A DNA stretch of 61,903 nt from Spirochaetales bacterium Spiro_09 (GTDB lineage: Bacteria > Spirochaetota > Spirochaetia > Treponematales > Treponemataceae), in contig LVBK01000022.1 in assembly GCA_001604385.1 (NCBI GenBank), positions 1 through 61,903 on the forward strand, read 5' to 3'. Shown here piece by piece: positions 1 through 61,903 of this stretch. The notes below the pieces were generated by a model. That model ran no database searches. It was not told where the DNA came from and saw only the letters and a list, made by a program, of their open reading frames with translations. The position numbers were made by a program, and so were the translations under genes. Every line of letters starts with the position of its first letter. Positions within the stretch are counted from its first letter, which is position 1.

Positions 1-27
1 ATTATAAAGAAGAACTCATTTCCATAA

Positions 28-1338
<1,311 letters not shown>

Positions 1339-1343
1339 CGAAC

Positions 1344-1380
1344 GGGCCGGGAGTGCGCAACTTCCGGCCTGTTTTATTTT
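1344..1380 (+). terminator. Intrinsic terminator of eno
   Basis: A 10-bp stem (1344-1353 with 1361-1370, two G-U pairs) around a 7-nt loop is followed by the T-rich tract TGTTTTATTTT (1370-1380). It starts 6 bases after the enolase stop. Confidence 0.85.
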
Positions 1381-1439
1381 CCGGACCGCTAGTCGACGGC
1401 TCGTTCAGATGATTTTTAAAAAACAGTACGCACCTCCGA

Positions 1440-1468
1440 TGGACAGCTTTTTTTAATGGGAATATACT
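1440..1468 (+). promoter_or_regulatory. Promoter of MATE gene, near-leaderless
   Basis: TGGACA (1440-1445), a 17-bp spacer and TATACT (1463-1468). Only 10 nt separate the -10 box from the ATG at 1479, so the expected transcript has a 3-4 nt leader. No Shine-Dalgarno is present. Confidence 0.7.
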
Positions 1469-1478
1469 CTGCCTCACT

Positions 1479-2858
1479 ATGTCACACATCGATATTAAAA
1501 AAGGACCAATTGGTTCAACCCTCATCAAGCTCAGCGTGCCCGTCCTTGCCGGACAGGTTTTCAACCTTCTGTATAACCTGGTAGATACCTGGTTTATCGC
1601 CCGCATAGATACCACCGATCCCTGGCTTGTCGGCGCAACCGGTCTCGTGTTCCCCATTTTCTTTCTTTTCATGGCGACCATGTTCGGTATTTCGGGAGGC
1701 ATCTCTTCGCTGGTTGCGCGGGCAATCGGAGCGGGAAGGTCCGCAGAACTGGGAAAAACCATCGAAAGCGGTCTCGCGCTCGCGATTGCAGCGGGCATCC
1801 TGGTCCTGGCGATTTTCTATCCGACAACGGACTATCTGTTGGGTCTTTTTGGGGGCACCGATCTCATTCTCGAATACGGCAAAAGTTATTTGCTGTGGAT
1901 TTTACCCGCCGCGCCCTTCATGTTTTTGAATGCTGTATTCATGGGAGTCCTTCAGGGTGAGGGCCGAACCAAGCATATGATGATGGCAATGCTGAGCGGA
2001 ACCCTGGTCAATATCATTCTGGACCCGATACTTATCTTCTCTGCCGGTATGGGTATCGCGGGAGCCGGTTTTGCCACCTCGATCGGCAATATGGCAAGCT
2101 TTGTCTATCTGCTTGTCGTCTTTCTGAAAACCGGCTCTGAAGTTACCGTCGAATGGAAATGGCAACATGTGTCCCTCCCGGTTATCGCCGAAATTCTTCG
2201 GGTAGGAATTCCGCACAGTTTGATCAATTTCCTTTCCTCAATCAGTTTTATCTTTTACAACCGTATCATGATCGCTATCAATCCCATGATTCTGACATCC
2301 TTTACCCTGTACTCGCGTATAGAACAATTTTCGCTGGTACCGATCTGGTCTATGATGGGCGGTTTGGGGGCGATTGCGGGACAGGCGGCAGGTGCGGGAG
2401 ATTTCTCCAGGATGCGCCAGTCTGCACGTACGGCAAGTATTATGGGACTTGTAATCAACGGATCCCTGCTTGCGCTCTATGTATTATTTGGCAACCAGAT
2501 ATTCATGCTGTTTCAGAGTGACGCCGAGGTACTCTCCATTGCGCGGATAATTCTGCCCTGGATGGCGGGGGGAACCTTCGTATCGGTGCCCATATTTATG
2601 ATCGGTACCGTTATGACCTCGGCAGGCTTCGCAAGCAGGAATCTTGCCCTGACCGCGATCCGCATCTATGCCCTGAACGTACCGGCTTGTGCAATTGCGG
2701 CCGCGCTTTTCAGGGGACAATTGGCACCGGTCATGGCCGCAATATTCGGCTCTGCCATTATTGCACTCTTTATGATGATTGGCGCACACAAGGTATTCAT
2801 GAACGGCCTGGAAAGCGGCCGCCTGACAATCAAGTACGGGGCGAAACAAGCAGGATAA
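1479..2858 (+). CDS. MATE-family efflux protein
   Basis: Multidrug and toxic compound extrusion type cation-coupled antiporter of the inner membrane. The 459 residues form about 12 hydrophobic segments in two similar halves, beginning with the N-terminal LSVPVLAGQVFNLLYNLVDT segment typical of MATE proteins; a related helix recurs near residue 240 (LRVGIPHSLINF). Length is normal. The ATG at 1479 is supported by the promoter placed just upstream rather than by a ribosome binding site. The gene converges on the xylanase gene with a gap of only 13 bp and no recognisable terminator. The substrate cannot be told from sequence. Confidence 0.92.
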   Translation: MSHIDIKKGPIGSTLIKLSVPVLAGQVFNLLYNLVDTWFIARIDTTDPWLVGATGLVFPIFFLFMATMFGISGGISSLVARAIGAGRSAELGKTIESGLALAIAAGILVLAIFYPTTDYLLGLFGGTDLILEYGKSYLLWILPAAPFMFLNAVFMGVLQGEGRTKHMMMAMLSGTLVNIILDPILIFSAGMGIAGAGFATSIGNMASFVYLLVVFLKTGSEVTVEWKWQHVSLPVIAEILRVGIPHSLINFLSSISFIFYNRIMIAINPMILTSFTLYSRIEQFSLVPIWSMMGGLGAIAGQAAGAGDFSRMRQSARTASIMGLVINGSLLALYVLFGNQIFMLFQSDAEVLSIARIILPWMAGGTFVSVPIFMIGTVMTSAGFASRNLALTAIRIYALNVPACAIAAALFRGQLAPVMAAIFGSAIIALFMMIGAHKVFMNGLESGRLTIKYGAKQAG

Positions 2859-2871
2859 AGAAAAACATACC

Positions 2872-4269
2872 TTACAACGCGGCTTTCAGCAGGGCTACAG
2901 CGCCCTGCAACCCGGCAACGGCCGAATTACCTGCGGAATACAGGCCGTCACGGCTTTTCTTTGCCTCGAACAGGGCTTCCTGCAGAACCTTCAACCGCTG
3001 GACGTCAGTTTCCGTGCGGGTCGCTTCCTCTGCCCGGTCAATGAGTCTATTGAGCTCCTTCCAGGCTGCCGTCAAATCAACAAGGGCGAAATATGCAGGT
3101 TTTGCCTGGAAGTTTGTGTCCCACAACGAGGATGACTGATTCACGACAAAGGTATACTCGTCATTCAGGCCATCTTTCGATACATTGACAATTTTACCCC
3201 GACCCGAGCGGGCACTGCGCTCCAGAAAAAGCTTGAAAAGGGATGCGTATTGGTTTGCCTGCTGCTCAAGGATTAATGCGGAAGGATAATTGGTTTTTGC
3301 ACTGGTCGACACATCGATTTCGGTAATCGCCATCTCGTTGCATATGGCGTCGAATTTGTCATAGGAGGCAACCCAGGCCTCTGCAGTCGGGGACAATATA
3401 TTGTCATGCTCCTGCATGCCGATGCCGTCCAGGTTTCCTGCACGATAAATCGGTTCAAGAAGGGCAACAATACCGTCAGCCTTTCCCGCACTGTGCGTAT
3501 TATAGTCATTGTAATACAGCTTCATCTGGCTCTCGCCATACCCGGTACTGTATTTACGGGCAAACTCGAAGGCATAGGAAACATAGCGCTCGTCTCCATA
3601 GACGATAAACCAGTCGTTTTTCGATCTCCTGACCTTGCCCGATCTGTCATCAATTGCCTCATTGACCACATCAACGGCCTGAACCATACCTGGCCATCCT
3701 TCGTGCAGCTGGCGGATTATTTCCTTGATGTACCATTCCATCCGTTTGGTCATGATGTCGCGGCTGACATACGTACCGTCAGAAGTATATCCGGTGCGGA
3801 AAAATTCGGTCGGGGTCTGGGAATGCCACACCAGGGTATGTGCGCGAAAGCCGAAACCATGGCGTTTTGCCCAGTCAAGCTGGGCAATCAGATCCGGTGG
3901 GAATCGCACCACCGGTTGTGTTTCGGCAATCTCCAGTTTTTTGCCCCGCCGCGCCTTTTGGCTTGCCTCGGCGCTTGCCGCAATATCCAGGGTATACATC
4001 GGCTTCATATTGTTTCCCGGCGCCATGAAGTTCATGTGATGGGCGATCAGTTTCCCGCCTTCGGGATTCAGCGCGCGCGGGGAAGCTCCGGGAACCGGCA
4101 CATCGTCGGGAAGGGCAATATGCCGGTAGGAAAGCAGGCAGCCAAAGGAAAAGTCCTCCGCGAAAACATCCTTCAGGGCCGGCAGCTCTGTCTGCACCGA
4201 CTGGGCCGGTACCGGAAAGCACGCAAACAGGAAAAGAAATGCCACACCGATACCCAAAGTTCTTTTCAT
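2872..4269 (-). CDS. Secreted GH10 endo-1,4-beta-xylanase
   Basis: A glycoside hydrolase family 10 enzyme, which cleaves internal beta-1,4 bonds of xylan with retention. A signal peptide (about residues 1-22, ending PVPAQS) predicts export. The catalytic acid/base Glu lies in VDVVNEAID (about 202-210) and the nucleophile Glu in ITEIDVS (about 316-322). GIGMQEH and QAKPAYFAL are further GH10 landmarks. The last 60 or so residues form a helical, charged tail resembling FIVAR-type modules, not part of the catalytic barrel. The ATG lies one base after the stop of the upstream sugar transferase gene, so the two are cotranscribed. That pairing leaves open that the real substrate is a self-made or community polysaccharide rather than plant xylan. 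Confidence 0.9.
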   Translation of the reverse strand: MKRTLGIGVAFLFLFACFPVPAQSVQTELPALKDVFAEDFSFGCLLSYRHIALPDDVPVPGASPRALNPEGGKLIAHHMNFMAPGNNMKPMYTLDIAASAEASQKARRGKKLEIAETQPVVRFPPDLIAQLDWAKRHGFGFRAHTLVWHSQTPTEFFRTGYTSDGTYVSRDIMTKRMEWYIKEIIRQLHEGWPGMVQAVDVVNEAIDDRSGKVRRSKNDWFIVYGDERYVSYAFEFARKYSTGYGESQMKLYYNDYNTHSAGKADGIVALLEPIYRAGNLDGIGMQEHDNILSPTAEAWVASYDKFDAICNEMAITEIDVSTSAKTNYPSALILEQQANQYASLFKLFLERSARSGRGKIVNVSKDGLNDEYTFVVNQSSSLWDTNFQAKPAYFALVDLTAAWKELNRLIDRAEEATRTETDVQRLKVLQEALFEAKKSRDGLYSAGNSAVAGLQGAVALLKAAL

Positions 4270-4270
4270 C

Positions 4271-5590
4271 TCACGACCCTTTTCTCAGGATTATTGTTTT
4301 CAGCGTCCGGATAACAATCTGTATGTCCAGAATCAGCGAATAATGAAAGACATACCACAGGTCATATTTGATCTTGTCGCTGTGAATGGTGTAATAGTCC
4401 CCGTGAACCTGGGCCAGACCGGTAATCCCGGGCAGTATGGAAAACCGTTCGCGATACCAGCTGTCTTCCATCAGGCCCTCTTCCACTTCGTGCTGGACAA
4501 GCGGGCGCGGGCCAATGAAGGACATATCCCCCCTGAGGATATTGAAAATTTGGGGAAGTTCGTCGAGGCGTGCGTGACGGATAAAACCGCCGACAGGCGT
4601 CAAACGGGGGTCCTTGCCGGGAACAACCTTCCGCGTAGCCTCGGCGGGATTCACGTACATGGAGCGGAACTTGTACACCACAAAGGGTTTCATGCCGCGG
4701 CCGATTCGTTCCTGCTTGAAAATCGCCGGACCCTTTGAGGTCAATTTGATGGCAATCCAGGACGCGCAAAAGAGCGGGGATAACAGGATAACCAGTACGA
4801 GCGAGAAGATGAAATCGAAGAAGCGCTTGACGACAAAGAGGCTCTGGTTCGTGGTATTGATGCGCAAGAACGGAACATCGCAAAACCGCATATAACGGGG
4901 AGCGGCAAGAAGAACCTCATAACTGGAAGGTATCATGTATACCCGGGTTCCCTGGTAGGTGGAATACTGTAATGACTGGAGAATGCGCTCCTTTTCTTCC
5001 ACCTCGTCCGCCACCACAAGAATCATGTCGATGCCGTTATCCCGGACAATAGTGTCAAGATCGCGTTCCCGGCTTCGTTCTATAACGTCGACTATATCGA
5101 GATTGATGTCCTTCTGGGTCGCCAGTTTTTCCCGCAAACCCGGAATTCGGGGAGACGAACCCACTATCAGGGTTCGCCACTTGCGGGAGTTAAGCCAGGT
5201 AACGAATACCTTGAACAAAGCGGAACATAAATAATTGATGACCAGATAGGTCACCACAATGGAGCGGGGCATATTTTTTACCTGAAAGAAAAACGAGAAA
5301 GCAAGAATCAGGAAAAAAAGAGCCATTGCCGGCAGGGTATGCTTGATCGCCATTGTCAACACATTCCGTTTAAAGTCCGGATCATAAATTCCCAGACTGT
5401 ATACCGCGATGATATAAAACGGAATACAGGAAAGTATAATGATGATCTGGGGTATCGACGGATCGAAATCGAGTACGTCACGGAAAATGATCGGGTAATT
5501 GAACCGGAATTCCAGGGCGAGATACAGGGAAAAAACGGCTACCACTATATCCAGCAGGATATGGAGCGGTTTCGCTACTGTTTTGATCAT
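4271..5590 (-). CDS. Polyprenyl glycosylphosphotransferase (sugar transferase)
   Basis: Initiates polysaccharide assembly by moving a sugar phosphate from a nucleotide sugar to undecaprenyl phosphate at the inner membrane. About five N-terminal transmembrane segments precede a CoA-binding-like central domain and a C-terminal bacterial sugar transferase domain. The latter shows KRFFDFIFS, the membrane re-entrant helix, FKQERIGR, YKFRSM, LPQIFNILRGDMSFIGPRP and GITGLAQVHG. The chosen start is the ATG at 5590 (MIKTVAKPL). A longer frame could begin at 5650, but a TATACT box at 5604-5599 lies 8 nt before the 5590 ATG. The xylanase gene follows after one base. The sugar transferred is not predictable here. 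Confidence 0.9.
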   Translation of the reverse strand: MIKTVAKPLHILLDIVVAVFSLYLALEFRFNYPIIFRDVLDFDPSIPQIIIILSCIPFYIIAVYSLGIYDPDFKRNVLTMAIKHTLPAMALFFLILAFSFFFQVKNMPRSIVVTYLVINYLCSALFKVFVTWLNSRKWRTLIVGSSPRIPGLREKLATQKDINLDIVDVIERSRERDLDTIVRDNGIDMILVVADEVEEKERILQSLQYSTYQGTRVYMIPSSYEVLLAAPRYMRFCDVPFLRINTTNQSLFVVKRFFDFIFSLVLVILLSPLFCASWIAIKLTSKGPAIFKQERIGRGMKPFVVYKFRSMYVNPAEATRKVVPGKDPRLTPVGGFIRHARLDELPQIFNILRGDMSFIGPRPLVQHEVEEGLMEDSWYRERFSILPGITGLAQVHGDYYTIHSDKIKYDLWYVFHYSLILDIQIVIRTLKTIILRKGS

Positions 5591-5619
5591 AATACCTGAG
5601 TATACAGGGATTTTGCCAT
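5587..5619 (-). CDS. Possible 10-residue leader peptide
   Basis: An 11-codon frame (MAKSLYTQVL, stop) starts 7 nt after a second TATACT at 5632-5627. It ends with a TGA that overlaps the ATG of the sugar transferase gene as ATGA. Its geometry is the same as in the leaderless genes of the window, so it may be a leaderless upstream ORF translationally coupled to the transferase. Coding function is unproven and the peptide has no recognisable motif. Confidence 0.35.
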   Translation of the reverse strand: MAKSLYTQVL

Positions 5620-5632
5620 GATTAAAAGTATA
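5599..5632 (-). promoter_or_regulatory. Tandem -10 boxes of the transferase operon
   Basis: Two TATACT hexamers read on the minus strand, at 5632-5627 and 5604-5599. The first is 7 nt before a mini-ORF ATG (5619) and the second 8 nt before the transferase ATG (5590). No good -35 is evident for either. Confidence 0.5.
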
Positions 5633-5662
5633 TTCCTGCCAGGATATCAAAAAAGCGACAGT

Positions 5663-6922
5663 TCACCGGCGTTCCGCGTCCTTTTTGATGGGAAGTCTGA
5701 GTACGATGGCCAGGATGAAACATACCGCCGATACGATGGCAAGTGCGATTCCCGGGCCAAAGCGGCTGCTCAGGAAACCGAGAAGAACGGCGATAAGGGC
5801 GGCAGCAAGCGTCTCCGCCTGGGATTCAACGGAGAGTGCCGAGGCAAGCGAGTCCGCCTTCATCCGTTCGCTGACGTAGGCAATGCCCATCGGTTTTCGC
5901 AAGTTTTCGATGATAAAAATACCCGGATACACAATGAGGGCTGCCGGAAGCAAGCCCCGGCCATTGAGAATTCCGCTTGCAAAGCCGAATACGATTCCCG
6001 CGTAGAGCGTCAGGTTCAGGGGAACTGCAAGGGATGAAAACCTCCGGGAAAAGGAGCCGGCAGAGGAGGATGCAATCGAGGTAAGGACAAAAAGCAAGGA
6101 ATACACCAGGCCGCCAAGTACCGCAGTCCGCTCCTGTTCCGCGAAGGCGCCCATAACGGGCAGTACAAGGGCCATGGCTTTCAGCAAAGGCTGAATATAG
6201 TCCTTGCAGGCCTTGTAATACCCGCTATACAGGGACTGGTTTGCGATTGCCCGAACTGCGTCAGGATTTGCCAGACTCGACTTCAATGAGGCAAGAACAG
6301 ATCGCACTTCAGCCGAAAGGGTCTTTCTTTTCGTGGAGCGGCTTCCATCCAGAAAGGCCGGGTAAGACAGTATCAGCAGAAGATCCAGAACGTAGGGTAT
6401 AATAGTAAAAAGAAAGACAGGAGCGTACGAACCCTGCCAGAACACCAGGGCAGCGGCAATGAGGGCGGAAACGGCAGCGCCGCGTTGGGACCAGGCACGG
6501 GTATGACCATAATAATGCGTTTTCAGATGAGCCCATTGGCGTGATTCAAGGTAATCGAAAATCATGGCCTTGTGGGTTCCCGTACGGAACGCGTCGCCAA
6601 AGGCATAGGCAAGCATGGCAAGAGCGAGAAAACCATAGCTGCGGGACGCAAAAAAAACGACAAACGACAAAATATACGACAGAAAGGAAACAGCCATAAC
6701 CCGGCGGCGGCCAAGCACGTCGGCAATGACTCCGGAAGGGATTTCCATCACGTTGATCGCGATCTCCCGAAGCGCGTACAAACTGCCGATCTGCAAAAAA
6801 TCGAGGCCCTTCTCCAGGAAGAAAAGCATCATGAACGGCTCATAAAACCGGAGGTCCTTCAGAAAACCGTATGCGCAAAATTTATAATATTGAACGTTTT
6901 TTTCGAATTCTTCTTTTGCCAT
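5663..6922 (-). CDS. MFS transporter
   Basis: Major facilitator superfamily permease of the inner membrane, 419 residues with about 12 hydrophobic segments. The loop between segments 2 and 3 carries the family motif as GVIADVLGRRRVM (about residues 63-75), and GDAFRTGTHKAM marks the segment 4-5 region. The substrate is unknown; the sequence resembles uncharacterised sugar or drug permeases. It lies 54 bp downstream of clpP on the same strand and may be read through from it. No strong Shine-Dalgarno precedes the ATG at 6922. Confidence 0.85.
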   Translation of the reverse strand: MAKEEFEKNVQYYKFCAYGFLKDLRFYEPFMMLFFLEKGLDFLQIGSLYALREIAINVMEIPSGVIADVLGRRRVMAVSFLSYILSFVVFFASRSYGFLALAMLAYAFGDAFRTGTHKAMIFDYLESRQWAHLKTHYYGHTRAWSQRGAAVSALIAAALVFWQGSYAPVFLFTIIPYVLDLLLILSYPAFLDGSRSTKRKTLSAEVRSVLASLKSSLANPDAVRAIANQSLYSGYYKACKDYIQPLLKAMALVLPVMGAFAEQERTAVLGGLVYSLLFVLTSIASSSAGSFSRRFSSLAVPLNLTLYAGIVFGFASGILNGRGLLPAALIVYPGIFIIENLRKPMGIAYVSERMKADSLASALSVESQAETLAAALIAVLLGFLSSRFGPGIALAIVSAVCFILAIVLRLPIKKDAERR

Positions 6923-6976
6923 TGGATCCAGTCTTTCTTGCCTTAATGCTGTACGGCGTATCTCCCGTCATCCGGC

Positions 6977-7585
6977 TCAGGGAAGCTGTGACCGTGAGGA
7001 AATAACCTGGGACACAAGACCGTACTCCATGGCTTCGGAGGCGCTCATCCAGCAATCGCGATCAGTATCCTTTGAAACCTTTTCGACGGGAATGCCCGTT
7101 TCCTCGGAAATCATGCGGTTAATGCGAACGCGCATCTTTTCAAGCTCAAGGGCATGGATCTCAATTTCCGTTGCCACTCCCTTCATTCCCGACAGCGGCT
7201 GATGGATCAGATAGTGACTGTTGGGAAGGGCAAAGCGGCGCTCCTTCGGAGCGGCAAGGAGGATAATGGAACCGGCACTGGCGACAAGACCCATACCGAT
7301 GGTATACACCGGGGCGCTGATAAACCGGATCATGTCGAAGATGGCATATCCCGCATCGGCGTCGCCGCCGGGCGAATCGATAAACACCCTGATCGGCTCG
7401 GAAGAATCGGCTTCAAGAACTAAAAGCTGACGCACAATTTTTTCTGCCAGGGCCTTGTTAATCTCGCCGGAAAGAAGAATTTGCCGGGTTTTAATAAACT
7501 TCGCAGAGAGAGGATCCATTCCGTCCTGCTTTTCCCGGTTATCGCATTCTTCCTGTTCTTCCTCGTTCATATATACGGTGTTCAT
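6977..7585 (-). CDS. clpP: ATP-dependent Clp protease proteolytic subunit
   Basis: Serine protease subunit that forms tetradecameric chambers with Clp ATPases for regulated protein degradation. The catalytic Ser sits in GLVASAGS (about residue 103), His in NSHYLIHQPLSG (about 128) and Asp in KDTDRDCWMS (about 177). The 202-residue length is standard. The ATG at 7585 is preceded by AAGGAG at a good distance. The N-terminus (about 25 residues, rich in Glu) is slightly longer and more acidic than in most ClpP proteins. The active-site segment VASAGS, rather than the usual AASMG, suggests a divergent paralogue, so a second ClpP elsewhere in the genome is likely. Confidence 0.9.
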   Translation of the reverse strand: MNTVYMNEEEQEECDNREKQDGMDPLSAKFIKTRQILLSGEINKALAEKIVRQLLVLEADSSEPIRVFIDSPGGDADAGYAIFDMIRFISAPVYTIGMGLVASAGSIILLAAPKERRFALPNSHYLIHQPLSGMKGVATEIEIHALELEKMRVRINRMISEETGIPVEKVSKDTDRDCWMSASEAMEYGLVSQVISSRSQLP

Positions 7586-7636
7586 GTAATTATCTCCTTA
7601 AAAATATGCTACCGGAAAGGCAGCCTCTGTAATGTA

Positions 7637-10600
7637 CTAAAATTCTGCATATAAGTACAGCGTTTTCGGCGGGATGACCACCTCGCGACCGGCGAGGTCA
7701 CCGGGTCGACGAGCATCCAGTACCGGATGCCATGCCATATCCGGTGCCGGAGAAGGAAGCATCGCCCATGCGTCCTCGAAACCCGGATTCACCACGATAC
7801 ACGCACGATCCCAGCTGTCGCCCAGATCCTTCCCCCCGGCAAGAATCCAGGCAAGCGGAAGCGGTTGCAATGGAGCGGAACGAACGGCCACATCGGAAAA
7901 CCGTACATGATGCAAGACCTCCTCGGCGGTTTCAAGCAAAAACAGCGGATGGCTTTTCCGCACCTCGATGAGCGCGCGTACATACTGAACCAACTCCTGT
8001 TTGTCCGCGCACCGCGTCCAGTCAAGACCGTTTAGGCGGTCACACAGAGTATACGAATTGTGACAGAACGCCCGGCTCTTGTCGTGCGTCCAGGCAACAT
8101 CGCAGAGCGCCGACGAATGTTCGGCCATAATATCGGAGGGAATTTCCTTCGTTCTCATGAATTCCATACCGGCATGCAGGAGCGGAATGCCCTGGGAAAA
8201 CAGCACCAGGGCAATGGCCATCCGCTGAAGGCGTTCGTACCAAGCCTCGCTCTTGCCCTGCTCGACCAGGGACAACTTGTCATAGAGCGTGAAATTATCG
8301 TGGACCTCAGTATAATTGACGGACACGCCGGTTCGCGTTCCCCAGGGATTGCAGTTGACAGTCCCTTCAACCAGACGGTTATGCACCTCCGGATGATACA
8401 TGGTTCCGACAAGACCGAACTTGACGGACTCAAGGCGTCTGCCATCATGGACATACCCGCCCTCTTCGGCGCAGAACGAGGACCCCTTGACCGCGCAACG
8501 GAAAGCATCATTGAAAAAGCCGTAGGCAGGAAGCTTGCGTGATTCCGTCATGGCCGCACCGATCATTTTATGGCCATGGTACATAAGCCAGCCCTCTCCG
8601 TACAGCAATACATCGCTCTTGATGGCGCAAAGGGCCCCGGCGATCGCGTTCATGGTAGAGATGTCATGAAGACCCATCAAATCGAAACGGAAGCCGGCCA
8701 CCCGGTATTCCCGAAGCCACCAGACAAGGCTGTCAATCATGTAGGTTCGGAAAGCGGGACGTTCGCTCGCCGTATCGTCGCCCGCCCCGGAATACGAGTC
8801 GAGGCGAAAATAATATCCCGGGACGCAGACGGACAGGGGATGACGCGGGGCATCGGGCACATGGTTGAATACCACGTCAAGGATGACGCCAATACCGCTG
8901 TCGGCAAAGGCCTTGATCAGCTCTTTCAGCTCGCGGATACGGACACAGCCGTTCCAGGGGTTCGTGGCATAGGAGCCTTCGGGAACGCGATGAGACCAGG
9001 GATCATACCCCCAGTTGAAAAGACCTCCCCTGAGCTGCCCGGCATAGGAGGCATCATTGCAACGGGTCTCGTCAACGCTGGTAAAATCTGCGACCGGAAG
9101 TAACTGCACATGGGTAATTCCAAGCGAACGGAAATGATCGAATCCGGTCGGAACAACCCGACCGGAAGAACTTTCCCTATACGTCCCCTTTTCAACCAGC
9201 CCCCGGTACGTTCGCCTGAGGGACTCGCTCCCTGTCCAGGAGGGGGAGGAGGTGGCATCGGCGACGTGAAGCTCATAGATAACCGCTTCGTTCGGTCGCG
9301 CAAGGCTAGGAGGCCGGACGTTTTCCCAACCGGAGGGGTCAGTCATTCGCGGGTCGAGCACCATGGAGCGCTCCCCGTTTACCCCGCTTGCCAGGGCAAA
9401 CGGATCGGCCGTTTCTCGCACCACACCGTGAACCAGCACCCGGTAGCGGTAATACATGCCGTGAAGGTCCCCCGCGAGGGTATGCACCCACACAAGCGAA
9501 TCGGAAAGCCGTGTCATCGGATGCCAGGCGCAGGCCTCGCCGGAGGAGCCGTCCCGATACAGAACCAGCGTCACCGAGCGCGCAGTTGGTGCCCAGAGCG
9601 CAAAATCGGTATGCGTTGCCGTCCATCGGGCTCCCTGCAGGCCGGAAGCAGGCAGCGACGACCGAAAATGGTCGCCGTCAAAAAACCATTCAAGCGCTGC
9701 GGCATTGGTGCCGCCGCCATGATGAGCGCGCAATTTGCCCGCACGGAGCAGGGACTCAAGATACCGATCCTGATGGAGGGCACCGCACCAGGGATTATCA
9801 AGTTCATGCGGGGGAAAGGCGTCAACGATCCAGTGCTCGGGAAATAAATTCCTCGGCAATACATGGCTGAACTGTGCCTGTTGCCCGGCAGAACTTCCCG
9901 TCCAGACAGTCAGGGGAACCCCGGGAATGATCGAATGCCCGTTGACTTCCAGAAGCGGCAAGGAATCGCCTTCGGCGGTCCACACCAGGGTTGACTTCAG
10001 TACCGACGGCCGTTCCCGCACAATCGATATATCCATTTTCCAGCCGGGTCCGAAAACTGCAACCGCGGACCAGTTATCCACGCGGGCGGGCAAATGCGGA
10101 GCAAAGACAATACGGTGTTCGTCCAGACGGGGAGCAAAACCCGTCACCTGCTGCCAGAGCACGCGGATAAACTCGGCCAGCCCCCAGGTGCGCGAATACG
10201 CGCCGGTACACAGGGCTTCCCCGTCAAGCGAACGGGCCTGGATTGAACCGCTCAGGGTACCCGGAACGCCAATTTCCAGGATCTGTCGGGCCGTATTACG
10301 CAGCAGGGCATCGGCAGAAACCGGCAAACAGGCGGCATGGCGCGTTGCCGGCAGGGACACGGAGGCCTCGATATACGCTCCGGTCAGCCAGGGCGCTATG
10401 GTTCCGTTGTGAACGGACGCGTCCTTGTGGTGGCGCGGTGATTCCTCATGAAAGGGATGAAACAGGGGATCGTCGGGAGAAAGAGTGTACAAACCATGGG
10501 GATTGATGAGTTCGCGATTGACGGTTTCCATAATGGCCTCGCGCAGCGGCGCGTCAAGGAGCCACTCCTCCTCATCCAGAATCGATGAGGCGGTAATCGC

Positions 10601-12031
10601 AAACAGCTGATTCGGCCGTACCCGGAAGTCTTTAAGCCATTCGCCCGTCGGCCCCGGAGGAAGATGATCCGCAAGCGCATTCCGATCCCCGCACCAGAAC
10701 AAAGCCCTGAAGGACTGGCGAAGACGCATGGACAGCTCGTCGCGCTGTCTCATTTTGATCGCGTCCCCTTCACGCCGCGCGAAGCGTACTGCAATGCGAA
10801 GGGCGGTATACCACAGGGCCTGAATTTCACAGGCACGGTCTCCGCGCGGCGTCCAGGCTATTGACCCGTCAATTTCTGTGTCCATCCAGGTCTCGGAGTC
10901 TCCATGAAGCAAAAAACCGTGCGCATCACAGCGGGCGCACGACGAATCGATAATCACATCAAGCACGGGGATCAGCTCGTCTGCCAGGCCCAGGTCGCCG
11001 GTATACTGAATATATTCCCATACCGACCGGACAAAAAGGAGACTCGCATCTGCACTGTTATAAATTGTCCGCCCATCGGCGTATACGCAATTGGGTATTC
11101 TGCCATAATGGGGACTGGACGCATCCCGACACTGGTGGTGCGCAAGACCCGTTAATACCTGCCGGCCTTCACCGAATTGCCCGCCGGCAAGCAAGGTCCC
11201 TGCAAGTGACAGGCAGGTATCCCGACCCCAGCTTTCCCGCTGCCAGGGAAGGGCCGCCCACAAGAGCGGATGCGCGGGCTGCCGGGAGCACACCATCATC
11301 CAGCCGGTAAAATGGGCCCAACGAACAGCGGAATCGAAGCGTGCATCCCCGGTAAAAATAGCGCAACTGTCCAGGAAGGCCTCAATCTTCTCCCGATGAT
11401 TGAAAATTCCCCGATCGCGGGCCAGACGTACCGCCTTGCGCTCCGCTCCCTCGCACGTATCCTCGAATACAATATACACAGAAAAATCGGTTGCCTGCGG
11501 GTGTCCATGACGTACGATACACGTCCTCCGGTCAGGAACATCGAGCGTGAAAGGGAATTCGGATGCCATGGCACGGCCGCAACCGTCGCTCCACACAAAA
11601 ACCCCGGTTCCGGGAACCTCTTTCCATGCCCCGGAATCCATGTGGCCTGCGCGGGAAACCGTACTGCCTTCCGGGAACAGCAGTCCGGGATACACTCCGT
11701 CGGTTCCGGAAAGCGACACAAACAGGGCTTGTTCATCGAGCAAAAGGGATATTTCCAGATCGGGGAGAGGTTTCCGTCCCGAACCGAACTCGGGAAAATG
11801 AATCCGGCAACCCTCCGGGCGAACATCCGTCCACAGGGCATTCGACCGCCATATATCGGCGTAACCCTCTTCGCACAGGAAAAAATCGCACAGACAGGTG
11901 GTATTTCCCCGGACATAGCCTCCGGTATGCAATCCCTCGCCACACAGGTCGGCATGAAGATCAAGAAATCCGCTGGTACGGTCTGTCCAGGCAAACCGCC
12001 GTCCGCTTCCGGCTGGCACACGTATTGTCAT
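7637..12031 (-). CDS. Fused amylo-1,6-glucosidase / pullulanase-type debranching enzyme
   Basis: A 1464-residue protein joining two debranching modules. Residues about 1-720 match the glycogen-debranching GDE_C/GH133 (alpha/alpha) type, with RESWGRDTCLSLAG, GRIPNCVYADG, SETWMDTEIDG and HNGTIAPWLTGAY. Residues about 770-1464 are a type I pullulanase: a CBM48-like region (ATHTDFALWAPTA), the NWGYDP signature, nucleophile Asp in GFRFDLMGLHD, acid/base Glu in LLYGEGW and the transition-state Asp in TEVHDNF. No signal peptide is seen, so it is probably cytosolic and degrades stored or imported alpha-glucan. The start at 12031 is supported by a promoter 7 nt upstream. clpP follows 51 bp later. The reading frame is continuous across both modules. 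Confidence 0.92.
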   Translation of the reverse strand: MTIRVPAGSGRRFAWTDRTSGFLDLHADLCGEGLHTGGYVRGNTTCLCDFFLCEEGYADIWRSNALWTDVRPEGCRIHFPEFGSGRKPLPDLEISLLLDEQALFVSLSGTDGVYPGLLFPEGSTVSRAGHMDSGAWKEVPGTGVFVWSDGCGRAMASEFPFTLDVPDRRTCIVRHGHPQATDFSVYIVFEDTCEGAERKAVRLARDRGIFNHREKIEAFLDSCAIFTGDARFDSAVRWAHFTGWMMVCSRQPAHPLLWAALPWQRESWGRDTCLSLAGTLLAGGQFGEGRQVLTGLAHHQCRDASSPHYGRIPNCVYADGRTIYNSADASLLFVRSVWEYIQYTGDLGLADELIPVLDVIIDSSCARCDAHGFLLHGDSETWMDTEIDGSIAWTPRGDRACEIQALWYTALRIAVRFARREGDAIKMRQRDELSMRLRQSFRALFWCGDRNALADHLPPGPTGEWLKDFRVRPNQLFAITASSILDEEEWLLDAPLREAIMETVNRELINPHGLYTLSPDDPLFHPFHEESPRHHKDASVHNGTIAPWLTGAYIEASVSLPATRHAACLPVSADALLRNTARQILEIGVPGTLSGSIQARSLDGEALCTGAYSRTWGLAEFIRVLWQQVTGFAPRLDEHRIVFAPHLPARVDNWSAVAVFGPGWKMDISIVRERPSVLKSTLVWTAEGDSLPLLEVNGHSIIPGVPLTVWTGSSAGQQAQFSHVLPRNLFPEHWIVDAFPPHELDNPWCGALHQDRYLESLLRAGKLRAHHGGGTNAAALEWFFDGDHFRSSLPASGLQGARWTATHTDFALWAPTARSVTLVLYRDGSSGEACAWHPMTRLSDSLVWVHTLAGDLHGMYYRYRVLVHGVVRETADPFALASGVNGERSMVLDPRMTDPSGWENVRPPSLARPNEAVIYELHVADATSSPSWTGSESLRRTYRGLVEKGTYRESSSGRVVPTGFDHFRSLGITHVQLLPVADFTSVDETRCNDASYAGQLRGGLFNWGYDPWSHRVPEGSYATNPWNGCVRIRELKELIKAFADSGIGVILDVVFNHVPDAPRHPLSVCVPGYYFRLDSYSGAGDDTASERPAFRTYMIDSLVWWLREYRVAGFRFDLMGLHDISTMNAIAGALCAIKSDVLLYGEGWLMYHGHKMIGAAMTESRKLPAYGFFNDAFRCAVKGSSFCAEEGGYVHDGRRLESVKFGLVGTMYHPEVHNRLVEGTVNCNPWGTRTGVSVNYTEVHDNFTLYDKLSLVEQGKSEAWYERLQRMAIALVLFSQGIPLLHAGMEFMRTKEIPSDIMAEHSSALCDVAWTHDKSRAFCHNSYTLCDRLNGLDWTRCADKQELVQYVRALIEVRKSHPLFLLETAEEVLHHVRFSDVAVRSAPLQPLPLAWILAGGKDLGDSWDRACIVVNPGFEDAWAMLPSPAPDMAWHPVLDARRPGDLAGREVVIPPKTLYLYAEF

Positions 12032-12038
12032 GGAGAAA

Positions 12039-12044
12039 AGTATA
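12039..12044 (-). promoter_or_regulatory. -10 box of debranching gene (leaderless)
   Basis: TATACT on the minus strand, 7 nt before the ATG at 12031. A weak TTGTCC lies upstream at a short 14-bp distance. No Shine-Dalgarno sequence is present. Confidence 0.6.
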
Positions 12045-12070
12045 TACCAGGTTTACCGGGACAACAGATC

Positions 12071-12101
12071 AAAAAAAAAACCGGCAGACTGTGCTGCCGG
12101 T
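12071..12101 (-). terminator. Intrinsic terminator of lipoprotein gene
   Basis: A perfect 8-bp stem (ACCGGCAG/CTGCCGGT, 12101-12094 with 12087-12080) with a 6-nt loop is followed by a run of T on the minus strand. It starts 12 bases after the stop at 12113. Confidence 0.9.
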
Positions 12102-12112
12102 CCGGTTATGGA

Positions 12113-13756
12113 TCAGAATATCAGATCGTAGATAAAACGTTCGGCGTATTGTCGTGCGAAGGTGGTGTCATCCATTTCGACGCCTTCAGGCGAGTACACT
12201 TCCCACATCTTACCCAGCTCGACCTCCGTTTCGTCAACCAGGGAGGTAAACTCCTCGTAGGCATCAAGGAAGGGATTCGGATAGCCGAACTGTTTTTGCC
12301 AGACCAGATCCTCGTCCTCGCCATAGGCTTCGAGAGCGACATAGCGTCCGCTTGATACCAGAAGGGCATAATAACCGTTCGTTCCACCCTCCTCGTCGGT
12401 GCTCACCGCGCGAAGACCGTCGCCAAAGGTTTCTATCTCAAAGGTTTGCCACAAATCCCCGTTTTCGTAGAGTTCGATAACAACGCCAGCCTTGAGCGCG
12501 GCATTCATGAAAGCAAATGGATCTACCGAGCGGATGGCATCCTCAAACCCTGATGCGGCCTCTTCGGCGCCGCTGTAGTCAAAGGCCACGCTCATGCTCG
12601 CTCCGTACAGGGTGTACTGGAGACTCTGTACACGGTTTTCCTCGTCATAGCCGACTACAAAATCAAGGGGAACCTGCAGGGTTTCACCGGAAGCCTGAAT
12701 TCCGGTAATCCGATCGGAGTCATCATAATTGAGCGCCACATCGAGCAAGAGATTGTTTCTCAGCCAAGAAACCTTCCGGCTGATCCGGCCTGCTTCATCA
12801 TATTCGAACGATGATCTGAACTCCTTGTCGTTCAGGCGAGAGTCTCCTGCATGGGCGACCGCCAGAGGATACCACCGGTCATCGAGGGTCACCGTCGTCA
12901 CAGCGTTATTGTTTTCCTCTCCGGAATATCTGAGGCGGTACTGTACCGGTTCAAGACCGGTTCCTTCGTACATGTCCTGCACCGAAAGGAGGTCAGGCAT
13001 ATTCGTTACCGGGACCACGGGCAATTCCGCAAGCGGAACAAGCCCCGCGCATCCGAGTTCGGCCATGGTCGGCTGACCCAGTATGCTACCAGAGTCTGCC
13101 GTACAGCCTTCAGCCGCCGCGATGCTGAAGATTGCGGGTAATGAGGACAGGGGCTCACCCTCGAGTACAAAGGACGCCTCGAAAAGCCAGTCGGTAAAAT
13201 CGTCCCGGTTTATGCGCCATATCGCCCCGCTCGGCTCCCAGGTTTGCGAAGTTTCGGCCGTTGTGTTGCGAAAGGCGACACCCGAAGCGAGCATTCCGTT
13301 TGTCGAGGCAACTTCCCGCTCGATTCTGACAATATCATCATGATATAGTGTGTTGTCGCCGCTCATCTTGTACCGGATACGGTCTGTCAGGTATCCATCG
13401 TCGGTATAACGGTATTCTGCCAGATACATAAATTCGCCGAGGGAGTTATACCGCGTCTCGAAAGAGACCCGTCCATCTTCATTATACCCGTACCGGTATA
13501 TCGCGATCAGGTCACGGGAGGCGGTATAAAGTTGAACCTGGGTTACCTGCAGGGTCTCGGGATTAAAATACTGCTCCTCGTAGGACTGCAGACTGTCGTC
13601 CTCGGTACTGAGGGTTTCCACCAGAATGCCATCGCTGGCATAGGTTGTTTTTTTGTAGTCAGGAACGATTTCAGTCGTTTCCTTGTCCGTCAAATTGAAA
13701 TTACACGATGAAATGACTACACTGGTCACCATAAGAAACAGAATATATCTCTTCAT
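12113..13756 (-). CDS. Predicted lipoprotein, repeat-like RHS-type strands
   Basis: A 547-residue exported protein. The signal peptide ends in a lipobox (VISSC, Cys about residue 19), so it is likely anchored to a membrane by lipid. The body contains recurring segments of the kind YGYNEDGRVSFETRYNS and YDEAGRISRKVSW, reminiscent of YD/RHS beta-strand repeats found in bacterial surface proteins, then a less repetitive C-terminal region. No catalytic motif was recognised. The start MKRYILFLM at 13756 is chosen over an upstream frame because an extended -10 (TGCTACAAT) sits 7 nt before it. It is divergent from the envelope genes that follow. Confidence 0.75.
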   Translation of the reverse strand: MKRYILFLMVTSVVISSCNFNLTDKETTEIVPDYKKTTYASDGILVETLSTEDDSLQSYEEQYFNPETLQVTQVQLYTASRDLIAIYRYGYNEDGRVSFETRYNSLGEFMYLAEYRYTDDGYLTDRIRYKMSGDNTLYHDDIVRIEREVASTNGMLASGVAFRNTTAETSQTWEPSGAIWRINRDDFTDWLFEASFVLEGEPLSSLPAIFSIAAAEGCTADSGSILGQPTMAELGCAGLVPLAELPVVPVTNMPDLLSVQDMYEGTGLEPVQYRLRYSGEENNNAVTTVTLDDRWYPLAVAHAGDSRLNDKEFRSSFEYDEAGRISRKVSWLRNNLLLDVALNYDDSDRITGIQASGETLQVPLDFVVGYDEENRVQSLQYTLYGASMSVAFDYSGAEEAASGFEDAIRSVDPFAFMNAALKAGVVIELYENGDLWQTFEIETFGDGLRAVSTDEEGGTNGYYALLVSSGRYVALEAYGEDEDLVWQKQFGYPNPFLDAYEEFTSLVDETEVELGKMWEVYSPEGVEMDDTTFARQYAERFIYDLIF

Positions 13757-13763
13757 ACGCTGA

Positions 13764-13772
13764 ATTGTAGCA
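13764..13772 (-). promoter_or_regulatory. Extended -10 of lipoprotein gene
   Basis: TGC followed by TACAAT on the minus strand (TACAAT at 13769-13764), 7 nt before the ATG at 13756. The layout predicts a leaderless transcript. Confidence 0.65.
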
Positions 13773-13791
13773 TAGAGGAAAACAGGAAACC

Positions 13792-14889
13792 ATGTGGAAT
13801 TGTAAATACCGCGAAAAAATTGCATTTTTTCTTCTGTTACTGAACGCGGCAGCGGCCTTTGCGGAATTGTCCGTTACCTTCGAGCCGCCGCAATTCCGGG
13901 ATGGCCTCGAGCAAATTGAAGCGCTTATTGCCGAACATTCGGTCGTTTTTTTGCATGAAATCAAGACAACCCTAGAGGACAGTATCGACAAGCCTCTCTT
14001 TATGGAAGGATTTAACCGCGCGGCTTCCCACGCCTCGGCCATCACCCCGTCAATTCACCGGAAAACCGGCTTCTTTTTTTCTGTCGGAACCATCGCCTCC
14101 CTCTACTCGGAAACCCTCTCTCCGGATATGTTCGCCGATCTTGAAAATTTGAACGAAGAATCCGATTACCCCGGCGGTTTCGGCGTCCAGCCACTTGTCG
14201 CTCATCTGGGTGTACCGCTTGACCGGTTTATTCCCGGCATCAGCCTTTCCCTTACCGGCGGATACATACGCCTTTCAAGCGGGGATCTCGGGCTTGAAAC
14301 CGGTACGCTGGGCGGCCAGATACACTGGAACCTGCAAAAGAAAAAGCAGGCGCTCTTTACCTGGGACGGAATCGCTCTTTCAGCAGGCGGTTCCTGGTCG
14401 CTTTCCAATCTATCAGCGGCATTCGAGCCGGGACTGATCGAAGAAACGGTCGAAATCGACCCCGATTCGCGCGGGCCGCTTACCACGCTCGAGGTTGCGG
14501 TCATTTCGCTTGACCCCGTCGTCCGGGCAGGAGTCGCAACCCGATCGATCAATGTGAGCATGCAGGCGACAACGGGGTTCACGCTCTTCGGTTTTCTTTC
14601 GGCATTTGCCGGAGGCTCGGTTGGCTGGGGTCTTTCCCGGTCGGCCATCACCATCGACATGGATGAGCATATTGTCATAGAGGGCGATTTCCAGGGATGG
14701 ATCGAGGATTCCAGCCAGGGCAGCATCGCCATACACGGCACCGACGATGAAATCGTCACCACAACCTGGGGATTTTCCGCTATAGCGGGCCTTGCCTTCC
14801 GTTTTTCGGTTCTTGACATTACCGTACCCGTCATCTGGCGGCCGGGAAAAGCCATAGGCACCGGACTTTTCATGGGGGTGTCATTGTGA
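13792..14889 (+). CDS. Predicted outer-membrane beta-barrel protein
   Basis: A 365-residue exported protein with an N-terminal signal peptide (about residues 1-24, ending AAAAFA). The rest alternates hydrophobic and polar residues as amphipathic strands, and the C-terminal half has several Gly-rich strand pairs (GGSWSLSNL, GGSVGWGLS, IGTGLFMGVSL). This pattern is typical of spirochaetal outer-membrane barrels. No family could be named. It overlaps the next gene by four bases (GTGA), so the two are translationally coupled, and both probably reside in the outer membrane. AGGA lies just before the ATG. Confidence 0.6.
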   Translation: MWNCKYREKIAFFLLLLNAAAAFAELSVTFEPPQFRDGLEQIEALIAEHSVVFLHEIKTTLEDSIDKPLFMEGFNRAASHASAITPSIHRKTGFFFSVGTIASLYSETLSPDMFADLENLNEESDYPGGFGVQPLVAHLGVPLDRFIPGISLSLTGGYIRLSSGDLGLETGTLGGQIHWNLQKKKQALFTWDGIALSAGGSWSLSNLSAAFEPGLIEETVEIDPDSRGPLTTLEVAVISLDPVVRAGVATRSINVSMQATTGFTLFGFLSAFAGGSVGWGLSRSAITIDMDEHIVIEGDFQGWIEDSSQGSIAIHGTDDEIVTTTWGFSAIAGLAFRFSVLDITVPVIWRPGKAIGTGLFMGVSL

Positions 14890-16193
14890 AAAGACTGATG
14901 GGAGCCGTCCTTGCCCTGTTCTGTGTTTCATGGCCCCTTCACGCGGACACAGAAGTGAAGTCTCTTCCTCCAATCTATAGCGGGAAGCTCCTTATCGCGT
15001 CAATTTCCTGGGAAGGCGAAGGAGGCGTCATTCCCGCTGAAAGCGGCCTCCTGTGGGCAAGCCGTGCGGGCTTGCACGTCGAGGGGTTTGCCCTGGCAAA
15101 CCTCCTTGCCGGTTTCCGGTTCGGGTACCGGTGGCACGACAACCCCGCCTCCGGCATTGTATCAATGCCTCATGCAGGCTTTGTAACCGGTTACCGGATA
15201 GCCATTCCCTCTCTTTTCTCCGTTACACCGGAGGCAGGCTTCGACTATTCTGCCGCGATTCGCGGCCGGGATCTGGCATTTCACCCGGAGATAACCGCCG
15301 CGCTGCGCCTTTCCTGCAGTCTTGTCGGCCGATACTATCTGACGCTCAGCCCCACGGCAGCCTTTCCCCTTATGTCGGATGAAAAACCCCGGATTTCGGT
15401 CTTCCTGGGCTCCCGCAAGGAAATTGCCGTAAAAGGTACCGTTCAAAGCGTGCGGCCTTCTATACAGGTCGGAGCCCGGTACTTTTCCCCCGACGGCGAC
15501 GGCAGCGACGACACACTCGATATTCTGTGCGAAACCGCCTCGCCCCGCTCCATCCGGTCCTGGGCTGTCGAGATTCGGGACCAACAGGGCAACAGCCGCG
15601 CGACCTATTCCGGTACAAAAAGAATTCCCGCGCGCATCAGGTGGGACGGAAACGGACAGGAACACGAGCCGGGAGAAAGGTATACCGTGTTTTTTTCGAC
15701 CATTGACCATGCAGGACGGACGAGCGGCGTTCAGGATACCGTAATGGTAGACATTTTACTGATAGAGGATGGCGACCGGTTTAAAATCCGCGTGCCTGCC
15801 ATACGGTTTCCGCCCTGGTCAGCACGCCTTGACGGAAAAGGAACCGAGCTTTTCGCGGAGCATAACCGCACGGTAGTACGCAGAATTGCCCAGCTATTCA
15901 ATCGCTTTCCGGAATACCATCTGATAATCGAAGGCCACGCAAACTCGGAACAATGGAACGATCCAGCCGCCTACGCAAAAGAACAGAAGGATATACTGAT
16001 TCCCCTTTCATTACAGCGCGCGGAATCTGTCCGCAACGCGCTTGCGCGGGAGGGAATTGCCGCCTCGCGCATGAGCGTCCGGGGAGAGGGATCGGGGCGG
16101 CCGGTCGTACCCTTCGAGAATCGGGAACAGGCGGTTCAAAACCGGCGGGTGGATTTTATTCTGGAGAAGCGGACAAGCCCTCAAAGAGAATAG
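14886..16193 (+). CDS. OmpA-like protein with beta-barrel and FlgD-type Ig region
   Basis: A 435-residue envelope protein. Signal peptide at about 1-20 (ending PLHA), then a region of amphipathic strands (about 25-175), then an Ig-like segment starting SPDGDGSDDTLDI (about 200-280) like that in FlgD and gliding proteins. The C-terminal OmpA peptidoglycan-binding domain has LIIEGHANS (about 344-352), LSLQRAESVRNALAREGI and QNRRVDFIL. It would tether the outer membrane to peptidoglycan. It starts with GTG inside the stop of the barrel gene. Its last 38 bases overlap the convergent gene at 16156-16542. Confidence 0.85.
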   Translation: MKRLMGAVLALFCVSWPLHADTEVKSLPPIYSGKLLIASISWEGEGGVIPAESGLLWASRAGLHVEGFALANLLAGFRFGYRWHDNPASGIVSMPHAGFVTGYRIAIPSLFSVTPEAGFDYSAAIRGRDLAFHPEITAALRLSCSLVGRYYLTLSPTAAFPLMSDEKPRISVFLGSRKEIAVKGTVQSVRPSIQVGARYFSPDGDGSDDTLDILCETASPRSIRSWAVEIRDQQGNSRATYSGTKRIPARIRWDGNGQEHEPGERYTVFFSTIDHAGRTSGVQDTVMVDILLIEDGDRFKIRVPAIRFPPWSARLDGKGTELFAEHNRTVVRRIAQLFNRFPEYHLIIEGHANSEQWNDPAAYAKEQKDILIPLSLQRAESVRNALAREGIAASRMSVRGEGSGRPVVPFENREQAVQNRRVDFILEKRTSPQRE

Positions 16194-16542
16194 AACTGAG
16201 GGAAGACACCAGAGAGCCGCCGACCACCACAAGCGCACCGGAATGGATACCCCGCTGATCAAAGCCCTCGCCCACCCCGGAGAAAATCGAGACAAGACCG
16301 GCTACGGAAATTCCAATGCCGCCGAGCATGGCGACAAAGGAGGCGGTCCGCACCGGTTTGTGCCAGCGGGTATGCACAATGCCGCCAAGCACCTGTGCCT
16401 CAACCGGAGGCGGCAGGACGGATACATCCGGTTCCTCGACGTTTTGGTCCGGCAGAACGGGCTGCACAGGCTCCTGCGCTACGGCCCTGCTCGACAGCGA
16501 TAAAAAGCACAGCGCCATGCACATAAAAAGTATTCGGATCAT
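16156..16542 (-). CDS. Small exported protein with C-terminal membrane segments
   Basis: A 128-residue protein with an N-terminal signal sequence (about 1-22, ending RAVAQ). A proline- and acid-rich stretch (about 23-50) and two hydrophobic segments follow (about 66-88 and 102-120). No family was recognised. The start at 16542 is chosen because TATACT is centred about 9 nt upstream in the short gap after the ZIP gene; longer readings of the frame run into that gene. It may be an envelope accessory protein of the neighbouring OmpA-like gene, with which its 3' end overlaps tail to tail by 38 bp. Confidence 0.6.
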   Translation of the reverse strand: MIRILFMCMALCFLSLSSRAVAQEPVQPVLPDQNVEEPDVSVLPPPVEAQVLGGIVHTRWHKPVRTASFVAMLGGIGISVAGLVSIFSGVGEGFDQRGIHSGALVVVGGSLVSSLSSILFEGLSASPE

Positions 16543-16548
16543 GACCTC

Positions 16549-16554
16549 AGTATA
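16549..16554 (-). promoter_or_regulatory. -10 box of small exported protein gene
   Basis: TATACT on the minus strand, 6 nt before the ATG at 16542, lying in the 23-bp gap behind the ZIP transporter gene. It predicts a leaderless transcript. Confidence 0.6.
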
Positions 16555-16565
16555 CCGCACCGTCC

Positions 16566-17405
16566 TCATAAAAACAGCAAGAGGCTGACAGCCATCACCA
16601 CCATTCCTCCTATCAAACCCGCTATGGCGATATGATGCTCTCCGTATTCCTCTGCGGTCGGCAACAATTCGTCCAGAGAAATATAGACCATAATGCCGGC
16701 TACCGCCGCGAAAATAAGCCCGAACGTGCCGTCGGAAAAGATCGACCGCAATACAAAAAAGCCGATTATCGCGCCGACCGGTTCGGAGAGGCCTGAAAGA
16801 AATGACAGAACAAACGCTTTCCGTCTGCTGCCGGTCGCATAATAAATGGGAACGGATACCGCCAGGCCTTCGGGAATATTGTGAATGGCAATGGCCACGG
16901 CTATGGTAATACCAAGGGTCGGGTCGGCAATGGCAGCCATGAAAGTCGCCAAGCCCTCGGGAAAGTTGTGTATGGCTATCGCAAGGGCGGAAAACACACC
17001 CATTCGCAACAGCTTGTGGGGAGGCGGTGTTTTTTTTCCCGATGGTTCCTGGCCAGATTCTTCGGCACACTCAAAGCACCGCACATCCTTCATTTCATGC
17101 GGGTTTTCGTAGGACGGTATCAGCTTGTCGATCAAACCGATGACGGCCATACCGACAAAGAAGGCAATAACCGTATACCAGTGTCCCCCGCGAATACCGA
17201 ACTCCTCAATAAGCGAGTCTTTTGCCTTGACGAATATTTCCACGAACGACACATAAATCATGACGCCCGCGGAAAAGCCGAGGGCGCCGGCCAGAAATTT
17301 GGGGTTGAACTTTCGGGACATAAAGCCTATGACGCTGCCGACCCCGGTCGCAAGACCCGCAAACAGAGTTAGACCCAACGCAAAAAGCACATTTGAAACG
17401 CTCAC
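16566..17405 (-). CDS. ZIP-family metal transporter
   Basis: Inner-membrane importer of Zn2+ or other divalent metals, 279 residues with about eight hydrophobic segments. The family metal-binding helices IV and V are visible as HNFPEGLATFMAA (about 142-154) and HNIPEGLAVSVPI (about 170-182), followed by SGLSEPVGA. The central cytoplasmic loop carries a Cys pair (RCFECAEESG, about 100-109). The start is a GTG overlapping the mazG stop by four bases, so it is the third gene of a pth-mazG-ZIP unit. The metal specificity is not clear; ZupT/GufA-like proteins are the nearest type. Confidence 0.9.
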   Translation of the reverse strand: MSVSNVLFALGLTLFAGLATGVGSVIGFMSRKFNPKFLAGALGFSAGVMIYVSFVEIFVKAKDSLIEEFGIRGGHWYTVIAFFVGMAVIGLIDKLIPSYENPHEMKDVRCFECAEESGQEPSGKKTPPPHKLLRMGVFSALAIAIHNFPEGLATFMAAIADPTLGITIAVAIAIHNIPEGLAVSVPIYYATGSRRKAFVLSFLSGLSEPVGAIIGFFVLRSIFSDGTFGLIFAAVAGIMVYISLDELLPTAEEYGEHHIAIAGLIGGMVVMAVSLLLFL

Positions 17406-18229
17406 GACTTTTCTCCTTTTTTAGCTTCATCCCATAGACGGTCCATCTCTTTCAGATGCGCGCCATCCATGGGAATACCCGCTTTTTTCATCTCTTTTTC
17501 CACATAGGTAAAACGGCCGGTAAATTTCGCGTTTGTCGCGGTCAGCGCGACGCCGGGGTCGACACCCAGGTGGCGGGCAACATTCACGACCGAAAACAAA
17601 AGGTCTCCCAGTTCATCTTCAACCGATTCATGATTGCCCTCGTGAATGGCTTTCTTTAATTCGCCCAATTCCTCTTCAAGTTTCGGCCAGACGTCGGTAA
17701 CCGACGGCCAGTCGAAACCGTGCTTTGAAGCCCGCTTTTGCAATTTCTTGGCACGCTCAAGCGCGGGGAGGCCCCGTGACACATCCGAAAGGATCGAATC
17801 CCCGGAGCGGCCCTCCACAGTTTGTTTGATGGTTTCCCACTGGCTCAGGACGGATTCCGCTGTTTTGGTCCTGCCGTCAGAGGAAGGACCGTCAAAACCT
17901 TCCGTTTCACCGAAGACGTGGGGATGTCGCCTGATCAGTTTTTCGGTGACCTCCGCAAGAACGTCGGAAACGGTGAACAGACCCTTCTGTTCATACATAT
18001 AGGATAACATGACCGCATTCAAAAAAACATCGCCCAGTTCTTCCCGAACATGGGTGGCATCTCCCTCCGTGATCGCCTCAACGGTTTCATAGGATTCCTC
18101 GATCAGGGTTTCCCGCAAACTTTCGGGCGTTTGTTCAATATCCCAGGGACAGCCGCCCGGTCCCCGCAGTCGCCGGACAGTGTCATACAGGCCGATAAAA
18201 GACCTTGCAAGTGGATTTGTGTCGGTCAT
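17402..18229 (-). CDS. mazG: Nucleoside triphosphate pyrophosphohydrolase
   Basis: Hydrolyses nucleoside triphosphates to monophosphate and PPi, a housecleaning enzyme. At 275 residues it has two tandem MazG domains. The first has CPWDIEQTPESL, the metal-binding EESYE and ELGD motifs (about 44-70); the second has EEELGELKKA and EDELGDLLFS (about 190-215). The ATG at 18229 overlaps the pth stop as ATGA and is preceded by AAAGGAG, which fixes the start against a longer upstream reading. A functional link to the pyrophosphatase gene divergent from pth is plausible, since MazG releases PPi. Confidence 0.95.
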   Translation of the reverse strand: MTDTNPLARSFIGLYDTVRRLRGPGGCPWDIEQTPESLRETLIEESYETVEAITEGDATHVREELGDVFLNAVMLSYMYEQKGLFTVSDVLAEVTEKLIRRHPHVFGETEGFDGPSSDGRTKTAESVLSQWETIKQTVEGRSGDSILSDVSRGLPALERAKKLQKRASKHGFDWPSVTDVWPKLEEELGELKKAIHEGNHESVEDELGDLLFSVVNVARHLGVDPGVALTATNAKFTGRFTYVEKEMKKAGIPMDGAHLKEMDRLWDEAKKGEKS

Positions 18230-18831
18230 ACAAGCACTCCTTTTTGATCTACCAGTTTCTTTTTCGCCCACTCTGCCGCAAAGGGTTCGGGCCCCTTCTC
18301 GAGAATTGCGCAGACAAGCTCGCCCGCCGCGGGCCACAGCTGTGAAAGGACAATCCGTTCGTCCGAAGTAAAGTCTGACAGGACCCAGGCTGCGACATCG
18401 GAATGGTCAGGCCGGCCGATCCCGAAGCGGAGCCGCCAGAAGTCGGCGGTACCCAGCACGGCCTTGGCCGAACGAAGGCCATTATGGCCACCAAGCCCGC
18501 CTGACCACTTGAGACTGACAAAACCGCCCTGCAATTCCAGCTCGTCATGAACGATCAGCACCTCAGCGGGAGGAATTTTGAAAAACTGACACAATTCGCC
18601 GATGCTTTCACCCGAGAGGTTCATATAGGTTTCCGGTTTCAGTAAATGTATCTGCCGCCGTTCGCCCGTGACGCCTGTCACGGAATAACTAGCGTATTGC
18701 CCCCTGAATTTCTTTTGCCAGAAAAGAGACGGCGCGAAAGGCAGGGCCTGGGCAAAATGCCAGGCAACATTATGACGGTTTCCCTCATACTTTTTTCCGT
18801 AATTTCCCAAAAAAACCACAACCGATATCAT
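18226..18831 (-). CDS. pth: Peptidyl-tRNA hydrolase
   Basis: Releases tRNA from peptidyl-tRNAs dropped by ribosomes. The 201-residue protein carries the catalytic His in RHNVAWHF (about 20), Asp in VHDELEL (about 93) and Asn in GGHNGLRS (about 114). The otherwise near-invariant LGNPG reads LGNYG here, and the usual Thr before RHNV is Asn. The start at 18831 (MISVVVFLGN) fits the family and follows a TAGAAT -10 box by 7 nt; another ATG lies 9 bases upstream. It heads the pth-mazG-ZIP operon. Confidence 0.94.
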   Translation of the reverse strand: MISVVVFLGNYGKKYEGNRHNVAWHFAQALPFAPSLFWQKKFRGQYASYSVTGVTGERRQIHLLKPETYMNLSGESIGELCQFFKIPPAEVLIVHDELELQGGFVSLKWSGGLGGHNGLRSAKAVLGTADFWRLRFGIGRPDHSDVAAWVLSDFTSDERIVLSQLWPAAGELVCAILEKGPEPFAAEWAKKKLVDQKGVLV

Positions 18832-18838
18832 GGCTCGC

Positions 18839-18871
18839 ATTCTACCGAAAAGTCGTCAAATAGTGTATACT
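18839..18871. promoter_or_regulatory. Divergent promoters of pth and pyrophosphatase
   Basis: On the minus strand TAGAAT (18844-18839) is 7 nt before the pth ATG. On the plus strand TATACT (18866-18871) is 13 nt before the pyrophosphatase ATG at 18885, giving a leader of about 6 nt. Neither gene has a Shine-Dalgarno sequence. Confidence 0.6.
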
Positions 18872-18884
18872 AATACGAAATACA

Positions 18885-20552
18885 ATGAACACCGAAAAAA
18901 ACCGAAAAACCTGGATTATCGGACACCGGAATCCCGACACGGACTCCATTGTCTCCGCAGCGGCCTATGCCGCGCTCAAGCAAGCCCTGGGCCACACAAA
19001 CTGTTTCGCGGCCCGCGCGGGCAAACCGACACCGCAGACGGAATATATTTTTAACCGCTTTAAGGTAGCCCTTCCCGAATTCATCCCGGACTTGATACCG
19101 AAGGTCTCGCATCATTTTAGCAACCGGATTACGACTATCGGTATGGAAACCTCGCTGTGGGAAGCCCTCGCAATACTGGAAAAAAGCGAACACCGGATAC
19201 TGCCCGTCGTCGACCCGGATGGCCGGTATCATTCCCTCCTGCATTACAGCTCGTTCGCGCAAAAAGTGCTGAAAATGGTGAATCCCAAACAGAAGACCGT
19301 CATCCAGACAAGCATAGACCTCCTGTCGTCGGTCCTCCATACCCAGGCCCTGGTGGTGCATAATCCCCGGGAAATCCGCAAAAGCCCGATCATCATCGCG
19401 GCGGCCGAGTATACCACCTTCAGCGAGCACCTCGGCGCGCATATTCCCGAAAACACCATCGTCATTACCGGAAACCGGGCGGATATACAAACCCATGCCA
19501 TCGAACAGGGCGTACGCGCGCTGATTATTACCAACGGGACGATGCTCGCGAAGGACCTCCGCGAGCGCGCCGAGGCAAAAGGGGTGTCAATCCTGATCAG
19601 CCCCTATGACACCGCCTCGACCGCCCTCCTTATCATTTACTCCATGCCGGTTACCAGCATGTCAAATACCGTGGTGCAGCCGGTTAACCTGACGGATACG
19701 ACCCGAAAAATAGCCCCCCTCCTGTCAACCGCACCGGGAAAAACCCTGCCGGTCGTCGATGACAAGGGAATTGTCGTGGGAGTCATGTCAGAAAGCGATT
19801 TATACGGGGAGCCGAATCTTGACCTGATCATGGTGGACCATAACGAACAGAGCCAGGCGATAGAGGGAATCGAACACTATCGGGTTCTCGAGATTATAGA
19901 CCATCACCGTATCGGGACCGTCTCAACCAGAAACCCCATCACCTTCATAAACCGGCCGGTCGGCGCGACCAGCACGATAATTACCACCCTCTACCAGGAA
20001 CAGCACGTTCCGATCAAACCCGAGATAGCCTCCATTTTGCTGTGCGGCATTCTGGCGGATACCCTGAACCTGAAGTCGGCCACCACAACGCCGGTTGACC
20101 AGTCGGCGGCCGAATACCTTTCCAACATTACCAATCTTGATCTTGAGGAACTGGGCAGAGAGCTGATGGTCGCCGCAAGCAATATTACCGGAAGAACCGC
20201 CGGAGAACTGATTGCGCAGGATATGAAACGCTATGACGAACTGGGCTATACCTTTACGGTCAGTCAGATCGAAGTCGAGGATCCGCACGAAATTCTGGAG
20301 CGCAAGGACGAGTTTCTGTCCGTGCTTGAAACGGAACGGAACAGGGGAAGCAATCTGTTCAGCGCGCTCCTGGTTACCGATATTACCGCACTCTCGAGCC
20401 TGTTGTTTATCGGAGCGGAAAGGCGCTTTATGAACACGGTATCCCTGCCCAAGCAGGAAGAGTCCGTCTTCGTCATGCGGGATATTGTGTCGCGGAAAAA
20501 GCAGCTTATGCCCATACTTTCAGAAATTGTCGAGCGGTACGCGCGGTTATAG
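18885..20552 (+). CDS. Manganese-dependent inorganic pyrophosphatase with CBS-DRTGG insert
   Basis: Family II pyrophosphatase that hydrolyses PPi to phosphate. At 555 residues it is the long regulatory form. The DHH domain starts with GHRNPDTDSIVSAAAY, is interrupted at about 70-300 by two CBS domains with a DRTGG-like segment between them, and resumes with VDHNEQSQ and IIDHHRIG. A DHHA2 domain ends the protein. CBS inserts in this family bind adenine nucleotides and tune activity. The ATG at 18885 lacks a Shine-Dalgarno and lies close to a promoter. rluA starts one base after the stop. Confidence 0.93.
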   Translation: MNTEKNRKTWIIGHRNPDTDSIVSAAAYAALKQALGHTNCFAARAGKPTPQTEYIFNRFKVALPEFIPDLIPKVSHHFSNRITTIGMETSLWEALAILEKSEHRILPVVDPDGRYHSLLHYSSFAQKVLKMVNPKQKTVIQTSIDLLSSVLHTQALVVHNPREIRKSPIIIAAAEYTTFSEHLGAHIPENTIVITGNRADIQTHAIEQGVRALIITNGTMLAKDLRERAEAKGVSILISPYDTASTALLIIYSMPVTSMSNTVVQPVNLTDTTRKIAPLLSTAPGKTLPVVDDKGIVVGVMSESDLYGEPNLDLIMVDHNEQSQAIEGIEHYRVLEIIDHHRIGTVSTRNPITFINRPVGATSTIITTLYQEQHVPIKPEIASILLCGILADTLNLKSATTTPVDQSAAEYLSNITNLDLEELGRELMVAASNITGRTAGELIAQDMKRYDELGYTFTVSQIEVEDPHEILERKDEFLSVLETERNRGSNLFSALLVTDITALSSLLFIGAERRFMNTVSLPKQEESVFVMRDIVSRKKQLMPILSEIVERYARL

Positions 20553-20553
20553 T

Positions 20554-21330
20554 ATGAAAAAACTTTCAATTCTGTACGAGGACGATTGGCTGGTGGTCGT
20601 ATCCAAACCCGCCGGATTGCTGTCTGTCGGGTTTCCCGGTTTCCGGGGTCCCTGCGCCCTGGACATTCTGGCCAGCCGCTACGCCAACCGTAAACAGGTA
20701 CGCATAGAAGCCGTTCACCGGCTTGACCGGGATACCTCCGGCATCATGATGTTCGCCAAATCCGTAGCGGCACGGGAGCGGATCATGGACAGCTGGCAGG
20801 AAATGGTCACCGAACGGCTGTACCATTGCGTCTGCCTGCACGGGAGAAAAAGGCTTGCCGACAGCGGAAAAATTGATGCGCCGATCCGGTACAACAAGGC
20901 AGACAAGGGTTGGGTGCCGGAAGACGGTTCGGGCGATCGGGCCGTAACCAGATATCGGGTACTTGAACGGGGAAAGGACATGGATCTGGTAGCCTGCGAC
21001 CTGGAGACGGGACGAAAAAACCAGATACGCATTCATCTTGCCTACCTGGGCTGTCCGATCGCCGGGGACCGTATATACGGAAGACCGGACGGGGTGGAAC
21101 GGCTTGCCCTTCATGCCCGCGCTATCTCTTTTATCCACCCCTTTACCGGAGAAAGCCTCCGTTTTGAGGAACGCGAGAGCGCGCTGTTCGCCACACTGGT
21201 GCGGTCCGAAGCACGAGGCGACAAAAACGCCGAAGCCCCAGGCGAAGCGCCGACATATGAAAACCGGGAGCGGAAATCCGCACGGGGACAGGGCGGCAGC
21301 AAATACATACCGGGCACGTCAAGGAAATGA
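20554..21330 (+). CDS. RluA-family RNA pseudouridine synthase
   Basis: Isomerises uridine to pseudouridine in rRNA or tRNA. The 258-residue protein lacks an S4 domain. The catalytic Asp is in HRLDRDTSG (about 56-64), and the later landmarks TGRKNQIRIHLAYLG and IAGDRIYG are typical of the RluA/RluC/RluD type. The C-terminal 40 residues are a basic, low-complexity tail (from about residue 215). The start MKKLSILYEDD follows the pyrophosphatase stop by one base, so the two are cotranscribed; a longer upstream reading would overlap that gene. The target site is unknown. Confidence 0.9.
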   Translation: MKKLSILYEDDWLVVVSKPAGLLSVGFPGFRGPCALDILASRYANRKQVRIEAVHRLDRDTSGIMMFAKSVAARERIMDSWQEMVTERLYHCVCLHGRKRLADSGKIDAPIRYNKADKGWVPEDGSGDRAVTRYRVLERGKDMDLVACDLETGRKNQIRIHLAYLGCPIAGDRIYGRPDGVERLALHARAISFIHPFTGESLRFEERESALFATLVRSEARGDKNAEAPGEAPTYENRERKSARGQGGSKYIPGTSRK

Positions 21331-21341
21331 CCACGCGCAGT

Positions 21342-21397
21342 GGCCCCTGCCTGCCCGTTCTGCGCGGCGGCTCCGCGCGTGACGAGCGGCCCCTGCA
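21342..21397. repeat. Intergenic palindromic repeat, copy A
   Basis: Core hairpin at 21362-21379: GCGCGG/CCGCGC around CGGCT. A CCCCTGC flank lies to the left. It fills the gap between the convergent rluA and membrane-protein genes. The same core recurs at about 32262, 45831 and 59481. Confidence 0.65.
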
Positions 21398-21424
21398 ATA
21401 TCCTTCTGCCTCAGACTTTCTGCG

Positions 21425-22210
21425 TCAATATTTCCAGGGGAAGATAAAATTGCGGAACGTGCGGTGTCCGACAATGTCATCTTCCTCCTCGAGAATTTCA
21501 TCCCAGGGAACCGACTTGCGCGCGGTTTTGAAATCGAGCTCGGGATGGGACTCGATCCAGTTGTACTTGAACAGCCGCAGGCGGAGCGCCTCGTTTTGCG
21601 CCAGGATAACCCCGGAAAAACCCGGAACCAGAAATACGGTCAACCCGGAAACGGTGATGAGCACGAGCGAGTAGAAAAAAAGAAAGAACGAGAATCCGGG
21701 GTTGTCAAAAAAGAGAATGAAGCTTTTTTTGACGGCGTTTTTAAAGTCCTTTTCTATCTGGACGCGGACGGCCAAAAACCACTGGAAAGACAGCAAAAAA
21801 AGCACGACTACCCAGAACATCATCGCGGCAAGCGTCAGGCCAAAGAGGCTGTTCAACGAAAGATAATAGGGGATGACGATTGCGGCGAGCACACTGACCA
21901 GGCATACGAGAATCGCGAAAAACATGCCATGTGGCGCATACTCGCGGAAGGCGGTAAACACCGCCTTGAAGGTCAGCGAACGGTGACGGGCCACGTCGGC
22001 CATCACTGAGGAGATGGACATGAAAAGCACGCCTTCAAGAAGCACAGCCAATACAAGGGAGCCGATTGACAGGGGAACGATATCGGCTGTCGCGCTCGCC
22101 AAAAAAACGCCGCCGAAACCGATCGACAACACCAGCACGTTCAGCACGATAATGGTCAACAGATTGTCCCAGCCCGAATAAAAAGCTTTCCTCAAAAATA
22201 ATCCTATCAT
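21425..22210 (-). CDS. Polytopic membrane protein, function unknown
   Basis: A 261-residue protein with about six hydrophobic segments: helices near 15-35, 42-70, 95-120, 128-150 and 175-205. A conserved-looking polar tail follows, with WIESHPELD and PWDEILEEEDDIVGHRTFRNF. It resembles YesL/DUF624-like membrane proteins found in spirochaetes, but no activity can be assigned. The ATG at 22210 is preceded by an extended -10 (TGC TACTAT) only 6 nt away and no Shine-Dalgarno. It is divergent from the purine transport operon. Confidence 0.65.
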   Translation of the reverse strand: MIGLFLRKAFYSGWDNLLTIIVLNVLVLSIGFGGVFLASATADIVPLSIGSLVLAVLLEGVLFMSISSVMADVARHRSLTFKAVFTAFREYAPHGMFFAILVCLVSVLAAIVIPYYLSLNSLFGLTLAAMMFWVVVLFLLSFQWFLAVRVQIEKDFKNAVKKSFILFFDNPGFSFFLFFYSLVLITVSGLTVFLVPGFSGVILAQNEALRLRLFKYNWIESHPELDFKTARKSVPWDEILEEEDDIVGHRTFRNFIFPWKY

Positions 22211-22216
22211 GGGTCA

Positions 22217-22249
22217 ATAGTAGCATAAGCGGTATGTTTTTACTATAAT
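22217..22249. promoter_or_regulatory. Divergent promoters: membrane protein and BMP operon
   Basis: On the minus strand TGC TACTAT (TACTAT at 22222-22217) lies 6 nt before the ATG at 22210. On the plus strand TATAAT (22244-22249) precedes the BMP gene, whose ATG at 22275 has a normal leader with AAGGGAG at 22261-22267. Confidence 0.6.
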
Positions 22250-22274
22250 GCGAGTCGTTGAAGGGAGTTGTTCC

Positions 22275-23312
22275 ATGAAAAAGTATATTCTTGTTTCGGT
22301 TACTATATTGTGTGCCCTCGCCATCGTTTCCTGCACGGCAAAAAAGGAAGGCACCTCCGCTGAAAGCGTCGACATTGCCGTCTTTGTTCCGGGAATTGTT
22401 TCCGGTAGTCCCGTATACGAAATGCTCGTCGCGGGAGTCGAAAAAGCCGTAGCAGCTGCTCATGCCCAGGGAATGAATGCCACCGTACAGGTTATCGAAG
22501 CCGGTACGCAACAGGCCGAATGGGGCACAAAGATGACCTCGGTCGCAGCGGAAGGCCGCTACGAACTGATTATTTCTTCCAATCCGGCCATGCCCGACAT
22601 TATCGATCCGGTATCCCGCCAGTTTCCCTCAATATCTTTTCTGATTTTCGATGCCTTTTTTGAGGGCAACCCGCAAATTACGACCTTCCGCTACAATCAG
22701 CGGGAACAGGCATATCTTTCCGGTTATATGTCGGCCCTTGTCAGCACAAGCTCCATGCAGTTTGCAAATGCGGACAAAAAAATCGGTCTGGTGGCCGGTC
22801 AGGAATATCCGGCCATGAACGGCATCATCCTGCCCTCCTTCCTTGAAGGTGCGCGGGCGGTTGATCCTGCCTTTACCGTCGATTTTCGCGTGGTCGGCAA
22901 CTGGTATGATGCGGCCAAGGGCGCCGAACTGGCCCGTGCAATGAAAACAGCAGGGGTTGACGTCATAATGCCGATCTCCGGAGGAGCAAATCAGGGCGTT
23001 CTTTCGGCTGCCCGGGACGAGGGCATCTATGTTGCCTGGTTTGACGACAACGGATACGCGCGTGCGCCCGGCCTGGTCATCTCGAGCTCGATCATGGCAC
23101 AGGAACGGCTTGTCAGCGAAAAGGTTGCCGCCTTCCTGGATGGAACCCTTGCGAAAGGAAAGCCCTCTACTGTCGGCATCACCGGTGGCTACATCGGCTT
23201 TGTCGCAGACGATCCCCTGTACATCGACACGGTACCGGAGGCCCTCCGGCTGCGTATGAACGAATTGGTCAGGCGCCTCGAAAGCGGCGAACTTGTCCTG
23301 GAAAGCAACTAA
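22275..23312 (+). CDS. BMP-family (PnrA-like) substrate-binding lipoprotein
   Basis: Extracytoplasmic binding protein of an ABC importer, 345 residues. The signal peptide ends with a lipobox (AIVSC, Cys about residue 19), predicting lipid anchoring. The mature part has the basic membrane protein fold features DIAVFVPGIVSGSPVYEM and DVIMPISGGANQGV, as in Treponema PnrA/TmpC, which bind purine nucleosides. The start is set by AAGGGAG 7 nt before the ATG, rather than an upstream in-frame ATG at 22248 that overlaps the -10 box. It leads the operon of one ATPase and two permeases. Confidence 0.92.
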   Translation: MKKYILVSVTILCALAIVSCTAKKEGTSAESVDIAVFVPGIVSGSPVYEMLVAGVEKAVAAAHAQGMNATVQVIEAGTQQAEWGTKMTSVAAEGRYELIISSNPAMPDIIDPVSRQFPSISFLIFDAFFEGNPQITTFRYNQREQAYLSGYMSALVSTSSMQFANADKKIGLVAGQEYPAMNGIILPSFLEGARAVDPAFTVDFRVVGNWYDAAKGAELARAMKTAGVDVIMPISGGANQGVLSAARDEGIYVAWFDDNGYARAPGLVISSSIMAQERLVSEKVAAFLDGTLAKGKPSTVGITGGYIGFVADDPLYIDTVPEALRLRMNELVRRLESGELVLESN

Positions 23313-23318
23313 GAGGGA

Positions 23319-24806
23319 ATGGGTACACTCAGCGTCGCGCGGCTGGAGGACATACGCAAGGTTTACCGGACTCCCGGCGACCGGGCAGGTACCACCCGGC
23401 TGTTTACCGCCCTTGACGGGGTGACCCTGGAATTTATAAGCGGTGAAATTCATACCCTTTTGGGTGAAAACGGGGCGGGAAAGTCGTCGCTTGTGCATGT
23501 GTTTTCCGGGCTCATTTCCGCTGACGGGGGAACAATTTCCCTGGACGGAAAACCGGTCCGCTTTCGCTCTCCCGCTGACGCACTTGAGGCCGGTATTGCC
23601 ATGGTGCACCAGCGTCCTCTTTTGTCGAACCGGCTGACCGTTCTGGAAAACTGTCTTGTAGGGCAGCCAGGTTTTCTGCTTGACCGGGCGGGAATGACGG
23701 ATCGTGTTCAGAAGCTGAGACGCACGTGGAAGCTGAGAGTACACCTGCACAGCATTACCGGAGAACTGACCCAGGCAGAACGGCTGGAGACCGCACTTCT
23801 TGCCGCCCTGTGCCAGGATCCCTCTTTCCTGATTCTTGACGAACCAACCGCGGTCCTGCCCCCCGATCAGCGGGAGGAGTTCATGGAAGCCGTGCGCAAA
23901 GCCGCAGCGGAGGGTCTTTCAGTCATCATGATTACGCATAATCTTTCAGACGCCCTTCGCTGGTCAGACCGTATAACCATATTATCCCACGGGAACATAG
24001 TGCATGAGGCGGTCAGCGGGCCGCATACAGACCTGAATCGTTCGGGCTTTTCCCGGAGCGAGCTTGAAGGGTATCTCAATCCGCACACCGGGGTTGCAAC
24101 AGTTGCGCGCGAGGTATGTCCACTCCGTGGCCCGGCTCATCTTGTAATCGACAATGTTGGCATTCCCGAACAGATTCCCCCGATCACACTGTACGTGAAA
24201 GCGGGTTCAATTACCGGCATCTTCGGTCAGCCGGGAAGCCGCATTTCCCTCCTCGAAGACCTGTTGTCCGGTATGGTTCAGGCCCATACGGGATCGCTTA
24301 CCGTCAGGCACGAAACAGGCAGGGAGATTCGTCTTGAAGCAGGGACCATTACCCCCCGCTCGCTGCGCAATGCCGGGATTGGCATTGTTCCGTCAGACAG
24401 AAATTTCAGGGCCTCGCACCCCTTGCTCACCGTGTCTGAAATCCTGTCACCCTGCCTCATTGCAGATAAAACGAGGGGTGTGCCTGCACACGCGGATTTT
24501 TGCCGGAAACTGCTGTCGGAAACAGCGGTCGAGGTTCCGTTGAACCGGAAAGCGGCAAGCCTTTCGGGGGGGCAGTTACAGCGGATCATCCTTTCACGGG
24601 AACTGGCCCTGAAGCCTGACATTCTGATACTTGCCGAGCCGGAATGGGGCCTTGACCTCAGAAGTGCGGCCCTGTTACGGGAACGATTAACCCATGCCGC
24701 CCGCTCCGGTATGGCGATTCTCATACTGACCGATACGCCCGAAACCATGGACAATGAAAACCTCTTTTGTGAAATACACTATCTGGGAAAGGAGTCCTTC
24801 ACGTGA
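23319..24806 (+). CDS. Nucleoside ABC transporter, tandem ATPase subunit
   Basis: Energises purine nucleoside uptake with the BMP lipoprotein. The 495 residues contain two nucleotide-binding domains. The first has an intact Walker A (GENGAGKSS, about 48-56) and Walker B with LILDEPTAVLPP, but its signature region reads LTQAERLE in place of LSGGQ. The second has a degenerate Walker A (GQPGSRIS) but an intact signature (LSGGQLQRI) and AEPEWGLD. Thus probably only one composite site is hydrolytically competent, as is common in this family. The ATG lies six bases after the BMP stop, next to AGAGGGA, and the end overlaps the permease start as GTGA. Confidence 0.9.
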   Translation: MGTLSVARLEDIRKVYRTPGDRAGTTRLFTALDGVTLEFISGEIHTLLGENGAGKSSLVHVFSGLISADGGTISLDGKPVRFRSPADALEAGIAMVHQRPLLSNRLTVLENCLVGQPGFLLDRAGMTDRVQKLRRTWKLRVHLHSITGELTQAERLETALLAALCQDPSFLILDEPTAVLPPDQREEFMEAVRKAAAEGLSVIMITHNLSDALRWSDRITILSHGNIVHEAVSGPHTDLNRSGFSRSELEGYLNPHTGVATVAREVCPLRGPAHLVIDNVGIPEQIPPITLYVKAGSITGIFGQPGSRISLLEDLLSGMVQAHTGSLTVRHETGREIRLEAGTITPRSLRNAGIGIVPSDRNFRASHPLLTVSEILSPCLIADKTRGVPAHADFCRKLLSETAVEVPLNRKAASLSGGQLQRIILSRELALKPDILILAEPEWGLDLRSAALLRERLTHAARSGMAILILTDTPETMDNENLFCEIHYLGKESFT

Positions 24807-25819
24807 AACATATTCTGCGATTACTCCTTGCCCCGATTCTGGCCCTCTCGGCAGTGATACTTATTCTGATTCTCTCCTCAGCGGAACCGGAGCGGACGCT
24901 GGCGGCTTTTTTTGTAACTCCCTTTTCATCCTGGTGGCATACCGGAAACATGCTCAACACCATGACGTTGCTCCTGTTCGCAGCCGCGGGATCCCTCCTC
25001 GCAATGAAGGGAGGAACATTTAATCTTGGCGGCGAGGCTCAAATATACGCACCGGCCCTGATCACCGCCATACTGCTGATGCAGGAAGGAAGCGCCTATA
25101 TTTTGATTCCGTTATCCCTGGTTGCGGCGCTGCTTACCGGAGCCTTTCTCGGCCTTATTCCGGGTGTCCTTAAAGCCCGGTATGGCATTGACGAGCTCAT
25201 CTCTTCCTTCCTGCTTTCAGCCGCGATGGTACCGCTGCTTGACTACCTCATAGCAGGACCCCTTCGGGATCAAACCAGGAATCTTCTTGCAACACCGCTT
25301 ATTCCCGAAAAGCTGCGCCTTGCGGCCTTTCTGCCGCCCTCATACTTCAATATCTCATTTATTGCCGCAATAATTACCATTGCGATCATCACCTTTATTT
25401 TGGCACGGACTAAACCCGGAATCAGCTATGAAATTGCCGGCAAGGCACCGGAATTTGCGCGTTTTTCGGGCTTTCCCGTCGCACGCATGACAGTTCTGTC
25501 CATGACTATTGCGGGTGTCCTGCATGCAATTACGGGATACATTGCGATCCGGGGGACCTGGTACACCTGTCATCAGGGTTTTTCGGGAGGGATGGGATGG
25601 AGCGCGCTCGCGGTCGCCCTTATTGCACGGAAAAGTCTCCCGGCTCTGATTCCCGCGGCCTTCTTCTTTTCCTGGTTGCAGACAGCCTCAACGACTGCTA
25701 CCCTTGCCTCCCGTTTCAGCTTCGATCCTCTGTCCCTCATTCAGGCAATCATATTTCTGGTAGTTGCGGCCCAACGCTTTCTTGTACCTGCGGACAAAAG
25801 GAGAGGCGACACACCATGA
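24803..25819 (+). CDS. Nucleoside ABC transporter permease, first subunit
   Basis: Inner-membrane channel subunit of the BMP importer, 338 residues with about nine hydrophobic segments. It contains the family landmark GGTFNLGGEAQIYAPAL (about 70-86), in which the NLGGEAQ segment is typical of BMP-associated YufP/RbsC-like permeases. Another landmark is FSGGMGWSALAVALIARKS. It starts with a GTG that overlaps the ATPase stop by four bases and ends overlapping the second permease as ATGA, so production of the subunits is coupled. Confidence 0.9.
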   Translation: MKHILRLLLAPILALSAVILILILSSAEPERTLAAFFVTPFSSWWHTGNMLNTMTLLLFAAAGSLLAMKGGTFNLGGEAQIYAPALITAILLMQEGSAYILIPLSLVAALLTGAFLGLIPGVLKARYGIDELISSFLLSAAMVPLLDYLIAGPLRDQTRNLLATPLIPEKLRLAAFLPPSYFNISFIAAIITIAIITFILARTKPGISYEIAGKAPEFARFSGFPVARMTVLSMTIAGVLHAITGYIAIRGTWYTCHQGFSGGMGWSALAVALIARKSLPALIPAAFFFSWLQTASTTATLASRFSFDPLSLIQAIIFLVVAAQRFLVPADKRRGDTP

Positions 25820-26637
25820 GCGACTTTCTTCCGGTAATAATCACCATGGCGGCGCCACTTCTTTTCGCAACACTGGGAGCCCTTCTTTCGGAGCATGCGG
25901 GAGTTCTTGCAGTTTTTATGGAAGGAGCCATAAGCCTGTCGGCCTTCCTGTGTATCGCCTTCACCATTGCGACCGGCAATGCTGCCTCCGGTTTTATCCT
26001 TTCAGCCGCTTTCACCACGACGCTCTTGGCCGTCATTGCGGTATATACCGAAAAAACCGCATCGAATCCGTTCTTGTCGGGCCTTGCCGTCAATCTTTTG
26101 TCCGCAGGAGTCACCTCCCTCTGCTCGGTCGTCTTCTTTTCGACCAGGGGGGTCATTCCGCTTCCCGCTGATCTCGGCGCGTACCGGTTTCCCCTGACAG
26201 CAGCAACACTGACTGCCTTCGCTTCTGCGCCCGCCCTCGCCTTCGTGTTGCACTATACCCGCTTTGGCTTACATCTGCGAATAACGGGAAGCGACAGCGA
26301 GGTCTTGCGCGCACGCGGTGTTTCCCCGGGAGTCTACCGGATTGCCTCCTGGTGTGCCGCAGCATTTTTCGCCGCATGCGCGGGTTCGTTTCTCGCCCTC
26401 CGTCTGGGAGCCTTTGTTCCAAACATGAGTGCGGGACGCGGCTGGACTGCCCTCGCAGCAGTGTACCTGGGATATAAAAAACCGCTCCTGTGCGCAGGAG
26501 CGGTCATTCTGTTTGCGGGTGCCGAGTATCTGGCACATATTTTACAGGGAACCGGTACGATTCCCGGAAGCCTCATTCTCGGTCTTCCCTACGCGCTGTC
26601 GCTTATCGTGTTTATCCTGTCAGGAAAACGCCGCTGA
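25816..26637 (+). CDS. Nucleoside ABC transporter permease, second subunit
   Basis: Second membrane subunit of the importer (YufQ-like), 273 residues with about eight hydrophobic segments. Landmarks are LLSEHAGVLAVFMEGAIS (about 21-38), FGLHLRITGSDSEVLRARGVS (about 152-172) and GRGWTALAAVYLGYKKP. The start MSDFLPVIITM at 25816 overlaps the first permease stop as ATGA; a longer upstream frame would lie inside that gene. The 3' coding end contains a perfect hairpin that acts as a terminator only on the other strand (see 26476-26504). Its stop is 3 bp from the end of the convergent GH43 gene. Confidence 0.9.
   Translation: MSDFLPVIITMAAPLLFATLGALLSEHAGVLAVFMEGAISLSAFLCIAFTIATGNAASGFILSAAFTTTLLAVIAVYTEKTASNPFLSGLAVNLLSAGVTSLCSVVFFSTRGVIPLPADLGAYRFPLTAATLTAFASAPALAFVLHYTRFGLHLRITGSDSEVLRARGVSPGVYRIASWCAAAFFAACAGSFLALRLGAFVPNMSAGRGWTALAAVYLGYKKPLLCAGAVILFAGAEYLAHILQGTGTIPGSLILGLPYALSLIVFILSGKRR
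26476..26504 (-). terminator. Terminator of GH43 gene inside the permease coding region
   Basis: A perfect 10-bp stem (26481-26490 with 26495-26504, ACCGCTCCTG/CAGGAGCGGT) with a 4-nt loop, followed on the minus strand by a run of T (26480-26476). It lies about 137 bases after the GH43 stop and within the convergent permease gene. Confidence 0.75.
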
Positions 26638-26640
26638 TCG

Positions 26641-27603
26641 TCAGGGATTAAGCGTTACAATGCTGCCGTCAGGCCGGTATTCCAGAGTGCAGAACTTTAC
26701 ATTCCTCTTGTGGTTGATTCCCTTTGACATTTCACAGTCGTGATAGAACAAATACCACTTTCCCTTATATTCCACGATTGAATGGTGTGTTGTCCAACCC
26801 AGAACCGGAGTCAGAATTACGCCCTGCCAGGTATACGGGCCATAAATGTTCTTTGAGGTCGCGTATACCAGCTGGTGCGTGTCGCCGGTGGAATATGAAA
26901 AATAGTATGTGTCGTTATACTTGTGAATCCAGGGACCTTCGAAGAAGCGGCGGTTTCTGTCGCCGGCCTTGAGCGGAACGCCCTTTTCGTCGACAACAAC
27001 AATATCGCGCGGTTTTTCGGCAAACTCGAGCATATCGTCCTGCATGCGCGCAATTTTGCAGCAGACCGCGTTCTGGTCATCCGGTGGTTCTCCGCCCTGG
27101 GGATCGAAGGTGCCGGTTTTCCACTTGTCGAGCTGTCCGCCCCAGATCCCGCCGAAGGCAAGATAGGACACATTATCATCATCGTTAAAAATGCACGGAT
27201 CAATGCTGAAGCTGTCCTTTATCGGCTGCTTTTGCGGTGTATAGGGGCCTTCGGGCTTGTCCGCCACCGCAACACCGATACGGAACAAACCGTCCTTGTC
27301 GCGCGCCGGAAAGTAAAAATAGACCTTTCCATTTTTAAGTACAGCGTCGGGAGCCCACATTTGCTGGGAAACCCAGGGTACATTTTTCATATGGAGAATT
27401 TGGCCCAGGTCTTTCGGAGGCTGACTCATGTCATCCATTTCGTAGACATGGTAATCCTCCATACAGTACTGATCTCCGTTGTCATTCGATTCCATTTCCA
27501 CATCCAGATCGTGTGACGGGAAAATGTACAATTTACCGTTCATTACGTTCGCGGACGGATCCGCGGAGTACATGTGTGTTATTAGCGGTTTTTTTTCCAG
27601 CAT
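26641..27603 (-). CDS. GH43-family glycosidase, cytosolic
   Basis: A family 43 five-bladed propeller enzyme, probably a beta-xylosidase or alpha-L-arabinofuranosidase acting on imported oligosaccharides. The 320 residues lack a signal peptide. Landmarks are THMYSADPSANV (catalytic base Asp about 15), WAPDAV (about 103), the Asp of SIDPCIFNDDD (about 135), the acid Glu in RRFFEGPWIHK (about 219) and HHSIVEYKGKWYLFYHD. GGAGG lies 4 bases before the ATG at 27603. A LacI-type palindrome overlaps its promoter. It may work with the secreted GH10 enzyme. Confidence 0.9.
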   Translation of the reverse strand: MLEKKPLITHMYSADPSANVMNGKLYIFPSHDLDVEMESNDNGDQYCMEDYHVYEMDDMSQPPKDLGQILHMKNVPWVSQQMWAPDAVLKNGKVYFYFPARDKDGLFRIGVAVADKPEGPYTPQKQPIKDSFSIDPCIFNDDDNVSYLAFGGIWGGQLDKWKTGTFDPQGGEPPDDQNAVCCKIARMQDDMLEFAEKPRDIVVVDEKGVPLKAGDRNRRFFEGPWIHKYNDTYYFSYSTGDTHQLVYATSKNIYGPYTWQGVILTPVLGWTTHHSIVEYKGKWYLFYHDCEMSKGINHKRNVKFCTLEYRPDGSIVTLNP

Positions 27604-27666
27604 AGTGCCTCCAGTGATTCAACAGCATACGGACCGGCGGCCCGTATCTGTCAGCTTGTTCTACCT

Positions 27667-27687
27667 ATTGTAACGCAACCGGTTGCG
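27667..27687 (-). promoter_or_regulatory. GH43 promoter with LacI-type operator
   Basis: The perfect 14-bp palindrome CGCAACCGGTTGCG (27674-27687) lies immediately upstream of a TACAAT -10 box (27672-27667), within the -35/-10 spacer. This is the classic form of a LacI/GalR-family repression site. The predicted leader is about 57 nt. Confidence 0.75.
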
Positions 27688-27704
27688 AAAGGCCAGAGCC
27701 TTTT

Positions 27705-29303
27705 TTAGTTACAACCAGCTACCGTGTAGACGGAAAGAATGTGTTCCAACCGGTCTTTTCCGATTATTTTCATGAAATTTGCAAGCCGGGGTCCCTGATC
27801 CTTGCCGATAAGGGCCTGATAGGTAGCCGTGAATAGAGCCTTGCTTTCAAGAGCGCAATCAGTTGCTACCGCATAGACCATTTCGGACAGTGTTTTTTCA
27901 TCAACGCTGTCCATCTTCGGAAGAACCGTATCACGTATTTGTATGATCGCCTCGAGCGCTGCGCCGGAAAGGTCGGCCCTTGAACCGTCCTTTCGCAAAC
28001 TGAAGCGGAATTCCTCGGGAGCGCATTCGGTAATCCAGTACCAGGCGCACTGACAGCGCGTCCGTAACCGCTCGATCTGGTCTGCGCGAACGTCGGGAAG
28101 GGAGTCTATGACCGCGTCGATATTGCCGTCATTGGTTTGCAGCAAATTGCACAGATGCCGGAAGGGAACCTGATAGGATATTGACGGCGGCATCCGGTCA
28201 ACCTGCGACAGTTCATAGATCCGGCGTTCCTTTTCGAGCACTTCCTCGTTCTTCGCCGTATCGATTCCCCAGGCAATACGCTCGGTCTTGTCGTAGTCCT
28301 CGTAAATCTTTATGACATCGAGATCAAAGCTGATGACGAATTCAGTGTTTGGCCGGGTTCCGGCAAAGAGGTAGCGGACAATTTCCGGTTGATACACGCG
28401 CAACACGTCATCAAGGTCCACGACCTTCCCCTTGGAAGACGACATTTTTCCGGGTGTTCCCTTGATGCCGATAAAGTCATAGCGGAAACTTACCGGAGCG
28501 GGCCAGCCATAGACTTCCTCGGACACATGCTTTGCCGTATCAAAGGAACCTCCCTGTGAGTGATGATCCTTGCCGGCAGGCTCGAAGACTGTCTTTTCAT
28601 GATGCCAGCGCATGGGCCAGTCAACACGCCAGCCCAGTTTAACGCCCTTGGAGGTACGCAGATCGACTGTCTCGGCATGGCCGCATTCGCAGGAATACGA
28701 AAGGCCCCAATCCCCGTCCCAGCCGGATATTTCAGTGGTGTCACGGTTACAGCTGTCGCAGAACACTGACACTGGCCAGTACTCTTCGGTCATCTGGTGC
28801 GCCTCGTCCCGGTACCGGTTCAGGATTTCCTTCAGTTTGTCCCGGTTCTGCAAGGCTGTTTTCATACCCTGTGCGTACATTCCGGAACGATACCGGTCTG
28901 CCTGATACAGAAATTCGGGATGGATGCCGACTATGGGGAGCCGCGATTCAACGTCGACCTCGTGATGGCGGGCATAGCTTGTATCCCGCTCGAAGGGGTC
29001 GGGAACCATGGTTATGGGAAACCGCACATGGGCTGCAAGGACATCCTGTTTGGGCATGTTTACCGGAACTTTTCTGAACACGTCATAGTCGTCCCAGGAG
29101 TAAATGAAACGAACCTGTTTTCCCCGGGCGCGCAGCGCGCGTACAACCAGATCTACCGAGATAATCTCGCGGAAGTTACCGATGTGAACGGTACCCGAAG
29201 GGGTGATGCCCGATGCGCAGGTATACACATCGAGGTCTCCGCGTTCGCGGATAATTTTATCGGCGGTTTGATCCGCCCAGTGTGAGAGCTTTGCCTTGTC
29301 CAT
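27705..29303 (-). CDS. lysS: Lysyl-tRNA synthetase, class I
   Basis: Charges tRNA-Lys. This is the class I enzyme typical of archaea, spirochaetes and some alphaproteobacteria, 532 residues. HIGH is seen in SGTVHIGNF (about 37-45) and KMSKS as GKMSSSKGK (about 278-286). A Cys-rich zinc-binding-like insert (FCDSCN and SYSCECGHA, about 175-200) is also present. The start at 29303 is supported by TTGTCC-17 bp-TATAGT ending 8 nt upstream, and there is no Shine-Dalgarno. The gene lies between the LacI-like gene and the GH43 gene on the same strand but has its own promoter. Confidence 0.95.
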   Translation of the reverse strand: MDKAKLSHWADQTADKIIRERGDLDVYTCASGITPSGTVHIGNFREIISVDLVVRALRARGKQVRFIYSWDDYDVFRKVPVNMPKQDVLAAHVRFPITMVPDPFERDTSYARHHEVDVESRLPIVGIHPEFLYQADRYRSGMYAQGMKTALQNRDKLKEILNRYRDEAHQMTEEYWPVSVFCDSCNRDTTEISGWDGDWGLSYSCECGHAETVDLRTSKGVKLGWRVDWPMRWHHEKTVFEPAGKDHHSQGGSFDTAKHVSEEVYGWPAPVSFRYDFIGIKGTPGKMSSSKGKVVDLDDVLRVYQPEIVRYLFAGTRPNTEFVISFDLDVIKIYEDYDKTERIAWGIDTAKNEEVLEKERRIYELSQVDRMPPSISYQVPFRHLCNLLQTNDGNIDAVIDSLPDVRADQIERLRTRCQCAWYWITECAPEEFRFSLRKDGSRADLSGAALEAIIQIRDTVLPKMDSVDEKTLSEMVYAVATDCALESKALFTATYQALIGKDQGPRLANFMKIIGKDRLEHILSVYTVAGCN

Positions 29304-29311
29304 AAGGAAAC

Positions 29312-29340
29312 ACTATAACGGATTTGAAAAAAAGGGACAA
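29312..29340 (-). promoter_or_regulatory. lysS promoter (leaderless)
   Basis: On the minus strand: TTGTCC (29340-29335), 17 bp, TATAGT (29317-29312), then 8 nt to the ATG at 29303. Confidence 0.75.
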
Positions 29341-29344
29341 TCAG

Positions 29345-30349
29345 TCAGGCCGAATCGCGGGCTACCAGCTCGGGCATAATTATCAGATTTTCGCCGGGGC
29401 CATTCACGCAACCTTCAAGGGCAAGCACCAGGGAAGCGGCCCCCGCTATCATGGAGCGCTCCCGTATCGTCGTCAGGGACGGCTCGACAAGCGCCGCAAC
29501 CGGCAAGTCGTCGTAGCCCATTACCGCAAGGTCTCCGGGAACCGACAGGCCGGCCTTTCGGGCCGCGCGCAGGCACCCGATGGCGACCATATCGCCGGCC
29601 GCGCAAAATACCGCGTCGGGCACCGGCTTGAGCTCTCTTAACGCCTCGAAGGCCCGGGAACCGGCGGCCTCATCGTTAGTCGCTACCTCGACGATCAGGG
29701 ATTCATCGAATTCGCGGCCAAGTCGCTTCAAGGAATTGAGGTAGCCCATCAAGCGTTCAGAGGCGCTTACGCAGGGCTCGGAACCGGAAGTCGAGGCGGT
29801 CACCAGGGCAATTCGCCGGTATCCCCTCTTGTGCAGATAATTCATGCCGATCGCCATGCCCTTCTGGTTTTCCAGCAACACGGAACGAGCCCCGTTTACC
29901 CGGGATTGCACCAGAACGAGCGGTTTCCCCGCTTCGGCATAACGGATTACCGTTTGCTCTTCGGGACTTAGATTAAGGACAATGACCGCCGAAATCTGTT
30001 CGTATTGCAACAGCATGTGCAGGGTGGTTTCCCGCAAGGTGGCCGAATACCGGGTAGGAAGGGCAACCAGGGAAGAACTGAGCCCGAGGGCGGACATTGC
30101 CCGATCAATACCCTTGAAAGCCTCGACATCGCTGGCGGAGTCCAGTAGCCCGCTCAAAATTGCGACAGAGGCGGGTCGGGGATCGCCCTTCCAGATTGCG
30201 AAGCTGTCCAGATATTTAGTCCGGGAGATGGTCTTCATCACATGACGGACAACCTCCGGCTCAAGGGAGGACGGCGTGATGAGCGCCTCCAGCAGCGTTT
30301 CACAGGACAGAGACGCCTTTTCAGCAAGTTCATGAAGGGTCATTGCCAT
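29345..30349 (-). CDS. LacI/GalR-family regulator with divergent DNA-binding part
   Basis: A 334-residue regulator. Residues about 60-330 form a periplasmic-binding-like ligand domain (VAILSGLLDS, KRGYRRIALVTA, PDAVFCAAGDMVAIGCLRAARKAG, VMGYDDLPVAALVEPSLTTI). The N-terminal helix-turn-helix is present (TLHELAEKASLSCETLLEAL) but the recognition helix differs from the usual VATVSRVLN, and the hinge motif YxPNxxAR is missing. It may bind an unusual operator or not act as a classic repressor. GGGGAG precedes the ATG at 30349. It lies 62 bp downstream of the ACT gene, on the same strand. The GH43 operator nearby is a candidate target, but this is uncertain given the divergent HTH. Confidence 0.8.
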   Translation of the reverse strand: MAMTLHELAEKASLSCETLLEALITPSSLEPEVVRHVMKTISRTKYLDSFAIWKGDPRPASVAILSGLLDSASDVEAFKGIDRAMSALGLSSSLVALPTRYSATLRETTLHMLLQYEQISAVIVLNLSPEEQTVIRYAEAGKPLVLVQSRVNGARSVLLENQKGMAIGMNYLHKRGYRRIALVTASTSGSEPCVSASERLMGYLNSLKRLGREFDESLIVEVATNDEAAGSRAFEALRELKPVPDAVFCAAGDMVAIGCLRAARKAGLSVPGDLAVMGYDDLPVAALVEPSLTTIRERSMIAGAASLVLALEGCVNGPGENLIIMPELVARDSA

Positions 30350-30411
30350 ATCAATCTCCCCGAAAACCGACCGTCAATGCCGGAAAAACGTCATGTCCTT
30401 CCGGCGCTCCC

Positions 30412-30828
30412 TTAAAACGACTCCGCTATCGTCAAACCGTTGTCCTTGACGACGGCCAAACCTTTTTCAATATCTTCTACCTTGAAAATGACGACAGCGG
30501 TTTCTCCTGCCTTGTCGAGCGCCGCATAGAGGTACTCGATATTTATCGTATTTTTCTCGAACAGGGCAAGAACGCCGGCAAGGCTGCCCACCCGGTCAGA
30601 GATACTGACCGCAAGCACCTCGGTGGTTTTGGTGGTAAACTCGGCCTTTTTCAGGAGGGATAGGGCCTTGTCGGGATTATCGACGATTATTCTGAGTATG
30701 CCGAAATCGGCTGTGTCCGCGATCATGATTGCCCGAAGGTTCACACCGCCATCCTTGAGAACGCGGGTTACCTCGGCAAGGCGTCCCGCCGCGTTTTCCA
30801 GAAAAATTGAAATTTGCTGTATCTTCAT
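30412..30828 (-). CDS. Tandem ACT-domain protein
   Basis: A 138-residue cytosolic protein made of two ACT domains (about 1-68 and 70-138). The N-terminal one starts QISIFLENAAGRLAEVTRVL and the second has ISDRVGSLAGVLALFEKNTINIEYLYA. ACT domains bind amino acids and signal their level. Proteins of this kind are commonly encoded beside phenylacetate-CoA ligase and indolepyruvate oxidoreductase genes, which fits its place 28 bp after paaK. A good GGAGG precedes the ATG. It is likely a sensor of aromatic or branched amino acids. Confidence 0.88.
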   Translation of the reverse strand: MKIQQISIFLENAAGRLAEVTRVLKDGGVNLRAIMIADTADFGILRIIVDNPDKALSLLKKAEFTTKTTEVLAVSISDRVGSLAGVLALFEKNTINIEYLYAALDKAGETAVVIFKVEDIEKGLAVVKDNGLTIAESF

Positions 30829-30856
30829 TCCGTTCCTCCGTTGTCTTGCGCCCCGA

Positions 30857-32161
30857 TCAAATCTGCCGCTTGTCGATTACCCGCTTCGCCTTGCCGATCG
30901 ACCGTTCGATACTCTTCGGTTCAACCAGCTTGACCCGCAGATTGATGCCCAGCTTGCTCTTCATCACCGCTTCTATTCGGCTCCGCAAATGCTCCATATC
31001 TTTCGTTTCGTCGGAGAACTCGCTTGCATTGACCTCGACATGCAGTTCGGCCTCGTCAAGGTGGGTCTGTGCGCTGCGGTCAACGATAATCAGATAATTA
31101 GGATCGACTCCCTGAATTTCGATGAGCGCATGCTCGATCTGGCTCGGGAATACGTTGACGCCGCGAATGATCAAAAGATCATCGGTACGGCCGAAGAGAC
31201 GGTGAATCCGTCGGGTGGTTCGTCCGCAGCCGCAGCGCTCGGGAATAATAAAGGTAATGTCGCGGGTGCGATACCGGATAAGGGGAGTTCCCTCTTTGGT
31301 AATGGTTGTAATGACCAGTTCGCCCTTTTGACCTTCGGGAAGAACCGCGCCGGTTGTCGGGTCGATAATTTCCGGATACCACAGGTCCTCGTTCACATGC
31401 ATGCCGTACTGACCCTCGCATTCGAAGGCGACACCCGGACCGGTAATTTCGGTCAAGCCATAAATGTCGTAGGCCTTGATGCCCCAGGCTTTTTCAATTT
31501 CCTTTCGCATGTTCTCGCTCCAGGGTTCAGCCCCGAAGCAGCCCGAACGTATACCCAACGAGGTCGGATCAATTCCCATTTCCCTGGCCTGTTCCGCCAT
31601 GTACAGGGCGTATGAAGGGGTACAGGTAAAAATGGTGGACTTGAAATCGCGCATCAGCATGAGCTGCTTTTCCGTATTGCCTGACGAAATGGGAATAATG
31701 GTCGCGCCGATTTTTTGCGCCCCGTAATGGGTTCCCAGTCCGCCGGTAAAAAGGCCATACCCGTAGGCATTCTGCACAATATCGTTACGCGTGCCTCCGG
31801 CGCCCGACAGGGTCCGCGCCATGCCTTCCGCCCAGTCATCCATATCGCGCTGGGTATAGGCGTCGACAACCGGAGTGCCGGTAGTACCGCTCGACATATG
31901 GATTTCCACAATCTCCGCCCGGGGAACCGCCAAAAGTCCGTAGGGATAGGTGTCCCGAAGATCATCCTTCGAGGTAAAGGGCAGCCTGGCAATGTCGGCA
32001 AGGCTCTTGATGTCCCCAGGTTTGACACCCGCTGCGTCAAGTTTCGCGCGATAAAACGGAACATTGTGATATACCCGTTCAACCAAATTTTTAAGCCGGG
32101 CGAACTGCAGCGTATGCAGTGCCTCCGTATTCATACATTCCTGTTCGGGATTCCAGATCAT
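30857..32161 (-). CDS. Phenylacetate-CoA ligase family protein, copy 1
   Basis: AMP-forming acyl-CoA ligase of the PaaK type, 434 residues: activates phenylacetate or a related aryl acid to its CoA thioester, or runs in reverse to make ATP. Visible motifs are [15 protein letters not shown] (about 89-103, P-loop), [15 protein letters not shown] (about 233) and YRTRDITF (about 299), with the C-terminal [18 protein letters not shown]. The start [10 protein letters not shown] at 32161 matches the family and lies 9 nt after TATACT; a longer frame runs through that box. It has its own promoter and is followed by the ACT and LacI-like genes. Confidence 0.88.
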
Positions 32162-32170
32162 AATGGAAAA

Positions 32171-32176
32171 AGTATA
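32171..32176 (-). promoter_or_regulatory. -10 box of paaK copy 1
   Basis: TATACT on the minus strand, 9 nt before the ATG at 32161. No convincing -35 was found; the repeat at 32230-32300 lies upstream. Confidence 0.55.
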
Positions 32177-32229
32177 CACCGATTCCAGCATGTCCGCCAG
32201 ATTTTTGTTGTCTTATAGTACGAACAGAG

Positions 32230-32300
32230 GCAGCGGGCGCCAGGGCACGGGAAGGCCCGTACGGCGGAGCCCCCGCCGCGAAAGCCCCAGCAGGGGCGTC
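32230..32300. repeat. Intergenic palindromic repeat, copy C
   Basis: Core hairpin CGGCGG/CCGCCG around AGCCC at 32262-32278, followed by GCAGGGGC (32290-32297). Compared with copy A the two outer stem pairs are changed on both arms, which preserves base pairing. Confidence 0.65.
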
Positions 32301-32306
32301 CACTGT

Positions 32307-33617
32307 TCAGTCTTTTGGGCGGCGGTCCTCGACCCGCTTCGCCTTGCCCTCGGATACCGGCAGCGAACCCGGCTGCTTCAGTTCAACCTGCGGCCGCACG
32401 GTAATCAGGGAGGCCATTTCATCCCGCAACCGCTCGCGCAGGGCATTTATTACCCGGGAATCGTCTGCAAAGACCTCGGATGTAATTTCAACCTGAACCG
32501 TCAACTTGTCCAGGACACCTTCCTTGTCAACAATAATGAAATAGTTCGCACCCACACCCTTGGTGCGGAGCAGAACCTCTTCGATCTGGCTGGGAAAGAC
32601 ATTGACTCCGTTAATGATAAGCATGTCATCGGTGCGTCCGGTAAAACGGGCAAGGCGGCGGTGAGTCCGTCCGCAACGGCAGGGTCCGGGAATAATGCGG
32701 GTCAGGTCGCGGGTCCGGTAGCGGATCAGGGGCATTGCGTCGCGGCACAGGATGGTGATGACCAGCTCTCCTATTTCGCCCTCGGGAACCGGTTCAAAGG
32801 TTTCAGGATCCAGAAGCTCGAAAATATAGCGGTCTTCCCACATATGCAGGCCGTCACGGAAGATGCACTCAAAGGCTACGCCTGGACCGTTCATCTCGCT
32901 CATGCCGTAGCAGTTGTACACCTCGATACCCAATTTGTCCTGAATCTTGCACCGCAGCTCCTCGGAATGGGGTTCCGCGCCGGTAATGGCCTTTTTCAGG
33001 GCAAGGGAAGAGCGATCATAGCCTTCCTGTTCAATAGCCGCGTGCAAATGCAACAGATAGCTCGGAGTCGCATGAATAATGGTAGTTCCGAAGTCCTGCA
33101 TGAATTTGAGCTGGCGCAAGGTATTGCCCGCGCTTGTCGGAATAACCATCGCACCCATCAGCTCGGCGCCATAATGAAAGCACAAACCTCCGGTAAAGAG
33201 GCCGTAGGTCATCATGTTCTGGATAATGTCGTGACGGGAACCGCCTGCGGCAACAAGACAGCGCGCCATGGTGTCGCTTGCGGTATCAAGGTCCTTCTGG
33301 GTCAGGTAAATGACCGTCGGCGTTCCGGTCGTTCCGCTCGAGGCGTGTATGCGAACAACTTCTTCGCGGTTAACTGCAAGAAGGCCAAAGGGATAGGCTT
33401 CCCGGAGGTCTCCCTTGGTGGTAAAGGGAAGCTTGCGCAAATCGGCAAGACTTTCAATATCATCCGGAGAATTGATACCGCAGGAAGGAAGCCGTTTCGA
33501 ATAAAACTCTGTCTTCAAGGCCTGGGCAATCTGTTTTTTCAGACCCTCAAGCTGAATCCGCTCGATTTCCGCACGGGGAGCCGTCTCGATCGCCTTGTCG
33601 CGGAACGGAACGGTCAT
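32307..33617 (-). CDS. Phenylacetate-CoA ligase family protein, copy 2
   Basis: A second PaaK-type acyl-CoA ligase, 436 residues, clearly homologous to the copy at 30857-32161 but with a different N-terminus (MTVPFRDKAIETAPR). Motifs are [15 protein letters not shown] (about 93-107), [15 protein letters not shown] (about 237) and YRTRDLTRI. It overlaps the iorB stop by four bases (ATGA), so it belongs to the iorA-pepF-iorB unit and probably acts on the aryl-CoA made there. Two paralogues may have different acid specificity (for example phenylacetate and indoleacetate), which is an inference. Confidence 0.9.
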   Translation of the reverse strand: MTVPFRDKAIETAPRAEIERIQLEGLKKQIAQALKTEFYSKRLPSCGINSPDDIESLADLRKLPFTTKGDLREAYPFGLLAVNREEVVRIHASSGTTGTPTVIYLTQKDLDTASDTMARCLVAAGGSRHDIIQNMMTYGLFTGGLCFHYGAELMGAMVIPTSAGNTLRQLKFMQDFGTTIIHATPSYLLHLHAAIEQEGYDRSSLALKKAITGAEPHSEELRCKIQDKLGIEVYNCYGMSEMNGPGVAFECIFRDGLHMWEDRYIFELLDPETFEPVPEGEIGELVITILCRDAMPLIRYRTRDLTRIIPGPCRCGRTHRRLARFTGRTDDMLIINGVNVFPSQIEEVLLRTKGVGANYFIIVDKEGVLDKLTVQVEITSEVFADDSRVINALRERLRDEMASLITVRPQVELKQPGSLPVSEGKAKRVEDRRPKD

Positions 33618-34180
33618 GCCTTTTCTCCCAGTTCGAGGGCTTTCAGGTTAATCTCGACAAGGCGCGGATCCTTTTTCCCGAAGGTCTCCTGGATACTTTG
33701 CTTCAAGGCGCTCTCGCTGACGGGAAGATAGGGAGAAGCCGCCCCGATGAGCGCCATGTTTTCCGCTTTCAGGTTTCCCGCCTCCCGGGCAATGGATTCC
33801 GCGGCTACCAGACGGGAACGGGGCAAGGCCCGGATCGCGGCATGAATGGTCTCAAGGTCGGGATAGTTTGAAATATTGACAAAGGACTCCGCCGCGCTCA
33901 CCAGAATTCCGTCGGGTTTGAGAAACGACAGGTAGCGGAGGCTCTCCACCGGTTCCATGGACAGAATCATATCTGCGCCGCCCGAGGGGATCAGGTCGGA
34001 AGAAATTGTGCGGTCGGCAATCCGCATGTGCGCCTGGACACCGCCACCGCGCTGGCTCATGCCGTGCACCTCGGACTGGCGCACCTGGAATCCGTCAATC
34101 ATGGCCGCACGCGCGATAATGGTCGCAACGGAAAGAACTCCCTGGCCGCCGACACCCGACAAAATTATATCATAGGTCAT
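33614..34180 (-). CDS. iorB: Indolepyruvate ferredoxin oxidoreductase, beta subunit
   Basis: Small subunit of the TPP-dependent enzyme that oxidatively decarboxylates aryl pyruvates to aryl-acetyl-CoA. The 188 residues begin with the gamma-domain motif DIILSGVGGQGVLSVATIIA and contain QSEVHGMSQRGGGVQAHMRI, as in other IorB proteins. AAAGGAG precedes the ATG at 34180. It is separated from iorA by the pepF gene, which is unusual because the two subunits are normally encoded side by side. It overlaps paaK copy 2 downstream. Confidence 0.93.
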   Translation of the reverse strand: MTYDIILSGVGGQGVLSVATIIARAAMIDGFQVRQSEVHGMSQRGGGVQAHMRIADRTISSDLIPSGGADMILSMEPVESLRYLSFLKPDGILVSAAESFVNISNYPDLETIHAAIRALPRSRLVAAESIAREAGNLKAENMALIGAASPYLPVSESALKQSIQETFGKKDPRLVEINLKALELGEKA

Positions 34181-34222
34181 ATTGAAATCTCCTTTTTCGT
34201 ATGTTACCGAGGCCCGACAGCG

Positions 34223-36028
34223 TCATTTCTCCTGACGGGCGTCAACCAACCGCTCAAATTCGTCTATGGTCGATATGAAGACGTCTATCCCGGTTTGCCA
34301 GAATTCGGCGCGTTCTATATCGAAACCCGCACGGCGGGTCAGCTCCACCGCATTCATGCGCCCGGTATCCAGAAGAATTTCCTCGTAGGTCCGGGCGAAG
34401 GAAGGTCCTTCTTTTTTGTAGCGCGCAAAGAGGGCGAACGCGAAAAGCTGCCCGAAGGCATAGGGGAAATTGTAGAAATCGAGCGAGCTGAAATAATAAT
34501 GCGGCTTGACCACCCACATCCAGGGATGATAGCCGTCCGCTGCGAGACCTTCTCCGTAGGTTTTCATTTGGGCATCACGCATCAGGGCGCACAGCTGCGA
34601 GGCTGAAAGATCCGCGTTTGCGCGCGCATCCATGACCGACTGCTCAAAATAATACCGAGAAAGAATATCGACCAGGATTTGACATCCATCCTGCAAGTGC
34701 ATTTCAAGCAACGACAATCGTCCACCTTCATCAGCCTTTTCCAGTTCCTCATGAAAAACTATGGTTTCGGCAAAAATGGACGCGGTCTCGGCCAAAGTCA
34801 TGGGATAGGACTGTAACAGAGGCGGCTGGTCCTTGAGCACCTCCGCATGGAAGGCATGACCCAGCTCGTGGGCAACAGTGGTCAGGCTGCTGAAACTGCG
34901 GTCAAAATTGCACATGACACGCGTTTCCTTCACCATGGCCATATCGGTACAATAGGCGCCGCCTATTTTCCCCGGCCTCATTTCCGCGTCAATCCAGGAA
35001 TTATCGAAGGCCTTTTTCGCGAAATTTCCCAGAGAGGGGGAAAACGACGAAAAGGTGCGGATAATGGTTTGTTCAAGCTCTTTCCAGCCGTACTCGCTTA
35101 CCGAATTACCCACCGGGGCAAAAAGGTCATAAAAGGCACAGCGTTCAAGACCCAGCAGCCGGGCCTTTGCCGCAAGATATCTCCGCCAGTGCGGCAGGGA
35201 TTGTTCCATGGCGGAAATGAGAGATGAAAGAGCCTTCCGGCTGATCCGTCCCTGGGCAAGCGATTGATCCAGCGCGCCGTTCCAGTTCCGTCGTCTGTTC
35301 AGGGTCAAAGAGCTTCCTTTAACCCCATTGATGCAGGCTGCGACGCTCATTTCGATCGACTTGCAGAGCGCAGTTTCCTTTTCGAAGGCCTTGCGTCGAA
35401 CTGACCGGTCGGGATCGAAGGCCAGGGAACGAAGAGCGGTCAACGTCTTTGTTTCGCCGGTCGACTCATCCCACACAATTTCGGCGCTGGAAGTCAGCTG
35501 TTCCTGCAAGCGGCCCCAGGCATCGGCGCCCGATCGGGCAAGATCCGAGGCAAGATCCTCTTCCTGTTCCGACATTTGCCGGGTTTGCAGAAAAAGGGAT
35601 TCCTCAAAATAAAAGGCGTACGGGGCAAGAAGCGCATTGTTCCGGACAGCGGAAAGAACCTTATTGCGCCGCGCAGCGAGCAGATTGCGGAACAATACGG
35701 AGAGGCGTGAAAACGGAACACAGAGTTCCTCGACCGCATTGATTTCGGCAAGGGCCCGGGTGTCTGCGGTATTAACCGTGTATACCGCGCTGCAATACGA
35801 ACCGAGGGTTCCCGAGACCACCGCCGATTCATTTTCAAGCCCCAGGGCGCGGAGGAGCCAGGCATCGAAAAGGCTGGTGTCCGCGGGAACAGAGGCGAGA
35901 TGAAGCGAAATCTCTTCGGCAAGAAGGGTTAGGCGTTTTTTTGTGTCCGTGAACAGGGTGGAATCAAAACCGGGAAAAACCGAATCAAGACTCCACCGGG
36001 GAACCGGATCCTGCGAGGTATCAGACAT
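34223..36028 (-). CDS. pepF: Oligoendopeptidase F
   Basis: Cytosolic M3-family zinc metallopeptidase that cuts oligopeptides. The 601-residue protein has the zinc motif HELGHAFH (about 382-389) and a downstream Glu in LAETASIFAETIVFHE, as expected for PepF/thimet peptidases. Its start overlaps the iorA stop by 8 bases with AAGGAAG before it, and iorB begins 42 bp after its stop, so it lies in the middle of the ior operon. The place suggests that peptide breakdown feeds aryl amino acid oxidation. Confidence 0.93.
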   Translation of the reverse strand: MSDTSQDPVPRWSLDSVFPGFDSTLFTDTKKRLTLLAEEISLHLASVPADTSLFDAWLLRALGLENESAVVSGTLGSYCSAVYTVNTADTRALAEINAVEELCVPFSRLSVLFRNLLAARRNKVLSAVRNNALLAPYAFYFEESLFLQTRQMSEQEEDLASDLARSGADAWGRLQEQLTSSAEIVWDESTGETKTLTALRSLAFDPDRSVRRKAFEKETALCKSIEMSVAACINGVKGSSLTLNRRRNWNGALDQSLAQGRISRKALSSLISAMEQSLPHWRRYLAAKARLLGLERCAFYDLFAPVGNSVSEYGWKELEQTIIRTFSSFSPSLGNFAKKAFDNSWIDAEMRPGKIGGAYCTDMAMVKETRVMCNFDRSFSSLTTVAHELGHAFHAEVLKDQPPLLQSYPMTLAETASIFAETIVFHEELEKADEGGRLSLLEMHLQDGCQILVDILSRYYFEQSVMDARANADLSASQLCALMRDAQMKTYGEGLAADGYHPWMWVVKPHYYFSSLDFYNFPYAFGQLFAFALFARYKKEGPSFARTYEEILLDTGRMNAVELTRRAGFDIERAEFWQTGIDVFISTIDEFERLVDARQEK

Positions 36029-37676
36029 TTTTTACCGCTTCCTTTTTTTTGCGGATACGGACTGCCTCAAGACATTCGCGGACGAAGATAAGCACGGACA
36101 CCCCGCGATATTCGGCTTCCTCAAGAATGATCCTGGTGTTTTCCTCGATCATATTCGGTTTTGCCTCGATAACGCGCACGTGAGAGGGGTCAACCCCGAT
36201 ACCCAACACCGCCTTTTCGAGCTGGTTTGACGGCAGCATAGTCGGCTGACAGCCGGTCATCGCGACAATCGAATTGTCAAGGATGATGACGGTCATCGGC
36301 GTGTTTGAGGAAACGGCGTCGACCAGACCGGTCAGGCCGGAATGAAGGAAGGTTGAGTCCCCTATGACGCCGAAGGTGTATTTGTACCCGGCGTCTGAAG
36401 CACCGCGGGCCATGCCGATTGACGCGCCCATACACACAATTGTTTCAATTGCCTTGAGCGGGGCGACCGCGCCCAGGGCATAACAGCCTATGTCGGCAGC
36501 AACAACGGTGGACACAGCGCCTTCCCGCTCATTAAGAATAGCCACTGCCTGATTGAGGGCGGTATACGAATCATGATGGGGGCAGCCCTTGCACAGCTGG
36601 GGTGGGCGCGCGGGCAACTCGGGAATTCCGCGACCATCCTGCACGCTGGTGCGGACTGGCAAGCCCAAGGCCTTGCGGACCGAATCGGGATTCAGTTCGC
36701 CCGCACGGGGCAGAAGACCGTCAAATTTTCCGGTTATCCGGTTCTTGCCCGGAACAAGACCGCGAAGCTGCTTTTCAATGAAGGGCATGCCTTCTTCTAT
36801 GACGAGAATGGTTTCCGCACTGTCTGCCAGTTTCCGTATGGAATCCACCGGAAGCGGCATGGTTGCAACGTGCAACATGGACGGCACGCCTGCATCGCCG
36901 CACATATCGGCGAAATCGGCCCGATTTTCCTCGAAATAGTTTTTTCCCAGACCGCTGGTAATAATAGCTATATCGCTGCGCCGGGGATTCAGCGTCAGGG
37001 TATTTCGGGTATAGGCGGTTGACCACGCAAGGAGACCGTCCTGTTTGTGAATCATCTTTTCGTAATTTTTGCGGGCAAGGGCGGGAAGAAGCATCCAGTC
37101 GGAAGCGCTCCCCTTGGCCAGGGTGTTTTCCGCTCGGGCAGTCGGCGAAACGCGTACAAGAGCCCGGGAATGGGAAAGACGGGTAACGAGGCGCATAATG
37201 ACGGGCACCTGGAATCGCTCGGAAACCTCAAAGGCTTCACCCATCATTTCGTAGGCTTCCTGTTGATTGATCGGCTCAAACAGGGGAACCATGGCAAAGT
37301 CGGCGTAAAAACGGGTATCCTGCTCTCCCTGGCTCGAATGCATGGACGGATCATCTGCCACGACACAGATCAAGCCACCCTTGATCTGGCACAGCGACGA
37401 ATTCATGAAAGGATCTGCCGCGACATTGAGGCCAACGTGTTTCATGGTAACGATGGACCGTTTGCCGGAAAACGAAACGCCCAGCGCGTTTTCATAGGCG
37501 GTCTTTTCGTTCGCGCACCAACGGGCTACGGGCCCGCCGGAGCGTTCATAGGTGTCGACCAGATATTCAAGAATTTCAGTGGAAGGCGTGCCAGGATAAC
37601 CGAAACTTGCCGAAACACCGGCATGAAGCGCACCGAGTGCGATCGCCTCATCTCCCAATAACACCATTTCTTTCAT
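36021..37676 (-). CDS. iorA: Indolepyruvate ferredoxin oxidoreductase, alpha subunit, short form
   Basis: Large subunit of the aryl-pyruvate oxidoreductase, 551 residues. The N-terminal pyrimidine-binding domain has FGYPGTPSTEI (about 25-35) and MKHVGLNVAADPFM. The CKGCPHHDSY segment (about 362) and the TPP-binding motif GDSTFLHSGLTGL (about 436) are intact. The usual C-terminal ferredoxin-type domain with two 4Fe-4S motifs is absent: the protein ends at RIRKKKEAVKNV. Electrons would thus leave by another route. GGAG lies before the ATG, and a 45-codon frame overlaps that ATG. Cotranscribed with pepF. Confidence 0.9.
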   Translation of the reverse strand: MKEMVLLGDEAIALGALHAGVSASFGYPGTPSTEILEYLVDTYERSGGPVARWCANEKTAYENALGVSFSGKRSIVTMKHVGLNVAADPFMNSSLCQIKGGLICVVADDPSMHSSQGEQDTRFYADFAMVPLFEPINQQEAYEMMGEAFEVSERFQVPVIMRLVTRLSHSRALVRVSPTARAENTLAKGSASDWMLLPALARKNYEKMIHKQDGLLAWSTAYTRNTLTLNPRRSDIAIITSGLGKNYFEENRADFADMCGDAGVPSMLHVATMPLPVDSIRKLADSAETILVIEEGMPFIEKQLRGLVPGKNRITGKFDGLLPRAGELNPDSVRKALGLPVRTSVQDGRGIPELPARPPQLCKGCPHHDSYTALNQAVAILNEREGAVSTVVAADIGCYALGAVAPLKAIETIVCMGASIGMARGASDAGYKYTFGVIGDSTFLHSGLTGLVDAVSSNTPMTVIILDNSIVAMTGCQPTMLPSNQLEKAVLGIGVDPSHVRVIEAKPNMIEENTRIILEEAEYRGVSVLIFVRECLEAVRIRKKKEAVKNV

Positions 37677-37810
37677 GTACGTACTCCAGGATTAATTACC
37701 GTCCGGCAAGCGGTTGACACAGGCTTGTGGAGCTTTGTCGGAAGCATGCCGAAGGCTATATCAGGCTGCAAGCAGGTGCCCGCGCATGGCGCCGGGATGC
37801 AATGCAGCAT
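37673..37810 (-). CDS. Possible 45-residue upstream ORF of iorA
   Basis: A frame of 45 codons plus stop, beginning 12 nt after TATACT (37828-37823) and ending with TGA overlapping the iorA ATG as ATGA. The peptide has four Cys (residues 4, 9, 13 and 35) and little else of note. No Shine-Dalgarno precedes it, as in leaderless genes nearby. It may be a leader peptide coupling translation to iorA, or the stretch may be an untranslated leader of about 140 nt. No homologue is known to me. Confidence 0.4.
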   Translation of the reverse strand: MLHCIPAPCAGTCLQPDIAFGMLPTKLHKPVSTACRTVINPGVRT

Positions 37811-37822
37811 GTGGTGGAGCAC

Positions 37823-37828
37823 AGTATA
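37823..37828 (-). promoter_or_regulatory. Promoter of the iorA operon
   Basis: TATACT on the minus strand, with a TTACAC-like -35 18 bp upstream. It would give a leader of about 140 nt before iorA, or about 5 nt before the upstream ORF at 37810. Confidence 0.55.
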
Positions 37829-37876
37829 TACCGGTTTTAATAAAATGTGTAAGAAGACTGAAACAATTTAGTAAAA

Positions 37877-38995
37877 CTACAGGCTGAAAATAAGTTCCGT
37901 TACCAGAAGATCGCCTGCAAGCGTTTTTCGGGCAGCATCCAGGGCCGCCCACTCGCTATTTCCGCTGTGGCGATGACGGACCTCGGTACTCATAATCCGC
38001 TCGCCGGCCGCAAAGTTCCAGGCCGACAGCGTGCATACCAGTGCAGCCTCCCACACTCCCTCTGCATTCTTCTCGAGGGATTCGATTTTGACCGTTCCGT
38101 AAATAAACCGTTGCACCGAGGAGCCGAACAAGGCTTTGGCCGCCTTTAAAAGAGCCTGTTCATCGCCCGCTGCCAGTTCTTTCTGGAAATCGGCCATGCC
38201 AATTCGGGAAAAACCGTGCTGGACCAGCGGTTTGAGCAAATAGGTCGCCGAAGGATTACCCGAGGTAATCGGTCGGCCGTTCCGGTCAAAATCAAGAACG
38301 CTGATGGTGGTAACCACAGAACGGGCTGCAGTCGCCACACGGTAGGGAAGAACAGTCTCCGGAAGGGGAGTGAAACCCTGCGGCAGAGACTGGAACTGTT
38401 CCGGTACGAAAATGGTCAGGCTTACCGAGGTATTCGCCGAACGCTCGGGAGTCGGCGGAACAAAACTGACCACACCGTCCTGATCGGACAACTGCTTCCA
38501 GACTGTCTCGCCTCCGACAGATACTATACATTCAACGCCTGCAACCGGCTTTATCCCGTCAGTACCCTCAAATACCAGACGGACACTGAACGGGGAGGAG
38601 AAGTTTTTCCCGACCCTGGTTTCGGCAGGAGCCGACATAGTTTCAAGGGTAAGACCACCAGCCATACGATTCCAGGAACTGGCAAGTGCGGCCTGAAAAT
38701 CGGCGGGTACACTTTCCAGACGAGAGAAATAGCGCTCATGAAGCTGGAAAAAAACAGGCAGGGCCGCAGAAATCCGGCCTTCGGATATGGCTTCATCAAG
38801 GGCATGGACTTCTTTTCTCGAACCCTCCGGCCAGGAATCGGAAGGGGCCGAACGCCCGCCCGGTTTTGCCGGAGCAGTGGCCCTTTGTGGACGAACATCA
38901 TCCTGTTCTGAAGCACCAGAGCCGAACCGGGAAGGAAGCGCCGCACATGAAGAAAAAATACCTATTGCCATGATGATCAATATAGAGCGAAACAT
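37877..38995 (-). CDS. Predicted lipoprotein, function unknown
   Basis: A 372-residue exported protein. The signal peptide ends in a lipobox (IFSSC, Cys about residue 17). The next stretch (about 20-60) is Pro, Gly and Ser-rich and looks like a linker. The C-terminal half (about 215-372) has alternating strands and helices: VTTISVLDFDRNGRPITSG, SVQRFIYGTVKI and WAALDAARKTLAGDLL, like lipoproteins with an LPP20/FlgT-type fold. GAGG lies 6-9 bases before the ATG at 38995. No activity can be named. It lies upstream of the ior operon on the same strand, 66 bp from that operon's leader. Confidence 0.6.
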   Translation of the reverse strand: MFRSILIIMAIGIFSSCAALPSRFGSGASEQDDVRPQRATAPAKPGGRSAPSDSWPEGSRKEVHALDEAISEGRISAALPVFFQLHERYFSRLESVPADFQAALASSWNRMAGGLTLETMSAPAETRVGKNFSSPFSVRLVFEGTDGIKPVAGVECIVSVGGETVWKQLSDQDGVVSFVPPTPERSANTSVSLTIFVPEQFQSLPQGFTPLPETVLPYRVATAARSVVTTISVLDFDRNGRPITSGNPSATYLLKPLVQHGFSRIGMADFQKELAAGDEQALLKAAKALFGSSVQRFIYGTVKIESLEKNAEGVWEAALVCTLSAWNFAAGERIMSTEVRHRHSGNSEWAALDAARKTLAGDLLVTELIFSL

Positions 38996-39098
38996 GAAAT
39001 ACCTCGTTTAGAAATGTATGGTAGCACAAAATCTCCAGATCATCCAGAAAAAGGACCCGGTTTGACAAGACCCCCTGTACAGGTAACAACCACAGGGA

Positions 39099-39104
39099 TA
39101 CAAT
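39099..39104 (+). promoter_or_regulatory. -10 box of alr (leaderless)
   Basis: TACAAT, with TGTACA (39076-39081) 17 bp upstream. Only 5 nt separate the box from the ATG at 39110. No Shine-Dalgarno is present. Confidence 0.6.
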
Positions 39105-39109
39105 AGCAT

Positions 39110-40252
39110 ATGCGGGCAACTCGAGCTATCATACATCTGGACAATCTCTCACAAAACATTTCACGGATAAAAAAAGCGGTACACGAAAAAGTAACGGTTT
39201 GCATACCGGTTAAGGCCGATGCCTACGGTCACGGAGCGATACCGGTCGCAAAAACTGCCCTGGAGGCCGGCGCAGATTGCCTCGCTGTCGCGACGGCCGA
39301 TGAGGGAATCGAACTCCGAAAGGCGGGAATAGACTGCATCATTTTGGTCCTGGGAATCGGATTGCCGGAGGAAATACCGCTTATTGTCGGTTATGGCCTC
39401 ACGCCCATGATTACCGACCGGGAAGTGGTCGCTGCGTTACAGCTTGAATCCGCCCTGCAGGGCAGAAGGACGTCCTGTCACCTGAAAGTCGACACCGGGA
39501 TGGGCCGCATCGGCTGTCTTCCGGAAGAAGCCGCCGACCTTGCCGCTGAAATTTGCCGGAACCGGAACCTTGTGCTGTCCGGAACCGCGACACATCTTTC
39601 GGTTTCAGATTCACCCCTGCAAGATGACGAACACTATACGACCACCCAGCTTGCGCGTTTTACCCAAGCCCTGGAACACATACGGGCGGCAGGCATCGAT
39701 CCGGGACTGGTGCATGCCTCAAATTCCGGTGCGATCATTTCCCGTCCCGACGCTCATTTCGACATGATCAGGCCCGGCATCCTGGTATACGGGTATCAAC
39801 CCTCTGCGGACTGCCCGACTCGCATTCCGGTTACGCCGGTCATGGAGCTGGAAACGCGGCTCGTTTCAGTCCGTTCACTTCGCGCAGGCTCCGCAGTATC
39901 ATACGGCAGAACCTGGGTTGCAGGACAGGATACCGTTATCGGCACATTGCCGATCGGCTACGCTGACGGGCTTCACCGGAACCTGTCACCCGGTTTGAAG
40001 GTGGAAATTTGCGGGGACACCTATCCGGTTGTCGGCCGGATATGTATGGATCAGTGCATGGTAGACCTTGGTCCTCATTCTCGTATCAAGCGGTGGGAAA
40101 AAGTGACCATTTTCGGACCGGGTCTGGTTTCTGCCTCCGATGTCGCCAGGGTGGCGGGAACAATACCATACGAAATTACCTGTGCCATCAATAACCGCCG
40201 GGTTCCCCGGGTCTACACGGGAACACCCGCTTACACAGCGGAAAAGCGGTAA
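39110..40252 (+). CDS. alr: Alanine racemase
   Basis: PLP enzyme that interconverts L- and D-alanine for peptidoglycan. The 380 residues include the PLP lysine in CIPVKADAYGHGAI (about residue 35), HLKVDTGMGRIG (about 125-136), the catalytic Tyr in SYGRTWV (about 264) and VGRICMDQCMVDL (about 306). The start at 39110 is the only one that retains the family N-terminus. The 3' end overlaps the convergent mutarotase-like gene by 22 bp. Confidence 0.95.
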   Translation: MRATRAIIHLDNLSQNISRIKKAVHEKVTVCIPVKADAYGHGAIPVAKTALEAGADCLAVATADEGIELRKAGIDCIILVLGIGLPEEIPLIVGYGLTPMITDREVVAALQLESALQGRRTSCHLKVDTGMGRIGCLPEEAADLAAEICRNRNLVLSGTATHLSVSDSPLQDDEHYTTTQLARFTQALEHIRAAGIDPGLVHASNSGAIISRPDAHFDMIRPGILVYGYQPSADCPTRIPVTPVMELETRLVSVRSLRAGSAVSYGRTWVAGQDTVIGTLPIGYADGLHRNLSPGLKVEICGDTYPVVGRICMDQCMVDLGPHSRIKRWEKVTIFGPGLVSASDVARVAGTIPYEITCAINNRRVPRVYTGTPAYTAEKR

Positions 40253-41130
40253 CGACGAGTCCAGCTCACAATATCGCCGCTTTCCACCCGGAAAGAATAA
40301 AACAGCTCGGGACTGACAACCGATGACCAACCCCACACGGCAACTTTGGACGGAAGGAAGGAACCTTCTTCGCTGATACTGACTGCAGCCCTTTTATGTA
40401 CAAGACGCCACTGCGAGCGAAGGCCGTCTTCCTCACGAATGCCTTCGGATACAGTACCCAGGTAGAACTGCTTTCTGGTCCGTCGCGTAAACCGTACATC
40501 CGGGCCTTCTAGGGCCATAATACCGTCAGGATCGTTTATTTCCGAGAATCGTTCAGGCTTTAAAACCCAGGGGAAGGACAACACATATCCATCCCCCATC
40601 GGCCTTTTACCGATACACAGAAAATTATGAACATATTCGTCCGTTCCGATCGGCTTTTCACCGCAGTTTTCCAGTCGGTACGAGATAACGAAACCGTCAT
40701 CTTCAAGGCTCACTTTTTTTTCATACTCATAGGCATAGCCATTGCGAGGTCCGGAAACACAGGTAAAGACCGCCTCCTTTTCCGATACCTGCTCTGCGGT
40801 AAAGGAAAGAGGATCCAGCTCGTACCGGGTATAAAAAAAGTAGGGTTTGTCATCCTTTTTCAGCCAGCCTGTACCGATTTTCGGAAACCACTGGCCAACG
40901 GAACATTCGTCATACCCGACCGGAGTATGTATACCGAATTCGTTATGCAATCCGCGGCCAAAAAACCGTGGATTCCGGCTGAAAAAGGGCTTTTCCTGTC
41001 CGAGGGTTTCAATACCCTGAAAGCGTGCCGACACAATTGTTCCGTTCCAGTCGAAACGGCTTCCCCGGTACACTTCGCCGGCTTTTTCAATTCGTACCCG
41101 CAATGAGCGGTTTTTCAGTATCAGGGCCAT
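40231..41130 (-). CDS. Galactose mutarotase-like protein
   Basis: A 299-residue protein of the galactose mutarotase-like (aldose 1-epimerase) superfamily, which binds or interconverts sugar anomers. The likely catalytic His lies in GTDEYVHNFLCIG (about 169-175) and another in GRGLHNEFGIHTP (about 58-70). The ending ELFYSFRVESGD is also typical. No signal peptide is present. Its ATG shares one base with the DUF4954 stop (TGATG), so the two are translationally coupled and probably act on the same compound. The exact sugar is unknown. Confidence 0.75.
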   Translation of the reverse strand: MALILKNRSLRVRIEKAGEVYRGSRFDWNGTIVSARFQGIETLGQEKPFFSRNPRFFGRGLHNEFGIHTPVGYDECSVGQWFPKIGTGWLKKDDKPYFFYTRYELDPLSFTAEQVSEKEAVFTCVSGPRNGYAYEYEKKVSLEDDGFVISYRLENCGEKPIGTDEYVHNFLCIGKRPMGDGYVLSFPWVLKPERFSEINDPDGIMALEGPDVRFTRRTRKQFYLGTVSEGIREEDGLRSQWRLVHKRAAVSISEEGSFLPSKVAVWGWSSVVSPELFYSFRVESGDIVSWTRRYRFSAV

Positions 41131-43325
41131 CAGGCACGCACCTTGTCGATCATTTCATGAAAGAGCCGCGTTTCTTCGGCAGCCGTCTTAATGAAGGAGT
41201 TATCCTCAACCTTGCCCAGCACCGCGTCACGTTCATCATCATTACGGTACGTAATGCTGCGGTAATGATTGGTATAGTCCTTTTTCTTGGTCACATACAC
41301 CTGCTCCTCGATGTATGAGCGGATCTCCAGCGAACGATCAAGAAGAGAATTCCACCGGTCAGGGGAAATTACCGGTTCTCCGGTAATGAAACACAATACA
41401 GCCCAGGCATTTTCAGCCCTATCGCGGGGATACATGGTCCACCAGGCCTCATACTGCGCGTGTATGTCCTGCCAGTTGGTAACCAGGCCGGTACGGATTG
41501 CGGCCCGCAATGAATCAACCTTGGACGAAGGAACAAGCTGGCCTCCCATATTTACCCAGTCAAAACTGACGTGAGCGGGGATCTGGGCAGCAAAATAGTC
41601 ATAGTGAATTCCGTAGGTAGAAAGATACGAGGCAATGGATTTGACACCATAGAAAAGAAGCATATCGCGGTAGGCATGCCATGAGTGGACCACCTTCAAA
41701 ATCCGCACATCCCGTGTTGATCGCTCCATGAGCTCTCCCCGGACAAAAAGCCCTTCGACCGCGTCCGGCGTTCCGGTAATCAATGCGCGGCCCTTCTCTT
41801 CCAGAATGGAGTCCGAGGGAAGATTGTCTCCGTCGTGTTCTGCGACATACCAGGCCTTCCCCGTCCAGCGCTCGAGCAAGCGAAGGGCGGTAAGTATCTC
41901 TGCTACCGTATCGGGCGCTAGGTGATCCGTCTCGATGTGTTGCACAATCGTTTTCCGCTTGTCCCGCGTCCGGTATTTCCAGCTGTTCCGCTCAAGGGCA
42001 TACATATTGTACATCCAGTAGTATGCGGGCATGACGGACAGGGTATCGGTTTTCCGGTTTTCAAAAACCATACTGAACGGAAACATAATGTCCATTTCCG
42101 CCGGATAACTGCCCTTGGTCAGCAGGGTGTAGCTTGCAAAACGGCAGTTATGCTTGAGCGTACTGGACAGTCCGGGCCAAAAACCGCGACCCGCGATTAT
42201 TTCACCATCATTTCCCCTGCTGTTGTGATTCGAGCCTACTGTCGCCCCGGCGGCCATATTTGACTGGCCCATAACCAGGGTCGCGATTAAAAACGAATTA
42301 TTGTGGTGTTGCTCATGACCGGGAAATACCAGATTGTTCAGCACCTCGCAGCAGGAAATGGTGGAATTGTCGCCCAAAATGGAATGGATCAAACGGGCTC
42401 CATACTTCAAGTTGGAATTGTTACCCATAACAAAACGTACTGCCTTGACGCCATAAAAAATATGACACCCGTATCCAATAATTCCATTGACGAGCTCGAC
42501 CCCCTCCCCAATCTGGGTTTGTTCCTCCGGACCTGACTTGATGGTCAGATTTTTGAGCTTGTTCGCGCCCTTGACGTACGATGAAGGTCCGAAACGCACA
42601 TCCTTGATTACCTGGCAACTTTTAATGACGGAAAAGGAACCAACCTCTCCATAATAACCCCGGGACGGATCAACCGATTCCTGCGTAATTTCCTTCAACC
42701 GGTCCATCAATACCTGATCATCACGATATATTGACCACAGATAGGCATCAGCGCAAATCATATCGGCAAAGGGCAAGACCGAGCGGCCTCCCGCTTCGTT
42801 GATAGGGTCGATCCACACGCGGATTGATTCGTTTTCACCATCCTTGAGAATGCCCTCGCCAAACTTTGCATGATCTGTCGTTGACATTTCGTCAATACGG
42901 CTCAGGATAACCCTGTCACGGATAATATAATGGGAGAGATAGGCACAGTCATGAATGGCGCAGTCAGAGCCGATATCGCAGGAAATTATCCTGCTATTCG
43001 TAATGCCGGCGGGAACCATGAAATCATGAAACTTCAGATACCGGGGCTCCAGCGGACCGATTCTCACCAGTCCGGCGAACAGACTGTTCTTGATAAGTGA
43101 CGGATCAAAGGGGTCCTCAACCAGAAACCGGGTCCAGTCTGTACAGGTGTTGCTGTTTTTTACCAGAACCTCTATCTCTTCGGGCAGCAGGGGACGCCAG
43201 GCATGGTTTGCCGGACTATTTTGCGTATTCCGGAAAAAATACTCGTCTTTTCCGGCTTCAAGATATTCAGGAGAAACAAAACCGTAGCCGAATTTGTCGG
43301 ACGGTACAATGACAATTTCACTCAT
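41130..43325 (-). CDS. DUF4954-type left-handed beta-helix protein
   Basis: A 731-residue protein of a family known mainly from Bacteroidetes and spirochaetes. The central part (about 100-420) has hexapeptide-like periodicity of small and hydrophobic residues ([41 protein letters not shown] and [20 protein letters not shown]), the hallmark of left-handed parallel beta-helices found in acyl- and nucleotidyltransferases. [20 protein letters not shown] (about 385-404) is a distinctive conserved-looking loop. The C-terminal 300 residues are helical. No activity is known to me. The start at 43325 is backed by TTGAAG-18 bp-TGG TATACT, 7 nt upstream. Confidence 0.8.
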
Positions 43326-43332
43326 ACCCCAC

Positions 43333-43376
43333 AGTATACCAGCGAATTTGCATAATCTTCAATTCCCTGCTAGTAT
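43333..43376. promoter_or_regulatory. Divergent leaderless promoters of DUF4954 and PNP genes
   Basis: Minus strand: TTGAAG, 18 bp, TATACT (43338-43333) with an upstream TGG (extended -10), then 7 nt to the ATG at 43325. Plus strand: TGC TAGTAT (43371-43376), then 7 nt to the ATG at 43384, with a weak TTGCAT 17 bp upstream. Neither start has a Shine-Dalgarno. Confidence 0.75.
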
Positions 43377-43383
43377 TCACCCT

Positions 43384-44094
43384 ATGAGTACACATATTGC
43401 AGCACAGCCGGGAGCAATCGCCGAAGCTGTCTTGTTGCCCGGCGATCCACTTCGGGCACGTTTTATTGCGGAAAAATTCCTTCAAAATCCGGTTTGTTAT
43501 AATGAAGTTCGGGGCATGTACGGGTATACCGGATCCTGGAAAGGCAAACGCGTTTCCGTCCAGGGAACGGGTATGGGTCAACCCTCCCTGTCTATCTATG
43601 TCAATGAACTTTTCAGATTCTACGATGTCAAACGGGCAATCAGGGTAGGAACCACGGGCGCAGTCCAGGAATCCACCAGACTGCGGGACATCATTATCGC
43701 CATGAGCGCATCAACAGACTCGGCAATAAACACCCACCGTTTCGGCGGCCGCCATTTTGCGCCCACGGCGAGCTTCGCCCTGGTGCAGGCGGCCTGGGAA
43801 GCAGCGCGAGCGCGCGGCATAGAACCCCTGGTCGGACCGGTCGCATCCTCCGATATCTTTTATGACGACGCGGAAAGCTGGAAGCTTTGGGCAGAGTACG
43901 GAATTCTGGGGATCGAAATGGAAGCGGCCGAACTCTATACACTGGCAGCCCGTTTCGGACGTGAAGCTCTTGCCATACTGACAGTTTCCGACCATATCGC
44001 ACAGGGAACGGCTACCACGGCCGAAGAGCGACAGACAACCTTTACCGCAATGATGGAAATAGCGCTGGACGCTGCGGTTGGTGAGGCAAAATGA
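43384..44094 (+). CDS. deoD: Purine nucleoside phosphorylase (DeoD type)
   Basis: Cleaves purine nucleosides with phosphate to the base and ribose-1-phosphate. The 236-residue cytosolic protein has [14 protein letters not shown] (about 17-30), [17 protein letters not shown] (about 89-96), [10 protein letters not shown] (about 179-188) and TVSDHI (Asp about 204), the pattern of hexameric PNPs. The start MSTHIAAQ at 43384 is preferred over an ATG 90 bases earlier, because the longer version has no family match and overlaps the divergent gene. It would process nucleosides brought in by the BMP importer. Confidence 0.93.
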
Positions 44095-44300
44095 CCGAAC
44101 TACAACCCACCGAGGTGGAATTTACCGGAACCCGAAAAAAACGGGATAAGAGCCGGTCAAAACGCAAAATTGCGGCAATTGCTTCGATTATAATTATTGG
44201 AACGGCCCTTGCGGTATTGACCGCCATTTTAGCCTATCAGGCGTCGGTCGCTCCGCAAATTCTGGAACCGTCACCCCTGAACGCGGAAATGACGGACTGA
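44091..44300 (+). CDS. Small single-span membrane protein
   Basis: A 69-residue protein with a basic N-terminal half (about 15-26, [12 protein letters not shown]) and one transmembrane segment (about 27-50), followed by a short acidic tail. The ATG overlaps the PNP stop as ATGA with GAGG upstream, which supports translation. gnd begins 39 bp later. No family was recognised. Confidence 0.5.
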
Positions 44301-44339
44301 AAGCTCCGCTGAACCTGTCGCGGAGAAAGGAAACACGCA

Positions 44340-45788
44340 ATGCATGCAGATATTGGTTTTATCGGACTCGCCGTCATGGGCGAAAACCTTGTACTGAATA
44401 TGGAACGAAACGGTTTTACCGTTGCCGTATACAACAGATCGACAGAAGTCCTGGATACCTTCCTTTCAGGCAGGGGAAAGGGAAAACGCTTTATCCGGGC
44501 GGAAAACCTGGCACAGCTCGCGGCCGCCCTCAAACCGCCGCGTACCGTCATGATGATGATAAAGGCAGGCCCTGCCGTCGACTCGGTCATCGAGCAATTG
44601 CTTGAACATCTTGATGCAGGGGATACGATTATCGACGGGGGAAACTCCAATTTCCGCGACACCGCGCGCAGAACGGCCGAACTTGAAGAGCGGGGATACC
44701 GATTTATCGGTTCCGGCATTTCGGGCGGCGAGGAGGGGGCCCTGAACGGACCGTCCCTCATGCCCGGCGGATCCCGCGCCGCATGGCCGGCAGTGGAACA
44801 CATCTTCCAGAAGATCGCCGCACAGGCAAAAGACGGAGAGCCCTGCTGCAGCTGGGTCGGTCCCGGCGGAGCCGGACACTTTGTCAAAATGGTACATAAC
44901 GGCATCGAATACGGCGACATGCAAATTGTCAGCGAAATATACTGGATCATGAAGGAGCTTTTCGGCTTCGACCACGAGACCATGGCTGATACCTTCTCGC
45001 AATGGAACCGGGGAAAACTGGACTCATACCTCATCGACATAACGGCCCACATCCTTTCGCACAAGGACAGCGACGGAAATCCGCTCATCGAAAAAATTCT
45101 GGACGCGGCGGGCCAAAAGGGAACGGGGAAATGGACAGGCATTTCCGCCCTTGAGGAAGGCGCCCCGCTCACCTTGATCGTTGAGTCCGTCTTTGCCCGC
45201 TGTCTTTCTTCCCAAAAAGAAAACCGGCTTGCCGCAAACCGTCTGTTCGGCACGGCAAAACGCACACAACCCGACAACCCGGAAACGCTCATTCCCCGGC
45301 TGCACGACGCCCTGTATGCCGCAAAAATCGTATCCTATGCACAGGGTTTCGAGCTGATCCGCATGGCCTCTGAAACAGAAAAATGGGAACTTGACTTCGC
45401 GGCAATTGCCCGGCTCTGGAGGGGAGGATGCATCATCCGCTCTGCCTTCCTTGATAAAATCTCGCACGCCTTCGAAGCAGACAAATGGCTGCCCAACCTT
45501 GTGCTGTCGCCCTATTTCAGCGAAGAACTCAAGCATGCCGAAGCGGGCTGGAGAGATATTGTCGCCCTTGCGATACAAAACGGCATCCCCTGCCCTGCCC
45601 TCACCTCGGCCCTCGCCTGGTTCGACGGCTATCGCAGTGCAAGCTTGCCAGCGAACATGATACAGGCACAGCGAGACTACTTCGGCGCGCATACCTATGA
45701 ACGAACCGACTCGCCAAGGGGCGAATACTTCCACACTGACTGGACGGGACATGGCGGCGCAGTGACGAGCAGAACCTATACTGTCTAG
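44340..45788 (+). CDS. gnd: 6-phosphogluconate dehydrogenase, decarboxylating
   Basis: NADP-dependent enzyme of the oxidative pentose phosphate pathway: 6-phosphogluconate to ribulose-5-phosphate plus CO2. At 482 residues the length is normal. The NADP fold starts IGFIGLAVMGENLVLNMERNG. Catalytic landmarks are GSGISGGEEGALNGPSLMPG (about 129-148) and the Lys and Asn in KMVHNGIEYGDMQ (about 183-195). AAAGGAAA precedes the ATG. The long C-terminal helical domain ends with the typical FGAHTYER. A palindromic repeat and the tRNA-Leu promoter follow. Confidence 0.96.
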   Translation: MHADIGFIGLAVMGENLVLNMERNGFTVAVYNRSTEVLDTFLSGRGKGKRFIRAENLAQLAAALKPPRTVMMMIKAGPAVDSVIEQLLEHLDAGDTIIDGGNSNFRDTARRTAELEERGYRFIGSGISGGEEGALNGPSLMPGGSRAAWPAVEHIFQKIAAQAKDGEPCCSWVGPGGAGHFVKMVHNGIEYGDMQIVSEIYWIMKELFGFDHETMADTFSQWNRGKLDSYLIDITAHILSHKDSDGNPLIEKILDAAGQKGTGKWTGISALEEGAPLTLIVESVFARCLSSQKENRLAANRLFGTAKRTQPDNPETLIPRLHDALYAAKIVSYAQGFELIRMASETEKWELDFAAIARLWRGGCIIRSAFLDKISHAFEADKWLPNLVLSPYFSEELKHAEAGWRDIVALAIQNGIPCPALTSALAWFDGYRSASLPANMIQAQRDYFGAHTYERTDSPRGEYFHTDWTGHGGAVTSRTYTV

Positions 45789-45810
45789 TACAGATCGAGG
45801 CAGAAGGCGC

Positions 45811-45870
45811 AAGGATGGCAGCACGTCATTGCGCGGAGCCCCCGCGTGTGACGAAGATGCAGGGGCGATC
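45811..45870. repeat. Intergenic palindromic repeat, copy B
   Basis: Core GCGCGG/CCGCGT around AGCCC at 45831-45847, followed by GTGTGACG and GCAGGGGC. It lies between gnd and the tRNA-Leu promoter. Confidence 0.65.
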
Positions 45871-45899
45871 TTGACATACCCGAACCTTTCCGGTACAGT
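45871..45899 (+). promoter_or_regulatory. tRNA-Leu promoter
   Basis: A perfect TTGACA (45871-45876), 17 bp, then TACAGT (45894-45899). Transcription would start about 20 bases before the mature tRNA. Confidence 0.75.
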
Positions 45900-45926
45900 G
45901 GTTCATGCATCCCGAACGGGCTGCAC

Positions 45927-46010
45927 CCCCGGATGGTGGAATTGGTAGACACGCTAGTTTCAGGTACTAGTGCTCTCACGGGCATGGAAGTTCAAGTCTT
46001 CTTCCGGGGA
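45927..46010 (+). tRNA. tRNA-Leu (anticodon CAG)
   Basis: Acceptor stem CCCCGGA (45927-45933) pairs with TCCGGGG (46003-46009), discriminator A at 46010. The D-arm contains TGGTGGAATTGGTAGACAC. The anticodon stem CTAGT/ACTAG encloses the loop TTCAGGT, so the anticodon is CAG and the codon read is CUG. A long variable arm (about 15 nt) identifies a class II tRNA, and the T-loop is TTCAAGT. The 3' CCA is not encoded. A strong promoter and a terminator flank it. Confidence 0.97.
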
Positions 46011-46021
46011 CAAAAAGAAAA

Positions 46022-46048
46022 AACACGCCGAAAGGTGTGTTTTTTTTT
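46022..46048. terminator. Bidirectional terminator between tRNA-Leu and oxyR
   Basis: An 8-bp stem (46022-46029 with 46034-46041, one G-U pair) and a GAAA loop. T-runs follow on both strands. On the minus strand the oxyR stop codon lies in the flanking A/T tract. Confidence 0.85.
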
Positions 46049-46964
46049 ATTTCTGCGCTGCACACCGATCGACCGGCAGCGCGATCCCGCACATATCGCC
46101 TATCCGTCGCGCAATATCGACAAACAGCCGCGCGCGGGGGTGAGACCTCCGGTAACACAAACCAATGTCCCTTCGGGCATCGGTAGTTTCAAAAGGAATA
46201 TATCGAACCCCGTCATCAATCGACTCATTCACTGCAAGTCGGGGAATCAGGGTTATACCGGAACCGAGTCTTACCATCTGCCTGAGCGTTTCAAGACTGG
46301 TGGCCCGGAATGTTCCGTGCTCGCCAACCCCGTAACGGGCGCACAAATCCAGGCTCTGATCCCGCAAGCAATGGCCATCCTCCAGCAAGAGCAGGGGTTG
46401 TCCGGCAAGCTCGGAAGGATGTACAGATACCCGCTTCGACCAGGGATGCGAAGGATGAACGGCAGCCAGAAAGGGTTCGGAAAAAAGGGGAAGACAGACA
46501 ACGTCTTCAGTTTCCTGGGGAAGCGCGAGGATTGCCCCGTCAAGCCGATGTTCCGCCAACATACGCTGTAAAACAGCTGTTTTCTCTTCAACCAGGGTGA
46601 AATCTATTGCTGAATACGTCGCAGAAAACAAGGGAGCAAGACGGGGCAAAAGCCAGGGACAGAGCGTCGGAAACAGGCCAAGCGACAGGTCTCCGGAAAA
46701 GGGGTCATCAAGCGCACGACCCCGCTTTATTATTTCGTCACAGCCATCAAGCACGCTGCGTGCAATTTCCAGCACCTCCATGCCGAATGGAGTAAGTATA
46801 ACCGAACGGGTACTGCGTTCAAAAAGCGGATGTCCCAGTTCATCCTCAAGTTTCCGAATCTGGCCGCTCAACGTCGGCTGACTGACGCAACACCGGTCGG
46901 CAGCCCTTCCAAAAGCTCCCAGGTCGGCAACTGCGACAAAGTATTCAATATCACGTACATTCAT
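46047..46964 (-). CDS. oxyR: LysR-family peroxide sensor OxyR
   Basis: Transcription factor activated by peroxide. At 305 residues it has the LysR helix-turn-helix (about 1-60: DIEYFVAVADLGAFGRAADR and SQPTLSGQIRKLEDELG) and a regulatory domain. The segment LLLLEDGHCLRDQSLDLC (about 191-208) carries the two redox cysteines in the spacing of classical OxyR (Cys199 and Cys208). Divergent from ahpC, its most likely target; the shared 116-bp region holds overlapping operator-like sites. AAGGATGCAGG precedes the ATG at 46964. The stop lies in a bidirectional terminator. Confidence 0.93.
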   Translation of the reverse strand: MNVRDIEYFVAVADLGAFGRAADRCCVSQPTLSGQIRKLEDELGHPLFERSTRSVILTPFGMEVLEIARSVLDGCDEIIKRGRALDDPFSGDLSLGLFPTLCPWLLPRLAPLFSATYSAIDFTLVEEKTAVLQRMLAEHRLDGAILALPQETEDVVCLPLFSEPFLAAVHPSHPWSKRVSVHPSELAGQPLLLLEDGHCLRDQSLDLCARYGVGEHGTFRATSLETLRQMVRLGSGITLIPRLAVNESIDDGVRYIPFETTDARRDIGLCYRRSHPRARLFVDIARRIGDMCGIALPVDRCAAQK

Positions 46965-46992
46965 CCTGCATCCTTATTTATTGTCAAAATCT

Positions 46993-47045
46993 ATCAATAC
47001 CATCGATACAAACGATTTTACACAATCATTTCTCTTTGATACAGT
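46993..47045 (+). promoter_or_regulatory. ahpC promoter with overlapping OxyR-like sites
   Basis: Two overlapping ATC-N9-GAT sites (46993-47007 and 47002-47016), each a T-N11-A LysR-type box. They abut the ahpC promoter TTTACA (47017-47022), 17 bp, TACAGT (47040-47045). The sites end one base before the -35 box, the usual place of an activator. Binding has not been tested. Confidence 0.65.
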
Positions 47046-47080
47046 AGTTTAACCAATAAATCAGTGCAAGGAGCATTACA

Positions 47081-47647
47081 ATGAACACAATTATCAACAC
47101 AACAATCCCGGAGTTTTCTGTACAGGCATATCATAACGGCCAGTTCAGACAGATTACAGACAAAGACGTCGCTTCGGGATGGGCCATATTTTTCTTTTAT
47201 CCGGCAGACTTTACCTTTGTCTGTCCGACCGAGCTCGGTGACATGGCGGACCTCTATGACGAATTTAAAAAGCTGGGAGTAGAGGTCTATTCCGTCAGCA
47301 CGGACACACACTTTGTGCATAAGGCATGGCATGACGCCTCCGACACTATCAAGAAAATTCGCTATCCCATGCTTGCTGACCCGACCGGTCGCCTGACCAG
47401 AGCCTTTGGCGTACATATCGAGGAAGAAGGACTTGCATACCGGGGAACCTTTGTAAGCTCTCCCGGAGGAATCATCAAGCTCTGTGAAATTCACGACAAC
47501 GGTATCGGCAGGAACGCAAGCGAACTGCTTCGCAAAGTACAGGCCGCTCAATTCGTCGCCGCTCATCCCGGTGAAGTATGTCCTGCGAAATGGACTCCCG
47601 GTGAAAAAACCCTGAAGCCCGGGCTGGACCTCGTCGGAAAGATATAA
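47081..47647 (+). CDS. ahpC: Alkyl hydroperoxide reductase, peroxiredoxin subunit
   Basis: Reduces peroxides in the cytosol as a 2-Cys peroxiredoxin. At 188 residues it shows the peroxidatic Cys in DFTFVCPTE (about 47) and the resolving Cys in HPGEVCPAKW (about 167). AAGGAG 7 bases before the ATG gives a normal leader, unlike many neighbours. The reductase gene ahpF follows after 24 bp, and both are probably induced by OxyR. Electrons come from AhpF. Confidence 0.97.
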   Translation: MNTIINTTIPEFSVQAYHNGQFRQITDKDVASGWAIFFFYPADFTFVCPTELGDMADLYDEFKKLGVEVYSVSTDTHFVHKAWHDASDTIKKIRYPMLADPTGRLTRAFGVHIEEEGLAYRGTFVSSPGGIIKLCEIHDNGIGRNASELLRKVQAAQFVAAHPGEVCPAKWTPGEKTLKPGLDLVGKI

Positions 47648-47671
47648 CAGGCCCAGCCAACGGAGAAACCC

Positions 47672-49225
47672 ATGCTTGATGAACATGTACAGGAACAGCT
47701 GTTATCCGTATTCGGAGCCCTGACGGTAGATATAACACTTTCACTGAAACCCTCCCGGCATGACAGTCAGGAAGAGCTGAGAGAAATGCTTGCGGATGTT
47801 GCCCGATGCTCACCGCATATTGCAGTAGCGGAAAAAGGTCCGGATGAGCCCGTCCCCACAACAGAAATCTATGTACAGGGAAAGTACACAGGAATACGCT
47901 TTGAAGGGGTTCCCGGAGGTCACGAGTTCTCCTCTCTCGTACTTGCCATACTCAACGCGGGAGGCCAGGGACGCATGCCCGACGCGGTCCTTCGAAACCG
48001 AACAGCGGCAATACAGGGACCCGTGCGGCTCCGCACGTTTGTGTCGCTATCCTGTACCAACTGTCCGGATGTCGTACAAGAGCTCAATCGTATGGCTTTG
48101 GCGCATGAAGACTTCAGGCATACCATTATTGATGGAGCCCTTGTACCCGGTGAAACTGCAAGACTGGGAATACAGGGCGTTCCTGCGGTATTCGATGGAG
48201 ACACCCTGATACATTCCGGAAAGGCCGATTACGGTACCCTCCTTGAAATTCTTGAAGCACGGTTCGGAAGCAAGGCGTTCTCCGTACCGAAAGACAAAGC
48301 ACAGGACAACTATGATGTGCTCGTCCTGGGAGGCGGACCGGCCGGAGCGGCTTCTGCCATATACAGCGCACGAAAGGGTCTGAAAACGGCAGTTGTTGCA
48401 CAAAAAATCGGTGGTCAGGTTAATGACACACAGGGTATCACCAATCTGGTTTCGGTACCTCGTACCGAAGGCAAACTGCTTTCCGCAGATCTTCGGACAC
48501 ACATGAAGGAATATGGCATTGATGTATTTGAAAACCGCCGCGTTGAGGTGGTACATGACGGTACTGTAAAAACGGTTCATGCATCGGGTGGTGAACAGTT
48601 CTCCGCAAAAGCGCTCATTGTGGCAACCGGAGCAAAATGGCGGGAGCTCGGCGTACCGGGTGAACGGGAACACATCGGTCGGGGAGTTGCCTTCTGTCCG
48701 CATTGCGATGGGCCCTTTTTCGCGGGTAAACGGGTTGTCGTTATCGGCGGGGGAAATTCGGGCGTCGAAGCGGCAATAGACCTTGCGGGAATATGCTCAG
48801 GGGTAACCCTTCTCGAGTTTGCACCGGAATTGCGTGCTGACCGCGTGCTTGTAGAGGCAATGCACCGTTTGCCCAACGTACGAGTGCTCACATCTGCCCG
48901 CACAATGGAAATCATCGGCGATGGTAATGCAGTACAGGCCCTGAAATGGGAGAATCGCACTGACGGGACGATTGAGGAACTCGAAACAGACGGTGTGTTT
49001 GTACAGATAGGGCTTGTGCCCAACAGCGCCGCTGTTTCCGGTCTGGTCGCCCTCAACCGTGCCGGAGAGATCGAGATAGACGCGCGGTGCAGGACTTCGG
49101 TTCCGGGAATTTACGCGGCAGGGGATGTAACAACCGTGCCCTGGAAGCAAATCGTCATAGCGATGGGAGAGGGGGCAAAAGCAGCCTTGAGCGCCTTCGA
49201 GGACCGAATCCGTCAGGAAACATAA
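47672..49225 (+). CDS. ahpF: Alkyl hydroperoxide reductase, flavoprotein subunit
   Basis: NAD(P)H-dependent disulfide reductase that recycles AhpC. The 517 residues have two thioredoxin-like folds at the N-terminus, with a CxxC in SLSCTNCPDVV (about 129-132), an FAD domain beginning DVLVLGGGPAGAASAIYSAR (about 213) and the redox CPHC in AFCPHCDGPF (about 346-349). The NAD(P)H motif VVVIGGGNSGVEAAIDLAG follows. A GGAG lies before the ATG. The gene converges on the adenylate cyclase gene with a 21-bp gap and no visible terminator. Confidence 0.96.
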   Translation: MLDEHVQEQLLSVFGALTVDITLSLKPSRHDSQEELREMLADVARCSPHIAVAEKGPDEPVPTTEIYVQGKYTGIRFEGVPGGHEFSSLVLAILNAGGQGRMPDAVLRNRTAAIQGPVRLRTFVSLSCTNCPDVVQELNRMALAHEDFRHTIIDGALVPGETARLGIQGVPAVFDGDTLIHSGKADYGTLLEILEARFGSKAFSVPKDKAQDNYDVLVLGGGPAGAASAIYSARKGLKTAVVAQKIGGQVNDTQGITNLVSVPRTEGKLLSADLRTHMKEYGIDVFENRRVEVVHDGTVKTVHASGGEQFSAKALIVATGAKWRELGVPGEREHIGRGVAFCPHCDGPFFAGKRVVVIGGGNSGVEAAIDLAGICSGVTLLEFAPELRADRVLVEAMHRLPNVRVLTSARTMEIIGDGNAVQALKWENRTDGTIEELETDGVFVQIGLVPNSAAVSGLVALNRAGEIEIDARCRTSVPGIYAAGDVTTVPWKQIVIAMGEGAKAALSAFEDRIRQET

Positions 49226-49246
49226 AACGTCCCGGCATCGCTATTT

Positions 49247-50281
49247 TCACACAAAGCGAACTGCTGAAATGGAAATATCCCCTTTTTTCCCCCTGAGCGA
49301 TACCGGACCCTGCGGGATGGATTTCCATACCGCAGGATTCGGAGGGAACAGGGAAAGGCAGGCGTCAGATGCCAAAAAAGATTCCCCGCGAGGCCGGCAT
49401 TCGGCCTGTATTCGGGCAGCCGTGTTCATGACATCACCGGAAAAGGCAATTTCTTGCCTTGTAAGGCCCATTTCTCCGGCAACGAGCGACCCGTAATGGA
49501 GAGAACACCGAAATACCGGTATTTCACCGTAGCGTCCGACGTATCGATGCTCTGCCTTTTTAATGCGTTCTGCCATGGCCTTACAAGACAGGAGGGCGCG
49601 GGAATCACTTCGCCCTTCCTTTTCCGTCCAGGTAATAATGACCTCATCCCCGACATATTTATAGATATTGCCCCGATGATTTACAATAACGGGACCGATG
49701 TCGCAATAGAAATCATTCAAGAATGCATGAAAAGAAATATCCCCGATACGCTCAGCGATCGAGGTTGATCCGGCAATATCCAAAAACATGACAAACCTAT
49801 TTTCGTGCTTCGGCCTTTTATAGGTACACAATAATAGGCCGCGAAGCACATGACGTCCCAAAAGACGCTCGATATCACTATAGAAATTTAATACGGCCGT
49901 CAGGGAAAAGGAAAATATGAAGGTCGGAACAGGATAGGCGGTCACATGGAATAGTTCAAAGCCAAAGAGCAGGCTAAAGACCGCACCATACACGCACAAA
50001 ATGATAAGGCTTTGCAAAAGGGGCACCATAAACAGGCTGAACCACAATGGCTGACTCCGGTATTTGGACAACAGAGCATTGAGAATCAGAATACAACCCG
50101 AAATGCCCATACCGGTAAAAAAGCCAAGAAAAACAAAGCGATAAAAATCTTCAGGAATCCCGTCCGATTCAGCCAGAACGAAGCTCATGGCCACAGCGAA
50201 CAGGGCACCGGTTGTTGCGCCGATCAGAACGAAATACAAGGAATCGCGGAATTTACGGATCTGGTACGAGCTCAATTTCAT
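49247..50281 (-). CDS. Membrane-anchored class III adenylate/guanylate cyclase
   Basis: Makes cyclic AMP or cyclic GMP. The 344 residues begin with about four to six hydrophobic segments (about 18-145) and end with a class III cyclase domain (about 160-344). Metal-binding Asp residues are in FLDIAGSTSIAERIG and the second in KYVGDEVIITW. A further landmark is CSLHYGSLVAGEMG. Substrate choice cannot be settled by eye. The start at 50281 lies 8 nt after a CACACT -10 with TTGACA 17 bp upstream, and no Shine-Dalgarno is present. Confidence 0.88.
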   Translation of the reverse strand: MKLSSYQIRKFRDSLYFVLIGATTGALFAVAMSFVLAESDGIPEDFYRFVFLGFFTGMGISGCILILNALLSKYRSQPLWFSLFMVPLLQSLIILCVYGAVFSLLFGFELFHVTAYPVPTFIFSFSLTAVLNFYSDIERLLGRHVLRGLLLCTYKRPKHENRFVMFLDIAGSTSIAERIGDISFHAFLNDFYCDIGPVIVNHRGNIYKYVGDEVIITWTEKEGRSDSRALLSCKAMAERIKKAEHRYVGRYGEIPVFRCSLHYGSLVAGEMGLTRQEIAFSGDVMNTAARIQAECRPRGESFLASDACLSLFPPNPAVWKSIPQGPVSLRGKKGDISISAVRFV

Positions 50282-50289
50282 GGTGTTTC

Positions 50290-50318
50290 AGTGTGCGCCA
50301 GCTTTTTCCGATTGTCAA
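50290..50318 (-). promoter_or_regulatory. Cyclase promoter (leaderless)
   Basis: On the minus strand: perfect TTGACA (50318-50313), 17 bp, CACACT (50295-50290), then 8 nt to the ATG at 50281. The -10 is weak, the -35 strong. Confidence 0.6.
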
Positions 50319-50413
50319 TGACGATCCGGAACCCGTAGTGGAACCCCTTCCGTTTTCTGTAAAACTGTGGTACATCTGCGTATACATTCATCGCGCACAA
50401 GGAGAAAAAATCT

Positions 50414-51652
50414 GTGAAAACCTTTGAAGAACTGTACTACGAGGTGCTTGTCCGCACCCTCAAGGATAAAAACACCAGTTTTCTTTCCAAACTGGAAAAA
50501 TACGACACCAAACATCTCGATTGTCTTCTTCATCCCAAAAAGCATCCTCTTGTCTGGGAAACCGGCGCGTGTAATTGCGGCGATGACAAACCCTGTGTGC
50601 GCGTATGTCCCTTCCACGCCATACACCCGGACGAGACAGGAGAGCTGAAAATCAGCGAGGAAGACTGCGTCGGCTGCGAGCTGTGCGTGCAGGAATGTCG
50701 GGCACGGAAACTGACCGCCAGCAAGGATATTATTCCCGCAATACAAAAAATCCGCAGTCACGAGGGACTGGTGTATGCCCTGATCGCTCCTGCGTATCTG
50801 GGTCAATTCGACTCGGCCGTCTCGCCGGGCAAGCTGAGAAACGCGCTTAAAGCGGTCGGTTTTGACGGGATGATAGAAGTATCCCTCTTTGCTGATATTC
50901 TGACCCTCAAAGAAGCACTTGAATTCGAAAAGAACATCAACACGGAAACCGATTATCAGCTTACGAGCTGTTGCTGTCCCATGTGGATCGCCATGATACG
51001 AAAATTGTACGCGGATCTTGTTCCTCACGTTCCGCCCGCTGTCTCTCCGATGATCGCGGCGGGTCGTGCGGTAAAGCATTTGCATCCGGATGCTGTCACG
51101 GTTTTTATTGGCCCCTGTCTGGCAAAGAAAGCCGAGGCGAAGGAAAAAGACGTTGCAGACGCGATCGATTATGTTTTAACGTTCCAGGAAATTCAGGATG
51201 TATTTAACATACTCGAGATCGATCCGGCCAGCATGGAAGAAAGCGAAAAGGATCATTCCTCGCGCGCGGGCCGTATTTATGCCTACGCAGGCGGAGTCAG
51301 CGAAGCAGTCAAGGCAACAGTGGAACGGATTGCGCCGGATCGCGCGATCAGCGTGAAAACGGAAGCCGCGAACGGGGTAAAGGCATGTAAGGAAATGATT
51401 GAGCGGATCAACGCCGGGGACATAAAGGCAAACTTTTTTGAGGGTATGGGGTGCGTGGGCGGCTGCGTAGGCGGACCCAAGGCACTGATACCCCATGAAG
51501 AGGGGAAGAATCATGTGCGTATTTACGGTGCCGACGCGCGTTATGACACGCCCATCGACAATCCCTACGTCATCGAAATGCTCCAGCGACTCGGGCTGTC
51601 AACAATTGAAGATCTTCTGGAGAAAAGCGATATATTTACCAGGACCTTCTAG
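50414..51652 (+). CDS. Monomeric [FeFe] hydrogenase, group B type
   Basis: A 412-residue enzyme with an N-terminal 2x[4Fe-4S] ferredoxin domain (CNCGDDKPCVRVCP, about 54-67; CVGCELCVQECR, about 85-96) and an H-cluster domain. The three H-cluster motifs read TSCCCPMW (about 187-194), FIGPCLAKKAE (about 232-242) and EGMGCVGGCVGG (about 340-351), the form seen in group B enzymes rather than TSCSPGW/MPC/MACxGGC of group A. All four cluster Cys are present. It starts with GTG, with AAGGAG 9 bases upstream. It may use or make H2 with ferredoxin; group B physiology is poorly known. Confidence 0.88.
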   Translation: MKTFEELYYEVLVRTLKDKNTSFLSKLEKYDTKHLDCLLHPKKHPLVWETGACNCGDDKPCVRVCPFHAIHPDETGELKISEEDCVGCELCVQECRARKLTASKDIIPAIQKIRSHEGLVYALIAPAYLGQFDSAVSPGKLRNALKAVGFDGMIEVSLFADILTLKEALEFEKNINTETDYQLTSCCCPMWIAMIRKLYADLVPHVPPAVSPMIAAGRAVKHLHPDAVTVFIGPCLAKKAEAKEKDVADAIDYVLTFQEIQDVFNILEIDPASMEESEKDHSSRAGRIYAYAGGVSEAVKATVERIAPDRAISVKTEAANGVKACKEMIERINAGDIKANFFEGMGCVGGCVGGPKALIPHEEGKNHVRIYGADARYDTPIDNPYVIEMLQRLGLSTIEDLLEKSDIFTRTF

Positions 51653-51714
51653 TTACTGCTATCAATATTGTTGATACCGCTCGGACACTGGGTTCCGACC
51701 GTGTGTTGTGGCAA

Positions 51715-52194
51715 TCAGAGTAATTCGAGCAGGCGTTCGGCAGCCTCAAGCGGAAAGCCGCCGCTTGCCGAATCTATTGCCGCTTTCAATAGCTTTTTGA
51801 CTGCCTTGCTTTGTGGCAAAAGGTATCCGGCCTCCCGAAGGCAATCCTCGGTCATTAGACGATTTGACAGCTCAAGGGCTCGTGCAAGCCTTCGCGCTCC
51901 GCTAGTGTCGGCTGTAACTGCCAAAACACGGGATACTGCCTCGGCTTCGGATTTTGTGGCAGCAAGGCGGAACAGGGCCTTCCTGAGAGAATCCGGCTTT
52001 GGCTTCGGTTCGGGATAGGTATCCGAAACCAGATATATAGCATGAGAAGGACAGGCGTCAACGCAAAGTCGGCACCCCATAATGCATTTCGATTCGTCAA
52101 TCTGGCCTGTTTCGGTATCTGTCGCGCCGGATGGGCACACAAAAAGACACACACAATCCTTTGTACATAATGAAACATTTCTGGCTGCATGCAT
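51715..52194 (-). CDS. Two-cluster ferredoxin-like protein
   Basis: A 159-residue protein with an N-terminal double [4Fe-4S] domain: an unusual first set CTKDCVCLFVCP (about 10-21) and a standard set CIMGCRLCVDACP (about 37-49). The remaining 100 residues are helical (ATKSEAEAVSRVLAV and others). The start at 52194 shares one base with the rubredoxin gene stop (TGATG), with AGGAGG upstream; a longer upstream frame would run through that gene. An electron carrier, probably paired with the rubredoxin protein in oxygen or peroxide reduction. Confidence 0.82.
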   Translation of the reverse strand: MHAARNVSLCTKDCVCLFVCPSGATDTETGQIDESKCIMGCRLCVDACPSHAIYLVSDTYPEPKPKPDSLRKALFRLAATKSEAEAVSRVLAVTADTSGARRLARALELSNRLMTEDCLREAGYLLPQSKAVKKLLKAAIDSASGGFPLEAAERLLELL

Positions 52195-52670
52195 CAGACA
52201 GCCTCCTTTTGTACCAGAATAATGCGCGAACGGGGCGCTTTGCAGATTGGGCATATGCCGGGAGGCTCGTCACCCACGAAGACAAAACCGCATACCTCGC
52301 ACACCCAAACCCCTGTTGAGTCGACCAGGGAATCTCCCGCTTTGGCAAACCGGGACAAGAGATTTTTCAAGAGTTTTGTGACCTTCTCCCCCCAAACCAG
52401 GGCGCGCATCGCCCCACGGTCGGAAACAGCCGCAGCAGCCCCATTTCCTTCGGGGTAACCTTCGGCCAGCTCTGATTCCATCAAGGCAGCAAGGCGATCA
52501 AAACCCGGTGACAGGGGTGTTTCCGACTGACCGGAATAATAGGTGGCAAGCTTGGCAAAAAGGGAGGCTTCCTCCGTGCGAAGCTGTTTTTCGCATGCCT
52601 TGGCTAAATTTGAACACAGGGCCCCAAGCTCCAGCGGCGTCAATTCTTTCAACACATCATCTTCCGTCAT
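52194..52670 (-). CDS. Rubredoxin-domain protein (rubrerythrin-like context)
   Basis: A 158-residue protein whose C-terminal end is a rubredoxin-like iron site, CEVCGFVFVGDEPPGICPIC (about 124-143), as in the tail of rubrerythrins. The N-terminal part (about 1-115) is helical but lacks the usual ferritin-like EExxxH motifs by eye, so it is not a clear rubrerythrin. Likely an electron carrier for detoxifying oxygen or peroxide. GGGGGG lies before the ATG. TTGCAT-16 bp-TATACT (52695-52690) precedes it, giving a short leader of about 12 nt with Shine-Dalgarno. It is coupled to the ferredoxin gene. Confidence 0.8.
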   Translation of the reverse strand: MTEDDVLKELTPLELGALCSNLAKACEKQLRTEEASLFAKLATYYSGQSETPLSPGFDRLAALMESELAEGYPEGNGAAAAVSDRGAMRALVWGEKVTKLLKNLLSRFAKAGDSLVDSTGVWVCEVCGFVFVGDEPPGICPICKAPRSRIILVQKEAV

Positions 52671-52689
52671 GCGTTCCCCCCTTCCTTCC

Positions 52690-52695
52690 AGTATA
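52690..52695 (-). promoter_or_regulatory. Promoter of rubredoxin-ferredoxin operon
   Basis: TATACT on the minus strand with TTGCAT 16 bp upstream. It gives a leader of about 12 nt that includes a Shine-Dalgarno sequence, so this transcript is not leaderless. Confidence 0.6.
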
Positions 52696-52744
52696 GGACT
52701 TGCCTCAGGAAATGCAAACGGATTGATCGGGAATATGGTTCTGA

Positions 52745-53320
52745 TTACTCTGTGTCTTCAGGAAACAATGAACGTCCGAAAATGGATGGTATCCATACAT
52801 AACCTTCCAGCCGCGGAGTTTGTTTTATCAATTCTTCCATACACTCATTAAAATGATAATCCACTTCGACACTCATGTTTTGTTTGTATGAGTAATTCAC
52901 CGTAAAATCACCAATGTATACTATTTCACCCGGGTTAACCCGGAATACTGTATCAATTGGTTGTGGCAATTGCCATGCTCTGATAATTGTAGTGTTATAC
53001 CCTCGCGTTATATGATGTGGTGCAGGCATTGCATACAGCCCTGGTTTAACCTTTCTTATGGTATACCCTTTGCCATACAGCCAATACCCCTTGGCCTTCT
53101 TATACAAAATTGAAGGATCCTTGAGTGTTATCTTCATTGAACCCCATCTTGTTACATTCTCTGCAAATACTTCATTAAACCCAAAAGCGATATACGCAGC
53201 ATCGGCATCCATTACATCAATTGGTTCATTTTTTAGGGTTTTAAAAGTAGAAGCACATGACAATTGCAAAAGACAGGCAACTATTACTAATGAAACCCTG
53301 ATAGTATTCCGGATCATCAT
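52745..53320 (-). CDS. Predicted lipoprotein, third gene of protease operon
   Basis: A 191-residue exported protein. The signal peptide ends in a lipobox (LQLSC, Cys about residue 22). The remainder is mostly beta-strand (AAYIAFGFNEVF, SMKITLKDPSIL and GEIVYIGDFTVNY). No family name is certain; it resembles small DUF2846-like surface proteins. The first ATG at 53320 overlaps the previous stop as ATGA; a second ATG follows at 53317. The base composition is AT-richer than in the neighbouring genes, as in the two upstream genes of its operon. Confidence 0.6.
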   Translation of the reverse strand: MMIRNTIRVSLVIVACLLQLSCASTFKTLKNEPIDVMDADAAYIAFGFNEVFAENVTRWGSMKITLKDPSILYKKAKGYWLYGKGYTIRKVKPGLYAMPAPHHITRGYNTTIIRAWQLPQPIDTVFRVNPGEIVYIGDFTVNYSYKQNMSVEVDYHFNECMEELIKQTPRLEGYVWIPSIFGRSLFPEDTE

Positions 53321-53799
53321 GCACTCTCCCTGATTGTCTGGAACAGGGGGGTATGTTTATGATATTTCGGTGCTATTGGGTCATTTAAATGAAATAAAAG
53401 TTCAAGGGGCATCGGATAGGTTTCAAATACGAGAGATACAGTCTGACCTTCATCAAGAAAAAATGAAATCCCTGCAATATCTTCATAACGTGAAAAAATT
53501 TGATCCCACTGACAGATTACTGATTGCTGCCCCGGTATAACATCCAAAATCAGATATTCTTTCATCCGATTAAATTCAAAAAACTCAGAACCGTTAACCT
53601 GTACCTGAATAGGCTTTTTGGTAAGAGGACCAATCAATGCAATAGGTATATCAGGATACACAATTATTCTTGCCATACCCTCTGCAAGAGGTGGTCGAAC
53701 AGGTAGTTCAGTCAAGGCAGTTGAAGCAGGTGTGACAGCATCCTGAGCAAATAGCACTGAAAACATCGACATTGTAATAATCAAATATATTATTTTCAT
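53317..53799 (-). CDS. Small secreted protein, second gene of protease operon
   Basis: A 160-residue protein with a signal peptide (about 1-18, ending SVLFA). The mature part is beta-rich: ARIIVYPDIPIALIGPLTKK and IQVQVNGSEFFEFNRMKEYL (about 45-85). It resembles DUF2846-type domains, whose role is unknown. The start at 53799 is set by AGGAG 7-11 bases upstream; a longer reading extends into the protease gene. It begins 13 bases after the protease stop and overlaps the lipoprotein gene. Confidence 0.6.
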   Translation of the reverse strand: MKIIYLIITMSMFSVLFAQDAVTPASTALTELPVRPPLAEGMARIIVYPDIPIALIGPLTKKPIQVQVNGSEFFEFNRMKEYLILDVIPGQQSVICQWDQIFSRYEDIAGISFFLDEGQTVSLVFETYPMPLELLFHLNDPIAPKYHKHTPLFQTIRESA

Positions 53800-53812
53800 A
53801 CATTTCTCCTGA

Positions 53813-55786
53813 TCAAAAAAAGGAAAATGAAAAAGACAACGCAGCAAGCCCGGAGCCAGCAATACATACCTGGCTGATCGCACTGAAGGTTTCCATAGAC
53901 GAAAGATCCTGTGATCTAAATGCTCTGTCACGAAAATAGAAGGCAGCAGCTCCCAATCCTACACACAGAATACTGTCACGAATTCGTGCTTTGACTACCG
54001 GGTTCATTGGAATTTTAACTTGCTTCACATCAAGAACCGAGGAGGTTTCTTTCCGGATATCGATGGTTGAAATAAAGACCCTATACTTGGGATGCGTAAT
54101 TTTCAGCTGATATTGGCCACCGTCCAGTTCAATCTTACCCGATTCAGGAATAAGCCCCATATCGGTTTCATCAAGAAGGTAGATGGACCCCGGAATAAAA
54201 TTAATCAACTCCAAATACCCCTTTGACATCCACGAGCTGGTATCCAAAACAGTACCACGATCAACATTGAGCTGAATGTTAACCGTCTTGAAATACTTTT
54301 CATTTTCAGCAACGATATCCCAGGGACCTTTAGGTATTAAAAGTGTTACCGGATCATCCAGGATAATAACCTCTCCGGCGCGAGACAGAGTAATTTTAGT
54401 TCCCGCAGGTAAAACTGGTAACAGCGGGACTGCAATTAGTTCCACCCCGGTAAACGTCAAACGTTTTTCTGTATTTTTGTTGACCTGCACTTCCATGTTC
54501 CTGAAAGTATATCCAGAAAGAGATAATTCAATTTCATGAATACCCGCAGGGATCATACTTGAATACGGTGTTTTCCCCGAAAAGACTCCGTTTATCTTGA
54601 CATTCGCACCTTCAGGACGCGATGAGATAGTAAGTTTCCCGTTTATGGGCATCAATGAAACTGTGATTGCCAGGGTATCAGAAATAGTCCGATCCAATTC
54701 AAGTACAACTGTAGAACGGGCAGAATCCGTTTCCACTACCAGTTTTTCAATATCACCAGACAAGGTATAGGCGACAGGAACAGTTCCAATGGGCTTACCA
54801 TCCTTATACACAACGGCATTCTCGTCAGAATCAAGAATAACTTTTCTGCCGACGAGCTGGTGTATGAGGCCTGAAGAAACAGAAGACTTCTGCCTGATAA
54901 CAGTGTTTTGTCCACCGGAAGAAAGAACCACACCTGATTCACGCAAAAATTGCAAAACAGTACCCGAATCTACAGAAAAAAACATATTATTGCCGTTTCG
55001 CATTTGACCCACATTTATACCAAGGACATGCCCTGACTTGTCGACAAGCGGTCCGCCGGAATTTCCCGGATTGAGTGTAGCTGTGTGTTGAATGGAAAAA
55101 TCTTCGGCTCGTACTGCAGAAATATTTCCGATTGTAACTACAACTTCCTGTGACTCCAATCCACCCTCAAATAACCCCGGAAGTGAATATCCAAAAGCCA
55201 CAACCTGTTCACCGCTTTCAGCAGGACGATCACGGAGGGCCAACGGAACCGACATGTTGCCAGCCAGCGTTTTCGATTGAAGAACTGCAATATCTTTCTT
55301 GCCATCTTTCGCCAACAGAACAGCATCCTCATGCCGCTTTCCCTCATGATAAATATGAATTGTGTCAGTGGATTCCCGCAGCATACCTGCAATATCAGTT
55401 CGAAGACGGTACTTTTCACTGTTGCTTAATATATCTTTAGGAATTGAGCTGGTCACAAAATACTTGATCGACTCAATTAACTGTCTGATTGTGCCTTCCT
55501 CGTCAAAGATAACGTGTGCATTCGAGGCTATAATTCCCGTATCATCCAGAATAACACCACTACCAGTCGACATTGTCTGAAAAGAATCGAGAAACTTGCG
55601 TCCACTATATGACTCTACTTTCCGCCACAAGGGAATCTCAGACGATTTTACAGAATCTATGTACACTACACGTGCTATCAATACAACAGACTGCTTGATA
55701 TTTTGGATGTCAGAAGTTTCAAGCGAGAAGGCAAGACATGTACAACAAAATACCATTATTAAACCGGTCATTTTCTTTACATTCAT
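53813..55786 (-). CDS. Secreted trypsin-like serine protease with PEGA domains
   Basis: A 657-residue exported protein. Signal peptide at about 1-22. A chymotrypsin-fold S1/DegP-like protease follows, with the catalytic His in IIASNAHVIF (about 94), Asp in KKDIAVLQS (about 166) and Ser in NPGNSGGPL (about 246). Residues about 395-470 form a PEGA domain (SSRPEGANVKINGVFSGKTP), with one or two further PEGA-like segments to about 600, and a hydrophobic C-terminal anchor (about 610-657). It is probably periplasmic or surface exposed. TTGACG-17 bp-TAGAAT lies 9 nt before the ATG. Cotranscribed with two small exported proteins. Confidence 0.83.
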   Translation of the reverse strand: MNVKKMTGLIMVFCCTCLAFSLETSDIQNIKQSVVLIARVVYIDSVKSSEIPLWRKVESYSGRKFLDSFQTMSTGSGVILDDTGIIASNAHVIFDEEGTIRQLIESIKYFVTSSIPKDILSNSEKYRLRTDIAGMLRESTDTIHIYHEGKRHEDAVLLAKDGKKDIAVLQSKTLAGNMSVPLALRDRPAESGEQVVAFGYSLPGLFEGGLESQEVVVTIGNISAVRAEDFSIQHTATLNPGNSGGPLVDKSGHVLGINVGQMRNGNNMFFSVDSGTVLQFLRESGVVLSSGGQNTVIRQKSSVSSGLIHQLVGRKVILDSDENAVVYKDGKPIGTVPVAYTLSGDIEKLVVETDSARSTVVLELDRTISDTLAITVSLMPINGKLTISSRPEGANVKINGVFSGKTPYSSMIPAGIHEIELSLSGYTFRNMEVQVNKNTEKRLTFTGVELIAVPLLPVLPAGTKITLSRAGEVIILDDPVTLLIPKGPWDIVAENEKYFKTVNIQLNVDRGTVLDTSSWMSKGYLELINFIPGSIYLLDETDMGLIPESGKIELDGGQYQLKITHPKYRVFISTIDIRKETSSVLDVKQVKIPMNPVVKARIRDSILCVGLGAAAFYFRDRAFRSQDLSSMETFSAISQVCIAGSGLAALSFSFSFF

Positions 55787-55795
55787 AGTATCGCA

Positions 55796-55824
55796 ATTCT
55801 AGACGGGGTTTTTTCTATCGTCAA
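55796..55824 (-). promoter_or_regulatory. Protease operon promoter (near-leaderless)
   Basis: On the minus strand: TTGACG (55824-55819), 17 bp, TAGAAT (55801-55796), then 9 nt to the ATG at 55786. Confidence 0.75.
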
Positions 55825-55856
55825 GAAAAACCTGTCCTGTTGCTTCACCGAACTTC

Positions 55857-55885
55857 TTGAACATGTCTTTCATTACCGGTACAAC
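55857..55885 (+). promoter_or_regulatory. ROK gene promoter
   Basis: TTGAAC (55857-55862), 17 bp, TACAAC (55880-55885), then 7 nt to a GTG at 55893. This favours GTG 55893 over the ATG at 55863, which would lie inside the promoter. Confidence 0.5.
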
Positions 55886-55892
55886 TATAGTC

Positions 55893-57098
55893 GTGATTAC
55901 AACCAACAGGCTCTATGAAATAAATTCCTCGCGCATTATGGAACATATCTGGCTGAACAAGGGTATCAGCCGCATCGCGGTAGCCGAAAACCTGGAACTG
56001 GACCGCTCGACCATTACCAAGGTCGCCCGTACGCTCATAGCCTGCGACTTTATCAAGACAACGGGAAAATATCGGGGTAAACCGGGAGCGGGGCGCCTTG
56101 CAACCTCTCTGGAAATCAACGCGGACTTTGCGCTTATTCTGGGAATTGAACTGCAGACCGAGTACATAAAAACGGTGCTCATCGATATGGCCGGCACCGT
56201 GCGGGCAACTGCACATCTTCCTTTCACCGGTGACACTGCCGATCTTTTACCATCTTTGCGTACCTGCATTTTACTTGCAAAAAACGAAGCAGCACAATTC
56301 GGAATTCGCATCGCGGGAATCGGCATCGGACTCTCCGGTATCGTTGATACCTATGAGGGGACCATAATCAACTCACATCCCCTCGGCATTCACCAACCAC
56401 TTGCCCTGGGTCCGCTCCTGGAAAAAGAAACCGGCATACCGGTGTACATAGAAAATGATGCGAATTGCTGCTGCTGGGGAGAACTGGCCTTTCGCCCGGC
56501 CGTTACCGACAGGAATATTCTCGCGCTCCTGGGTGAATTCCGGAATATTGACATCGGCAGCAACCGCATGGCCGGAACGGCATTTGGTCTGGGGGTGGCA
56601 ATCAGGAAAACAGTATTCCACGGGGACAGCTTCACCGCAGGGGAATTCCGCAGCCTTTTGTATGACCACAAAAATCCCAGCCACTGCCAGTTTTCGCTGA
56701 CAGACGAAGAAGCACGCCAGTTACCGGGTAACCGTGAATTATTACATCGTCTTTTCGAGGAACTTGCACTGAATATATCCCTATTGGTCAACTGCCTCGA
56801 CATCACACAGATCATCATAGCCGGAGACTATGCCCGCTATTGCCCGGAAATCGGTGAACTGCTGGAAGCGAACATACAAAAAAACTGGATTTATCAAAAC
56901 AAAAAAAAGTGCAGGATACAGCCCTCTCCCGATGCGGAGAATGCGGTATGCATGGGTGCGGCCGGCCTTTTTCTGCGGAAACTTTTCACCGTGCCGGGAA
57001 TGACCGATCATACGGAAGAACAAGTAGGCAGTATTTTGCTTGATCGGGTGTTCACCTCTCTGGGTATACGCGCCGAAACAGATGCCACAGCCATCTGA
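55893..57098 (+). CDS. ROK-family transcriptional regulator
   Basis: A sugar-responsive XylR/NagC-like regulator, 401 residues from the GTG at 55893. The N-terminal winged helix (about 1-70) has TNRLYEINSSRIMEHIW and RSTITKVARTLI. The kinase-like ROK domain has GIGLSGIVDTYEGTI and YIENDANCCCWGELAF, but the usual zinc motif CxCGxxGC and the phosphate loop DxGxT are missing, so it is not a kinase. A longer reading from 55863 is possible; the promoter fits the shorter one. The 3' end overlaps plsY tail to tail by 47 bp. Confidence 0.8.
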   Translation: MITTNRLYEINSSRIMEHIWLNKGISRIAVAENLELDRSTITKVARTLIACDFIKTTGKYRGKPGAGRLATSLEINADFALILGIELQTEYIKTVLIDMAGTVRATAHLPFTGDTADLLPSLRTCILLAKNEAAQFGIRIAGIGIGLSGIVDTYEGTIINSHPLGIHQPLALGPLLEKETGIPVYIENDANCCCWGELAFRPAVTDRNILALLGEFRNIDIGSNRMAGTAFGLGVAIRKTVFHGDSFTAGEFRSLLYDHKNPSHCQFSLTDEEARQLPGNRELLHRLFEELALNISLLVNCLDITQIIIAGDYARYCPEIGELLEANIQKNWIYQNKKKCRIQPSPDAENAVCMGAAGLFLRKLFTVPGMTDHTEEQVGSILLDRVFTSLGIRAETDATAI

Positions 57099-57738
57099 CC
57101 CGCTCGAAACGAGACTCTTCGCCTTTTACAAGCCTTCCTATATTTTTCCGGTGAGCGAATACGACAAGAGCCCCCAAGGCCCAGGAATACAGGACAAACC
57201 ACACCGGATACGACTGAAACAGTAGATGGCGTACCAGAACCACAAGGGGGAAGGCGAGCGCAACTGTGACAGAAGAGAGGCTGACAAATCCGGTAATACC
57301 CAACACAAGGACAAATACCGGCAGTGAAAGCAGAAACGATACAGGGGCAAGGGCTGCAAGCATTCCGGCGCTCGTCGCTACGCCCTTTCCGCCCCGGAAA
57401 CGGGCAAAAATGGTCCACATATGCCCTATTACCGCAATGAGACCGGCAATAACCGATAATAACAATGCATCCGGAAACTCTTGTCCGGAAAGTAGTATAT
57501 AGACAGCCGGGGCTGCCAATACAACTAATACACCTTTCCCGCAATCTACCAGCAAGACTACGATGCCGGCCAGGGGTCCAAACTGCCGGAACGCGTTTGT
57601 CGCCCCCGAATTTCCCGAACCTTCACGCCGGATATCGCGCCCAAAAAAAAGGCGCCCTGTTACCAGGGCAGTCGGAAACGAACCGGCAAGATACGCTAAT
57701 GAAACTACTGCTAAAAAGCAATATACACAGATATCCAT
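57052..57738 (-). CDS. plsY: Glycerol-3-phosphate acyltransferase PlsY
   Basis: Membrane enzyme that transfers the acyl group from acyl phosphate to glycerol-3-phosphate, the first step of phospholipid synthesis. At 228 residues with about five hydrophobic segments, it has the three family motifs GSGNSGATNAFRQFG (about 39-53), GHMWTIFARFRGGKGVATSAG (about 107-127) and a later HRKNIGRLVKGEE. The start at 57738 is preceded by AAAGGA and follows the GGDEF gene stop by one base. The C-terminus overlaps the ROK gene. Confidence 0.93.
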   Translation of the reverse strand: MDICVYCFLAVVSLAYLAGSFPTALVTGRLFFGRDIRREGSGNSGATNAFRQFGPLAGIVVLLVDCGKGVLVVLAAPAVYILLSGQEFPDALLLSVIAGLIAVIGHMWTIFARFRGGKGVATSAGMLAALAPVSFLLSLPVFVLVLGITGFVSLSSVTVALAFPLVVLVRHLLFQSYPVWFVLYSWALGALVVFAHRKNIGRLVKGEESRFERVRWLWHLFRRVYPER

Positions 57739-57739
57739 A

Positions 57740-58813
57740 TTATCCTTTTTTGATTGCCCGCAAGACCACCGGGGCAGAAACTGCCTGATTTCGGCCATTC
57801 CGTTTGGCGGTATACAGTGCGTCATCGGCCTCTTTGAGCATCAGCTCGGGTCGGACATTGCCCCGTGCGGTCGCGCTTCCCAGGCTGATGGTGATTGTAA
57901 CGGAAGTGCCGTCGTCAGGATCAACAACAAAAGGCGTATCGGAAATACACCGGCGGAACCGTTCGGCTGCAATTAACACCTGCTGTTCATCGCAGGGATG
58001 CAATACCATCAGAAATTCTTCTCCCCCGAACCGTCCAATATGATCGGCAAGGCGTGTGTGTTGTTTAAGCCGTGCGGATATTTCCCGAAGCACCCGGTCT
58101 CCAGCCAGATGGCCCCAGGTATCGTTAATACGCTTGAAATGATCGATATCCGCAAGAATGACCGTAACCGGATGCCCGGTTCTTCCGGAGAGTTCAAGAA
58201 GAATTTCAAGCCGTTCGATTATGGTGCCGCGGTTCAGCAAATTGGTCAGTGCGTCATTGGTCGCCCGTCGCAGAAGATCATCCAGATGCTTTTTTCGCAT
58301 CAAAATATCGTATAGCCGGTCGGTAAACCAGGTACCGAACACTTTAATAAACCGTTCATCCATATCGTCGAAGGGCTCCTTACGCGCTCCCGCCGTTATG
58401 ACCCCGATACACCGGTCGAGGCGCATGATGGGAAGCACGTAGAGTTCGGTGATGGATGGATTCAGGAAATGTTCGGGCACTCCGCTTCGGGCAATGTATT
58501 GCTCGCGCTTGAAGGTTTGCGGGATGCGGGACAAAAAAAGATCGTGATCCCAGGCATGCAGGTCGGGAAGATCGAGGGTTTGCGCCTCGCCCCGGGAGGC
58601 ATCGATGACCAGGTATGAACGGTCAAGAGGAATGACCAAATGCCAGCACACAACATTGGCAAAGTATTTCCATTCACGCGCAACGATTCCCGCAATCGCC
58701 TCAATATCCTCAAGCGGCTGGATTTCACCGAGAAGCTTGAACATTGCCTCATAGCGCACTAATTGCTGGCTTGTCCGGTCACCCATGGAAAGGGATTCAA
58801 TCATCGATTCCAT
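57740..58813 (-). CDS. GAF-GGDEF diguanylate cyclase
   Basis: A soluble c-di-GMP synthase of 357 residues. A GAF-like sensor (about 20-170) precedes a GGDEF domain with the active motif GGEEF (about 275), preceded at the right distance by RLAD, the RxxD product-inhibition site. DIDHFKRINDTWGH and LKEADDALYTAKRNGRN are typical. It has no membrane segment. The ATG at 58813 is preceded by a weak GGCAGGG; an alternative ATG is at 58804. plsY starts one base after its stop, a hint that second-messenger output and lipid synthesis are cotranscribed. Confidence 0.88.
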   Translation of the reverse strand: MESMIESLSMGDRTSQQLVRYEAMFKLLGEIQPLEDIEAIAGIVAREWKYFANVVCWHLVIPLDRSYLVIDASRGEAQTLDLPDLHAWDHDLFLSRIPQTFKREQYIARSGVPEHFLNPSITELYVLPIMRLDRCIGVITAGARKEPFDDMDERFIKVFGTWFTDRLYDILMRKKHLDDLLRRATNDALTNLLNRGTIIERLEILLELSGRTGHPVTVILADIDHFKRINDTWGHLAGDRVLREISARLKQHTRLADHIGRFGGEEFLMVLHPCDEQQVLIAAERFRRCISDTPFVVDPDDGTSVTITISLGSATARGNVRPELMLKEADDALYTAKRNGRNQAVSAPVVLRAIKKG

Positions 58814-58855
58814 ACAATACCCTGCCGTTTTTTACTGCTCATAACCGGATCGAGG

Positions 58856-59416
58856 TCAAATTATTGCCCTGTATTCGGGATCAAGATCCATGTTCAGGGA
58901 ACTTGTATACACATTGAACATGGAAGCAAGATCGATAACCGCGATAATCTCGCACACTTCCTCGCGGGAAAAACCCTCGTCCATCAAGAGTTCAAAATCC
59001 GCGTCTTCCACGCAATTCGCGTCCGCGACAACCTTAAAAACGAATTCTCCGACTGTCCGGTAGAAAGATGGAAGATTTTTCCCCGTATCTGACTGCAAAA
59101 ATGACTGCAAGTCCTCGAATTGCAGGTTCTTGTCCAGACTCAGCACATTCTTTGCATGGCAGGCCGAGCAATACCGGGCCCCATGCCGGGCCGACACCAA
59201 AAACACAATCATTTCCTTGAGAGGCAAGGGCAAACTTCCGCTAAAAAGGGTGGTTTTTGCCCGATGCCAGTACCCGGATGCTATATCTCCATTATGCCCG
59301 AGGCTTCTGAGCCACAGCGGAACGGAGCTGTCGCCGGTAGTTCTCATGTAATCGTCGTATACTTCTTTTGTCTTGACAGACGCATCTGCATATTCGGTCA
59401 GTATGTAGCGTTTCAT
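58856..59416 (-). CDS. AhpD-like carboxymuconolactone decarboxylase family protein
   Basis: A 186-residue protein of the alkylhydroperoxidase D-like fold. The conserved CxxC-His site is CSACHAKNVLSL (about 93-104), preceded by Arg-His-Gly-Ala-Arg (RHGARY). Such proteins reduce peroxides or support redox relay. The start at 59416 has GGAGG 5 bases upstream; an earlier ATG at 59434 would lie inside the -10 box. The promoter is TTGACA-17 bp-GATACT (59439-59434), giving a leader of about 10 nt with a Shine-Dalgarno. The gene lies 42 bp upstream of the GGDEF gene. Confidence 0.85.
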   Translation of the reverse strand: MKRYILTEYADASVKTKEVYDDYMRTTGDSSVPLWLRSLGHNGDIASGYWHRAKTTLFSGSLPLPLKEMIVFLVSARHGARYCSACHAKNVLSLDKNLQFEDLQSFLQSDTGKNLPSFYRTVGEFVFKVVADANCVEDADFELLMDEGFSREEVCEIIAVIDLASMFNVYTSSLNMDLDPEYRAII

Positions 59417-59433
59417 CACTACCTCCGACTTCA

Positions 59434-59462
59434 AGTATCTGAAATGTCAGCGCGGTTGTCAA
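59434..59462 (-). promoter_or_regulatory. Promoter of AhpD-like gene
   Basis: On the minus strand: perfect TTGACA (59462-59457), 17 bp, GATACT (59439-59434). Confidence 0.8.
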
Positions 59463-59478
59463 ACAGCTTGATTCTTTC

Positions 59479-59555
59479 TTCGCGGGGGCTCCGCGGAACC
59501 CGGCAGAACGGCCACTTGCCGTTCTGCTGCACAGCCCGTGGCCCGTTCTGCCTCA
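59479..59555. repeat. Intergenic palindromic repeat, copy D
   Basis: Core CGCGG/CCGCG around GGGCT at 59481-59495, then a second perfect hairpin GCAGAACGGC-CACTT-GCCGTTCTGC (59502-59526). The flanking CCGTTCTGC sequence also occurs in copy A. It separates metY from the AhpD-like gene and may also halt transcription of metY, although no T-run follows. Confidence 0.65.
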
Positions 59556-59558
59556 TCC

Positions 59559-60848
59559 TTATATTTTCGCGAACGCCTGTTCCAGGTCCGAGAGAATATC
59601 CTCTATATGCTCGATGCCGATGGACAGACGAATAAGGTCAGTTTGCAAACCGGCTTCCTTTTGCTGCGCCTCGGTCAGCTGGGAGTGTGTCGTACTTGCC
59701 GGATGAATCGCCAGGCTCTTGGTGTCTCCCACGTTTGCAAGATTCGAAAAGAGCTGCAGGGAATTGATAAAGGTTTCACCCGCCGCACGACCGCCCTTCA
59801 CGCCAAAAACGACCATGCCGCCGAACCCCCTGGTAAACTGCCGGGAGGCAACCGGATACGACGGATCGCCTTCAAGCCCGGGATAGCGTACCCACTGTGC
59901 TTTCGGATGGTTTTTCAGCCATGCAGCAACCGCAAGCGCGTTTTCATTGTGGCGCTCCATTCGCACATGAAGGCTTTCCGTTCCGATCAGGACAATCCAG
60001 GAGTTGTCGGGAGAAAGGCAGGCACCAAGATTCCGCAAGGGATCGGTTCTGAAACGCAGTGCAAACGCTATCGGGGCAAGGCTTTCGGGAAGATCAAACG
60101 CCCAGCGCAATCCGTGATAGGCTGCATCGGGGCCGGTCATCTGGGGCACATTGGACTTTTTCCAGTCAAAGCGGCCGGAATCGATGACCGCTCCGCCGAT
60201 GGCCGCACCGTGTCCTCCAATCCACTTGCTCAAGGAATGCACGACAATATCGGCACCGTCATCTATCGGGCGGTAATTCACCGGAGGGGTAAACGTCGAG
60301 TCTACCACGAGGGGAATGTGGTGTTCATGGGCAATTTTCGCTATGGCGCGAATGTCAACAACATCCAGTCCGGGATTCCCTATTGTTTCAACATAGAGAA
60401 ACCGGGTTTTATCGGTTATTGCCTTGCGGAAGTTCTCAGGGTCAAGGGCATCAACCAATTTTGCCTGAATCCCCTGATCCCGGAGAAGTACCGTAAACAT
60501 GGTATAGGTTCCACCATAGAGGTTTTGGGCCGACACAAATTCGTCTCCGGCTTTCGCGAGCGTAAGCACGGTATAGTGAATGGCTGCCGTTCCCGAGGCG
60601 GTTACAACAGCAGCGGCTCCCCCTTCAAGCTGGGCCAGGCGTTCCTCAAGAATTTGCCCGGTAGGATCGCCCAGACGGCTGTAAATAAAGCCCAGCTCTT
60701 TCAGGGCAAAGAGATTTGCGCCATGTTGGGCAGAATCGAAATTGTAGGCCGTAGTCCTCCATACCGGAAGGCCACGGGCCTTCGTTACCGGATCGGGCCT
60801 TTGGCCGCCGTGCACGGTGATTGTTTCAAGGTGTTTATGTGCTGACAT
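59559..60848 (-). CDS. metY: O-acetylhomoserine sulfhydrylase
   Basis: PLP enzyme making homocysteine from O-acetylhomoserine and sulfide. At 429 residues, it has the PLP Lys in VVHSLSKWIGGHG (about residue 207), TASGTAAIHY (about 84-93), SRLGDPTGQILEERLAQLEGG (about 57-77) and the ending LIRLSIGIEHIEDILSDLEQA. The start MSAHKHLETITVHGG at 60848 is preceded by AAAGGA; another ATG lies 9 bases earlier. It follows cysK on the same strand with a 57-bp gap that contains a perfect inverted repeat. Both genes assimilate sulfide. Confidence 0.93.
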   Translation of the reverse strand: MSAHKHLETITVHGGQRPDPVTKARGLPVWRTTAYNFDSAQHGANLFALKELGFIYSRLGDPTGQILEERLAQLEGGAAAVVTASGTAAIHYTVLTLAKAGDEFVSAQNLYGGTYTMFTVLLRDQGIQAKLVDALDPENFRKAITDKTRFLYVETIGNPGLDVVDIRAIAKIAHEHHIPLVVDSTFTPPVNYRPIDDGADIVVHSLSKWIGGHGAAIGGAVIDSGRFDWKKSNVPQMTGPDAAYHGLRWAFDLPESLAPIAFALRFRTDPLRNLGACLSPDNSWIVLIGTESLHVRMERHNENALAVAAWLKNHPKAQWVRYPGLEGDPSYPVASRQFTRGFGGMVVFGVKGGRAAGETFINSLQLFSNLANVGDTKSLAIHPASTTHSQLTEAQQKEAGLQTDLIRLSIGIEHIEDILSDLEQAFAKI

Positions 60849-60873
60849 GTATTCCATCCTTTTTATGTTTCTT

Positions 60874-60891
60874 TATGTGCATACGCACATA
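60874..60891. promoter_or_regulatory. Inverted repeat between cysK and metY
   Basis: TATGTGC-ATAC-GCACATA, a perfect 7-bp inverted repeat with a 4-nt centre, in the leader of metY. It could be an operator or a hairpin. No T-run follows, so it is not a standard terminator. Confidence 0.55.
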
Positions 60892-60905
60892 GATATATGT
60901 TCTGT

Positions 60906-61826
60906 TTACTCTTCCCATAACCAGGTGGAAAGATACCGCTCCCCGCTGTCCGGCAGCACAGCAACAATCACCTTACCCTCGTTTTCCGGCCGCTTCGCGA
61001 TAGTGAGGGCCGCTTCCAGGGCCGCGCCGGAAGAAATACCCACGAGTATCCCTTCTTCCTTGGCAGCGCGACGTGCAATCGTACCGGCAAGAATTTCATC
61101 GCTGTGATAGATTTCATCTATGAGAGAGGTTTTCAAATTCCCCGGAATAAAGCCGGCGCCTATCCCCTGCAATTTATGGGGACCGGGGTTCCCGCCCGAA
61201 ATGACCGGAGAAGCTGTCGGCTCTACAACGACAATCTTGACGGAAGATTTTACCTCTTTGAGATAAGACCCCGCACCGCTTATCGTACCGCCCGTTCCGG
61301 CGCCCGCGACCAGAATATCCACCCGGCCATCAGTATCTTTCCATATTTCCGGCCCGGTAGTCCTGTAGTGCATCTGCAGATTTGCCGGATTATTGAACTG
61401 CTGGGGAATAAATGAAGACGGATACTGGGAAGCGAGCTCTTCCGCTTTGGCGATGGCGCCTTTCATCCCCTTCGGCCCTTCCGTCAGTACCAGCTCCGCT
61501 CCGTAAGCCTTTAATAATTTTCGCCGTTCGATACTCATCGTTTCCGGCATGGTAAGGATAACGCGGTAACCCTTTACAGCGGCAACCGCTGCGAGCGCAA
61601 TACCGGTATTCCCGCTTGTCGGTTCAATTATAACGGTATCTTTAGTCAGCTTTCCTTCGCGCTCGGCAGCTTCAATAAGAGCCAGACCAACACGGTCCTT
61701 TACGCTGGAAAAGGGATTAAAGCTTTCCAGTTTGACAAATACCTCAGCCTTGGATTCATTCATACGGTTAATTTTTACCAGGGGAGTATTTCCAATCAGA
61801 TCCGAAATCTTTTGATACTGTGCCAT
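60906..61826 (-). CDS. cysK: Cysteine synthase
   Basis: PLP enzyme that makes L-cysteine from O-acetylserine and sulfide. At 306 residues, it has the PLP Lys in [11 protein letters not shown] (about residue 43), [10 protein letters not shown] (about 69-78), [10 protein letters not shown] and [17 protein letters not shown] lies before the ATG at 61826. The upstream 77 bp contain an AT-rich segment with TATAAT (61880-61875), and a possible -35 ends at the window edge (GACA). metY follows. Confidence 0.96.
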
Positions 61827-61903
61827 ACCAAGCTCCTTTTGCCACCAGGTTCATAACCTAGTAAACTTATATGTATTATATATAAACATGCACAGGTTTT
61901 GTC
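61827..61903 (-). promoter_or_regulatory. cysK upstream region
   Basis: The 77 bp hold TATAAT on the minus strand (61880-61875) and a partial -35 (GACA) cut by the window end. AGGTT-CAT-AACCT-like symmetry lies at about 61846-61858, a possible hairpin or operator. The leader is normal in length, with a Shine-Dalgarno. Confidence 0.5.

Follow-up and report, generated by a model that had tools for sequence, protein, structure and literature searches.

Promoter boxes next to start codons point to leaderless or near-leaderless transcripts in a treponeme-like spirochaete

The window analyzed here, positions 1-61,903 of contig LVBK01000022.1 (assembly GCA_001604385.1) of Spirochaetales bacterium Spiro_09, an uncultured treponeme-like spirochaete, includes 16 gene starts for which the nearby promoter-like elements are collected in Table 1. 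Read on the strands that their coordinates imply, 15 of these are ATG codons and one, at 55893, is a GTG. The genes are diverse, from lysS, pth and paaK to a glycogen debranching-type gene and a small ORF of weak coding status. The 16S rRNA was not found in the Spiro_09 assembly, and the lineage was therefore placed through relatives of lysS.

Table 1. Promoter-like elements near the 16 starts (box positions are relative to the start codon)
Element	Position	Strand	Gene start	Remarks
-10 box TATACT	1463..1468	+	1479, MatE gene	at -16; leader of ~3-4 nt predicted
-35 TGGACA	1440-1445	+	1479, MatE gene	spacer 17
-10 box TATACT	5599..5604	-	5590, sugar transferase gene	at -14
-10 box TATACT	12039..12044	-	12031, glycogen debranching-type gene	at -13
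-10 box TACAAT	13764..13769	-	13756, no Pfam match	at -13; mixture model favoured start 13732
-10 box TATACT	16549..16554	-	16542, small ORF, no Pfam match	at -12; weak coding status
-10 box TAGAAT	18839..18844	-	18831, pth	at -13
-10 box TATACT	18866..18871	+	18885, DHH/CBS gene	at -19
-10 box TACTAT, weak	22217..22222	-	22210	at -12; stronger TATGCT at -17
-10 box TATAGT	29312..29317	-	29303, lysS (class I)	at -14
-35 TTGTCC	29335..29340	-	29303, lysS	spacer 17
-10 box TATACT	32171..32176	-	32161, paaK	at -15
-10 box TACAAT	39099..39104	+	39110, alanine racemase gene	at -11
-10 box TATACT	43333..43338	-	43325, DUF4954 gene	at -13
-10 box TAGTAT (4.1 bits)	43371..43376	+	43384, purine nucleoside phosphorylase gene	at -13
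-10 box CACACT, weak (3.7 bits)	50290..50295	-	50281, cyclase gene	at -14
-35 TTGACA (6/6)	50313..50318	-	50281, cyclase gene	spacer 17
-10 box TAGAAT	55796..55801	-	55786, trypsin-like/PEGA gene	at -15; blind caller prefers 55573
-35 TTGACG	55819..55824	-	55786, trypsin-like/PEGA gene	spacer 17
-10 box TACAAC, very weak (1.9 bits)	55880..55885	+	55893 (GTG), ROK gene	uncertain; blind caller prefers 55863
-35 TTGAAC			55893 (GTG), ROK gene	spacer 17

A sequence-only reading of this DNA had proposed that at least 15 genes carry a -10-like hexamer close before the start codon and lack a Shine-Dalgarno (SD) site, and this is borne out by the counts. None of the 16 starts is preceded by an SD 4-mer (GGAG, AGGA or GAGG at -17 to -5), and a good -10 box, defined as one scoring at least 5 bits at -16 to -11 with a matrix learned partly from the Spiro_09 genome itself, precedes 12 of them, compared with a mean of 1.29 and a maximum of 5 in 500 shuffles of the upstream sequences; a box of this quality is found before 84 of the 2038 ATGs present anywhere in the window. 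The -35 elements that had been claimed at exactly 17 bp for five of the starts are all present, the one before 1479 in the form TGGACA. Leaderless transcription is the best reading of these starts as judged from their upstream sequences; for the DHH/CBS gene, a short leader of about 6-7 nt is predicted, so that this gene would not be strictly leaderless.

The gene starts themselves could be wrong, with the true start codons lying downstream behind an ordinary leader and an SD site. A caller ignorant of promoters picked 12 of the 16 starts and chose others for 16542, 32161, 55786 and 55893, and the motif-aware caller, a mixture model, shifted 13756, 55786 and 55893. The comparison with relatives nevertheless makes this explanation improbable: for most orthologs of pth and paaK the alignment starts with residue 1 or 2 and the same ATG serves as the start, as the sequence-only reading had held for these two families, and in lysS the ATG and the box move together despite N-termini of different length. 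The mixture model cannot place a box closer than -12; it favoured an SD site for the alanine racemase gene.

Motif-blind gene calls were made on 578 kb of the Spiro_09 genome; the own-genome pieces L001, L002, L013 and L030 were excluded before counting, as were 11 of the 443 own genes that have no neighbour on the upstream side, which left 432. At the blind starts, a good box at -16 to -11 is present in 9 of the 47 counted genes of the window (4 in the control window) and in 38 of the 385 genes in the rest of the sample (19 in the control), so that the window is denser; the mixture model places 12 of the 47 window genes in the leaderless class. This density is what would be expected from a local oddity or a chance cluster of AT-rich upstream regions, an explanation that is hardly credible given that the pooled stretches of the Spiro_09 genome show the peak, as do other genomes, and that counts of the complete pattern against a decoy in whole genomes agree.

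The architecture of the upstream regions is that of a promoter. When left free, the mixture model converges on TATA(C/A)T and puts 0.56 of the mass at -14 to -12, with a log-likelihood of 556, compared with 63 and 58 on two shuffles, where the hexamers are scattered and the largest single position holds 0.14. The mode lies at -12/-13, with 0.295 and 0.214 of the mass, and the histogram from blind starts has 13 and 13 boxes at these positions and drops to 2 at -11. Independently of the box, TTG occurs at spacer 17 in 84 of the 270 genes called in nine spirochaete sets, compared with about 3.6 per spacing outside 16-18, and in none of the 13 mixture calls in E. coli; TTG-17/18-TAnnnT with the box at -16 to -11 of blind starts was counted at 88 sites, with 17 expected. 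Among the 150 strict pattern matches listed for four genomes, C or T precedes the ATG in 133 (a hand count). The boxes before these starts are thus part of sigma70-type promoters, from which RNA is predicted to begin on the start codon itself or at most 3 nt ahead of it. In T. denticola, a mapped sigma70 promoter has the same hexamers as the promoters described here, TTGACT and TATACT, and its start lies 14 nt before the codon (PMC9481697, where the printed text has the -10 and -35 elements exchanged). Among the 30 tRNA genes examined in the nine sets, a small sample, 5 have boxes, 3 of these with TTGACA or TTGACC at 17 bp.

Two other views of the box have to be considered. The AT-rich hexamer could be a translational signal, such as an S1-type enhancer, rather than a promoter; for other phyla, it has been suggested that AT-rich regions upstream of genes without SD serve as S1 sites (PMC5397173). 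The TTG element at 17-18 bp in nine sets and the lack of the box before operon-internal genes (5 of 155) render this very unlikely. Alternatively, the promoter could lie just upstream of the gene and yield a very short leader, of 3-10 nt, with the ribosome binding the stub. The box is at -19 for 18885 and at -16 for 1479, boxes at -15 or -16 would give leaders of 3-4 nt, and many Leptospira starts lie at 2-10 nt (PMC5243855). Furthermore, where the box is at -15, A stands at -3 in 54% of cases, which suggests ATT|ATG starts, and C or T is at -1 in only 60%. The -12/-13 mode, however, puts the usual start either on the first base of ATG or on the base immediately preceding it, and short leaders as the general rule are rather unlikely.

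The distribution of the boxes over gene positions was compared between Spiro_09, the nine spirochaete sets pooled (1632 genes) and, as an outside control, E. coli (148 genes, 46 of them divergent), with flanking windows and operon-internal genes as further controls. In Spiro_09, TAnnnT at -15 to -11 of the blind starts is found in 32 of 110 divergent genes (6 and 10 in the control windows) and in 5 of 155 operon-internal genes (5 and 6). The pattern extends beyond the window. Co-directional genes with a distant neighbour show no clear excess (13 of 105; controls 14 and 10), and since they equal their controls, the excess in this genome is clear for divergent genes only. The pooled sets yield 110 of 448 divergent genes (controls 41 and 43), 25 of 559 operon-internal genes (32 and 28) and 219 of all 1632 genes (127 and 131), and E. 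coli yields 1 of 46 divergent genes and 1 of all 148 (13 and 16). The box is limited to genes able to begin a transcription unit. Genes inside operons use SD sites, as had been claimed, with shares of 0.87 and 0.82 in the mixture model. Only 1 of the 138 genes assigned by the mixture to the leaderless class has an SD site, in an assignment that itself competes with SD, and ATG is not clearly preferred over GTG and TTG in this class (129 of 138 versus 539 of 603).

The description of leaderless transcripts as widespread holds in the sense that they are dispersed across genome and lineage but not as to their number, which is a sizeable minority, about a fifth to a third of divergent genes. In Spiro_09, the leaderless share estimated from sequence is 20-32% among divergent genes and 5-17% among genes as a whole. 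Measured against flanking windows, the excess comes to no more than about 5-6% of all genes. In view of the controls with E. coli and shuffled sequences, per-gene mixture calls were not taken as the floor of this estimate: even the fixed model makes 13 leaderless calls among 148 E. coli genes, and in the own genome shuffled upstream sequences give 68 calls compared with 78 of 432 for the real ones, with shuffled exceeding real in some sets, probably owing to the loss of SD sites by shuffling and the low background weight in the model. Because this per-gene assignment is unreliable, the floor was taken from the motif-blind starts. A bare count of TATA(C/A)T-to-ATG that uses no gene calls shows only an approximately two-fold bump.

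For three genes, the box can be followed through relatives. In lysS, a strict box at -15 to -11 is present in 59 of 80 loci (65 at -16 to -11), compared with 6, 11, 8 and 10 of 80 in control windows of equal width. At -16 to -11, the box is found in 17 of 20 relatives for pth and in 16 of 20 for paaK, and where it is lost, an SD site appears instead in 2 of 3 relatives for pth and in 4 of 4 for paaK. Two control windows farther upstream of pth also match, in 8 and 11 of 20, and this second conserved box may belong to the divergent neighbour. Across ortholog pairs, conservation of the leaderless state is weak once the comparison is limited to possible first genes: both members are leaderless in 10 of 92 pairs with 7.0 expected (p ~0.10), and in 8 of 73 with 6.6 expected when the same-genus pair is left out.

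That bacteria can begin protein synthesis on leaderless mRNA is known, although this mode is the less common one, and a route by which initiator tRNA and IF2 lead the ribosome to a 5'-terminal AUG is known from other organisms. The leaderless reading is adopted here because of the fixed geometry, the -35 element at 17 bp, the lack of SD, the limitation to possible first genes and the deep conservation for three genes. Very probably, housekeeping sigma70-type promoters placed so as to yield leaderless or near-leaderless mRNA are the best explanation. The promoter consists of TTGnnn, 17 bp and TATA(C/A)T, with the first T of the box 12-15 nt before the start codon; RNA polymerase would, judging by this geometry, initiate at the A of AUG or 1-3 nt before it, and the ribosome would recognize the 5'-terminal AUG of the resulting leaderless or nearly leaderless mRNA directly through the initiator-tRNA/IF2 route. 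Genes inside operons would start by SD sites or by coupling, so that both modes of initiation would exist side by side in one genome, with single genes switching between them in evolution.

The sequence-only reading had regarded such a pattern as not established for this lineage. This stands for Treponema and its order, for which a literature search found no report of leaderless transcription (two T. pallidum papers contain the word 'leaderless', applied to peptides or as part of the title of a cited work), but leaderless starts have been shown in Leptospira interrogans (PMC5243855) and predicted for spirochaetes (PMC3160421). In T. pallidum, transcription starts have been identified from RNA-seq with ANNOgesic (PMC12223175). 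In L. interrogans, likewise a spirochaete, dRNA-seq located the primary start of about 440 genes no more than 10 nt from the start codon, and for about half of these the distance is less than 2 nt (PMC5243855); there the starts are measured whereas here they are predicted, and the species belongs to another order. The Leptospira study found sigma54 elements but no other motif, in contrast to the clear TTG-17-TATA(C/A)T of Spiro_09. Zheng et al. (2011) took TANNNT lying some 12 bp ahead of the start codon as the sign of leaderless (TA-led) genes and predicted these in 6 of 18 spirochaete genomes, at 1.8-6.9% of genes (PMC3160421); the share estimated here is 5-17% depending on the method, the low end overlapping, and the box is traced gene by gene through relatives. 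Actinobacteria and Deinococcus-Thermus have in common with Spiro_09 the mix of leaderless and SD-led genes and the -10 box at equal distance (PMC3160421); leaderless genes are reported to make up about 19% in the former and about 39% in the latter, and the share in Spiro_09 is at or below that of Actinobacteria. GeneMarkS-2 places bacteria that use leaderless transcription in a class of their own (Lomsadze 2018, cited in PMC9581028), in the description of which spirochaetes are not named. Certain inhibitors of initiation, e.g., kasugamycin, affect leaderless mRNAs differently from other mRNAs (PMC9581028; PMC5230787).

To follow the trait over the lineage, the strict -35-to-box-to-ATG pattern was counted in whole genomes against a decoy spacing. 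The 20 genomes of the family contain 369 matches compared with 62 at decoy spacing, and the counts extend the pattern through family, order and class. An extreme case is G039, a member of the order with 105 matches versus 15; the gene caller could not be trained on its 41 kb (18 genes), so that its extreme status rests on the pattern counts. The 34 of these 105 matches that were listed are all distinct sequences, and three inspected ones precede ORFs of 174, 481 (lysS) and 736 aa. Outside the class, there is mostly no enrichment (453 versus 439 in 123 genomes of the phylum minus f19, which we take to be Brachyspira, f47, f12 and f35), and the Borrelia-sized genomes have 9 versus 11 (the f7 genomes are presumably Borrelia). 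In G030, presumably Treponema pallidum, the strict pattern finds nothing, whereas the blind test places this genome in the leaderless group. It is tempting, if only tentatively, to see leaderless initiation as an old, shared trait of the treponeme class that would have persisted at lysS and other genes as long as the order has existed, become far more common in some lineages and disappeared from the Borrelia-sized genomes; many treponeme start codons and promoters would then need re-annotation. Such a pattern of retention, expansion and loss would allow orthologs to be compared for how modes of initiation evolve. The promoter geometry described here offers a rule, open to testing over whole genomes, for locating promoters and start codons in treponemes, of which few mapped promoters were found in the literature, and it would add one more branch to the bacteria known to combine leaderless with SD-led initiation. 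Starts in treponeme-like spirochaetes are likely to be misplaced by gene finders built to look for SD sites. Elsewhere in the phylum, two f47 genomes also show the strict pattern, with 44 versus 4 and 34 versus 6 matches at decoy spacing.

At each of the 16 positions that the sequence-only reading had proposed as leaderless starts, the strand implied there carries a start codon, and most of these codons closely follow a box, for instance TATACT. In 12 of the 16, a -10 box scoring 5 bits or more is present at -16 to -11 (first T relative to the start codon) (500 shuffles: mean 1.29, maximum 5), compared with 84 of all 2038 ATGs in the window. Twelve of the 16 were also picked by a custom gene caller that relies solely on coding statistics and the type of start codon and is blind to promoters and Shine-Dalgarno (SD) sites. 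The window, 61.9 kb long, is one entire contig of a draft genome of 2.72 Mb in 83 contigs, in which a 16S rRNA gene was looked for and not found; applied to the window and 516 kb of other stretches of this genome, the caller yielded 446 genes. Before these blind starts, the anticipated -10 peak is sharp for divergent genes (of 110, 13 have TAnnnT at -13 and 13 at -12; background, 2.4 at each position), weak for co-directional genes separated by a long gap, and absent for operon-internal genes, which instead show a peak of SD 4-mers at -14 to -9, as had been claimed. Given the per-gene counts by gene class against control windows, the box excess in this genome alone is firm only for divergent genes.

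Boxes at -15 to -11 before blind starts (TAnnnT in the Spiro_09 genome)
Gene set	Box	Control windows
Spiro_09, divergent	32/110	6, 10
Spiro_09, co-directional far	13/105	14, 10
Spiro_09, middle class	7/62	5, 9
Spiro_09, operon-internal	5/155	5, 6
G008 (same genus), divergent	12/38	6, 3
G014, divergent	6/38	3, 3
G030, divergent	10/50	1, 3
G046, divergent	13/46	7, 6
G055, divergent	9/50	4, 3
G045, divergent	11/45	8, 9
G064, divergent	7/36	2, 5
G182, divergent	10/35	4, 1
G025 (AT-richer family member), divergent	9/38	7, 9
G170, divergent	11/42	13, 15
E. coli, divergent	1/46	5, 6

From 432 genes, a mixture model with background, SD and free-floating hexamer components recovered TATA(C/A)T, placing 0.56 of the mass at -14 to -12 (log-likelihood 556); on two shuffles, log-likelihoods were 63 and 58 and positions were scattered, with no single position above 0.14 (at -14 in one shuffle). 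The -35 region was never part of the input. Among the 138 assigned genes, TTG is located at a spacer of 17 in 38 and of 18 in 16, with about 2 at most other spacings; in nine spirochaete sets, the counts are 84 of 270 at 17, 29 at 18 and 8 at 16, with 3.6 per spacing outside 16-18. The comparison genomes have TTG at spacer 17 in 0/13 (E. coli), 2/20 (G170) and 9/22 (G025). Independently of the model, the regions upstream of 1073 possible first genes with blind starts hold 88 TTG-17/18-TAnnnT sites whose box lies at -16 to -11, against 17.3 expected from the remainder of those regions (E. coli, 1 before 112, 0.95 expected; G170, 3 before 104, 3.8; G025, 10 before 99, 2.9). The TTG at 17/18 bp marks the boxes as promoters. 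According to an excerpt of the respective report (PMC9481697), a mapped sigma70 promoter of T. denticola shares both hexamers, which are identical, but differs in its 14 nt leader.

At the usual spacing, transcription would begin at the A of the ATG for a -10 box with its first T at -12, and one base earlier for a box at -13; these two box positions together hold half of the mixture mass. A pyrimidine (C or T) directly precedes the ATG in 73% of the -12 group, 69% at -13, 86% at -14 and 60% at -15 (SD-led possible first genes, 65%). The -15 group has A at -3 in 54%, which suggests a three-base leader. Among the listed matches to a strict pattern, TTG-N20-TATA(A/C)T-N6-ATG, in four of five genomes, a hand count, made for pattern matches only, gives C or T before the ATG in 133 of 150: 36/38 in G103, 29/34 in G214, 34/44 in G198, and 34/34 in the order member G039, where the 34 matches listed are all distinct in sequence. 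Judging from this promoter geometry, the products are likely to be mRNAs with 0-3 nt leaders.

In the nine sets, a blind box precedes 219 of 1632 genes, against 127 and 131 in control windows, so that the floor for the leaderless share is about 5-6% of all genes. Fitting the mixture to each genome separately yields 11-17% (17% for Spiro_09), compared with 4% for G025, 3% for G170 and 2% for E. coli. Under a fixed model, E. coli still receives 13/148 calls and shuffled sequences get roughly the number that real ones do; hence mixture calls per gene, taken alone, are not reliable. We estimate the leaderless share at 5-17% of genes overall and at 20-32% among divergent genes, the low end of the former overlapping the 1.8-6.9% that an excerpt of a 2011 survey (PMC3160421) gives for spirochaetes.

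Conservation was assessed for lysS, pth and paaK, chosen on account of their leaderless look in the window. Among treponemes, the length of the LysS N-terminus is variable; in 59 of 80 loci, a strict box lies at -15 to -11 of an in-frame ATG (in 65 at -16 to -11), against 6, 11, 8 and 10 in four equal-width control windows. For pth and paaK, whose starts had been said to agree with family alignments, a box is present at -16 to -11 in 17/20 (controls 2, 4, 8, 11, the high far-upstream counts accompanying a second conserved box) and 16/20 relatives (controls 4, 4, 4, 3), respectively; six of the seven losses have an SD in place of the box. Of 188 ortholog pairs between the sampled stretches, 12 are leaderless on both sides (4.6 expected, p ~0.0008), as are 10 of 92 when only possible first genes are considered (7.0, p ~0.10), and 8 of 73 of the latter without the same-genus pair (6.6, p ~0.30). 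The leaderless state is thus subject to turnover, deep conservation being evident only for some genes.

The claim that the pattern is widespread stands for the family, order and class in strict scans of 198 phylum genomes against an N16 decoy; these scans show no enrichment in seven Borrelia-sized f7 genomes (9 vs 11 decoy) or in the remaining 123 phylum genomes (453 vs 439). The strict pattern overlooks most promoters and favors AT-richer genomes, so its counts are not proportions, and a zero count is compatible with leaderless genes. G039 is perhaps a strongly leaderless genome. Members of f47 (G198, 44 vs 4; G214, 34 vs 6) represent a distant second branch of the phylum rich in this promoter-to-ATG geometry. 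The boldest reading, that leaderless initiation is an old, shared trait of the class, kept at lysS, expanded in some lineages and lost in Borrelia-sized genomes, is one we entertain only tentatively; the lack of enrichment in the summed counts of the 123 other genomes lowers its odds slightly.

Strict-pattern matches in whole genomes
Genomes	Strict	Decoy
Family, 20 incl. Spiro_09	369	62
Spiro_09	11	2
G030	0	0
Other order, 5	133	24
G039 (order, f5) alone	105	15
Other class, 7	64	14
Other phylum, 159	1072	816
f19 (29)	453	316
f47 (2)	78	10
f12 (4)	59	37
f35 (1)	29	14

Leaderless genes are documented in many bacteria, and the proposed novelty is only partly upheld: in Leptospira interrogans, an excerpt of PMC5243855 places mapped starts 10 nt or less from the start codon in about 440 genes, and no report was found for Treponema, its family or order in mostly open-access literature, including word searches of PMC9200625 and PMC12687308. 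Thus, the phenomenon is of a known type, here with a lineage-wide footprint and a clear promoter signature.

Additional features of the window
Position	Feature	Observation
7637-12031	single 1464-residue protein	amylo-alpha-1,6-glucosidase domain and CBM48/alpha-amylase half
18832-18884	divergent intergenic region, 53 bp	short; apparent back-to-back promoters
30857-32161	paaK-like gene	leaderless-looking; adjoins the next, ~50% identical
32307-33617	paaK-like gene	SD-led
43326-43383	divergent intergenic region, 58 bp	short; apparent back-to-back promoters, both predicted leaderless-type (starts 43325/43384)
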